Source of the DNA: a virus
Virus record (IMG/VR): IMGVR_UViG_3300035698_000969
Span: 1-35,020 of that record
Reading direction: 5' to 3' (one strand)
DNA length: 35,020 bases
Numbering within the stretch: the stretch's first letter is position 1; every line of letters starts with the position of its first letter. Below the pieces are notes generated by a model that did no database searches, was not told the origin of the DNA, and saw only the letters and a program-made list of their open reading frames with translations. A program made the position numbers and the translations under genes. Shown here piece after piece: positions 1-35,020 of this stretch.

Positions 1-975
1 GAGCAGCCGTTGCCACCGTATGGCGCCTGCCTGCTTGGCTCGTGGAATATGGTCAAGTATGTCGTCACGTTGCCCGATGGCACACGACACCTTGATCTCG
101 AGGCGTTGAAGGCCGACATTCCGGGCATGGTGCGCGCACTGGACAACGTGATCGACATAGCGAAGTATCCGCTGCCCGAGCAGAAGAAGGAAGCCAAAGA
201 CAAACGACGCATGGGCATGGGTGTCACGGGCATGGCGAACGCCATCGAAGCACTCGGTGCGCCCTACGGCACAGATGAGTACCTGGAATACCAAGAACTG
301 ATCCTGCGCACAATTTCAAACGAAACCTACCGCGCCTCGGCATTGCTCGCGAAAGAAAAAGGCGCGTTCCCGATGTGGGACACCGAGAAATACATGGCGG
401 GACGTTTCGTCAACAGCGGTTTGCTCGACGACGACGTTCTGGAGCTGATGTGGAAATATGGCTTGCGCAATTCGCACCTCCTGTCCATTGCACCAACGGG
501 AACGATCTCGTTGACCGCGGACAACATTTCGTCAGGAATAGAACCAGTGTTTGCCTACATGTCAGGCCGCGACATTATCAACCAGGATGGCGTCACCAAG
601 CGGTACGTCGAGATTCCTGATTACGGTGTGTCCGTGTTCGGTGTCAAAGGCGTCCGCGCCGACGACCTCGCTGTGCTCGATCACGTCAAGGTGCTGTGCC
701 ATGCGCAACAATTTGTTGACTCGTCGATTGCGAAGACGTGCAACGTCCCGGGAGACGTTTCGTTCGTTGACTTCATGGGCGTCTACATGGCTGCTTGGAA
801 AGGTGGCGCGAAAGGCTGCACCACATTCCGCCTTGACGGCAAGCGCTTTGGCATGATGAAGTCGCTCGACGAAGCGGTAAACGAGGTAGACCCTATCACG
901 TTGGTTGATGCAGCAGACATCTGCGGCTACGATCCGAGCACTGGCAAAGCAACCGGCCCTTGCGCCGACGATTGA
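1..975 (+). CDS. nrdJ: Ribonucleotide reductase, class II (adenosylcobalamin) type, 3' end
   Basis: Reduces ribonucleotides to deoxyribonucleotides for phage DNA synthesis. The reading frame is open from base 1, so the gene starts left of the window; the visible 324 residues are the C-terminal part. Seen: PPYGACLLGS near the left edge, KDKRRMGMGVTGMANAIEAL, the substrate-loop signature APTGTISLTADNISSGIEP, and KGCTTFRLDGKR. The last pattern resembles the KGCTTYRPN of B12-dependent NrdJ enzymes rather than NrdA, which is why class II is preferred. Two cysteines near the end (CGYDPSTGKATGPC) could be the shuttle pair that re-reduces the active site. A hairpin terminator follows 69 bases after the stop. 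It sits directly upstream of a head gene, an unusual neighbour. RNR identity is near certain; the class is less so because the N-terminal part is missing. Confidence 0.93.
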   Translation, partial: EQPLPPYGACLLGSWNMVKYVVTLPDGTRHLDLEALKADIPGMVRALDNVIDIAKYPLPEQKKEAKDKRRMGMGVTGMANAIEALGAPYGTDEYLEYQELILRTISNETYRASALLAKEKGAFPMWDTEKYMAGRFVNSGLLDDDVLELMWKYGLRNSHLLSIAPTGTISLTADNISSGIEPVFAYMSGRDIINQDGVTKRYVEIPDYGVSVFGVKGVRADDLAVLDHVKVLCHAQQFVDSSIAKTCNVPGDVSFVDFMGVYMAAWKGGAKGCTTFRLDGKRFGMMKSLDEAVNEVDPITLVDAADICGYDPSTGKATGPCADD

Positions 976-1227
976 AAGGCGGTGATCATTATCTCTGCGT
1001 CTAGAAAGCGCACTTGCCTAAGGGGCTTATTTTGAGTCACCGCACCCGCGCTGGGAGACTGGCGCGGGTTTCTATTTGGGCCAATGGCAAAATTGGGCAC
1101 TTCGATCACCTCACGATATGCGCCGAACTGTGGGTCCTCGACAAACGCTTGCGCTGCTCGATAATTGACGCTATTGTGATGCTCATCTTCTGGGAGAAAT
1201 CCCATTGCAAAAAGCAGTACGAGACCT
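976..1227. other. Intergenic gap between RNR and head gene
   Basis: About 250 bases with the RNR terminator near its left end (1044-1077). The rest has no convincing rightward gene. A leftward frame (1253 to 927) has a hydrophobic N-terminus but no ribosome-binding site and runs through the terminator, so it is not called. No strong sigma-70 promoter was seen, although one is expected because the head gene lies behind a terminator. Confidence 0.5.
1044..1077 (+). terminator. Rho-independent terminator after RNR
   Basis: Perfect 8-bp stem ACCCGCGC (1044-1051) / GCGCGGGT (1062-1069) with a 10-base loop, followed by the T-rich run TTCTATTT. It separates the reductase transcript from the head/lysis genes. 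Confidence 0.8.
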
Positions 1228-2340
1228 ATGGTATCAATCAACGAACGCTTCATGGATTTTCAAGTCGCACAACAAGTGCGTTGGATTCGGCTGCAGAACG
1301 GCGACGCGCGCGAAGCATTGAGGACATTGCGCGCGACGGAGGGAAACCTTAAGACAATCCTGATCAATGCGAACTTGGACGAAGGCAATTTCACTACTGC
1401 CCGTTTAAACGCGTTGCGCATCCAGGTGCAGAACCTCATAAACTCTCTCGAAACGAAATTGACACCGATCCTCGTCGCGAACGTTCGGGAGGCGTCAATA
1501 CTTGCAGCTGGGATCGAGGAGCAAGCATTCATTCGCATATTGCCCGCGGGCGTTGACGTGACGACGCCCAACATAGGCGTTCTACAGACGGCTGCTGTGT
1601 CGTCGCCGTTCAACGGCGCACCGATTGGTGATTGGACGAAAGCGTTCCACAGGTCGTTGACGACGACGGCTTGGAATTCAATCGTCGATGGTATCACGTC
1701 GGGCACACCGACGACCGACCTCGTTCGACAAATGCTCGGGACGAGTGCGAACAGGTTCAAGGATGGAACGTTGCAGGCCCGTCGTCGCGGCCTTGAGGCT
1801 CTCGTCCGAACGTCGATCAATCATGCAACCAATCAAGGCAGGCAGAAGGTATGGGAAAAGAACAACGATCTTTTGAAAGGCGTTCGATGGGTTTCGACCC
1901 TAGACACACGAACAACACCGATCTGCCAGGAACGGGACGGAAAGGTTGGCCCAGTCGTCGATTCCGCAGACTGGTCCCCACCATCGGGCGCGGACCGACT
2001 GGATCCTCCTTTCGCACGTCCGCCCGCGCACATCAATTGCCGATCCACAACTACCGCCATAACGAAGTCGTGGCAGGAGCTTGGGTTTAACGTCAAGGAT
2101 CTACCACCCGGAACTCGTGCGTCTATGAATGGGCAAGTGCCTGGAAATGTGACATACTTCGAGTGGCTGAACCGCCAAGGAGCCAAAACCCAGCGCGAAG
2201 TCGTTGGGCCGACGCGTTACAAATTGTGGAAAGAAGGTGGGATCGCTCCTGACCGCTTTCAGAATGATCTCGGGCGTAGGTTCACGCTCGACGAATTGAA
2301 ACGCAAGACGCCTGAGGCGTTCGAACAAGCAGGACTCTAA
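1228..2340 (+). CDS. MuF-like minor head / head morphogenesis protein
   Basis: Minor capsid protein of the phage Mu F / SPP1 gp7 type, normally bound to the portal inside the head and needed for head assembly or DNA delivery. The 370-residue product has the family's C-terminal signature: W221 then STLDTRTTPIC (around 223-233), ERDGK, and PPAHINCRS (around 266-273), preceded by an alpha-helical region (180-215). ATG 1228 is chosen because the resulting MVSINERF start reads naturally into the helical N-terminus; its ribosome-binding site is weak. A stronger GGGAGAA (1192-1198) lies upstream of an in-frame ATT at 1204, so a non-AUG start is possible. The next gene follows after one base. Portal and terminase genes, usual neighbours, are not in this window. 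Confidence 0.85.
   Translation: MVSINERFMDFQVAQQVRWIRLQNGDAREALRTLRATEGNLKTILINANLDEGNFTTARLNALRIQVQNLINSLETKLTPILVANVREASILAAGIEEQAFIRILPAGVDVTTPNIGVLQTAAVSSPFNGAPIGDWTKAFHRSLTTTAWNSIVDGITSGTPTTDLVRQMLGTSANRFKDGTLQARRRGLEALVRTSINHATNQGRQKVWEKNNDLLKGVRWVSTLDTRTTPICQERDGKVGPVVDSADWSPPSGADRLDPPFARPPAHINCRSTTTAITKSWQELGFNVKDLPPGTRASMNGQVPGNVTYFEWLNRQGAKTQREVVGPTRYKLWKEGGIAPDRFQNDLGRRFTLDELKRKTPEAFEQAGL
1402..1411. repeat. GTTTAAAC palindrome, copy 1
   Basis: CGTTTAAACG inside the MuF-like gene, read there as codons CGT TTA AAC (Arg-Leu-Asn). Leftmost of nine copies; see the finding on this palindrome family. Confidence 0.8.
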
Positions 2341-2341
2341 T

Positions 2342-3337
2342 ATGCCAAGCATCCGACCCTCAACAGCAATCTGGTCAGAAATGGCCGATCTGATTGGCTG
2401 CGACATCCCCGCAATTAAGGCCGTCTTTGAGGTCGAGGCTGCGGGCAAATTCTACACGAGCTCCGGCGCACTCATTCGTCGTTTTGAGCCACATCACTTC
2501 CCACGTCAACATTGGGGTACCCTCGGCTTTACAGTCAAGAAAGGTCAGGCCGCTTGGCGTGCAGCCTTGAAGGTTTCAACGTCACGTCGTCGCACCATGT
2601 TCGATGCGGCCGAGAACATCGACGCAGAGGCGACCTACGACGCGTCCTCCTGGGGTGCTCCGCAGATCATGGGGTTCAACGCTGAACTCGCTGGGTTTGG
2701 TTCTGCCATCGAGATGGTTGACGCGTTCGAGCAGTCAGCAGACGAGCAGATCCGCGCGTTCGTCAACTTCGTTGAGCGTGCAGGGCTCGCGACGCACATG
2801 CGGTCGCAGGACTGGCACGCCTTCGCCTCCGGCTACAATGGCAATGGTCAGGCTACGCACTACGCCGCATTGATCGAGTCGGCCTACCGTCGTCAGTCAG
2901 GCGGACGTCCATCGTCGCCCATTCCGCGTCTGGGCACGCGCAGCGACGCTGTGCGCGACATGCAAGGCATGCTTGCAGCCTTGGAGTACCAAGTGACCCA
3001 GGACGGCGACTTCGGTGCGCAAACCGACGCTGCTGTGCGAGCGTTCCAGGCGGCTGAAGGACTGAAGGTCGATGGTATCGCAGGCGCGACGACGCTCGCC
3101 CGTCTGCAGGAACGCAGTCAGACAACCCTCGTGATCACGCCCGCAGAGGCGCCTGTGACGGTCGCCGACCAGCGCATCGACGCGGTTGTGAAGCACGGGA
3201 CGAGTATTCTCGGATCTGGTGGCGCGGTTGGATTGCTTGCGAGCATCAACGAAACTTCCCAGACGATCATCATTGGCGGCGTGGTCGTGGGCGCAATCAT
3301 CATCGCTGCCATCTGGCTCCTGAAGAAGAAAGGTTAA
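2342..3337 (+). CDS. Endolysin: N-acetylmuramidase + peptidoglycan-binding domain + C-terminal membrane anchor
   Basis: Cell-wall hydrolase for host lysis. Residues about 15-185 match the N-acetylmuramidase family (DUF3380-type): VFEVEAAGK with candidate catalytic Glu32, then RRFEPHHF, WGAPQIMGFN and FASGYNGNGQ. Residues about 194-256 form a PG_binding_1 domain (DAVRDMQGML ... DGDFGAQTDAAVRAFQ ... DGIAGATTLARL). Residues about 308-327 are a strongly hydrophobic segment followed by KKKG, i.e. a C-terminal transmembrane anchor, which most enzymes of this family lack. There is no N-terminal signal peptide. It starts one base after the head gene's stop and ends 3 bases before the exported protein. 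Lysozyme identity is solid; the role of the anchor (tethering, or doubling as a holin-like pore former) is inference. Confidence 0.88.
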   Translation: MPSIRPSTAIWSEMADLIGCDIPAIKAVFEVEAAGKFYTSSGALIRRFEPHHFPRQHWGTLGFTVKKGQAAWRAALKVSTSRRRTMFDAAENIDAEATYDASSWGAPQIMGFNAELAGFGSAIEMVDAFEQSADEQIRAFVNFVERAGLATHMRSQDWHAFASGYNGNGQATHYAALIESAYRRQSGGRPSSPIPRLGTRSDAVRDMQGMLAALEYQVTQDGDFGAQTDAAVRAFQAAEGLKVDGIAGATTLARLQERSQTTLVITPAEAPVTVADQRIDAVVKHGTSILGSGGAVGLLASINETSQTIIIGGVVVGAIIIAAIWLLKKKG

Positions 3338-3340
3338 GAC

Positions 3341-3649
3341 ATGAAGACCTTGCTTGCGACTTTCCCGCTGCTGCTCGGTGCTGCGATGCTACTCGCACAA
3401 CCCGCGGCAGCGCAATCGAACTGCGGCCCGCGCGACGCGGTCGTGGAACGGCTGAGTCAAGCCTACGACGAGACGCGGCAGTCAATCGGGCTGGCTGCGA
3501 ACAACATGGTGGTCGAGACCTGGGCGTCGCTCGACTCGGGCACATGGACGGTGACAGTCACGCGTCCTGACGGCGTGACCTGCCTCGTTGCGTCGGGCGA
3601 CAACTTCCAGCTCGTCGAGGACCTGCCGCCTGAAGGAGACCCGACTTAA
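3341..3649 (+). CDS. Small exported protein, lysis-cassette neighbour
   Basis: 102 residues with a clear Sec signal peptide: MKT, a hydrophobic run (residues 4-19) and an AAAQS cleavage site near residue 25. The mature part has two cysteines (CGPRDAVVERL and VTCLVASG) that could form one disulfide, and a beta-rich centre (SGTWTVTVTRPDG). It probably acts in the periplasm. It directly follows the endolysin, so a lysis role is plausible, but similar small proteins also occur in alphaproteobacterial chromosomes as far as I recall and I know no assigned function. Translation is likely coupled to the endolysin (3-base gap). Confidence 0.75.
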   Translation: MKTLLATFPLLLGAAMLLAQPAAAQSNCGPRDAVVERLSQAYDETRQSIGLAANNMVVETWASLDSGTWTVTVTRPDGVTCLVASGDNFQLVEDLPPEGDPT

Positions 3650-3655
3650 GACCTT

Positions 3656-3707
3656 TTAACTGCTATAACTGAGTGGGTGTCAAGCGTAATGATCGCTAGA
3701 CACCCAC
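3656..3707. promoter_or_regulatory. Degenerate operator-like site and strong hairpin upstream of phoH
   Basis: TTAACTGC-TATAAC (3656-3669) resembles, with a one-base gap, the ATAA-N5-TTATA sites found elsewhere. It is followed by a long inverted repeat: GTGGGTGTC (3673-3681) / GACACCCAC (3699-3707), extended inside by AGCG (3683-3686) / CGCT (3694-3697) around the loop TAATGAT. There is no T-run, so this may be an operator, an RNA leader structure or an RNase site rather than a terminator. Confidence 0.5.
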
Positions 3708-3748
3708 GAGGCCCACCGATAACATCAACCAAATAGGGAGAGCGGTTG

Positions 3749-4513
3749 ATGGGTAGTAACTCGATGCGGAAACAGCGACAAGCAGAACGTAATTGGCAAC
3801 CACCGTACATCGAAACACTCACGCAGAAGCAAGCGACCTACTTGAGGCTACTCAACGATCATGATTGCACGATAGCATCTGGTCCTGCAGGCACAGGCAA
3901 AACATACCTGGCATGCGCATGGGCTGGCTCCCAACTCAAAGCCAAAGAATTTCGCCAGATAATCCTGTCACGACCCAACGTCGGTGTTGGTAAAACGCTC
4001 GGGATGCTTCCTGGTCGACTGGAACAGAAAATTGCACCTTGGGCCCGGCCTTTGGCTGAGGCATTCAAAGTACAAATGGGAGCTAAGCGCTACCAGGAGG
4101 CTGTCACCAAGGACGAGATCAAAATCGAAGCCATTGAACACATCCGCGGGCTGACATTCGACAACGCCTGCATGATCATAGACGAGGCGCAGAACACGAC
4201 TGTCGCTGAGATGAAAGCGTTCCTGACTCGCATCGGCAAGTACACTTCCGTGATCATATCGGGCGACGAGTCACAATCGGACATTCATGCGACACAGAAC
4301 GGGCTGGCTTGGGCAATGCGTGCGCATGAACGAGGATTGGTACCGAGTGTGGGTCATGTGCAATTCGAACACGCAGACGTCGTGCGCTCTGACCTGTGCA
4401 AAGCGTGGGGCCTTGCGTTCGACACGTTGCAAAAAGAGCATCAGCCACAACGCGAAAAGGCTCCCGTGTATCGCGGGAGCCTAACCAAAATCCAGCATGG
4501 TGAAATAATTTAA
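3749..4513 (+). CDS. phoH: PhoH-like P-loop ATPase
   Basis: PhoH-family ATPase, common in marine and soil phages; the biochemical role in infection is not settled (RNA helicase/phosphate-stress links are proposed). 254 residues from ATG 3749, chosen because AGGGAG (3735-3740) lies 8 bases upstream; TTG 3746 and ATG 3764 are alternatives. Walker A GPAGTGKT (45-52), the family motif LSRPNVGVGKTLGMLPG (73-89) and Walker B MIIDEAQN (142-149) are intact, followed by ISGDESQSD (170-178). The C-terminal tail (EHQPQREK...) is basic and extends beyond the ATPase core. The stop codon overlaps the stop of a candidate leftward small gene, so the two converge. Confidence 0.92.
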   Translation: MGSNSMRKQRQAERNWQPPYIETLTQKQATYLRLLNDHDCTIASGPAGTGKTYLACAWAGSQLKAKEFRQIILSRPNVGVGKTLGMLPGRLEQKIAPWARPLAEAFKVQMGAKRYQEAVTKDEIKIEAIEHIRGLTFDNACMIIDEAQNTTVAEMKAFLTRIGKYTSVIISGDESQSDIHATQNGLAWAMRAHERGLVPSVGHVQFEHADVVRSDLCKAWGLAFDTLQKEHQPQREKAPVYRGSLTKIQHGEII

Positions 4514-4647
4514 AACCAAGGATCGTCGTGATCAAATCGGCCATTCATTTCGGCGCGAGTTTCGAGCATCACAGCGATTGAACCGTCCTCGTCAGGGATG
4601 TACTGTTCGTTGTCGCCTACCGAAAGGAGGTGATCCTCATCTAGCAA
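4510..4647 (-). CDS. Possible small acidic protein (45 aa), TTG start
   Basis: A leftward frame open from just after the neighbouring gene's stop down to TAA at 4510-4512. It encodes an acidic, well-behaved peptide ending in RFDHDDPWF, with codon choice like the surrounding genes. The only upstream start is TTG (4645-4647) with GAGG about 8 bases before it. Against it: the start and its ribosome-binding site lie in the hairpin 4647-4670 that also terminates the upstream leftward gene. Not recognised; function unknown. It would be the second gene of the leftward unit. Confidence 0.4.
   Translation of the reverse strand: MLDEDHLLSVGDNEQYIPDEDGSIAVMLETRAEMNGRFDHDDPWF
4623..4636 (+). other. 14-base anti-SD-complementary sequence
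   Basis: AAAGGAGGTGATCC, complementary to the 3' tail of bacterial 16S rRNA over its full length, lies in the 3' region of phoH, with no gene start following it. The leftward strand correspondingly copies the 16S tail. It may be a chance product of the small leftward frame. Confidence 0.6.
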
Positions 4648-4670
4648 AGGAGCGCCTCGCGGCGCTCCTT
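4647..4670. terminator. Bidirectional terminator between phoH and leftward gene
   Basis: Perfect 10-bp stem AAGGAGCGCC (4647-4656) / GGCGCTCCTT (4661-4670) with a 4-base loop; T-rich CTTCGTTCGTTT follows on the + strand. It lies between convergent transcription units and may serve both. Confidence 0.7.
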
Positions 4671-4678
4671 CGTTCGTT

Positions 4679-5149
4679 TCAGCGTACCTTGATCAAGGTG
4701 CGAGCGTGCAGGCACTGGACGTTGTAGCCACCGGCCAGAATCGTGCGGATCGTGACGACGTGACCTGCGACGTTGAACGTGCCTTCCATCCCGTCAGACG
4801 TTTCGATCAGGACGAACTCAGGCAGCTCAGTCACACCGACTTTCGCGAGCGCCTTGACGATCTGCGCGTCGCGACGCGCAATCATTGCCTCGACGTTCTT
4901 CGCAACCGCAGCTTTGATCCCATTCTCGGAACCGTGCGCGATGATCCCGTACCAACCTTTACCACCGCACAGGTCCATCTCGTGCTGGCAAGTGATCGAC
5001 GAGCCCCACTTCATCGCGCGGTGCGTTTTGTACTCGTCGGATGCGCGGTAGTCGAGGACCTTCGCCTTGCGGCCCATCGCCCAAGCGGTCTGACGCTCAA
5101 GGATCTTTGCGTTCAGTGAGGCGAAGGCGTTGTTGATCTGGTTTTGCAT
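4679..5149 (-). CDS. Conserved-looking phage protein of unknown function (leftward)
   Basis: 156 residues beginning MQNQINNAF. The start at 5149 is preferred over an upstream ATG at 5203 because it has ACGGAG in front and lies downstream of a well-formed promoter (5195-5223). The N-terminal third is helical and basic (AKILERQTAWAMGRKAKVLDYR); the middle has two cysteines near TCQHEMDLCGGKGW (possible metal site) and the C-terminal half looks like alternating beta strands (EFVLIETSDGMEG, HVVTIRTILAGGYNVQ). I recognise no named family. It is one of only two leftward units in the window and has its own operator-bearing promoter, so it is probably early expressed or regulatory; that is inference. 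Confidence 0.8.
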   Translation of the reverse strand: MQNQINNAFASLNAKILERQTAWAMGRKAKVLDYRASDEYKTHRAMKWGSSITCQHEMDLCGGKGWYGIIAHGSENGIKAAVAKNVEAMIARRDAQIVKALAKVGVTELPEFVLIETSDGMEGTFNVAGHVVTIRTILAGGYNVQCLHARTLIKVR

Positions 5150-5186
5150 GTCGGTCTCCGTTGATTGAGGCAACAACCCGCTGCCA

Positions 5187-5223
5187 ATAACTGAGTTATA
5201 CACGAGGTTGTTCGCATCGTAAA
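5187..5223 (-). promoter_or_regulatory. Promoter with ATAA-N5-TTATA operator-like site for the leftward gene
   Basis: Reading leftward: -35 TTTACG (5218-5223), 17-base spacer, -10 TATAAC (5195-5200). The -10 is part of ATAACTGAGTTATA (5187-5200), a near-palindrome shared with four other sites. A protein bound there would block the -10 region. Confidence 0.65.
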
Positions 5224-5238
5224 CACCTTATTTTTAGG

Positions 5239-5275
5239 ATAAGCGAGTTATAGCATCTACGATAAGTCGCTTGAG
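5239..5275 (+). promoter_or_regulatory. Operator-like site pair upstream of the scaffold gene
   Basis: ATAAGCGAGTTATA (5239-5252) and a second copy sharing its first 11 bases with the 9824 site, ATAAGTCGCTTGAG (5262-5275). An extra half site CTTAT (5227-5231) faces the first. TATAGC (5249-5254) could be a -10, but no good -35 is seen. Together with the leftward promoter this makes the 5150-5368 gap a divergent control region. Confidence 0.5.
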
Positions 5276-5368
5276 AAGGGACGTCACACCTTCTATCTTC
5301 CTCGTAGACCGATAACCTCGAGAGCCTCGAGAACGTGTCACGGCAGAAGCCGAAGAAAGGACTATCCT

Positions 5369-6151
5369 ATGGCCGACCTTAAACCCGGCGACGAGGGTAA
5401 TGTAGCCCCAGTCGTTATCGACGCTTCCAACTCGGAAGTAAAAGCACTGATCGACGCAGCAGTCAAGGATGCGACATCCGGACTGTCTAGCAACCGCGAC
5501 GAAATTCTTGGCGAGAAGAAAGCACTTCAAGTCAAATTCGATGCCCAGGCCGAACTTTGGAAGGATCTCGATCCTGCAGCCGTTCGAAACATTATGGGCC
5601 GGTTGGAAAATGACGAGGAAGCTAAACTCCTCGCAGAAGGCAAAACGGACGTGGTTATCGCGCGTCGCACCGAACGGCTCCAAGCCGATCACGCGAAGCA
5701 ACTTGAAAACCTCACTACCCAGTTGGCTGAAAAGGACGGACTCCTGCAAGGGTCCACCACGAAGGTCAAAAATTTGATGGTCAAAGGCTCACTACGCCAG
5801 GCTGCTGTTGAACAAGGGCTGGTCCCGTCCGCAATCGAAGACGCAATGTATCGTGCGATGAATGTCTTCAAGGTCGGTGACAACGACGAACTGATTGCAG
5901 AAGAAAATGGTTCGACGGCATACGGCAAGGATGGTAAAACACCGCTGACCCCCGGCGAGTGGCTCGAATCCATGAAGGAAAAGGCGCCGCACTGGTTCCC
6001 TGCTCCGAGTGGTGGTGGCGCTGGCGGCGGGAACGGAAAAGGCGGAGGTGCCTTCACGATAAGTCGTGCAGATGCTCGTGACGTCCAGAAGTATCGCGCT
6101 GCGAAAGAAGCAGCCGAAAAAGCGGGCGCAACGTTGCGGATCACGGCCTGA
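5369..6151 (+). CDS. Head scaffolding protein
   Basis: 260 residues, placed just before the major capsid gene where scaffolds lie. Composition is typical: highly charged, predicted helical/coiled-coil from about 65 to 130 (LGEKKALQVKFDAQAELWKDL ... ERLQADHAKQLENL, LAEKDGLLQ), a Gly-rich linker near 209-222 (GGGAGGGNGKGGG) and a basic C-terminal helix (SRADARDVQKYRAAKEAAEKAGA) suited to capsid binding. No protease motif is visible, so a fused maturation protease is unlikely. Start ATG 5369 has GAAAGGA upstream, the late-gene leader used repeatedly in this genome. Confidence 0.75.
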   Translation: MADLKPGDEGNVAPVVIDASNSEVKALIDAAVKDATSGLSSNRDEILGEKKALQVKFDAQAELWKDLDPAAVRNIMGRLENDEEAKLLAEGKTDVVIARRTERLQADHAKQLENLTTQLAEKDGLLQGSTTKVKNLMVKGSLRQAAVEQGLVPSAIEDAMYRAMNVFKVGDNDELIAEENGSTAYGKDGKTPLTPGEWLESMKEKAPHWFPAPSGGGAGGGNGKGGGAFTISRADARDVQKYRAAKEAAEKAGATLRITA

Positions 6152-6172
6152 CACTAAACCCAAAGCCGCGTT

Positions 6173-6199
6173 AATGCGCGGTCCTATGAACCGCGCATT
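6173..6199 (+). terminator. Hairpin between scaffold and capsid genes
   Basis: Perfect 10-bp stem AATGCGCGGT (6173-6182) / ACCGCGCATT (6190-6199), 7-base loop, no T-run. More likely an RNA-processing or stabilising hairpin that sets capsid versus scaffold mRNA levels than a full terminator. Confidence 0.55.
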
Positions 6200-6229
6200 C
6201 GCGCAACAAGCCATCGAAAGGAAATTCCA

Positions 6230-7456
6230 ATGGCAAACGTACTCGGTAATTACAACCCCGAGTTCTACGCTCAAGAGGCTCTCATCCAGCTGTATAAAGC
6301 ACTGGGTATGGCCGGCCGCGTTCACCGCGGCGCCGAGCAAGAACGCAATGGTGCAGGTAACGCAAAAGGCGATACCATCAACCTGAAACGTCCTACCAAG
6401 TTCTCCGCACAGACTCACGTCGCGGGTACTGGTTCAACCGTTCAAGCCGTCGTTGGCGAGAACATCGCTATCACGTTGAACGAGCACCAAGAAGTCAAGT
6501 ACGCCTTGACTGACCGGGAAATTGCTTATTCAAGCGAACAGATCATCACCGATCACATCACGCCTGCTGCTTACGCACTGGCTGACAAGATCGACCAGGA
6601 TCTGCACGTCCTCGGCGCCCGCGTTGGTCCGAAGACTACTGTCGCTGGAACTGCAAGCTCGGCATTCATCACTGGCCCTCGTAAGGTTCTGCGGAACAAC
6701 GAAGTCCCGATGGACGCAGGTGCGATCCACTATCTGATCGACTCCGGCATGGAAGCCGCGTTCCTTGACCTGGGCATTTTCCACGAGGCACGCATCACAG
6801 GCGAAGGCGCAAACCAAGCCGCTCTGATGAATGGCACGTTGGGATCTCGCTTCGGTGTTGAAGTGTTCGCTTCGCAGAACGCCGACGTTGACGTTGCTGC
6901 AATCGCCTCGACTGGTACCGCGTCTGACGGGTCCGGTGACGAAACGGGTGCCGTTGCTGTCAGCGACTTCGCTGCGAACGTCTCGACCATTTCGGTTGAC
7001 GCATTCGGCGCGGTCGAAACATACCTGACTGGTGACACGTTCACCATCGCAGGAGATGTGACGGTCTACACGCTGACTGCTGACACCACAATGGTTAGCA
7101 CAGCTGGAACCTTGACGTTCTACCCGCCTCTTCGCCGCAACGCTGCTGAGAATGCTGTTGTGACGTTCGCCAACCTGACCGCCATCGAAGAAGCGGCCAA
7201 CCTTCGCAACCTGATGTTCCACCGGAACGCGTTCGCCTTGGCCTTCGCACCGCTGCCTACTACCGGCGACGGCGCAGGAGCTCAAATGGCGACTGTTACT
7301 GACGAGATTACTGGTCTCTCGGTTCGCGCTCGTATGTGGTACGATGGTGGCACGGCGACTAACTTCGTCGCCTTGGACGCCCTCTACGGCACGCAGGTTC
7401 TTGACTCAATGTTGGCCGTTCGCGTCCAGCGTGCGACTTCGGTCTACCCTGCATAA
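6230..7456 (+). CDS. Major capsid protein (P22 coat-like)
   Basis: Builds the icosahedral shell. 408 residues, following the scaffold, with GAAAGGA before the start. The N-terminal part (NPEFYAQEALIQLYKALGMAGRV), the segment KGDTINLKRPTKF, and EHQEVKYALTDRE followed by ALADKIDQDLH resemble the P22 gp5-like branch of HK97-fold coat proteins. TLGSRFGVEVFASQNA matches the fold's axial region. Residues about 230-310 (DGSGDETGAV ... TLTADTTMVSTAGTLTFYPPL) look like an inserted beta-rich domain within the family. Codon use is highly biased toward C-ending codons, as expected for the most abundant protein. A UUCG-capped hairpin follows the stop. Confidence 0.87.
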   Translation: MANVLGNYNPEFYAQEALIQLYKALGMAGRVHRGAEQERNGAGNAKGDTINLKRPTKFSAQTHVAGTGSTVQAVVGENIAITLNEHQEVKYALTDREIAYSSEQIITDHITPAAYALADKIDQDLHVLGARVGPKTTVAGTASSAFITGPRKVLRNNEVPMDAGAIHYLIDSGMEAAFLDLGIFHEARITGEGANQAALMNGTLGSRFGVEVFASQNADVDVAAIASTGTASDGSGDETGAVAVSDFAANVSTISVDAFGAVETYLTGDTFTIAGDVTVYTLTADTTMVSTAGTLTFYPPLRRNAAENAVVTFANLTAIEEAANLRNLMFHRNAFALAFAPLPTTGDGAGAQMATVTDEITGLSVRARMWYDGGTATNFVALDALYGTQVLDSMLAVRVQRATSVYPA

Positions 7457-7470
7457 GTGAATGATTAAGG

Positions 7471-7488
7471 CGGGCGCTTCGGCGCCCG
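7471..7488 (+). terminator. UUCG-tetraloop hairpin after capsid gene
   Basis: CGGGCGC-TTCG-GCGCCCG, a 7-bp GC-rich stem closed by the very stable C(UUCG)G loop. The downstream bases are not T-rich, so read-through or 3'-end protection of capsid mRNA is likely. Confidence 0.65.
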
Positions 7489-7527
7489 TCACATTCGCAC
7501 AATCCCGACTCAGAAAGGACCATCCCG

Positions 7528-7794
7528 ATGGCCAAAGATATGACTACCTACCCTGTGGCAAAAGCCAAATCACCGGAAGTTTATTTCGGTGACGCTGACG
7601 CAGGTCAAATCGCTCGCAGCAAAGGCAAGATCATTTTGTTTGACGCCGACAAGGCATCGAAGCTCAAAGTGCAAGCCGCTGTTAACGCAGAAAAAGGCAA
7701 AGTTGCTGCCGAAGACGCGCACAACGACGCCGTGAAGAAAGCCAGTGGGGCCGATGCCTCAGCCGTGAAGAAAGAGCCTACCAAAAATAAGTAA
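7528..7794 (+). CDS. Small Lys/Ala-rich head-region protein, unknown
   Basis: 88 residues, strong GAAAGGA leader. The first half looks folded (YPVAKAKSPEVYFGDADAG ... KGKIILFDADKASKL); the second is a low-complexity Ala/Lys/Glu tail (VNAEKGKVAAEDAHNDA, KKEPTKNK). Position directly after the capsid gene suggests a capsid decoration or head-completion role, but there is no family match I recognise. Confidence 0.7.
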   Translation: MAKDMTTYPVAKAKSPEVYFGDADAGQIARSKGKIILFDADKASKLKVQAAVNAEKGKVAAEDAHNDAVKKASGADASAVKKEPTKNK

Positions 7795-7803
7795 GCGCGA
7801 CCA

Positions 7804-7813
7804 CGTTTAAACG
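7804..7813. repeat. GTTTAAAC palindrome, copy 2
   Basis: CGTTTAAACG in the intergenic gap, four bases before the stem of the terminator at 7817-7846. Confidence 0.8.
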
Positions 7814-7816
7814 ACG

Positions 7817-7846
7817 AGGGCGCGCCATCATGGTGCGCCCTTATTT
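7817..7846 (+). terminator. Rho-independent terminator of the capsid block
   Basis: Stem AGGGCGC(G)CCA / TGG(T)GCGCCCT (7817-7827 / 7831-7841, one G-U pair) with a 3-base loop, followed by TATTT. Confidence 0.75.
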
Positions 7847-7872
7847 GAATCAAACTCGCTGGAGGCGAACAA

Positions 7873-8136
7873 ATGGACGACAACACTCAGATCCAGCTCT
7901 CCCGCGGCGAGCTAAAAGGACTCATGGAAGAGGCAGTCAACAATGCCTTGACCAAAATGGGCATTGACGTTTCTGATCCCATAGAAATGCAACGAGACTT
8001 TCAGCACCTGCGCGACTGGCGCGTTACCGTGAAGTCGGCTCAGTCAAAAGGTTTCCTGACGATCATGGGGCTCCTGACTGCAGGCCTCGTCGCAGCCGTT
8101 TGGATCGGATTCAAGGCGATGGTACAAACGACTTAA
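7873..8136 (+). CDS. Small single-span membrane protein (DUF6127-like)
   Basis: 87 residues: an acidic soluble N-terminal half (LSRGELKGLMEEAVNNAL, SDPIEMQRDFQHLRDWRVTVK) and one C-terminal transmembrane helix at about 61-80 (FLTIMGLLTAGLVAAVWIGF). It resembles the DUF6127 small proteins of alphaproteobacteria and their phages as I remember them; no activity is known. It lies between the capsid block and a large phosphoesterase gene. One-helix topology with a cytoplasmic N-terminus would fit a class III-like holin or a membrane tether, but it is far from the endolysin and spanins. Start ATG 7873 has GGAGG upstream. Confidence 0.7.
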   Translation: MDDNTQIQLSRGELKGLMEEAVNNALTKMGIDVSDPIEMQRDFQHLRDWRVTVKSAQSKGFLTIMGLLTAGLVAAVWIGFKAMVQTT

Positions 8137-8153
8137 GGATTGGAAGGAACAGC

Positions 8154-9815
8154 ATGGCTAAGGCTAACAAAGTCACCCCTTACGAAACTTATGACTCGCT
8201 GGTAAAAAATCGTGGGTCGATGCGCGCGGTGTCTCGTGAATTAGGAATCTCGCGAGGCGCGGTAAAGTATCGCCTCGACAAAGCCGCTGAGCTCGGCTTT
8301 GTGTTCGATAAGCCAGTGTCCGGGGGCGTGCTTCGAAAGATCCCTACCAAGGTATTGCCATTGCCCAATAAGGGCGAACTAAGGCGCTACATCATTACGT
8401 CCGCACAGAACAATACAGACGCTCACGTCCCTTTCGTCGAAAACCTTGTGACGTATGCCGAACACATCAACGCGCGATTGATGGTCGGAACCTTTTCATA
8501 CAATCGAGCATCGTTCAGCCAGAAGTCAACGAAACGAGACCGCGGGCCGACCGCGGATGATAGACGAGACGATTGGTACGATCCACTCCTGGAGCCTTAC
8601 ATTTCAGACGACCCGCTACAACTCGCCCCCATGCTTGAATGGCGAGGCGAACTTAACATCCTACCGACCGCACGGCGGCCCCTCAGCTCGCTCGAGACAT
8701 ACGCGGGTCAACAATGCGCAATCTTTCCCCATGCAAAGATAGCACTCGAATCCATCGCGGGAACGAAGGCGGATGGTGCCAAGATCAATTACACGACGGG
8801 AGCTGCCACGCTGCTGAATTACGTTCAGAAGAAGGCCGGCCTGCAAGCTGAATTCCACCACGCGTTCGGCGCTCTAATTGTCGAGGTCGATCATGAAGGC
8901 GATTGGTTCGTCCGACAATTGAACGCCGACCACGACGGCTCGTTCTACGATATTCCCGAAAGCAATTTCAGTGGTTCGTTGCTCGTCAAAGCCGGTGAGG
9001 TTCACGTCGGGCAAGGCGTTGAAGCAATCAATTGGGGCGACCTTCACACCGCGGTCATAGATCCCGAGTGCAAAGCGCTTGCATTCGACGAAGGCGGGAT
9101 GCTCGATCAATTGCGACCGAAGCATCAACTTGCACATGACATTCTCGACTTCGTGGTCAACAAAGGCCACCACGACCGCAAGAATTCGCATACCCGTTTC
9201 CGCAAGAAGGTTCTCGGCCAGACAAACGTCAGCACGGAGGTTGATGCTGTCAAGGACATGCTCGACTATATGCGACGCGATTTCTGTCTGACTGTCGTTG
9301 CAGACGCGAACCATGATCGACACATGGAAAAGTGGCTGAACGAGAACGACTATAAGTACGACGACACCAACGCAATCTTCTTCCTTGAATGCGAATTGGA
9401 ATACCGCCGCGCTATGGAACGCGACCCAAGCAATTGGAAGTATCTGTTCCTGCACGAGGCGCTGAAACGCAAAGGATTGTCAGACGAAGACCTGTTCCTG
9501 CACGCAGACGACCAGTTCGTTATATGCCCGGACGAGAATGGCGGCATCGAATGTTCGATGCATGGTGACATTGGTCCCAACGGCTCCAACGGCTCTCCCA
9601 TTGGCTTGTCGAAGATAGGTCGGCGCGCGAACACTGGGCACACTCACTCCTGCATGATCATAGAAGGCCTGTATGTCGCAGGCACAATGGGACTGCTTGA
9701 ACAGGATTGGAACATTGGTCCGAGCAGCTGGTCTCACTCGCACATTGTCACCTATCCTAATGGTAAAAGAACTATTGTGACGTTCTACAACGGCAAGTGG
9801 CGCGGCACCACCTGA
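8154..9815 (+). CDS. Metallophosphoesterase with N-terminal helix-turn-helix (possible T5 A1-like)
   Basis: 553 residues from ATG 8154 (GGAAGGA in front); a frame extension to 8100 overlaps the previous gene and is rejected. Residues about 10-48 form a helix-turn-helix (RAVSRELGISRGAVKYRLDKA). The rest is a calcineurin-like phosphoesterase, judged from ordered metal-ligand motifs: WGDLH (294-298), DANHD (384-388), MHGDIGPNG (469-477) and GHTHS (495-499). Such enzymes are Mn/Fe-dependent nucleases or phosphatases, so a DNA-end or host-DNA nuclease is the best guess. The overall size is close to the T5 pre-early A1 protein, as I recall it, but homology is not demonstrated. It is placed oddly, between capsid and neck genes, and followed by an operator-like site. 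Phosphoesterase fold: confident; substrate: unknown. Confidence 0.8.
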   Translation: MAKANKVTPYETYDSLVKNRGSMRAVSRELGISRGAVKYRLDKAAELGFVFDKPVSGGVLRKIPTKVLPLPNKGELRRYIITSAQNNTDAHVPFVENLVTYAEHINARLMVGTFSYNRASFSQKSTKRDRGPTADDRRDDWYDPLLEPYISDDPLQLAPMLEWRGELNILPTARRPLSSLETYAGQQCAIFPHAKIALESIAGTKADGAKINYTTGAATLLNYVQKKAGLQAEFHHAFGALIVEVDHEGDWFVRQLNADHDGSFYDIPESNFSGSLLVKAGEVHVGQGVEAINWGDLHTAVIDPECKALAFDEGGMLDQLRPKHQLAHDILDFVVNKGHHDRKNSHTRFRKKVLGQTNVSTEVDAVKDMLDYMRRDFCLTVVADANHDRHMEKWLNENDYKYDDTNAIFFLECELEYRRAMERDPSNWKYLFLHEALKRKGLSDEDLFLHADDQFVICPDENGGIECSMHGDIGPNGSNGSPIGLSKIGRRANTGHTHSCMIIEGLYVAGTMGLLEQDWNIGPSSWSHSHIVTYPNGKRTIVTFYNGKWRGTT

Positions 9816-9823
9816 TTATTCGA

Positions 9824-9837
9824 ATAAGTCGCTTATA
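9824..9837 (+). promoter_or_regulatory. ATAA-N5-TTATA operator-like site before neck/tail genes
   Basis: ATAAGTCGCTTATA, containing the perfect inverted repeat ATAAG-TCG-CTTAT. It lies 72 bases upstream of the head-completion gene at 9909. A second small palindrome GTGGCGCCAC (9860-9869) is between them. TATAGG (9834-9839) could serve as -10; no clear -35. Confidence 0.55.
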
Positions 9838-9908
9838 GGTCCAGACAATTGGTCGTTGCGTGGCGCCACTTACTACCATAGGATCGGCGTGACGAAAGGA
9901 CCCGTGTA

Positions 9909-10403
9909 ATGGCTTTGACTGTTGGAACAGACGCATATGATACCCTCGCCGCCGTGCGCGCCTTCTGGGCCGCTCGCAATACTGTGTCGTCCACGGCATG
10001 GATTGCATTGTCGGACGCTGAGGCAGAAATCTTTATTCGACAAGCGACCGACTACGTCGACCGTGGGTTCGAATATATTGGTGACAAGGCAACGGCCGCG
10101 CAACGTTTGAAATGGCCGCGCAAGTTTGCCGAGGTTGAAGGTTTTGCACTTTCGGATTCTCTAGTGCCTTGGCAGGTTGAAGAGGCTATGGCGCATATCG
10201 CGGAGCTTTACCGACTGGGCACCTATGACATGGAGGGCATCGTCACCGACGACGCCGCAGCCATCTCTATGCAGAAGGTCGATGTGATCACCGTTCAATA
10301 TGACACGAGCAAACGCTTGCAAGGTGCCGACGTTCCGTCGCACGTCTACGAGCTGTTGCGTCCTGTTATTCGTGGGCAGGGAAGGACGTTGAAACGCGCA
10401 TGA
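9909..10403 (+). CDS. Head completion / connector adaptor (annotated elsewhere as DnaT-like)
   Basis: 164 residues, first of four overlapping neck genes. The N-terminus has the pattern common to head-tail adaptors often labelled DnaT-like ssDNA-binding: DAEAEIFIRQATDYVDRGFEYIG, then RLKWPRK. I read it as the connector protein that docks under the portal; the DnaT label is probably historic. The C-terminus (VYELLRPVIRGQ) is typical. ATGA overlap with the next gene implies translational coupling. Leader GAAAGGA. Confidence 0.75.
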   Translation: MALTVGTDAYDTLAAVRAFWAARNTVSSTAWIALSDAEAEIFIRQATDYVDRGFEYIGDKATAAQRLKWPRKFAEVEGFALSDSLVPWQVEEAMAHIAELYRLGTYDMEGIVTDDAAAISMQKVDVITVQYDTSKRLQGADVPSHVYELLRPVIRGQGRTLKRA

Positions 10404-10789
10404 GCTTTTTTGGCGATCTTCGAGACGACACTGCTGGGCCTTTGATTGCTCAGTTTGGTCAGGTCGGCGCATACCGCGTCTACGGCTCGGAGACCTATGA
10501 CAATGCGACGGGCAAGACGACGAAAGGCGCTGCAACAGACACGCCTATCGTTCTGCTCGATTTGCCAATGAAGGAACGCGTCTTCAGCGAGGACGTTACG
10601 GTCGCGGCGAGCGCAATACTTTTGATTGCCGCGAAGGAATTGAACACTGCAGGCGTCACGCCTTCGCCCGAGAACTTCATCACGTTCGGGACAACGGTCG
10701 CAAAGATTCTTGCGATCAACACAGTCGGGCCTTCGGGCGAGGCCGTGATCTACAAAATGGCAGTTGCCGCAGTCGTGGAGGGTTCGTAA
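10400..10789 (+). CDS. Head closure / neck protein
   Basis: 129 residues, beta-rich, short N-terminal helix (MSFFGDLRDDTAGPLIAQFGQ) followed by strands (TPIVLLDLPMKERVF, SAILLIAAKEL, AKILAINTVGP, AVIYKMAVAAV). Size, fold pattern and position between the adaptor and the gp10-like gene fit the stopper/head-closure protein that retains DNA. No definite family motif, so the assignment rests mainly on gene order. It overlaps both neighbours (ATGA on the left, TAATG on the right). Confidence 0.6.
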   Translation: MSFFGDLRDDTAGPLIAQFGQVGAYRVYGSETYDNATGKTTKGAATDTPIVLLDLPMKERVFSEDVTVAASAILLIAAKELNTAGVTPSPENFITFGTTVAKILAINTVGPSGEAVIYKMAVAAVVEGS

Positions 10790-11208
10790 TGCCTCGCGGT
10801 TTGTCGCCTTCAAAGTTCGCGCTGAGCTTGACCGCGTTCGGTCTCGTGACACGCGACCAGGCGAAAACGATCTTTCAGAAGATCACAATAGACCTAGACA
10901 CCGCTGTCGTTCTTGGAACGCCCGTTGACCTTGGTGGCGCTCGTGGTAACTGGTTCCCGTCGATCAATAAGCCGTCAAGCGCTGTTGACAAAGACGCACG
11001 CGACAAAAGTGGGTCGGGAGCTGTTGGTAAGATTACGTCAACGGCGATGGGCGCAGACTTGGGTGACACGGTGTGGTTGACGAACAACCTGCCTTATATC
11101 CTACCGCTCGAGAATGGTCATTCGAAACTGCAAGCGCCTCAGGGCATGGTTGACATTAACCTGAACGCTGCCGCGGCACAATATGGTGGAACGGTGAGTC
11201 GGAAATGA
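10789..11208 (+). CDS. HK97 gp10-like neck / tail completion protein
   Basis: 139 residues. The C-terminal motif LENGHSKLQAPQGMVDI is characteristic of the HK97 gp10-like family that joins tail to head; the preceding YILPLENG and WLTNNLPY strands agree. The N-terminal half contains a polar, disordered-looking stretch (DKDARDKSGSGAVG). Translation is coupled through overlaps at both ends. High confidence in the family, moderate in the exact role. Confidence 0.78.
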   Translation: MPRGLSPSKFALSLTAFGLVTRDQAKTIFQKITIDLDTAVVLGTPVDLGGARGNWFPSINKPSSAVDKDARDKSGSGAVGKITSTAMGADLGDTVWLTNNLPYILPLENGHSKLQAPQGMVDINLNAAAAQYGGTVSRK

Positions 11209-11618
11209 CGTATGCAGTAGCACATAAAGCGATCCGGCAACGGTTCGAAACACAATGGGGAGCGACCACAGCGGTCCAATACCCAAACAAGTCTTTCACC
11301 ATCCCGGAGTCATCCTGGGTGCGTTTAAACATCGCGAGCGCTGCTGCCGATTGGGTATCGTTTGGCGATCCAGGAAACAACACCGAAAGGAATTTCGGTC
11401 AGGTCACCGTCAACATCTTCACCCCTTCGGGTGGCGGCGAAGGCGATGGCATAGAGTTTGCTGATCAGGTTCGGTCTGTGTTCCGCTCGTGGCGAGATGT
11501 TACTTCAGGCGTGAGGTTTTTGGTACCTCCTTACGCTCGCCAGATCGGCATTGACGATACCGGAAATTGGTACCAGATAAATGTTGTCGCACCATTCCAG
11601 TTCGACGACTTCACCTAA
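11205..11618 (+). CDS. Tail terminator-like protein (DUF4128-like)
   Basis: 137 residues. MTYAVAHKAIRQRFETQWG, the PESSWVRLNI strand, NFGQVTVNIFTPSGGGEGDG and the late VVAPFQFDDFT strand match small tail-completion proteins (lambda gpU fold / DUF4128 type), which cap the tail tube to stop polymerisation. Position directly before the tube gene supports this. It contains one GTTTAAAC palindrome. Confidence 0.75.
   Translation: MTYAVAHKAIRQRFETQWGATTAVQYPNKSFTIPESSWVRLNIASAAADWVSFGDPGNNTERNFGQVTVNIFTPSGGGEGDGIEFADQVRSVFRSWRDVTSGVRFLVPPYARQIGIDDTGNWYQINVVAPFQFDDFT
11322..11331. repeat. GTTTAAAC palindrome, copy 3
   Basis: CGTTTAAACA inside the tail-terminator gene, again read as CGT TTA AAC. 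Confidence 0.8.
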
Positions 11619-11636
11619 CGGGAAAGGAGAATCCAA

Positions 11637-12836
11637 ATGCCTAATTTTGGCACATCTAACCGGGTAGCGCTCCGTCAGGTCGCAGAGTCGACTTGGGGAA
11701 CTACACCGGGAACACCGACCATGGAAGCAATTCGCTTCACGTCGGAATCGCTGAACTATAACGCCGACTTTATCACGTCGGAAGAAATCCGTGCTGACCG
11801 CATGACGCCCGATACCATTCAGGTGTCGAGCCAAGCAGGCGGAGACATCAATGGTGAGTGGTCCTATGCGACCTTCGATGCGTTCATTGCTTCGGCTCTG
11901 TATTCGACATGGGTCACTTCTGCAACGGCTGAAGCCGCGCAGGTGGACATCTCGATCACGAAGACCGGCGGTACGCCGAACACCTGGACGATTGACTCGG
12001 CCGCGTTGGCTGACTTCACTAACAACGGCATGGTCGTTGGTCAGATCGTCAAGATTGCTGGCTTCTCGGTCGCGGGTGATTTCTACGCCGAGATCACAAG
12101 CATCGCCACTCTGTCGCTGGGCATCAACCCGACGTCCAACGTTGCCTCGGAAGCTGCGAGTGACTCGATTATAGTCACCCCGCTCGATTACGTGCGCAAC
12201 GGTGTAGTCAAGTCGTCCTACACAATTCAGAAGTCGTTCACCGATTTGACGACCCCCGAGCTGTGGAACTTCACTGGCTCGCGCATCTCGACCTGGGCAC
12301 TTGAATTGTCCACAGGTTCGATCCTGACCACGTCCTTCGGCATCCTTGCCAAAGATGCGGCCATGACCGAGACGCAATATGCGGGTGCTACCCTGAACGC
12401 AGCCAACACCAATACCGTGTTGAACGCTGTGGACAACGTTGCAGCAATCGTGTTCGATGGTGATCCCGGTGGGTCAACCTTCTACTTCAATACGCTGTCG
12501 ATAAATCTCGACAACGCGTTGCGTGGACAGGAAGCCGTTGGTACGCTCGGCCTGATCGGTGTGGAAGCAGGACGTCTCTCCTTGACTGGTGCGATTGAAC
12601 TGTATTTCGAGAACAGCACGTTGTTCGACAAATTCCGCGCTGCCACTGCATTCTCGTTGACCTTCCAGGCACAGGACGCCGCGGGCAACGTTTACTTCGT
12701 TACGATCCCACGGGCCAAGTATACGTCCATGGAAATCGTCGCGGGTGGCAACGACCAAGATATCTTCGCATCGGCACAGTTCGAGGGTATCATCAACACC
12801 GCTGGCACATATCAGTACCAGATCAGCCGCGGGTAA
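11637..12836 (+). CDS. Major tail tube protein
   Basis: 399 residues with the standard late leader GAAAGGAG. N-terminal pattern VALRQVAESTWGTTPGTP followed by IRFTSESLNY and a DINGEWSYATFDAFIASALYS segment is typical of siphophage tail tube proteins. The length exceeds the minimal tube fold, and residues about 100-190 (ATAEAAQVDISITKTGG ... EAASDSIIV) look like an inserted Ig-like beta domain. Polymerises as hexameric rings around the tape measure. Followed by a large palindrome/hairpin, which likely keeps its mRNA separate from the chaperone gene. Confidence 0.85.
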   Translation: MPNFGTSNRVALRQVAESTWGTTPGTPTMEAIRFTSESLNYNADFITSEEIRADRMTPDTIQVSSQAGGDINGEWSYATFDAFIASALYSTWVTSATAEAAQVDISITKTGGTPNTWTIDSAALADFTNNGMVVGQIVKIAGFSVAGDFYAEITSIATLSLGINPTSNVASEAASDSIIVTPLDYVRNGVVKSSYTIQKSFTDLTTPELWNFTGSRISTWALELSTGSILTTSFGILAKDAAMTETQYAGATLNAANTNTVLNAVDNVAAIVFDGDPGGSTFYFNTLSINLDNALRGQEAVGTLGLIGVEAGRLSLTGAIELYFENSTLFDKFRAATAFSLTFQAQDAAGNVYFVTIPRAKYTSMEIVAGGNDQDIFASAQFEGIINTAGTYQYQISRG

Positions 12837-12844
12837 TACAAGAA

Positions 12845-12892
12845 CGATTGCGCGCGCAATCGCGAGAGGGGTGGTCGGGTCGCCCCTCTCGC
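12845..12892 (+). terminator. 18-bp palindrome overlapping a terminator hairpin
   Basis: CGATTGCGCGCGCAATCG (12845-12862) is a perfect palindrome. Its last base begins a second hairpin, GCGAGAGGGG (12862-12871) / CCCCTCTCGC (12883-12892), followed by ACCTTATTCT. The two structures could be mutually exclusive in RNA; termination or attenuation after the tube gene is likely. Confidence 0.7.
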
Positions 12893-12975
12893 ACCTTATT
12901 CTATCCTTGAGTTTATCTGTTTACTCACCTATTTTCGGCGCGTCACACTAACCCGACAACCCGAAAGGATTACCC

Positions 12976-13401
12976 ATGAGCGAGCTCCGCTTTAACATTA
13001 ACGACTTCAAACTCGACAAGGTCCTGAAACAGGACGGCGTCTGGATTGAAATGGGCGGCGATGCTGCCTTCCTGATTGCGTCCTTTGATAACCCATCCTT
13101 CATCGACGCGTTCCGCAAATCGACGAAGCCCTACAACGATCTGGGCAAGACCATTTCCGACGCAGATCAAATCACGATCATGGCTCGCACCATGTCGCAA
13201 TTCATCGTCCTGGATTGGCGTGGCGTATTCGACGGCGACAAAGAGATGAAATACTCTGCCGACAACGCGGAACGTCTGCTCAACGAGCTGGAATGGATTC
13301 GCTCGAAGATCATCACCGAAGCTCAAAACCTCGAGAATTTCAGATTGAAAGCTCGCGAGGAAACGGAGGGAAACTCCGAAGCTGCGTCCTCTGGGAAATA
13401 A
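12976..13401 (+). CDS. Tail assembly chaperone, short form (gpG-like)
   Basis: 141 residues encoded in the zero frame. Position between tail tube and tape measure and the frameshift into the next frame identify it as the gpG analogue, which coats the tape measure during tail assembly and is absent from virions. The N-terminus is beta-like (RFNINDFKLDKVL, VWIEMGG), the C-terminus helical (AERLLNELEWIRSKII). Leader GAAAGGA. Confidence 0.82.
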   Translation: MSELRFNINDFKLDKVLKQDGVWIEMGGDAAFLIASFDNPSFIDAFRKSTKPYNDLGKTISDADQITIMARTMSQFIVLDWRGVFDGDKEMKYSADNAERLLNELEWIRSKIITEAQNLENFRLKAREETEGNSEAASSGK

Positions 13402-13745
13402 ACTTTGGTGAGCGGCTTGACATGCTTCTGAAGATGGCGAGTAGCAGCGGAAAAACACCTCCTGCACTCGCCAACAGGCCGCTACCAACGAGGCACGCAG
13501 CACCTTATTTATCCGCTTTCAAAAGGTGCCATTCTTCGCGTATTATAGGCCCTAACGGCCAACCGTCTGGGATACCTCTGTCTGAGATAGAGTCCTATGC
13601 GCGAATGTTCGGGTTTGAGACCCTAGCTGATCGTTTTGACCTAATGCACTATATTAAGGTTTGCGACGACACTTGGCTCTCAGAAGTGAACAAGCGGAGA
13701 AAACCAGTTGGCAACCCAGGAAAGCACACTAAGGGTAGGCGTTGA
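12976..13745 (+). CDS. Tail assembly chaperone, -1 frameshift fusion (gpGT-like)
   Basis: Predicted 256-residue product: 133 residues of the short form up to the slippery heptamer at 13368-13374, then 123 residues in the -1 frame ending at TGA 13743-13745. The -1 extension (reading LWEINFGERLDMLL, then SEIESYARMFGFETLADRFDLMHYIKV) has no good start codon or ribosome-binding site of its own, and its position and length fit the gpT extension that recruits tube protein. The 3' end overlaps the tape-measure start by 38 bases. Confidence 0.8.
13368..13374 (+). promoter_or_regulatory. Programmed -1 ribosomal frameshift site GGGAAAC
   Basis: G GGA AAC in the zero frame of the short chaperone, a canonical X XXY YYZ heptamer; slippage re-pairs as GGG AAA and enters the frame of the extension. 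The zero-frame stop TAA follows at 13399-13401. Confidence 0.85.
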
Positions 13746-16710
13746 TTCCAAGCCAATGGTCGAAGGAGCCAAGCGTGGCGAGGTAGCACTCGGCAAGCTC
13801 GGCGTAAAAGGCCAGAAGCTCGGCAACACGTTCGACTCGATCAATTCAAAGACAGGGCTCCTTGCGAAAGCATTCGCGGGCCTGATAGCCGTAGGTTTGG
13901 CTGCCTTCTTCGGCAAGGCTGTTGCCGCGGCCGCATCGTTCGAAGTCAAGATGGCTGAAATAAGTACGCTGGTAGATACGGCGGTATTCCAACTTGATCG
14001 ACTCGAGGCGGCGCTCATTCGACAATCTAAGCAGTTCGGCTCCTCAGCCATTGAACAAGGAGCTGCCGCGTATCAAATCATCTCGGCAGGCGCCAGCACA
14101 GCTACCGACGCAATCAATCTCCTGACTGCATCGAACAAGCTCGCAGTTGGTGGCGTCACTGACGTTGCAACGGCTGCGGATGGCCTCACGTCTCTGCTTA
14201 ACGCCTATGGTTTGGCCTCGAGCGAAGCGACCGACGTCTCTGACGCGCTTTTTGTGGGTATGAAGGCAGGTAAGACCACCATTGGGGAACTTTCAGCCAC
14301 ACTCGGCAAGGTCGCACCGTTGGCCGCGCAAGCAGGGGTCGGTGTTGATGAACTCGTGGCTGCTGTTTCGGCATTGACCAAAGGCGGTATTTCGACGCGT
14401 GAAGCCGTGACCGGCGTCCGTGCGATCATGGCTGCTGTTATCAAGCCGACGTCCGAGGCAACGAAGATCTCCGAGAAGCTCGGCATCGCGTTCAATTCGA
14501 CCGCACTGGAATCAAAAGGCTTGGGCGCATTCATGGCCGACCTCGTCGAGAAGACGGGTGGCAACACTGACGCAATGGCGCAGTTGTTTGGGGGCGTCGA
14601 GGCGCTGATCCCAGCACTTGCTCTTGCAGGTCAGGCGGGCGTCGATATGACGTTGATCATGGCCGACATGGCAGAAAAAGGAGGCGCTACACAAGAAGCC
14701 TTCGAGAAGATGTCGAACACATTCTCGGCCCAATCAAACGCACTCAAAGCGCAGCTTATGGCAGTAATGATCCAGTTCGGTTCGCTCCTCACAAGCGTAC
14801 TTACTCCCGCCATTCGGTTCATCAATGAAAACTTCGAGTCGTTGTCTCGTTTCATTGTTATCGCTGCTACTGGGTTCACCGTGCTGCTCATTCCTGCAAT
14901 CGTCGGATTGATCCCAGTCATTGCATCTGCGACCGTAGGATTGCTCGCAATGGCTGCTGCTTGGATCCTGACACCTTTCGGCCAGATAGCCGCATTGATC
15001 ATCGCCGCATCTGCTGCGCTGGCCTATTTCGGAAACACGACGATCCTGGTGGGTGGGATCACGACGACTGTCTGGGAAACGTTCACCGCCGCCGTATCAG
15101 TTGCTTGGGATTTGATCAAAGAAGGCGCCGCTATTATCTCAGACATGTTCGGAACGGCTACTGATGTAGCAGGCCGGTTCTTCTCTAATATCCTCGACTG
15201 GTTGGGCGGTTTCCTGGGCGATTGGGATACTACGATCAGCGGTATTGGCGACCTGATCAAGAAAGGCGTCAATTTTTATATTGGACTCTACGTCGGCCTG
15301 ATCGAATCAATTGGTGCAATCGTTACACAAGGCATTCCTGCAGCATTCAATCTCGCGATGGGCGCGGTGCGAAATATCGTTCTAGATTCTGTTCAATGGA
15401 TCGTCAACACATTCGCGAGCGCATTAGGCAGTATTGGCGATGCGCTGGCATTCCTTCCTGGCGTCGCGGACGACCTAGGAAATTCAATCCGAGGTGCTCT
15501 CTCAGTTGACTTTTCAGACACGCGTGCCGACGTTGCGGCCTTGCGCGAAGAGTTCAGCTCCGCAGGCAGTGCGATCAGCGAAGCGTTCTCAAGTGCTCAG
15601 GTTGATTACGTCGGTGGGGTCGGTGAAGCCATCAATGGCGTTGCCGATAGCCTAGAAGGTCGCTTGATCGAGAAGCTTTATGTAGCAAACGCAGAAATGG
15701 ACGACTTCAACGAAAACGGTGGCTCGATTGCGGCGGTAGTGACAGATGCAGTCGTTCCTGCAATTGATGCGCTCGGAACGTCAGCCGGAGGCGCCGCGAA
15801 AGCCATGGGCGACCTCAACAAAGAGCGCGCGGAATTCATGGACGGGATCAACGAGGAATTTTCAGCCATTGAGGAAGCAAATGGAGGTGCCGTTGCGTCT
15901 GTAGAGGCTTGGTATCAGGTACAAAGCGCACTACTCAAGCAGCTAGGTTTGGAATATACTGACTATGCTGGAAAGCTGGAAAGCATTTTCGGTGAACGAA
16001 TGGCTGTCGCATACGAAGAAGACTTGCAGAACGCAACCGACTGGCGGTCCGGCATCGAACGAGCTGTCTCAGGACTAGGTGAGTCCGTTGGCACAGAAGC
16101 TGACCTTGCCGAGATGGCGTTGACTTCCTTGTTCGACAATACTGCCAACGCAATCGTTGAGTTCGCCAAAACAGGTACGCTCGACTTCAAGAAATTCGCA
16201 CAATCAGTAGCCGCTGACATCCTAATGATGACCACGAAAATGCTGCTCCTGAAGGCCTTGAAAGGTCTGCTTGGTGGCTTCTCGGAAGGTGGTCTTGCAG
16301 GTGGCGGTGGCGCCCAGAATTTTGCAACGGGTGGCGCTGTAAAAGGTCCGGGTGGTCCTAAGTCAGATTCAATCCCAGCGATGCTTTCCAACGGCGAGTT
16401 CGTGATCAATGCCGCCGCGACGAAAGAATTCTTGCCCCTCCTTGCCGCGATCAACGCAGGCAACACGTCAATGATGGGACTTGCAGCGGGCGGGTTGTCG
16501 GGGTCTAATGGCGCTACTTCGCTGTCTCCTCCTGAAATGGCTCCTGCGCAAGCAAATGAAAGCAACGGTGGCGCTTTGCAAGTCAACGTTGTATCGACAA
16601 TTACTGATGGTGATGTGGTCGCCGCATTCAACAACCCAGAAGGTGAGCGAGTTATTATAAATATGCTGCAGCGAAACAAGAACACCGTCCAGGGGATAGT
16701 TAATGGCTGA
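13708..16710 (+). CDS. Tape measure protein
   Basis: 1000 residues; sets tail length. TTG 13708 is chosen because GGAG (13696-13699) lies 8 bases upstream and the next in-frame start would remove the conserved N-terminus. Residues about 60-260 match the PhageMin_Tail core (FEVKMAEISTLVDT, QGAAAYQIISAGAS, VATAADGLTSLLNAYG, LSATLGKVAPLAAQAGVG). Hydrophobic helices lie at about 385-440 (FIVIAATGFTVLLIPAIVGLI, PFGQIAALIIAASAALAYF), suited to membrane penetration during DNA entry. The C-terminus has the Gly-rich FATGGAVKGPGGPKSDSIPA and MLSNGEFVINAAA motif typical of these proteins. At about 0.15 nm per residue this predicts a tail of roughly 150 nm. Confidence 0.92.
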   Translation: MATQESTLRVGVDSKPMVEGAKRGEVALGKLGVKGQKLGNTFDSINSKTGLLAKAFAGLIAVGLAAFFGKAVAAAASFEVKMAEISTLVDTAVFQLDRLEAALIRQSKQFGSSAIEQGAAAYQIISAGASTATDAINLLTASNKLAVGGVTDVATAADGLTSLLNAYGLASSEATDVSDALFVGMKAGKTTIGELSATLGKVAPLAAQAGVGVDELVAAVSALTKGGISTREAVTGVRAIMAAVIKPTSEATKISEKLGIAFNSTALESKGLGAFMADLVEKTGGNTDAMAQLFGGVEALIPALALAGQAGVDMTLIMADMAEKGGATQEAFEKMSNTFSAQSNALKAQLMAVMIQFGSLLTSVLTPAIRFINENFESLSRFIVIAATGFTVLLIPAIVGLIPVIASATVGLLAMAAAWILTPFGQIAALIIAASAALAYFGNTTILVGGITTTVWETFTAAVSVAWDLIKEGAAIISDMFGTATDVAGRFFSNILDWLGGFLGDWDTTISGIGDLIKKGVNFYIGLYVGLIESIGAIVTQGIPAAFNLAMGAVRNIVLDSVQWIVNTFASALGSIGDALAFLPGVADDLGNSIRGALSVDFSDTRADVAALREEFSSAGSAISEAFSSAQVDYVGGVGEAINGVADSLEGRLIEKLYVANAEMDDFNENGGSIAAVVTDAVVPAIDALGTSAGGAAKAMGDLNKERAEFMDGINEEFSAIEEANGGAVASVEAWYQVQSALLKQLGLEYTDYAGKLESIFGERMAVAYEEDLQNATDWRSGIERAVSGLGESVGTEADLAEMALTSLFDNTANAIVEFAKTGTLDFKKFAQSVAADILMMTTKMLLLKALKGLLGGFSEGGLAGGGGAQNFATGGAVKGPGGPKSDSIPAMLSNGEFVINAAATKEFLPLLAAINAGNTSMMGLAAGGLSGSNGATSLSPPEMAPAQANESNGGALQVNVVSTITDGDVVAAFNNPEGERVIINMLQRNKNTVQGIVNG

Positions 16711-17851
16711 TGCAGATGTTTTTGACCTCCGCCCAGAAGTACCCGTATCCGAGCAATGGGAATTTCTTACGGACGTGATCACAACCTATAACGGAACACA
16801 ATCTAGGTTGTCGCTTTCTGAACGCCCCCGCGTATCAATGGATCTAAGCTTTTCTGCTGTGTCCCAGGAAGATCGTGTGTCGTTGTACCACACTTTATCA
16901 CAGGCAATCCTTACCGAGTATGCAGTTCCACACTTTCAATATGCTGCACCATTGACGGCAGACGCAGCGTCTGGTCAAGCACGCGTGTATTTCGACACAG
17001 CGTTGACCAACATGCGTGCAGGACAGGAAGCCGTCCTGTATAACGACGCAACAGGCGCGACCGAGAAGCTGACCGTGTTAACAGTCGAGACAGACGGTGC
17101 GACGTTTTCGGCCAACCTGGCCAACAGTCAAGCAACAGGTGTGTTCTGCTTGCCTGCACCAACCTGTGTTATTCGTGATGGTAGTTCGATGACTTTCGGT
17201 CGCAATGCGGGGAGTGTGTCAGTCAATATTGAACCAGTCGAGCAGTGGGACCTTGAGCGTCCTGATTCCGCGTTGTCTTTGACCACTTTCGATTCTTTGA
17301 ATGTGCTCGACAAAGTAATGAGGGGTAAGACTACAGAAGCATTCTCTTATCGTCGCGAGATGTTGGATTCTGGTGTTGGTTTGATCACCGCAAAATCTCG
17401 AGATAATTGGCTGCGCATAAACCGAAGCGTGGTGTTCGAGGCGTCACGATCTGCTGGCGAGCTAGATTACTGGCGACTGTTCTTTGCGACCGTCCGCGGC
17501 GGTCAGGTGTCTTTCCTCTTGTCAACGCAATTGAAAGATCTGACTTTAACTTCGACGCCTAGTGTAGATGCGACTGTCCTTCAAATTGACCAGCCGTCCT
17601 ACGTCACCTACCTATTCCCCAACAACGCGTTTAAACGGGTTGCGTTGGAATATGGTGATGGAACAGCAACGTCTTATCACACCGTTGATAGCGCGACTAC
17701 TACTTCTATTACATTGGGTTCCGAAATATCGTCCACCTCAATAAGTAAGGTTTCATTCTTGCAACGAGTTCGGGCAGCCGATAGTATTAGGCTTGAGCAT
17801 TACCAAGACATCACCGAGGTGAAGTTTTCGGTTAAGACGATGGAGAACTAA
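16703..17851 (+). CDS. Distal tail protein-like structural protein
   Basis: 382 residues following the tape measure with an 8-base overlap. The opening (EQWEFLTDVITTYNGTQSRLSLSERPRVSMDLSF is reached by residue 50) has the W-L-T-D-V...R-L-S...PR pattern of tail-tip proteins that start with a Dit-like domain. The C-terminal part (LEHYQDITEVKFSVKTME) fits a strand returning to the hub. No catalytic motif. Base composition starts to fall here relative to upstream genes. Role as the ring between tube and hub is inferred from order. Confidence 0.65.
   Translation: MADADVFDLRPEVPVSEQWEFLTDVITTYNGTQSRLSLSERPRVSMDLSFSAVSQEDRVSLYHTLSQAILTEYAVPHFQYAAPLTADAASGQARVYFDTALTNMRAGQEAVLYNDATGATEKLTVLTVETDGATFSANLANSQATGVFCLPAPTCVIRDGSSMTFGRNAGSVSVNIEPVEQWDLERPDSALSLTTFDSLNVLDKVMRGKTTEAFSYRREMLDSGVGLITAKSRDNWLRINRSVVFEASRSAGELDYWRLFFATVRGGQVSFLLSTQLKDLTLTSTPSVDATVLQIDQPSYVTYLFPNNAFKRVALEYGDGTATSYHTVDSATTTSITLGSEISSTSISKVSFLQRVRAADSIRLEHYQDITEVKFSVKTMEN
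17628..17637. repeat. GTTTAAAC palindrome, copy 4
   Basis: CGTTTAAACG inside the distal tail gene, here in a different frame (GCG TTT AAA CGG, Ala-Phe-Lys-Arg). Confidence 0.8.
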
Positions 17852-18661
17852 ATGACGTTTGACGCGACGGAGGTAGGAGTAGCATCGGGTCAGCCGATAG
17901 AGCTGTATGAATTTGTAGGCACAAATTCAACCTACCGCTACACGTCGTACCAGAAAGACGTTGTTTCAAATGACAACACGTTCACCGCAGTTGAAGGTCT
18001 CGAACGTAATGCGATGAAGGCAGGTACTCAAGAAGATGATCAGGCCGCGATAGACGTCACTTTGCCTTTTGATAATACCATGGCGAACACTTACGTTTTC
18101 AGCATAGCACCTCCTTCGCTTCAACTTAGCTTGTATAGAGTTCATAAGAATGATCTCAACGACACCTTGTTGATGTGGAAAGGGGAAGTTACTTCATGGA
18201 CGGTAGAGGGGCGCAAAGTAAAACTTAAAGTCCCTACGGTGTTCGGCTACTTGCTGGGTGCTGCGCTTCCTCGTCCTAAGTTCCAGGGACCTTGCAACCA
18301 TCTTCTTTATGATGCTTTCTGCGCCGTGGTTCCAACATCGTTCGAAAGCGTAAGGACGGTATCTTCAGTCACTGAAAACGTGATTGTACTAGATTCCTCA
18401 CCGTTTTCAGATGACGCGTGCAACGGGGGTGAAATGGAGTTCACTTCGGGTGGTGAACGCCGCCAGATAATTGACAACGTAGGAACGTCTTTTACAGTCA
18501 ACTATCCTTTTGCTACATTGGCGGGAACGGATACTGTAACCATACGCCAAGGATGCGACCATTCTTTTGCTACCTGCAAGAGTAAATTCTCGAACGGTAT
18601 TAGCTTCGGTGGGTGCAATCGTGTGCCTTCTTATAATCCTTTTGCTAAGAGTAACTTATGA
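17852..18661 (+). CDS. Tail hub protein, DUF2163/BR0599-like with Cys cluster
   Basis: 269 residues. The C-terminal half carries ordered cysteines: PCNHLLYDAFC (around 148-158), then RQGCDHSFATCKSKF and SFGGCNRVPSYNP near the end. This matches the BR0599/DUF2163 family, equivalent to the gene transfer agent hub protein and analogous to lambda gpL, in which cysteines hold an iron-sulfur cluster. It begins immediately after the previous stop and overlaps the next gene by ATGA. Fe-S binding is inferred from the family. Confidence 0.8.
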   Translation: MTFDATEVGVASGQPIELYEFVGTNSTYRYTSYQKDVVSNDNTFTAVEGLERNAMKAGTQEDDQAAIDVTLPFDNTMANTYVFSIAPPSLQLSLYRVHKNDLNDTLLMWKGEVTSWTVEGRKVKLKVPTVFGYLLGAALPRPKFQGPCNHLLYDAFCAVVPTSFESVRTVSSVTENVIVLDSSPFSDDACNGGEMEFTSGGERRQIIDNVGTSFTVNYPFATLAGTDTVTIRQGCDHSFATCKSKFSNGISFGGCNRVPSYNPFAKSNL

Positions 18662-21600
18662 TCTGGTGGACAATAGCACTATTTGCAATCTCGTTTCTGG
18701 TAACAGCGCTGCTTGCCCCGAAACCCGAGATTGAGAACGCACGGGCGCAAGACCTGAGCCCTGACTCGTTTCCAAGAGCTACTGAAGACGCACCGATCCC
18801 GCTCGTTCTTGGTCGGGTTCGAATGAATGCCCCCAACACTTTGGACTACGGCGACTTCACTGCCGTACCTATAAAAGAAAAAGTTAAGACAGGATTGTTT
18901 TCGTCGACTACGATAGTCAAGGGGCATAAATATTATCTAGGCATGGACCTTGGTCTGTGTCTCGGACCAACAGCATTGCTATATGGTATTTACGTTGATG
19001 AAGAACAGGTGTTCGATGGCACGTCTCTTTACACTGAGGAAGCGCGTTCTTTTTGGCTTGACGATACAATAAATTTCAGCACCTCAACTGTCAGTTATGA
19101 AAGCATCGACTTGCTTGCAGAGTTGGGATTAACTGCCGTAGAGTACGACGCGCTGGCTACTTTAGGAAGTTTAACTGTCAACGTAAAAATAACTGTCTCT
19201 TCGTACTTGACAGCACTAGCTGGCGGCGGGCCTTCCACGGGCGGGTACGGATTGCAAGCTGACTTTTACACTGACATAGGGGATCCCACAGGTTCCCTCA
19301 TTACACCGAGTGAGGGGGTGGGGGCAACCTCTGATTCTAAAACTGCGGGAGGTGACTTCACGCTTAGCGTTAATCTGACCTGTCCCGCTGGCGCGAGATA
19401 TTTTCGTTATGGTAGTCAGTTATCCCCTGCTCTAATATTGTTCAACACACTCTCTGTTGATCAAGGATCCCCTGATTCATTCGCGCAAATATCAGGCGTC
19501 GGTATTGCTACGTCAAAAGTATTATCTAGTAACATAAATGAACCTGAATTATTCGGCGGAAATGAAAACGGCGGCGGGTTGATTGGTGACTTTACATTCT
19601 ACCCAGGCGACTTCGATCAAGTGGTGGATCCTTACATGGAGTCGCTGTCAGGAGTTGACAACGTGACTGCATACCGCGGCATGGCGCATATAGTTCTCGG
19701 AGACGCGTCGTCGGGCCCTTTATACATCGGTGAGTCACCCAACCTGCGAAAAACAAGTTTTGATATAGCCGTCTACACGGACAATCTTTACGCACGCATA
19801 GCCAATCGGGTGCAAATTGGTTTCGACATAAACCCAGCAGAAGCTCTTTATGAGATAATGACAAATGACTGGCGCGGGCTTGGTATTGATGCTTCGTTTA
19901 TCGACATAGATTCTTTCGTTGACTCTGCTCTTACACTCCATTCCGAGAACTTCGGAATTTCGTGCGTTGTCACCGCTGCTTCGAATGCCAAGAAAATTGT
20001 TGGTGAAATTCTAAGGACAATAGATGGGATCATGTATCAAGATCCCACAACTGGTAAATTCACACTAAAGCTGATCCGGGACGATTACACACCTGGTTCA
20101 CTTATTATCTACGACGAAGACGACATTGTTGCTATCCGCTCGTTGACAAAAACAGCGTGGGAGGACGTGGTTTCAGAGGTGAAAGTCTCTTATTCAACAC
20201 GTGAAAAAGACACGGGCAAGGTTGCTATAGCTCAGGACATGGCCGTTGCGAACATGATCGGTCGCCGAAAGACATCGTCTATTTCTTTCCCGTTTGTTTA
20301 TGACGCAACGGTTGCAAACTTGATCGCTGCTAGAGAGCTATCTCAGTTATCTGTTCCGCTGATGAAAGTAACTCTTGAGATGAACAGAAACGGGTACAAA
20401 ATAAAACCTGGCGACGTGTTCAAAATGTCGTTCCCTGAGTTCGGTATCTCGGAAGTGGTCCTGCGCGCCAATAACTATGACCTTGGTGAGCTGCTGAACA
20501 ATAAGGTTGTGCTCGAATGTGTTGAGGATAAGTTCGGCGTTGGAACTGTCGTGTTTGCTGAACCTACAGACAGTGCGTGGACAAACCCTGTTCCTACGCC
20601 GCAAGACGTGACATCCTCACTCGTTGTTGAAACCCCTTACTTCTTCTCGTCGAATATCGAGTTCCCGGGTATGGATGGTTATGGTAATGTCATACCTTTC
20701 CCAATCTCGGCTGCTGCGTCAGCTTCGAGTGGTTTCTCATTGAAGTCTGGAACGGTAACAGGATCACAAAACATCGGTGATCAGACTAACGTTTCTTATC
20801 CGGTTACCTGCCAGTTAGATGCTGCATATCTAGACACTGCTGGTTTCGATGCGGGTCTTGATGCTACGGGTTTCACGGTTAAGAATGTCGTGGGCACACT
20901 TGTTGCAGGCACACTTGCCGAAATTCAAGCCGGCGAGTCGGGTATCATATATGCCAATGGCGAGTGGATGGGTTTCACAGGAGTTACTGACAACTTAGAC
21001 ACCACATACACGCTCACTGGTGTGTACCGCGGTTTACTTGGGTCGATGGCTGTTAGTCACGCAGCAGACGACCAGATCTTCGTGCTGACGACGGATCTGC
21101 TGGGAACTGGCCTGTTGTCCGATGAGTTGCTCGAAGACGGTACCGTCTACTACAAAATCCTAGACATCGCGGGAGCCAAGTCACAGGATCCTTTGTCCCT
21201 TTCAGAAGTGAGCTTCGTTCTATCAGACGTTGCTGATCGTCCTGTGCGCCCAAGGGATTTAAACATTGATAGCGCGCGCACAGAGGTTCCTTGGGATGCT
21301 GCTTTAGATCCTACTGTGTCACTGAGCTGGTTAAATTCAAATCGTGACGCAGGTCAGATAAGTATCGAGACAGACGCGACAGAAACACCAGATCAAGCTG
21401 AGCAGTATGATCTAGAAGTATGGCTTGATGGTGTTGAACAAGTGAGTTTGTCAGACGACAACATCACGAGCCCTTACGCTCTGGATATCTCGTCGTTGAG
21501 TGGGACGTCAGGCGAATTAAGGTTGTACGCAAAAAGGACTGGCGGAGATGCTAAAAAGTCTGTATACTACGCCAAGTATCCATTCTTGCTTGTCAATCTA

Positions 21601-21705
21601 GAAAAATTGTCGGGTGATATGCAAAGCGGTGGGGATTACTTGTTGACTTCTGGCGATGAGCAGTCAGCAACTGACGGAATTAAATTAAGTGGAGATGAAG
21701 CCTAA
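18658..21705 (+). CDS. Central tail tip / host-specificity protein (J-like)
   Basis: 1015 residues. It opens with a transmembrane-like hydrophobic stretch (residues 1-20) followed by the tip-protein pattern FPRATEDAPIPLVLGRVRMNAPN and YYLGMDLGLCLGPTALLYGIYVDE. GGGLIGDFTFYPGDFDQ (around 303-319) and the RVQIGFDINPAEALYEIMTND segment are typical of GTA/phage baseplate tip proteins. Residues about 185-300 (GGGPSTGGYGLQADFYTDIG onward) look like an inserted beta domain and are AT-rich. An fn3-like domain (about 860-975) and a short repetitive tail (LSGDMQSGGDYLLTSGDEQS, KLSGDEA) end it. It forms the tail spike that contacts the host. Confidence 0.8.
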   Translation: MIWWTIALFAISFLVTALLAPKPEIENARAQDLSPDSFPRATEDAPIPLVLGRVRMNAPNTLDYGDFTAVPIKEKVKTGLFSSTTIVKGHKYYLGMDLGLCLGPTALLYGIYVDEEQVFDGTSLYTEEARSFWLDDTINFSTSTVSYESIDLLAELGLTAVEYDALATLGSLTVNVKITVSSYLTALAGGGPSTGGYGLQADFYTDIGDPTGSLITPSEGVGATSDSKTAGGDFTLSVNLTCPAGARYFRYGSQLSPALILFNTLSVDQGSPDSFAQISGVGIATSKVLSSNINEPELFGGNENGGGLIGDFTFYPGDFDQVVDPYMESLSGVDNVTAYRGMAHIVLGDASSGPLYIGESPNLRKTSFDIAVYTDNLYARIANRVQIGFDINPAEALYEIMTNDWRGLGIDASFIDIDSFVDSALTLHSENFGISCVVTAASNAKKIVGEILRTIDGIMYQDPTTGKFTLKLIRDDYTPGSLIIYDEDDIVAIRSLTKTAWEDVVSEVKVSYSTREKDTGKVAIAQDMAVANMIGRRKTSSISFPFVYDATVANLIAARELSQLSVPLMKVTLEMNRNGYKIKPGDVFKMSFPEFGISEVVLRANNYDLGELLNNKVVLECVEDKFGVGTVVFAEPTDSAWTNPVPTPQDVTSSLVVETPYFFSSNIEFPGMDGYGNVIPFPISAAASASSGFSLKSGTVTGSQNIGDQTNVSYPVTCQLDAAYLDTAGFDAGLDATGFTVKNVVGTLVAGTLAEIQAGESGIIYANGEWMGFTGVTDNLDTTYTLTGVYRGLLGSMAVSHAADDQIFVLTTDLLGTGLLSDELLEDGTVYYKILDIAGAKSQDPLSLSEVSFVLSDVADRPVRPRDLNIDSARTEVPWDAALDPTVSLSWLNSNRDAGQISIETDATETPDQAEQYDLEVWLDGVEQVSLSDDNITSPYALDISSLSGTSGELRLYAKRTGGDAKKSVYYAKYPFLLVNLEKLSGDMQSGGDYLLTSGDEQSATDGIKLSGDEA

Positions 21706-23210
21706 TGGCTAATAAAGAAATAAGTGATCTGACCACAGTGTCAATCCCGTTGGATGGTACGGAAGTAGTACACGCCAAACAAGGGGCAAACTCCCGTGAG
21801 GTAAATTTTGGCGAACTCGCAAACTTCATTGGCAAAGGCCCTGTTGCTAACGGTCTTGGTCATGCGAAGTTCACGCAACCCGGTGACGTGTTCACGGCGT
21901 ACAACAATGGGACACCTGTGCAGAATGTGTTCGACGCGGTGACTGGGCACTGGGTCATAGAGCATGAACAAGACGACGAGTTCTCTTATGCAATGATGGC
22001 ACAAGCCGCAGGGGACTTCGATCATGTGTTTGTGATGTCTGCAATGGTAGTCTCTGACGACGGTGGACGACCTCAGTTTGGGCTTGCGGTCAGTGACGGC
22101 GTGGACGCGATCAACTTCACTATTATGAACATCCTGACTGCTTTGACTTTCGAGGAAAATTATAGGAACACAGATCGGTTCACATTCGGCTCAACAAACA
22201 CAACGGTTACCCGAGATGTGGGTATGGCAACTCCATATTACAGCGGTCTAATATGGATGCGGATAACTCGGGTGACTGCTGCTCTAACATTCTACGTCTC
22301 CCATAACGGCTTCGATTGGGACCCAATCTTCACCAGCACAGACACTGCTAACAGCATGTCGTCGGTTCTGGAAGTCGGCGTGTTTATGAGCTCTGATTCG
22401 GTAGCTGACGCCACCACGAATTTCTGTCGTATAGTCGGCTTGGACTCTGGCCCACAAGCTGAAGCATACTCTGGCGGCGGTACGTTGCCTGTGGCTTTCA
22501 AAGGCTTCCGTGCGACGAACAACACGACTCAATCCTACACCGCAGAAACAGAAACAGAATTGGACCTTCAGACAGAAATATTCGACACGGAAGGCGCATT
22601 CGCGTCCAATCGGTTTACTGTCCCGGCTGGTCTGGACGGCAAATACGGTATCTTTGACACTGGGATGAAACTCGCGGCAAACGAGAGCGGAGCGTTTTAT
22701 ATTGAAGTCTCAACAGATGGTGGATCAGCCTGGACGAAGGTCGCCCAAGGGGGGTTCATAACCCAAGACGGGGCAGCGGTAACGTCTGGAGCGTATCTTC
22801 TGGCAGCGGACGACATCTGGAGAGCCGTCTTCACACTATCCGCCGGGACCATTGCCAATGATGCCCGCACCTTCTTCTCTATGGGAATTCTGGAAAGCTC
22901 AGAAGATGCTTTTGATTATGTCGAGGACACTGGCACCTCTCGGACGGCGACCGCTGCCGACTTCAAAGGCAATCGTGTTCTGGAGCTGACCAACGCTTCG
23001 CCAATCGCTTTGGTCTTGAACACTGGTCTCGCTCCGGCTGGACCTCTGACGATCATCGCTGGAGGAGCTGGACAGATCACAGTCTCCGGGACAGCCACGA
23101 TAGAGAGTGCAGGTTCAGCGCTGAAGTCGAATGGTCAACATACATCTTTCACCCTGATCCCAACCCAGACAACCGACGTCTATAAAATGATCGGGGACAT
23201 TACAACATAA
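21705..23210 (+). CDS. Tail fibre / receptor-binding protein with C1q-like domain
   Basis: 501 residues, starting on the last base of the previous stop. The N-terminus (ISDLTTVSIPLDGTEVVHAKQG) is the docking motif seen in many fibres. Residues about 60-250 are a lectin/laminin-G-like beta region (FSYAMMAQAAGDFDHVFVMSAM, ALTFYVSHNGFDWDPIF). Residues about 265-400 look like a C1q/TNF-like domain (AFKGFRATNNTTQSYTAETE, FTVPAGLDGKYGIFDTGMKL, AFYIEVSTDGG). The C-terminal segment (LELTNASPIALVLNTGL ... TIIAGGAGQITVSG) is a common fibre end. Adsorption role inferred. Confidence 0.72.
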   Translation: MANKEISDLTTVSIPLDGTEVVHAKQGANSREVNFGELANFIGKGPVANGLGHAKFTQPGDVFTAYNNGTPVQNVFDAVTGHWVIEHEQDDEFSYAMMAQAAGDFDHVFVMSAMVVSDDGGRPQFGLAVSDGVDAINFTIMNILTALTFEENYRNTDRFTFGSTNTTVTRDVGMATPYYSGLIWMRITRVTAALTFYVSHNGFDWDPIFTSTDTANSMSSVLEVGVFMSSDSVADATTNFCRIVGLDSGPQAEAYSGGGTLPVAFKGFRATNNTTQSYTAETETELDLQTEIFDTEGAFASNRFTVPAGLDGKYGIFDTGMKLAANESGAFYIEVSTDGGSAWTKVAQGGFITQDGAAVTSGAYLLAADDIWRAVFTLSAGTIANDARTFFSMGILESSEDAFDYVEDTGTSRTATAADFKGNRVLELTNASPIALVLNTGLAPAGPLTIIAGGAGQITVSGTATIESAGSALKSNGQHTSFTLIPTQTTDVYKMIGDITT

Positions 23211-23851
23211 TGCATAGAGCAATTACACAAGGACTGATACACAGTTCTGTAGCAGGTAGTGCGACACCGCAAGGCGGATTGAACCTAGCTAAAACGTCTA
23301 CGTTTCCCAACTCTACAGACGCAGGTGGTGCGGGTTCCTTATTTGAGGATTTATCGGGCGAATGTCATCTTCTATATGACACTGATGATGGCTACGGGGC
23401 GCGAGGACAAAAAGGTCCATTGACGTTAGCAAGTGGCGACACGCTCACATGGAACGCAGCATCCACTGTCGCTCAGACTAATTACAATTTGTCTCGAATA
23501 GTTTTATATGAGACGTTTAACTGGCGCATGGACTTCGGGCTGGTTTACGATTCAGGGAACAAACTGGGGATTACTAGGTACAACTCCGCCGGGACATTTC
23601 AGAACCATGTTTACCTAAACGCGACTTATGTTGCGAATGAATGGTTTAGAGTTTATATCCCGTCCGCTGGCGGGAATATGGTGTTCCAGACTTCCTCTGA
23701 TAATATCACTTACACCACATTGGCGACATACGCTTGGACCCTTAAAGATGTCGGGTTTCGGGCAAGTTATAGCGTAACAACAAACACAGGCAAAGTGAAT
23801 GAGACAAGCCTGTTCGACATGTTCAAAGGAATAGGAGATTCACCAACATGA
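23210..23851 (+). CDS. Tail fibre-associated protein, unknown
   Basis: 213 residues, Gly/Thr/Asn-rich and beta-like throughout (LSRIVLYETFNWRMDFGLVYD, ANEWFRVYIPSAGGNMVFQ, WTLKDVGFRASYSV). It follows the fibre gene by a 1-base overlap (TAATG) and probably is a second fibre or a fibre tip/cap. G+C is visibly lower than in the early region, consistent with recent exchange. I do not recognise a named family. Confidence 0.65.
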   Translation: MHRAITQGLIHSSVAGSATPQGGLNLAKTSTFPNSTDAGGAGSLFEDLSGECHLLYDTDDGYGARGQKGPLTLASGDTLTWNAASTVAQTNYNLSRIVLYETFNWRMDFGLVYDSGNKLGITRYNSAGTFQNHVYLNATYVANEWFRVYIPSAGGNMVFQTSSDNITYTTLATYAWTLKDVGFRASYSVTTNTGKVNETSLFDMFKGIGDSPT

Positions 23852-23919
23852 AAACAGTTTTACAAATTCAACGCGATCTTAATCGCTTCGGGTCAGGCAT
23901 CAATGGAGTTAGAGGGTAG
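23848..23919 (+). CDS. Possible 23-aa peptide, remnant of a peptidoglycan-binding domain
   Basis: ATG overlaps the previous stop (ATGA); the frame ends at TAG 23917-23919. The peptide MKTVLQIQRDLNRFGSGING is like the first repeat helix of PG_binding_1 domains (compare VRDMQGMLAALEY... DGDFG in the endolysin here). It may be the stub of a lost or split wall hydrolase next to the spanins, or just a short coupled peptide. Confidence 0.35.
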   Translation: MKTVLQIQRDLNRFGSGINGVRG

Positions 23920-23924
23920 CACAG

Positions 23925-24317
23925 ATGATGGTAGTAACTTTTTTATCTAGGTTTGTGTTTGGCACAGTGATCAAGCGTTTTGTATCGTTGCTGCCTGGGC
24001 AGATCTGGGCGGCTCTTGCGGTAGTCATTGTTTTGGGGGCGAGTGCGTGGTATATCAACGACCGCGCGTATGACCGCGGTTTCGCTGAGGCTGACGCTCA
24101 ATGGCGTGTCGTCGTGATCGAAGAGCGAGAACGCCAGTCAGAGGCGAATGAACAAGCGGCCAAGCTGGCCAAGCAAACCATTGCTCGTTTAAACGAGGCT
24201 AAAGGAGTTCGAGATGCAACGATTGCACGACTGGAGCGGGAAGCTGCTCAGGACGTTGATGCTGGTCGGGTCGCTATCGGTTCTGGCAGCGTGCGCCGGC
24301 TCAATCAAGTCGATTGA
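23925..24317 (+). CDS. Rz: i-spanin (Rz-like)
   Basis: Inner-membrane subunit of the spanin complex that fuses inner and outer membranes in the last step of lysis. 130 residues: an N-terminal transmembrane helix (about 25-45, IWAALAVVIVLGASAWYI) then a long Ala/Glu/Arg-rich coiled coil (RGFAEADAQWRVVVIEERERQ ... ATIARLERE). AGAGGG lies 8 bases before ATG 23925. The o-spanin starts inside it in another frame, the classic overlapping architecture. Confidence 0.85.
   Translation: MMVVTFLSRFVFGTVIKRFVSLLPGQIWAALAVVIVLGASAWYINDRAYDRGFAEADAQWRVVVIEERERQSEANEQAAKLAKQTIARLNEAKGVRDATIARLEREAAQDVDAGRVAIGSGSVRRLNQVD
24184..24197. repeat. GTTTAAAC palindrome, copy 5 (14-bp palindrome)
   Basis: CTCGTTTAAACGAG inside the i-spanin gene (CGT TTA AAC codons), ending four bases before the AAAGGAG ribosome-binding site of the o-spanin. 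Confidence 0.8.
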
Positions 24318-24531
24318 CGGCGGGCCTCAGCTCGACTCAATACCCAATGGACTGACGAACAAATGTGCTCGGCCAATTGTTCTGCCTGATCGTGCGTTGA
24401 CACAAGCGGAAGTCGAGTCATATTGGCTGCGTGATCGAGCAAACCTTGTGGCTTGTGGACTGTCACGCGATGCGATTTTGGAATGGTACGAGAAACGGGA
24501 TGCGCTGATCAGCGGATCGCCACAGGCTTAA
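24214..24531 (+). CDS. Rz1: o-spanin lipoprotein (Rz1-like)
   Basis: Outer-membrane lipoprotein partner of the i-spanin. 105 residues with a type II signal peptide: basic start, hydrophobic core and lipobox LAAC (Cys27). AAAGGAG (24201-24207) is 6 bases before ATG. It overlaps the i-spanin by 104 bases in the +1 frame and extends beyond it. The mature part is longer than in lambda (about 79 residues) and has two more cysteines (NKCARPIVLP, LVACGLSRD). Its 3' end overlaps the convergent HTH gene by 23 bases. Confidence 0.85.
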   Translation: MQRLHDWSGKLLRTLMLVGSLSVLAACAGSIKSIDGGPQLDSIPNGLTNKCARPIVLPDRALTQAEVESYWLRDRANLVACGLSRDAILEWYEKRDALISGSPQA

Positions 24532-24706
24532 CCTCACGTAATCTTTTGATCGCTGCGTCCAGTAGCACGTCAACGTGCTCAGGAATCTTTTGGCGCTTGT
24601 TCCGGTAATTCGAAATGCTTTGCGGCGTTTTGCGTAGGTGGCTCGCCATCTTGGCATTGGTCCACCCGAGCGCTGACTGCCGACGTTTAAACTCGTCTGG
24701 TGTCAT
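24509..24706 (-). CDS. Small helix-turn-helix regulator (XRE-like)
   Basis: 65 residues, nearly all one HTH domain: TPDEFKRRQSALGW (helix 1), TNAKMASHLRK (helix 2), TPQSISNYRNKRQ (recognition helix), IPEHVDVLLDAAIKRL. AAAAGGA precedes the ATG. An operator-like ATAA-N5-TTATA site lies 33 bases upstream of its start, so autoregulation is likely, and it is divergent from the early operon starting at 25025. Candidate master regulator of the sites at 5187, 5239, 9824, 24739 and 33995. No dimerisation domain is visible, so it may act as a small Cro-like dimer. Confidence 0.8.
   Translation of the reverse strand: MTPDEFKRRQSALGWTNAKMASHLRKTPQSISNYRNKRQKIPEHVDVLLDAAIKRLREVKPVAIR
24684..24693. repeat. 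GTTTAAAC palindrome, copy 6
   Basis: CGTTTAAACT near the 5' end of the HTH gene, read leftward as GAG TTT AAA CGT. Confidence 0.8.
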
Positions 24707-24738
24707 GTCGGGTCCTTTTCGGTTGATGTAGTGATAGC

Positions 24739-24752
24739 ATAAGCGATTTATA
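24739..24752 (-). promoter_or_regulatory. ATAA-N5-TTATA site in the HTH gene promoter
   Basis: ATAAGCGATTTATA; leftward it supplies a -10-like TATAAA (24747-24752). No good -35 at the expected distance, so expression may need an activator or be weak. Confidence 0.6.
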
Positions 24753-24894
24753 CCATGCGAGCAGAAAACCAGGTGGATGCCTAGCCTGATGCGTTACGCG
24801 TACGCGCGCAAGAGCTTTTTAAAAGACCAGTCGGATCATGCATCATGGAGCACGCGCATCATTCCCAGTAAACCAAGTGTTTTCTTATAGAGGG

Positions 24895-24920
24895 CTCGCA
24901 TCACCCTCGCATCACCCTCG
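24895..24920. repeat. 11-bp tandem repeat CTCGCATCACC, 2.4 copies
   Basis: Two exact tandem units and four bases of a third, about 105 bases upstream of thyX. Eleven-base spacing would put bound proteins on the same DNA face. Confidence 0.75.
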
Positions 24921-25024
24921 TTCTGCCTCATGATCTACTGGTTTAACCTCGTTTGATTGTTGCGCGAGCGCACGCGAAGAGCCTATTGTGCTGAGACGAA
25001 ACAACACGACAACGGAGCAACACA

Positions 25025-25864
25025 ATGGCTGAACTCATCTGGCAACCCGACCTGTTCGCAATCGGACAAACGCAATTCAACGACGGCGAGTTCGAGGCTT
25101 GGTTGCAATTCAACGAGCACGGCGACGCCTTCACTGGCGTAGACACACCAATCGCAAACCTGTGGCGCGATGTGAACGAAGACGATTCCATTCAACGCAT
25201 GATCGAGTTCGGTGGGCGTCATTGTTACCGCGCATGGTCAAAAGGCCGCGGGCGCGACGAGTATATCCGAAACATCATTGAAATGGAACACGGGTCGGTG
25301 CTTGAGCATGCGACGATCAACTGGGCCATCCAAGGCGTCAGTCGTTCGCTGAGCTTGGAGCTCGCTCGTCACCGTGTCGGCATTGCATTGTCGCAGGAGT
25401 CCCAGCGATACGTTGACGCGTCAGACATTCAATTCGTCGTACCGCCGATCCTTGCGCATATCGCAGGCGGGTCGATGGCCGGTGACGCGCACATCCGCGA
25501 CTTCGCTGCGAACTGTGACCGCGCACTTTCTGCCTACGTCACATTGCAGGGAACAATCGTTGACGAGATCAACGCATCGTCACCGAACGTCAAGTCGCTG
25601 ACCATGCTCAAGAAACGCGGCAACGAAGCGGCGCGCGCATTATTGCCGAACGCGTGCGAGACACGTTTCCTTTGGACGACCAACATGCGCATCCTGCGGC
25701 ACTTCCTGTGGCTTCGCGGCGGGTCAGGAGCTGATCTCGAGATTCGTCGGATGGCTGTTCACATGCTGCAGGTCGCGCAGGACAGTGCGCCAGCCATATT
25801 CTACGACATGACAACCAAGAACGTGGACGACGGCTACGGCGTCCCAATCATCGTTGCATCATGA
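25025..25864 (+). CDS. thyX: Flavin-dependent thymidylate synthase
   Basis: Makes dTMP from dUMP using methylenetetrahydrofolate and FAD/NADPH. 279 residues with EMEHGSVLEH (87-95 region) and the ThyX signature ARHRVGIALSQESQRYV (114-130); the later RFLWTTNMRILRHFLWLR and SADLEIRR-like stretch complete the family. The signature spaces the first RHR and the last Ser by eight residues (RHRx8S) rather than the textbook seven. First gene of the early operon, leader ACAACGGAG; its stop overlaps the helicase start. Confidence 0.93.
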   Translation: MAELIWQPDLFAIGQTQFNDGEFEAWLQFNEHGDAFTGVDTPIANLWRDVNEDDSIQRMIEFGGRHCYRAWSKGRGRDEYIRNIIEMEHGSVLEHATINWAIQGVSRSLSLELARHRVGIALSQESQRYVDASDIQFVVPPILAHIAGGSMAGDAHIRDFAANCDRALSAYVTLQGTIVDEINASSPNVKSLTMLKKRGNEAARALLPNACETRFLWTTNMRILRHFLWLRGGSGADLEIRRMAVHMLQVAQDSAPAIFYDMTTKNVDDGYGVPIIVAS

Positions 25865-27636
25865 TCCAGGTTTACGTCGAAAACGCGCATGGGATCGTTG
25901 AGGGGCTTGACTATGATCAGTCACGCGCCTTCGGTGATCGTTTAAACACGGAGATCAATTATCAAGGTAATCGGATCAAGTTCATGCCTACACGTTTTGC
26001 GCTTGACCTGATCGTTGCCGAATACGGTCGCGACGTGTTCCATCCTGGGTGTCGTTTCGCGTGGGCCCATCACTACAAAGACAAGCCAAAGCAAGAAGTC
26101 GAATTTGAATGGGTGACCAAGCCTTACGATCATCAACGCGAGTGGTGGTCGCTGATCAAAGACATGCCTTACTTTGCGCTCGAATGGGAAATGGGTCTTG
26201 GCAAAACGAAAACGATCCTGGACGTATGCCAGTGGGCATATACGAAAGGCGAGCTAGACGCGCTCCTCGTAGTCACATTGAACGGCGTTCACCGCAAGTG
26301 GGTCGAGAAAGAAGTCCCTGCACACTTCCCGAAAGGCAAAGCCGACGCCGCATTCTGGAATACCAACATCGTTGACGCAGGAATGTGGACGGGCGAGAAC
26401 GCACGCAATCGGACGTCGATTGTAGACAGCGAGAAGTTCGCCGTAGCGACCATAAACTTTGAATCGGTGCACCGCAAGAGAGGTCTCAAATTCTGCGAGC
26501 GTTTCCTGCGATCACGGAAGTGCGCTATCGTCGTTGACGAGTCGCAGTATATGAAGACCCCTGGTGCCGCTGTCACGAAGGCCCTTCTGAACAAACTCAA
26601 GAAGCTTGCCGAACGTCGTTGGATCACAACGGGAACAATGTCCACGGGATCGACGCTCGATCCTTGGTCCCAGTATTCGTTCCTGGATTCGAACATCGTT
26701 GACAACATGAAATTCCACCAGTGGAAGGCCGAGTTCGCAGAAGAGGAACAGGTGGGCAACCTAACTTTTGAGGCTTGGGAATACAACGCATTCTTGAAGA
26801 CATCGACGAAGGTGCTCAAGCCGGTCATGACGGTGACGGGTTTCAAGAACGAAGAAAAGCTCTGCAAGATGCTCGACCCATTCAGGTCGCGTCTGTTGAA
26901 AGAGGACTGCCTCGACCTGCCGCCGAAGATATATCGGATGCGCTCGTTCCAGCTGTCCGAAAACATGCACCGCGCCTACATACAAATGTCGAAGCAATTC
27001 CTGGTAGACATCAAGGGTGGTCAAACGATGACCGCGAAGATGGCAATGACCAAGATGGTGCGCCTGTCGCAGATCGCGCAAGGATACGTCGTGCCCGACG
27101 ACGCCGACCCATTGGACGAGAACGTCCCAGGCATCGCACTCGACGAAAAGAACCCACGCATCGAAGCATTGATGCAGGAAATGGAAAAGGTGCGGAACAA
27201 AGGCATCATCTGGTCCTACGCTCGATACTCGTTGCGGGAGCTCGCGATTGCGTTGCGCACGGCATATGGTGACGAGTCGGTCGTTGAATATCACGGCGGA
27301 GTCTCACCCGATCAGAAGGCACGCAATCTTGACTTGTTCAAAGAAGACAAGACGCGTTGGTTCCTGGGCAACCCTATGTCGGGCGGCGTCGGTATAGACC
27401 TGGTCGAGGCCGATCAGATGGCCTACTACAATAATTCATTCAACCTGGGTTTGCGCTTGCAATCAGAAGACAGGTTTCATCGCATCGGACAGGAGTCAGA
27501 TTCATGCACCATAACTGACATTGAAGCCCTTGGCACGATTGATCGACCACAGTTGCGCGCCTTGAAAGAGAAGCGCGATGTAGCAGGGAAAATCTCAGGA
27601 GACATCCTTAGATCGTGGTTGACCGAAGTAATCTAA
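25861..27636 (+). CDS. SNF2-type DEAD/DEAH helicase/translocase
   Basis: 591-residue SF2 ATPase of the SNF2-like group common in phage replication modules. Seen: KPYDHQREWW (88-97, Q-like motif), Walker A EMGLGKTKT (110-118), motif II VVDESQ (224-229), motif III TGTMS, and C-terminal motifs GIIWSYARYSLREL, SGGVGIDLVEADQM and QSEDRFHRIGQ (motif VI). The N-terminal 85 residues are a phage-specific region. ATGA overlap with thyX implies coupling. Likely roles are replication fork remodelling or recombination. Confidence 0.9.
   Translation: MIQVYVENAHGIVEGLDYDQSRAFGDRLNTEINYQGNRIKFMPTRFALDLIVAEYGRDVFHPGCRFAWAHHYKDKPKQEVEFEWVTKPYDHQREWWSLIKDMPYFALEWEMGLGKTKTILDVCQWAYTKGELDALLVVTLNGVHRKWVEKEVPAHFPKGKADAAFWNTNIVDAGMWTGENARNRTSIVDSEKFAVATINFESVHRKRGLKFCERFLRSRKCAIVVDESQYMKTPGAAVTKALLNKLKKLAERRWITTGTMSTGSTLDPWSQYSFLDSNIVDNMKFHQWKAEFAEEEQVGNLTFEAWEYNAFLKTSTKVLKPVMTVTGFKNEEKLCKMLDPFRSRLLKEDCLDLPPKIYRMRSFQLSENMHRAYIQMSKQFLVDIKGGQTMTAKMAMTKMVRLSQIAQGYVVPDDADPLDENVPGIALDEKNPRIEALMQEMEKVRNKGIIWSYARYSLRELAIALRTAYGDESVVEYHGGVSPDQKARNLDLFKEDKTRWFLGNPMSGGVGIDLVEADQMAYYNNSFNLGLRLQSEDRFHRIGQESDSCTITDIEALGTIDRPQLRALKEKRDVAGKISGDILRSWLTEVI
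25939..25948. repeat. GTTTAAAC palindrome, copy 7
   Basis: CGTTTAAACA inside the SNF2-type gene, read as CGT TTA AAC. Confidence 0.8.
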
Positions 27637-27672
27637 TAAATTACAAAAATCCTACAACGGAGTAACAACTAA

Positions 27673-28035
27673 ATGTCCAAAGTCTTTATCGTCAACGAAC
27701 CAGATGAGTCCCGTGCGCCTGCTGGGCGCGCATCGTGGGACACGTCACCCGCAGGTCACTTCGGTGAGCTTGTCTATATCTTCACAGGAGACAGCCCGCC
27801 ACCAGTGCGCAATAAGGACGCAGCCATTGAGCGCGCCCACGAAGTATTGCAGTACGCCGAACCAGGTGACTACATCGTCTGGGCTGGTGGCGATCCTTTT
27901 GGCATGATCCTCGCAGCCGGTATTCTGGCCGACTATACGGACGGCGAGTTCAACTACCTGATGTGGGACCGCATGGCCCGCTTTTATGCTCCTATTGAAG
28001 TCGACCTATTATTTGACAACGGAGAAGAAGAATGA
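27673..28035 (+). CDS. Conserved-looking phage protein, unknown
   Basis: 120 residues, acidic (ends FDNGEEE), compact alpha/beta pattern: VFIVNEP strand, HFGELVYIFTGDSPPPVRN, a helix ERAHEVLQYAEPGDYIVWAGGDPFG, then GEFNYLMWDRMARFY. Leader CAACGGAG. It sits between the helicase and two proteins of the replication module and overlaps the next start (ATGA). No function assigned. Confidence 0.75.
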   Translation: MSKVFIVNEPDESRAPAGRASWDTSPAGHFGELVYIFTGDSPPPVRNKDAAIERAHEVLQYAEPGDYIVWAGGDPFGMILAAGILADYTDGEFNYLMWDRMARFYAPIEVDLLFDNGEEE

Positions 28036-28574
28036 GTGATCTCGACGAACTGGCCGCTGAAGGCCAGAAGGTAGTATCAACGGATCTGAAAGACGTCACC
28101 GCACTCGCGCACAAGCAACTCGAGCTTGAAGGCGTCGTTGCGAAATGCGAGGCCGCGACGAAAGCCGCGAAGGCCGACCTAGACAAGATTCAGCTGAGCC
28201 AACTTCCTGCCGCCTTGAAGGCCGCGGGCATTCCTTCCTTCACGCTTGAAAACGGAATGACCGTCGCATATGCCGAAGACATGAAAGTCTCGGTACCGAA
28301 AGCGCGCAAGGATGCAGTCATTGCCAAAATGAAGGAATGGGGTTACGCTGCGAACGTCGCGAACACCATAACAATTGACCTTGGCAAAGGCGACAACAAC
28401 ACGGGCTCGGTCATCATGGATCACGCAAAAGAATTGGGCGTCGAGGCGACGCTTGCTGCGGACATCGCAACAGGCACAGTCAAGAAGGCACTCAACGCTC
28501 GCATCAAGGAGGGTAAGTCTGACGACCTCTCCTTCTTCGGTGCGTTCTCGTTTACCAAATCAACGGTGAAATAA
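28032..28574 (+). CDS. Conserved phage replication-module protein, unknown
   Basis: 180 residues. A helical N-terminus (LDELAAEGQKVVSTDL, LAHKQLELEGVVAKCEAATKA) is followed by SFTLENGMTVAYAEDMKVSVP and KARKDAVIAKMKEWGY, a pattern I have seen in widespread phage proteins next to ssDNA-binding proteins; the C-terminus FFGAFSFTKS closes a small beta domain. Function unknown; pairing with the next gene suggests a role in DNA handling. Confidence 0.75.
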   Translation: MSDLDELAAEGQKVVSTDLKDVTALAHKQLELEGVVAKCEAATKAAKADLDKIQLSQLPAALKAAGIPSFTLENGMTVAYAEDMKVSVPKARKDAVIAKMKEWGYAANVANTITIDLGKGDNNTGSVIMDHAKELGVEATLAADIATGTVKKALNARIKEGKSDDLSFFGAFSFTKSTVK

Positions 28575-28600
28575 CCACCCGCCATAAAAGGAGACCTTAA

Positions 28601-29485
28601 ATGGCAAACGCGAAAGCCGCGACGAAAGAAGTCGCAACGAAGAAAGAAGCCGGCCTTTCCGCTGAGTCCATCGACGAACTGGCACTGGCTGGTGAAGAGC
28701 ACAAGGAGTCGCTCGGCAAAGACGACATGTCGATTCCGTTCCTGCAGATCCTGCAGTCCTTGTCGCCACAATGCACGAAGGGCGAGGCCGAGTTTATCAA
28801 AGGCTCCGAACCGTCTGACCTGCTGAATACGGTCACCCAATCGCTGATCAAGACACGCGACGACGACGACAACGCAATTGCTGGTTGCCAGGTTATGCCT
28901 GTCTCCTACAAGCGTTCCTTCATCGAATGGGTTCCACGTTCACAGGGCGGTGGCATCGTTCAGGAATACTCTGTTGAGGATGGTCTGTCGATCATCACGC
29001 AACGGAGCAAGGAAACTGGTCAAGACATCATTCAGGAAAACTCGCCTTTGGGTACGCCTGGAAACCAGTTGAACGATACCCACACCCACTTCATGTTCCT
29101 GATCACGGACGATTGGTCTTATGAGCCGGTCGTGTTGACCATGTCCTCGACGCAGATCAAGCCGTCGAAAGACCTGAACAACATGGTCAGCAAGCAGGTC
29201 CTACCGGACGGCCGCAAGGCGCCGCGCTTCTTCGGCATCTACGACGTTACGACTCAACGACGGTCGAACGATCAAGGCTCCTGGTACATTTGGAAGTTCG
29301 AACGCGTCAGCGACGTGTTGAAGAGCGAAAAAATGGACATGTTCCGCGATGCGAAAGAATTCGTAGCGGGCATTGAAACCGGCGAGCACAAAGCCGATCA
29401 TTCGAAAGCCGGCGGCGAGGCTAACCCTTCGACCAAAGTCGTGGTTGAAGCGGGTTCGAAGGAAGATCCTGAAATCCCGTTCTAA
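28601..29485 (+). CDS. Candidate ssDNA-binding protein with SSB-like acidic tail
   Basis: 294 residues. The core (MSIPFLQILQSLSPQCTKGEAEFIKGS, VMPVSYKRSFIEWVPRSQGGG, WYIWKFERVS) is beta-rich and matches phage proteins of the replication cluster. A charged linker (residues about 255-285) ends in KEDPEIPF, very like the DDDIPF tip by which bacterial SSBs recruit partners. No canonical OB-fold motif can be proven by eye, so SSB function is inference. Leader AAAAGGAG. Confidence 0.65.
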   Translation: MANAKAATKEVATKKEAGLSAESIDELALAGEEHKESLGKDDMSIPFLQILQSLSPQCTKGEAEFIKGSEPSDLLNTVTQSLIKTRDDDDNAIAGCQVMPVSYKRSFIEWVPRSQGGGIVQEYSVEDGLSIITQRSKETGQDIIQENSPLGTPGNQLNDTHTHFMFLITDDWSYEPVVLTMSSTQIKPSKDLNNMVSKQVLPDGRKAPRFFGIYDVTTQRRSNDQGSWYIWKFERVSDVLKSEKMDMFRDAKEFVAGIETGEHKADHSKAGGEANPSTKVVVEAGSKEDPEIPF

Positions 29486-29499
29486 GAAATAGACGGTGG

Positions 29500-29511
29500 G
29501 CGTTTAAACGC
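29500..29511. repeat. GTTTAAAC palindrome, copy 8 (12-bp palindrome)
   Basis: GCGTTTAAACGC, intergenic, 15 bases after the stop of the SSB-like gene. Confidence 0.8.
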
Positions 29512-29613
29512 TCCTGACTCACAGGGAAAGCACAGCCCATAGATCGAACGCGACGTACCACGCTGTTAGTAGTGAAAGTCCAAGGAACAAAGTGAGGATC
29601 CCGAGAGGGGCGT

Positions 29614-29645
29614 GCGACTAGAACCTGGTCGTCAATAAATTTTAA
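29614..29645 (+). terminator. Weak terminator-like hairpin before primase
   Basis: GCGACTA/TGGTCGT stem with 5-base loop, then CAATAAATTTT; ends just before the AAGGAG of the primase gene, so attenuation is possible. Confidence 0.35.
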
Positions 29646-29662
29646 CGCTTAAGGAGAACGGC

Positions 29663-31417
29663 GTGGCTAAAAGCAATGGAGAACGATTTGCCTATCTGTT
29701 CAGGGGTTACTCTGACAGGTTCGGTCGATACGATCTGTCTGGCAAAACGTCTGAAAAAGGCAAGAATGAGGGCAAGGCGCGAACCGTTGACGAGGAGTTG
29801 ACGCCCGAAGCATACGAACAACACATTCTTGGAAAGATCGGCATCGGCGTGATACCGCTTCGAGCCGACAACCAAGTCAATTTTGCTGCAATAGACATCG
29901 ACGTTTATGCGAAGGACGAGCAGAAGAAAAAGAAGCTGACGCACAGCGAAATAGCACTCGCGTTGATGCATACTCCTTTGATCGTCACGCAATCGAAGTC
30001 GATGGGCATCCACGTTTGGCTATTCAGCGAGGAAGGCGTGTCCGCACGTCTCGCTAGCGACTACCTGAACATGCAGGCCGCTGCACTCGGTGTAGCAGGT
30101 ACTGAAATCTTTCCGAAGCAGACCGAACGCGTGTCCGACGAGGACGTAGGCAATTGGATCAACCTGCCATATTTCGGTGACGCACGAAAAGCCGTGATAC
30201 CAGTCAAGACCGGTTCGACTGTCGAATATGTAGAATTTGAGCTTGAGGCTTTCCTGGACGTTGCGCTCAGCTCCGAGGTCGCAGGAAAAGTGACCGACGA
30301 CTATTTGATCGAGCACACCAAGCTCGAACCCACGCAACGAAACGGCGGCGAAGAAACCAAGCTATGGTTTGATGGGCCTCCTTGCCTGCAGGCATTGATT
30401 GCGGGCCACCCAGAAAGGCGTGCTGAGATCAACAAGTCGTTTGACCGCGGCAAGATCACCGAGGATCAACGCGACAAGCAACTCGCTTTCACATACCCGC
30501 AGCTTGCCGAGGGATCACGCGACAACACGTTCTTCAACGTCGGCATCTACCTTCGTCGTCGAATGAATGAGCACGACACGGACGCCGCATTGGATGGCGA
30601 TTCTCAAAAGCAGTTATTGAAAGACCTGGAGGGTGCGCATGAAACCTGGGGCCAGCGTCTTTATGGAGACGATTGGTCGGACGAAACGTTCAAAAGGAAG
30701 AAAGGAATAGCAGGTGATCTGCCACGTATTGCAAAGCAGGCGGGCAAGGGGAAATGGGGCTACAAATGTACGCAGGAGCCACTCAAAGGTCTCTGTTATC
30801 GACGCAACTGTCTGAAACGAAAGTTCGGTGTGGGCACCGCGATCAACGACACCGCGCGCACAATCACCGGCTTCACCATCGTTGAAACGTCGGACAGGCA
30901 ATACTACCTGAACGTCGGCGACACGCGCATCCATATACCGGACGTTGACTCGTTGATGAACCAGACACTGTTCGGCAAGCTCGTCTTGAACGAAACCGAC
31001 CGCATGTGGATCCTGATGCAGGATGCCAAGTACAAAGAAATGATGGATCAGATGCTTGTTGATGCTGACCGCATCGACGGTCCTCCCGACTCGGATCGAC
31101 GTGCTGTCCTGTTGAACGCGTTGCACGAGTTCGTCCACGAGAAAAGCATTGCCTGGGGCAAGTCTTACGCGGCCATCTTCACAGGTCGAGCCGTATGGAC
31201 AGAAGACAATCTCGAGGCGTGGTTCAAGTTCGATCAGTTTTCGGAATTCCTTCGTGGCAAAGGCATTCAAATCGGAAACAACAAAGTGACGGACATGCTG
31301 ACCAATCAGTTCGGCGTGACGACGCGCGGTAATACCCACATCGGTGGTAGACAAATTCGACCCTATGTCGTTAACCTAGCGCACTTGACTAAGTTGATGG
31401 AGGGGAATGATGGGTAG
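29663..31417 (+). CDS. Archaeo-eukaryotic-type primase (TOTE-like AEP)
   Basis: 584 residues from GTG 29663 (AAGGAG upstream). Primase catalytic pattern: FAAIDIDVY with the metal-binding D78-x-D80, and TQSKSMGIHVWLF with S-x-H (around 111-117), as in TOTE-conflict/herpes-like AEP primases. Downstream, YKCTQEPLKGLCYRRNCLKRKFGVG (cysteines near 371-385) is a zinc-finger-like PriCT segment typical of such proteins. It synthesises primers for phage replication; it may also have polymerase activity. It overlaps the UvrD-type gene by 11 bases. Confidence 0.82.
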   Translation: MAKSNGERFAYLFRGYSDRFGRYDLSGKTSEKGKNEGKARTVDEELTPEAYEQHILGKIGIGVIPLRADNQVNFAAIDIDVYAKDEQKKKKLTHSEIALALMHTPLIVTQSKSMGIHVWLFSEEGVSARLASDYLNMQAAALGVAGTEIFPKQTERVSDEDVGNWINLPYFGDARKAVIPVKTGSTVEYVEFELEAFLDVALSSEVAGKVTDDYLIEHTKLEPTQRNGGEETKLWFDGPPCLQALIAGHPERRAEINKSFDRGKITEDQRDKQLAFTYPQLAEGSRDNTFFNVGIYLRRRMNEHDTDAALDGDSQKQLLKDLEGAHETWGQRLYGDDWSDETFKRKKGIAGDLPRIAKQAGKGKWGYKCTQEPLKGLCYRRNCLKRKFGVGTAINDTARTITGFTIVETSDRQYYLNVGDTRIHIPDVDSLMNQTLFGKLVLNETDRMWILMQDAKYKEMMDQMLVDADRIDGPPDSDRRAVLLNALHEFVHEKSIAWGKSYAAIFTGRAVWTEDNLEAWFKFDQFSEFLRGKGIQIGNNKVTDMLTNQFGVTTRGNTHIGGRQIRPYVVNLAHLTKLMEGNDG

Positions 31418-32927
31418 GCTAAAACCAACCCTGATACTGGGCGGTCCCGGCTGCGGTAAGACCACTGCGTTGCTCAAAATCGTTGAGCAAGCGTTCTCCC
31501 GCGGTGTTGAACCCGAACGGATCGCCTTCGTTGCCTTCACCCGAAAGGCAGCACAAGAAGCGAGGGAGCGCATGGTCGAGAAATTCGGCGTCGAAATTGA
31601 CGCTATTCCATATTTCAGGACCCTGCACTCCTTCGCATTCAAACACATCGACGTGCAACCTGCTCAGATCCTGAGCGGTGAAAAGATGCGCAGTTATGCG
31701 AAGGCCGAGGGCCTACAAATATCGTCCACGTTCTACGACGAGTTCGGTGCGGCGGTGAACACGCCGACGACCGACGACGAGAAAGCCTTGTCAGCGGAAT
31801 CACTGTCACGATTGACTGGCCGCGACCTGGACGAGATCGTCGTTGAGCAAAACCTGAACACAGGCCGCACCCACGAGGTGGTAGCCAACTACAAAGAGTT
31901 CAAAGAGGACGCGATCCTATACGACTTCACGGACATCCTGCAGAAGTTTGTTGACAACGCGACACTACCCGAGTTCGATCTGCTGATTGTTGATGAAGCG
32001 CAGGACCTTTCTATGCTGCAATGGAAGATGGTTCAAAAGCTTGTCGATCATTCGAAGGACGTCTACTTTGCAGGCGACGACGATCAGGCGATCTATGCCT
32101 GGGCAGGAGCCGACATTGAATACTTCCTGAACATGGACGCCGACCGTGAGGTCCTTCCCGTTTCGTATCGTCTGAAACGAGAAGTGTTCGATGCGTGTCA
32201 AAAGGTCATTAAATTTTGCGACGACCGGTATCCGAAAGATTGGCAGCCGCACGCAGAAGGCGGTACCGTAGACTTCACAAACAACTTATCCTCGCTCGAC
32301 ATGAGCGAAGGGTCTTGGTTCCTCCTTGCACGAACAAACAGGCAGCTGGACAAATACATCGCGCACTTGCGAGCAGAGGGGTTTCCTTTCTGGTCGAATG
32401 GAAAGGACGGCCTTTCGTCGTCGATTGACGTTGATCCTGTTCAGGCGGCACTGGTCTACGAAAACCTTCGGAACGGTAAACGTTTCAGCGGAACAAGGAT
32501 GCAAGTGTGTTGGGCCTCAATCAACACGAAGCTCCGGCCCAAAGCGTCGCCTGTATTCGACGCAGAGACCGACTATGGGATCGACGACCTATGCTCGACT
32601 GGATTGGACGCGTCCGCCTCGTGGCTCGACACTCTGCAGATGTCACGCGCAATGGAATCCTATATTCGAATGCTGCGTGCGAACGGCCAAAGCCTGACCA
32701 AGACTCCCACCATAACGGTGTCGACTATCCACGGTGTGAAAGGCGGTGAAGCAGACAACGTCGTGATCTGGCAAAAACTCGGTGGGACCTCCTACAAGAA
32801 TTGGGTAAAGCACGACCCACAAGAAGTGCGTGCCTTATTTACCGCTATGTCCAGGGCGCGGGATCGACTTATATTTCTGGACGCAACAACAGTGAAACAG
32901 TATCACGTAGAAAGGATGCTGCAATGA
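31407..32927 (+). CDS. UvrD/Rep-type SF1A helicase
   Basis: 506 residues. Walker A GGPGCGKTT (12-20), motif Ia VAFTRKAAQEA, motif II IVDEAQDLS (about 193-201), motif III DDDQAIYAWAGA, motif IV VSYR, motif V TIHGVKGGEADNV and motif VI ALFTAMSRARDRL are all present, so it should be an active 3'-5' helicase. It is short for UvrD (about 720), lacking much of the 1B/2B inserts. ATG 31407 with GGAGGGGA upstream; ATG 31410 is equally possible. Coupled to primase and, by ATGA overlap, to the HAD gene. Confidence 0.92.
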   Translation: MMGRLKPTLILGGPGCGKTTALLKIVEQAFSRGVEPERIAFVAFTRKAAQEARERMVEKFGVEIDAIPYFRTLHSFAFKHIDVQPAQILSGEKMRSYAKAEGLQISSTFYDEFGAAVNTPTTDDEKALSAESLSRLTGRDLDEIVVEQNLNTGRTHEVVANYKEFKEDAILYDFTDILQKFVDNATLPEFDLLIVDEAQDLSMLQWKMVQKLVDHSKDVYFAGDDDQAIYAWAGADIEYFLNMDADREVLPVSYRLKREVFDACQKVIKFCDDRYPKDWQPHAEGGTVDFTNNLSSLDMSEGSWFLLARTNRQLDKYIAHLRAEGFPFWSNGKDGLSSSIDVDPVQAALVYENLRNGKRFSGTRMQVCWASINTKLRPKASPVFDAETDYGIDDLCSTGLDASASWLDTLQMSRAMESYIRMLRANGQSLTKTPTITVSTIHGVKGGEADNVVIWQKLGGTSYKNWVKHDPQEVRALFTAMSRARDRLIFLDATTVKQYHVERMLQ

Positions 32928-33523
32928 CTCGACAAATACTCCTAGACGTTGACGACGTTCTCCTGAACTGGATCGGCGGGTTCGCCCAATACGCGGCGAC
33001 ACGATTACAAAATTCGGTGGTTGGACTACCCGACTCCTGGAACATGGGCGAGTGGCTCGGAACGACCAACGAGGCCGCTTTCGAACTGATTGAAGAATTC
33101 AACGTCTCGGTGCATTTCGGACGCCTCGTGTCGGTCGATGGTTCGCAAGACGTCGTCCATCAATGGATGCTCAACGAGTCGATCCGCCTCCATGCGATCA
33201 CGTCCTGCTCGTCAGATCGTGACACGGTGAAGCTGCGCCAAAGCAACCTTGCTCGCGTGTTCGGTCCCGATACATTCGATTCCGTTCACTGTCTCGACCT
33301 CGGGACACCGAAGTTCAAGATCCTTCAGGCTTGGAAGCCAGGCGCGGTCTGGGTGGAAGACAATTACAAGAACGCAATGCTCGGCGTTGAAGCCGGTCAT
33401 ACCGTGTTCATTAGAACGCGCCCGCACAACAAAGAATTCCAAGTCCTGCACGACGACCGCCTGACTTGGTTCGATGAATGGTCGGAACTTGAGGAGCTGA
33501 TTGATGAAATTTCAGTCGACTAA
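32924..33523 (+). CDS. HAD-family phosphatase, 5'(3')-deoxyribonucleotidase-like
   Basis: 199 residues from ATG 32924, chosen for the ATGA overlap and because the longer frame runs back through the helicase gene. HAD motif I LLDVDDV (D8, D10), motif II region ITSCSSDR, and motif IV WVEDNYKNA. This is the pattern of small nucleotidases and of phage enzymes that dephosphorylate dNMPs; with RNR and ThyX nearby it may adjust nucleotide pools. Overlaps the QueD-like gene by 20 bases. Confidence 0.78.
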   Translation: MTRQILLDVDDVLLNWIGGFAQYAATRLQNSVVGLPDSWNMGEWLGTTNEAAFELIEEFNVSVHFGRLVSVDGSQDVVHQWMLNESIRLHAITSCSSDRDTVKLRQSNLARVFGPDTFDSVHCLDLGTPKFKILQAWKPGAVWVEDNYKNAMLGVEAGHTVFIRTRPHNKEFQVLHDDRLTWFDEWSELEELIDEISVD

Positions 33524-33941
33524 AACGTACCAAGACCTCGGTCCTGTCGCGTATCGTCAATGGCGTGCAGACAGTCACTGCAACCTGATCCACGGTTACA
33601 GCCTGTCCTTCAAATTCACGTTTGAATCTGAAGAGCTCGACGTGCGAAACTGGGTCGTTGACTTCGGTGGCCTGCGTGATTTGAAGGAGCTCCTTGAGGA
33701 CAACTTCGATCACACGTTGCTCGTTGCTGAGGATGATCCAGAGATTGAATGGTACCGAGAGGCGCACAAGCGAAAGATCGCGCGTGTCGTTGAATTTCCA
33801 CGCCTTGGATGCGAAGGTATTGCGGACATCGTTTTTGAGTTCACCGAGTATTGGCTCAAGGACAGCTATGGCGGTCGCGTTGCGCTCGTTTCGGTCGAAG
33901 TGATGGAGCACGCGAAGAACTCCGCCTCGCGTGTCAGGTAA
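33504..33941 (+). CDS. queD: QueD-like 6-carboxytetrahydropterin synthase
   Basis: Second step from GTP towards preQ0. 145 residues from ATG 33504 (GAGGAG 7 bases upstream). The active-site Cys26 sits in SHCNLIHGYS, aligned with the C-x-x-x-HGH motif of QueD; D69-H70 in NFDHTLLV and E134 in VEVMEH match the catalytic triad region. The third zinc histidine is Tyr32 (HGY), while His25 lies next to the cysteine. I believe this HGY form recurs in phage homologues, but the metal site must differ from the bacterial enzyme. With queC at the right edge it indicates 7-deazaguanine synthesis. Confidence 0.78.
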   Translation: MKFQSTKTYQDLGPVAYRQWRADSHCNLIHGYSLSFKFTFESEELDVRNWVVDFGGLRDLKELLEDNFDHTLLVAEDDPEIEWYREAHKRKIARVVEFPRLGCEGIADIVFEFTEYWLKDSYGGRVALVSVEVMEHAKNSASRVR

Positions 33942-33970
33942 AAGAATTGCGGTGCAGGTGCATTTTGTGC

Positions 33971-34009
33971 TTGTACCCATATCCCGTTGGATGTATAACT
34001 TGCTTATAG
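33971..34009 (+). promoter_or_regulatory. Sigma-70-type promoter with ATAA-N5-TTATA operator-like site
   Basis: -35 TTGTAC (33971-33976), 17-base spacer, -10 TATAAC (33994-33999). The -10 lies in TATAACTTGCTTATA (33994-34008), fully symmetric in its outer five bases. It drives the small gene at 34026 and possibly the genes beyond. Confidence 0.72.
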
Positions 34010-34025
34010 CAACGGAGCACGAGCC

Positions 34026-34196
34026 ATGACCAAAGCACAGCACATCACCTCGACCGGACGCATCACGAACGTGGAGATCGTGTCCAACAACTACCCGGTT
34101 ATCGTTGTACGTAAGTCTAATGGTTCTGAGTACACCATCAACAACACTAACATGACCGTCGTCGCTTACGAACTCTGCACCATCATCCAAGAGTAA
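34026..34196 (+). CDS. Small early protein (56 aa), unknown
   Basis: Own promoter and an ACGGAG leader 8 bases before the ATG. The peptide is soluble, with strand-like GRITNVEIVSNNYPVIVVRK followed by a short loop SNGSEYTINN and TVVAYELCTIIQE. High expression is likely from the near-consensus promoter. No family recognised; candidate host-takeover or anti-defence protein only by size and position. Confidence 0.7.
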   Translation: MTKAQHITSTGRITNVEIVSNNYPVIVVRKSNGSEYTINNTNMTVVAYELCTIIQE

Positions 34197-34217
34197 CCTC
34201 AACCAACGGAGACTATC

Positions 34218-34841
34218 ATGACCAACCAGTTCATCGCCCACGCCGAAACGCCCCGCACGTTCGCCTCGAAAAAGGGCGCCAATGCGGCTATCAAACGCGA
34301 TCTGTCCAAACATTGGGACGCCCACGGTGACGTTCTTTCTGACACCGGCTTTGACGTGAAAGAATCGGGCGACCAATTCGGCGTCGTCCTGTATTGCGAC
34401 CTGACCGCCGCGTCAGCGCAAAAACTTGTTGGCCCGGAACTTCATGGCTACGTGATCGAACCCCAGCTGAAGGAAGAGCCCGTGAAAGCAAACGCCCCTA
34501 CAACGACTGCTGCCGCGCCCGCGAAAACGTCGCGCCGCAAAGGTCAAATTTCCGTCGATCCGGCTGCGCCCCTCGTGCAATGTCGCGTCGGTTCTAAGCA
34601 ACAAGCCATCATCGACATGCTGAACCGTGATCAGGGCGCGACCATCGCTGACCTGCGCACCGTCTGCATCAAAAAGTCGGGCGGCGTGTGGGACGACAAT
34701 TCGATCCGGTCTGCATTGTATTACGACCTGAAAGACAAAGGCTACGGCACGCGCACCGAGTTCAACGACGACGTTGCGAGCTACTTCCTTGTCCTGCCTG
34801 AAGGCTTCGACGCACCGTTGCCTGCGAAAGCTCCTGATTGA
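34218..34841 (+). CDS. Two-domain protein with C-terminal winged-helix (DUF3489-like)
   Basis: 207 residues. N-terminal domain (about 1-85: FIAHAETPRTFASKKGANAAI, GVVLYCDLTAASAQKL), an Ala/Pro/Lys linker (about 92-112, TTTAAAPAKTSRRKG), then a helical domain (126-190: SKQQAIIDMLNRDQGATIADL, SIRSALYYDLKDKGYG) that resembles DUF3489 winged helices found in alphaproteobacteria. DNA binding is inferred. It lies between queD and queC, has the early CAACGGAG leader and follows the 34026 gene in the same transcript. Confidence 0.7.
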   Translation: MTNQFIAHAETPRTFASKKGANAAIKRDLSKHWDAHGDVLSDTGFDVKESGDQFGVVLYCDLTAASAQKLVGPELHGYVIEPQLKEEPVKANAPTTTAAAPAKTSRRKGQISVDPAAPLVQCRVGSKQQAIIDMLNRDQGATIADLRTVCIKKSGGVWDDNSIRSALYYDLKDKGYGTRTEFNDDVASYFLVLPEGFDAPLPAKAPD

Positions 34842-34886
34842 ACGCTTGCGCGCATTGCGCAGGTTATTGTAATTTAACGAGTACAC

Positions 34887-34920
34887 GGGACGGCCCTCGG
34901 GTCGTCCCATTGTAATTTAA
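34887..34920 (+). terminator. Terminator upstream of queC
   Basis: GGGACGGCC-CTCG-GGTCGTCCC, 9-bp stem with one G-U pair (34887-34895 / 34900-34908), followed by ATTGTAATTT. Confidence 0.65.
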
Positions 34921-34923
34921 CCC

Positions 34924-34939
34924 GCGCGTTTAAACGCGC
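34924..34939. repeat. GTTTAAAC palindrome, copy 9 (16-bp palindrome)
   Basis: GCGCGTTTAAACGCGC, the longest version, between the terminator and the queC ribosome-binding site. Confidence 0.85.
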
Positions 34940-34976
34940 ACCTGTGATGGATCAACCAGGAAAGGAAAACCATCTC

Positions 34977-35020
34977 ATGACCTCAAAAGCACTCGTGGTT
35001 CTGTCCGGCGGACAGGACTC
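34977..35020 (+). CDS. queC: QueC, 7-cyano-7-deazaguanine synthase, 5' end
   Basis: First 14 complete codons, MTSKALVVLSGGQD, plus the first two bases of the next, run off the window. The LSGGQD(S) PP-loop ATP-pyrophosphatase motif at the very N-terminus is typical of QueC, which converts CDG to preQ0. GGAAAGGA precedes the ATG. Identity rests on the motif and the nearby QueD-like gene. Confidence 0.75.
   Translation, partial: MTSKALVVLSGGQD

Follow-up and report, generated by a model that had tools for sequence, protein, structure and literature searches.

A dispersed palindromic octamer in Nanhaivirus-like phages as a candidate recognition site of an AEP-type primase

Sites and genes in the window

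The 35,020 nucleotides analyzed here, referred to as the window, are part of the genome of a Nanhaivirus-like siphophage and carry nine copies of the palindrome GTTTAAAC. The first copy (1403..1410) lies in a head morphogenesis gene and is conserved in 7 of the 12 relatives aligned at this point, and the second (7805..7812) is intergenic, downstream of the coat protein region. Tail genes hold the third (11323..11330; shared by 5 of 13 relatives in the alignment) and the fourth (17629..17636; kept in 3 of 3), and an Rz-like spanin gene holds the fifth (24187..24194; kept in 3 of 13). The sixth copy (24685..24692) falls at the start of an HTH gene on the opposite strand, where it is in part accounted for by a conserved protein start, MTPxEFKR. 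The seventh (25940..25947) spans codons 27-29 of a SNF2-type helicase gene and is exact in 11 of 13 relatives. The eighth and ninth copies are intergenic. The former (29502..29509) is upstream of the primase gene, and sites near this position are also found in the family members Pan1 (38649), R26L (38938) and G017 (32395). The latter (34928..34935) is upstream of queC and is preserved in 3 of the 4 relatives that align, and R5C has a site at 55293 in the matching interval. All nine copies listed in an earlier sequence-only reading are thus real, and so are the frames it assigned, Arg-Leu-Asn at 1403, 11323, 24187 and 25940 and Phe-Lys-Arg at 17629 and 24685; the observation was correct, and even understated.

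Downstream of the eighth site, on the forward strand, is a gene for an AEP-superfamily primase (29663..31417), the putative reader of GTTTAAAC. It was assigned by PF22548 (AEP-TOTE), by a PHROG primase match and by a profile match to PDB 7nqd/7nqf (E 1.8e-8), and AIDIDVY and SGGIHVW-type motifs are present in the primase alignment. The gene that overlaps it on the same strand (31407..32927; PHROG DNA helicase) encodes a UvrD-type helicase, a possible partner of the primase, whose R26L orthologue matches UvrD-helicase.

An exact and dispersed word

The nine copies in the window compare with 0.40 expected, and none of 100 dinucleotide shuffles produced nine. As noted previously, and verified on the window sequence, C precedes all nine and six have the form CGTTTAAACG. 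The word is repeated in a group of marine phages, with 20 copies in R26L, 17 in R5C and 16 in Pan1, and across four genomes 62 sites were found versus 0.23 expected. The word is genus-wide, ranks as the most over-represented octamer of R26L, R5C and Pan1, and has an average density of ~1 per 4 kb. Similar counts in shuffled sequences, or a lack of conservation in close relatives, had been proposed as grounds for abandoning the observation; dinucleotide and synonymous-codon shuffles did not reach the observed counts, and the related genomes carry GTTTAAAC sites.

Among 128 distinct sites the signal consists of the exact 8 bp plus one flanking base, with little further out. The base at -1 is C in 82%, T in 16%, A in 2% and G in 0%, so that the full form of the site is YGTTTAAACR, mostly CGTTTAAACG. 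The palindromes of 12-16 bp described at some window sites are therefore not general. One-mismatch variants are near chance level in every motif-bearing genome.

Selection acts on the DNA rather than on the protein, as was suggested earlier, since the codon-preserving null is clearly exceeded: in-gene copies number 5-13 per genome versus 0.08-0.23 in synonymous-codon shuffles. At site 7, where 11 of 13 relatives retain the word, sister phage G019 carries the synonymous GCCTGAAC. The codon cost can be seen in TTA, which makes up 5.0% of leucine codons in the window and 0.9-1.5% in R26L, R5C and Pan1; the motif contains 10 of the 27 TTA codons of R26L, 7 of 30 in R5C and 4 of 19 in Pan1.

Most copies are intragenic and follow no positional rule; at the same time, 26% of sites lie in noncoding DNA, which makes up 4.4%. 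This noncoding share would fit a phage repressor that uses the sites as operators or stoperators, for instance the 65-aa HTH protein (24509-24706), whose gene is core to the group. Mycobacteriophage stoperators are likewise many short sites dispersed in a phage genome. However, stoperators are bound by the repressor of a prophage, lie for the most part between genes and are asymmetric and oriented, whereas GTTTAAAC is palindromic and sits mostly within genes, not in promoters around the repressor gene, and R5C is reported as lytic. Moreover, a different dyad, TATAAN5TTATA, precedes the HTH gene by ~30-50 bp in the genomes checked and recurs in other intergenic regions. We therefore rejected the HTH repressor as reader, and ordinary operator control is not supported; a repressor reading in general is highly improbable.

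In most genomes the sites are spaced more evenly than at random (R26L, P<0.0001; Pan1, 0.004; G017, 0.009; R5C, 0.016), and the evenness is not significant in G006 (P=0.68) or the window (0.06). In G019 the word is replaced by GTGTAAAC, at other positions and again evenly spaced (P 0.009). A mixed GTTTAAAC/GTGTAAAC intermediate was considered for G046 and rejected: its extra GTGTAAAC copies lack CG flanks and were thus treated as chance.

Even spacing would also suit a phage protein that organizes or segregates DNA by binding GTTTAAAC, either X (34218-34838), encoded in the que operon, or some other factor. X was found in each of the nine genomes or contigs of the group whose corresponding region was examined, and its C-terminal part is winged-helix-like, with an AlphaFold model of helix-helix-helix-hairpin. 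Yet recognition of the word is exact, unlike that of most binding proteins, and the predicted recognition helix of X differs strongly in R5C despite the identical word. X has no confident PDB match, and against its analogue from the comparison phages described below it scored E=0.85. X was consequently set aside as the reader, and we regard an organizing protein of any kind as unlikely.

Host genomes and phages with NrS-1-type primases

The hosts of R5C and R26L belong to the Rhodobacteraceae; in 199 genomes of this family we found a median of ~3 copies of GTTTAAAC per genome, usually below the reversed-word control. The word is absent from a 190-kb D. shibae plasmid. This paucity in host-family genomes argues against a host-encoded factor, including a host Chi or HIP system, and thus against the earlier suggestion that a host protein binds the word.

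A GTGG-containing octamer (TGTGGTYA, TGTGGGCA and similar) is dispersed through the genomes of 13 unrelated phages that encode an NrS-1-type primase; it is mostly intragenic, on either strand and often evenly spaced, and a dispersed GTGG octamer of similar strength was found in 0 of 24 genomes without such a primase. GTGG and TTTGGTTA are published recognition sequences of the NrS-1 polymerase (PMC8718748), and the word of CAjan, TGTGGTTA, contains GTGG and is one mismatch from TTTGGTTA. Counting against the parallel, the phage words are exact, yet in vitro the NrS-1 polymerase also accepts a looser site, GTG. In the comparison phages the primase is accompanied by a Cas4-like nuclease, a helicase, an SSB-like protein and an AAA protein, and hence it is the module, not the primase alone, that correlates with the tag. 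One case separates primase from nuclease: Rhizobium phage 16-3 has the Cas4-like nuclease and neither an NrS-1-type primase nor a comparable GTGG tag.

These phages also bear on whether the words are Chi-like octamers that switch a phage helicase-nuclease from degradation to recombination. Like Chi, which occurs at ~1 per 4-5 kb, GTTTAAAC is an exact octamer found inside genes, on either strand and at comparable density. GTTTAAAC phages encode UvrD-type and RecD-like helicases, and a putative PD-(D/E)XK-like nuclease gene, recognized by motifs, is conserved in R5C, R26L and Pan1. But host genomes are normally rich in Chi, which does not hold for GTTTAAAC in the Rhodobacteraceae; GTTTAAAC also differs in being palindromic, and there is no indication of an enzyme that reads Chi. 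The word of the comparison phages corresponds to a known primase site, and phage 16-3 has the Cas4-like nuclease, no such primase and no tag. A Chi-like role is in our judgment improbable.

The words might alternatively be targets of DNA modification, by DpdA insertion of 7-deazaguanine or by a methyltransferase as proposed for HIP1. Que genes, FolE and a DpdA-like enzyme are found in all three complete relatives, and Que genes in G041 and in each of the first comparison phages initially made this explanation attractive. The association breaks down in both directions. The Que/DpdA phages Mufasa8, ZHS, Sonali and phiSM are without an evenly spaced tag of comparable kind. PA73, RcTitan and Kharn, by contrast, are tagged with no Que genes noted (not assessed gene by gene), and phages picked irrespective of such genes proved to be tagged. 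In CAjan DNA, dPreQ0 replaces ~32% of G (PMC6884629), far more than the 47 tags of this phage could account for. An association with methyltransferases is known for HIP words (PMC4390886), and no methyltransferase gene is annotated in R26L, R5C or Pan1 (annotations, with hypothetical proteins partly scanned). HIP1 (GCGATCGC) of cyanobacteria and the alternate HIPs do resemble GTTTAAAC as exact palindromic octamers that are grossly over-represented and swapped in some relatives; however, they are cellular and occur at ~1 per kb, whereas GTTTAAAC is phage-only and about fourfold sparser. The Que/DpdA explanation was rejected, the earlier proposal of a modification target is not supported, and modification of any kind seems very unlikely.

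The primase as probable reader

Our combined findings suggest that the phage's own replicative primase, of AEP type, probably recognizes GTTTAAAC and initiates there. We infer the primase as the protein that reads the word by analogy and co-occurrence, and other members of the replication module are possible readers. From the sequence-only interpretation, DNA-level selection and replication, one of its options, are retained; host factor, operator and modification target are not.

If the primase recognizes GTTTAAAC and begins priming there, each copy would serve both strands because the word is a palindrome. With one copy per ~4 kb, each strand would have one strong priming site per ~4 kb, usable wherever the template is single-stranded. 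Selection would hold the sites exact and dispersed, and they would be tolerated in genes despite rare codons. A change of primase specificity would shift the whole set of sites, as may have occurred in G019. Consistent with this, the palindrome is available on both strands, and its spread is even across the genomes of R26L, R5C and Pan1, as well as G017 and, for its own word, G019.

The NrS-1 sites (TTTGGTTA; GTGG/GTGA) provide the closest parallel: there too the enzyme is a phage member of the AEP superfamily, a short template sequence directs de novo initiation, and octamers that closely resemble these sites are spread through the genomes of phages with related primases. Unlike NrS-1, the window primase is of the AEP-TOTE-like family, and its putative word is an AT-rich palindrome. 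In a small, related sample of few, non-independent genomes, GTGG words track NrS-1-type primases and GTTTAAAC tracks the primase of the genus. A distant homologue of the window primase occurs in ct3Et, a phage with its own enriched word, CAGGGAC(T). Two further observations count against the proposal: identity among the primases of GTTTAAAC phages is only ~44-63%, although the word is the same, and PMBT28, with a second homologue, has no clear tag.

In the open-access papers searched we found no report of GTTTAAAC or TRACCACA tags in phages. The chances seem to us evenly balanced that AEP-primase phages generally write their primase word across the genome, evenly, exactly and on either strand, such that specificity and its switches can be read from sequence; among AEP-TOTE-like primases GTTTAAAC would then be the first site of this kind, and it would mark phage versus host DNA for priming. 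The replacement of GTTTAAAC by GTGTAAAC in G019 provides a natural pair in which primase residues could be mapped to the bases they read. If this is true, word statistics in phage genomes would reveal start sites of unstudied primases, which otherwise demand laborious biochemistry, and the proposal would explain how a phage replisome can favor phage over host DNA.

The palindrome in the window phage and its relatives

The window phage is a siphophage akin to Nanhaivirus, with Dinoroseobacter phages R5C and R26L and phage Pan1 as complete relatives (genomes of 72-80 kb; 79-82% coat protein identity to the window). The window record has no end repeats and is probably a fragment of a virus genome. 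R5C has been described as lytic, with integrase and repressor genes absent (PMC5454422). Pan1 (ON968452) is on record as a cyanobacterial phage, yet its relatives infect Dinoroseobacter; alphaproteobacteria made up 14.6% of the 16S reads from its host culture (PMC9837993), and its recorded host may be worth verifying.

All nine copies of the palindrome GTTTAAAC that the sequence-only reading had located in the 35,020-base window were found in place, each preceded by C and six forming CGTTTAAACG, and the reading frames it gave for in-gene copies were correct. Dinucleotide shuffles of the window yielded a mean of 0.40 copies and never reached nine. R26L, R5C and Pan1 carry 20, 17 and 16 copies, respectively, and in these genomes and the window GTTTAAAC is over-represented far more than any other octamer, with 62 sites against 0.23 expected under an order-2 Markov model. 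One-mismatch variants occur at about chance frequency in each genome. At 128 distinct sites the preceding base was C (82%), T (16%) or A (2%) and never G, with little signal further out; thus, the full site is YGTTTAAACR. Among 19 IMG/VR records whose coat protein is close (leaving out R5C's own record), 17 contain the word, at a density of roughly one per 2-12 kb; the other two are a 7-kb fragment that lacks it and sister phage G019, with one copy in 58 kb. Farther coat relatives (40-48%) have 0-3 copies.

Selection, spacing and replacement of the word

Synonymous-codon shuffles give 0.08-0.23 in-gene copies on average and 1-3 at most; the genomes have 5-13 each, which bears out the earlier proposal of selection at the DNA level. 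In R26L, 10 of 27 TTA codons lie inside GTTTAAAC, and ~26% of sites fall in the 4.4% of sequence called noncoding (gene calls being approximate). The site at 25940, in codons 27-29 of an SNF2-type helicase gene, is unchanged in 11 of 13 relatives at a local protein identity of roughly 56-79%, and G019 writes the same residues with GCCTGAAC; other sites were gained and lost among relatives. Spacing is evener than random in most genomes (R26L, Pan1, R5C and IMG/VR record G017), only suggestively so in the window (P 0.06) and record G044 (0.10), and no more even than random in record G006.

G019 carries GTGTAAAC/GTTTACAC 11 times (0.11 expected), in both orientations, evenly spaced and nearly always flanked by C and G. 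No coincidence with GTTTAAAC positions in aligned relatives was found. Since this replacement set lies at other positions, function seems to require a dispersed exact word rather than fixed positions. The protein recognising the word seems able to switch specificity.

Candidate recognising proteins

GTTTAAAC is recognised by a phage-encoded protein. Copy numbers across 199 Rhodobacteraceae genomes range from 0 to 57, with a median of about 3, and are mostly below the reversed-word control; a 190-kb D. shibae plasmid lacks the word. A 65-aa helix-turn-helix protein (24509-24706, minus strand), conserved across the group, is an unlikely recogniser because a different dyad, TATAAN5TTATA, precedes its gene across the group. 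This apparent operator (24738-24752 in the window) lies 30-50 bp upstream in the relatives checked and recurs in other intergenic regions (window 5186, 5238 and 9823); the protein is probably an autoregulated phage repressor.

The complete relatives also encode a Que/FolE/DpdA set, and a link to deazaguanine genes was at first apparent because a panel of Que/DpdA phages proved to be tagged in the same way, with a different word. We set it aside: Mufasa8, Sonali, ZHS and phiSM have deazaguanine genes and no such tag, and PA73, RcTitan, Kharn and Salmonella phage S1 are tagged (TGCCCACA or ACCCACAA) with no Que genes noted, short of a gene-by-gene search. The que-operon product at 34218-34838 has a predicted winged-helix-like C-terminal part (AlphaFold) and weakly matches DUF3489; que genes of unrelated phages are adjoined by a Lys/Ala-rich protein analogous to it. 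IMGVR_UViG_3300027715_000001, a more distantly related record that encodes QueC and FolE, has 25 copies of CCTAGG where about 5-7 would be expected; most lie on one strand, and most are part of CCTAGGCG or CCTAGGTG. In IMG/VR record G024, a word such as ATAGACCC recurs >50 times at near-constant spacing, apparently as a tandem array.

Primases and associated words

The tagged phages of the Que/DpdA panel are CAjan (TAACCACA, 47 copies) and JenP1, pVco14, MMDA13 and ART (TGACCACA); their tags are mostly intragenic, on either strand, and evenly spaced in CAjan, JenP1, MMDA13 and ART. Tagged phages have in common a large primase that matches the NrS-1-type helix bundle (PF22763) and DUF3987, as scanned in MMDA13. 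A GTGG-containing octamer is enriched in 13 of 13 genomes with this primase, whereas 24 genomes without it have no dispersed GTGG octamer of comparable strength (raw counts among partly related phages); the Stenotrophomonas phage tag is weak unless three variants are pooled, and the match in IMG/VR record G037 is a local tandem array. NrS-1 polymerase recognizes TTTGGTTA and GTGG/GTGA (PMC8718748); TGTGGTTA of CAjan is one base off TTTGGTTA and includes GTGG. The open-access literature searched gave no prior report of the TRACCACA/TGCCCACA-type dispersed octamers of many siphophages with NrS-1-type primases (e.g., CAjan, MMDA13, ART and PA73).

The window primase (29663-31417, plus strand) is likewise an AEP enzyme, but of a different family, AEP-TOTE, with a profile match to PDB 7nqd/7nqf, a CRISPR-associated primase-polymerase. 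Its distant homologue in ct3Et accompanies another word, CAGGGAC(T), and a second, in PMBT28, no clear tag. The complete relatives' replication genes comprise an AEP-type primase, UvrD-type helicases, a DNA polymerase I-like enzyme and a sliding clamp; a different replication or recombination protein of this module may recognise GTTTAAAC, or the word may have a Chi-like role. As GTGG words go with NrS-1-type primases, we infer by the same logic that GTTTAAAC is the recognition or initiation site of the window primase, where a palindrome would make each site usable on both strands.
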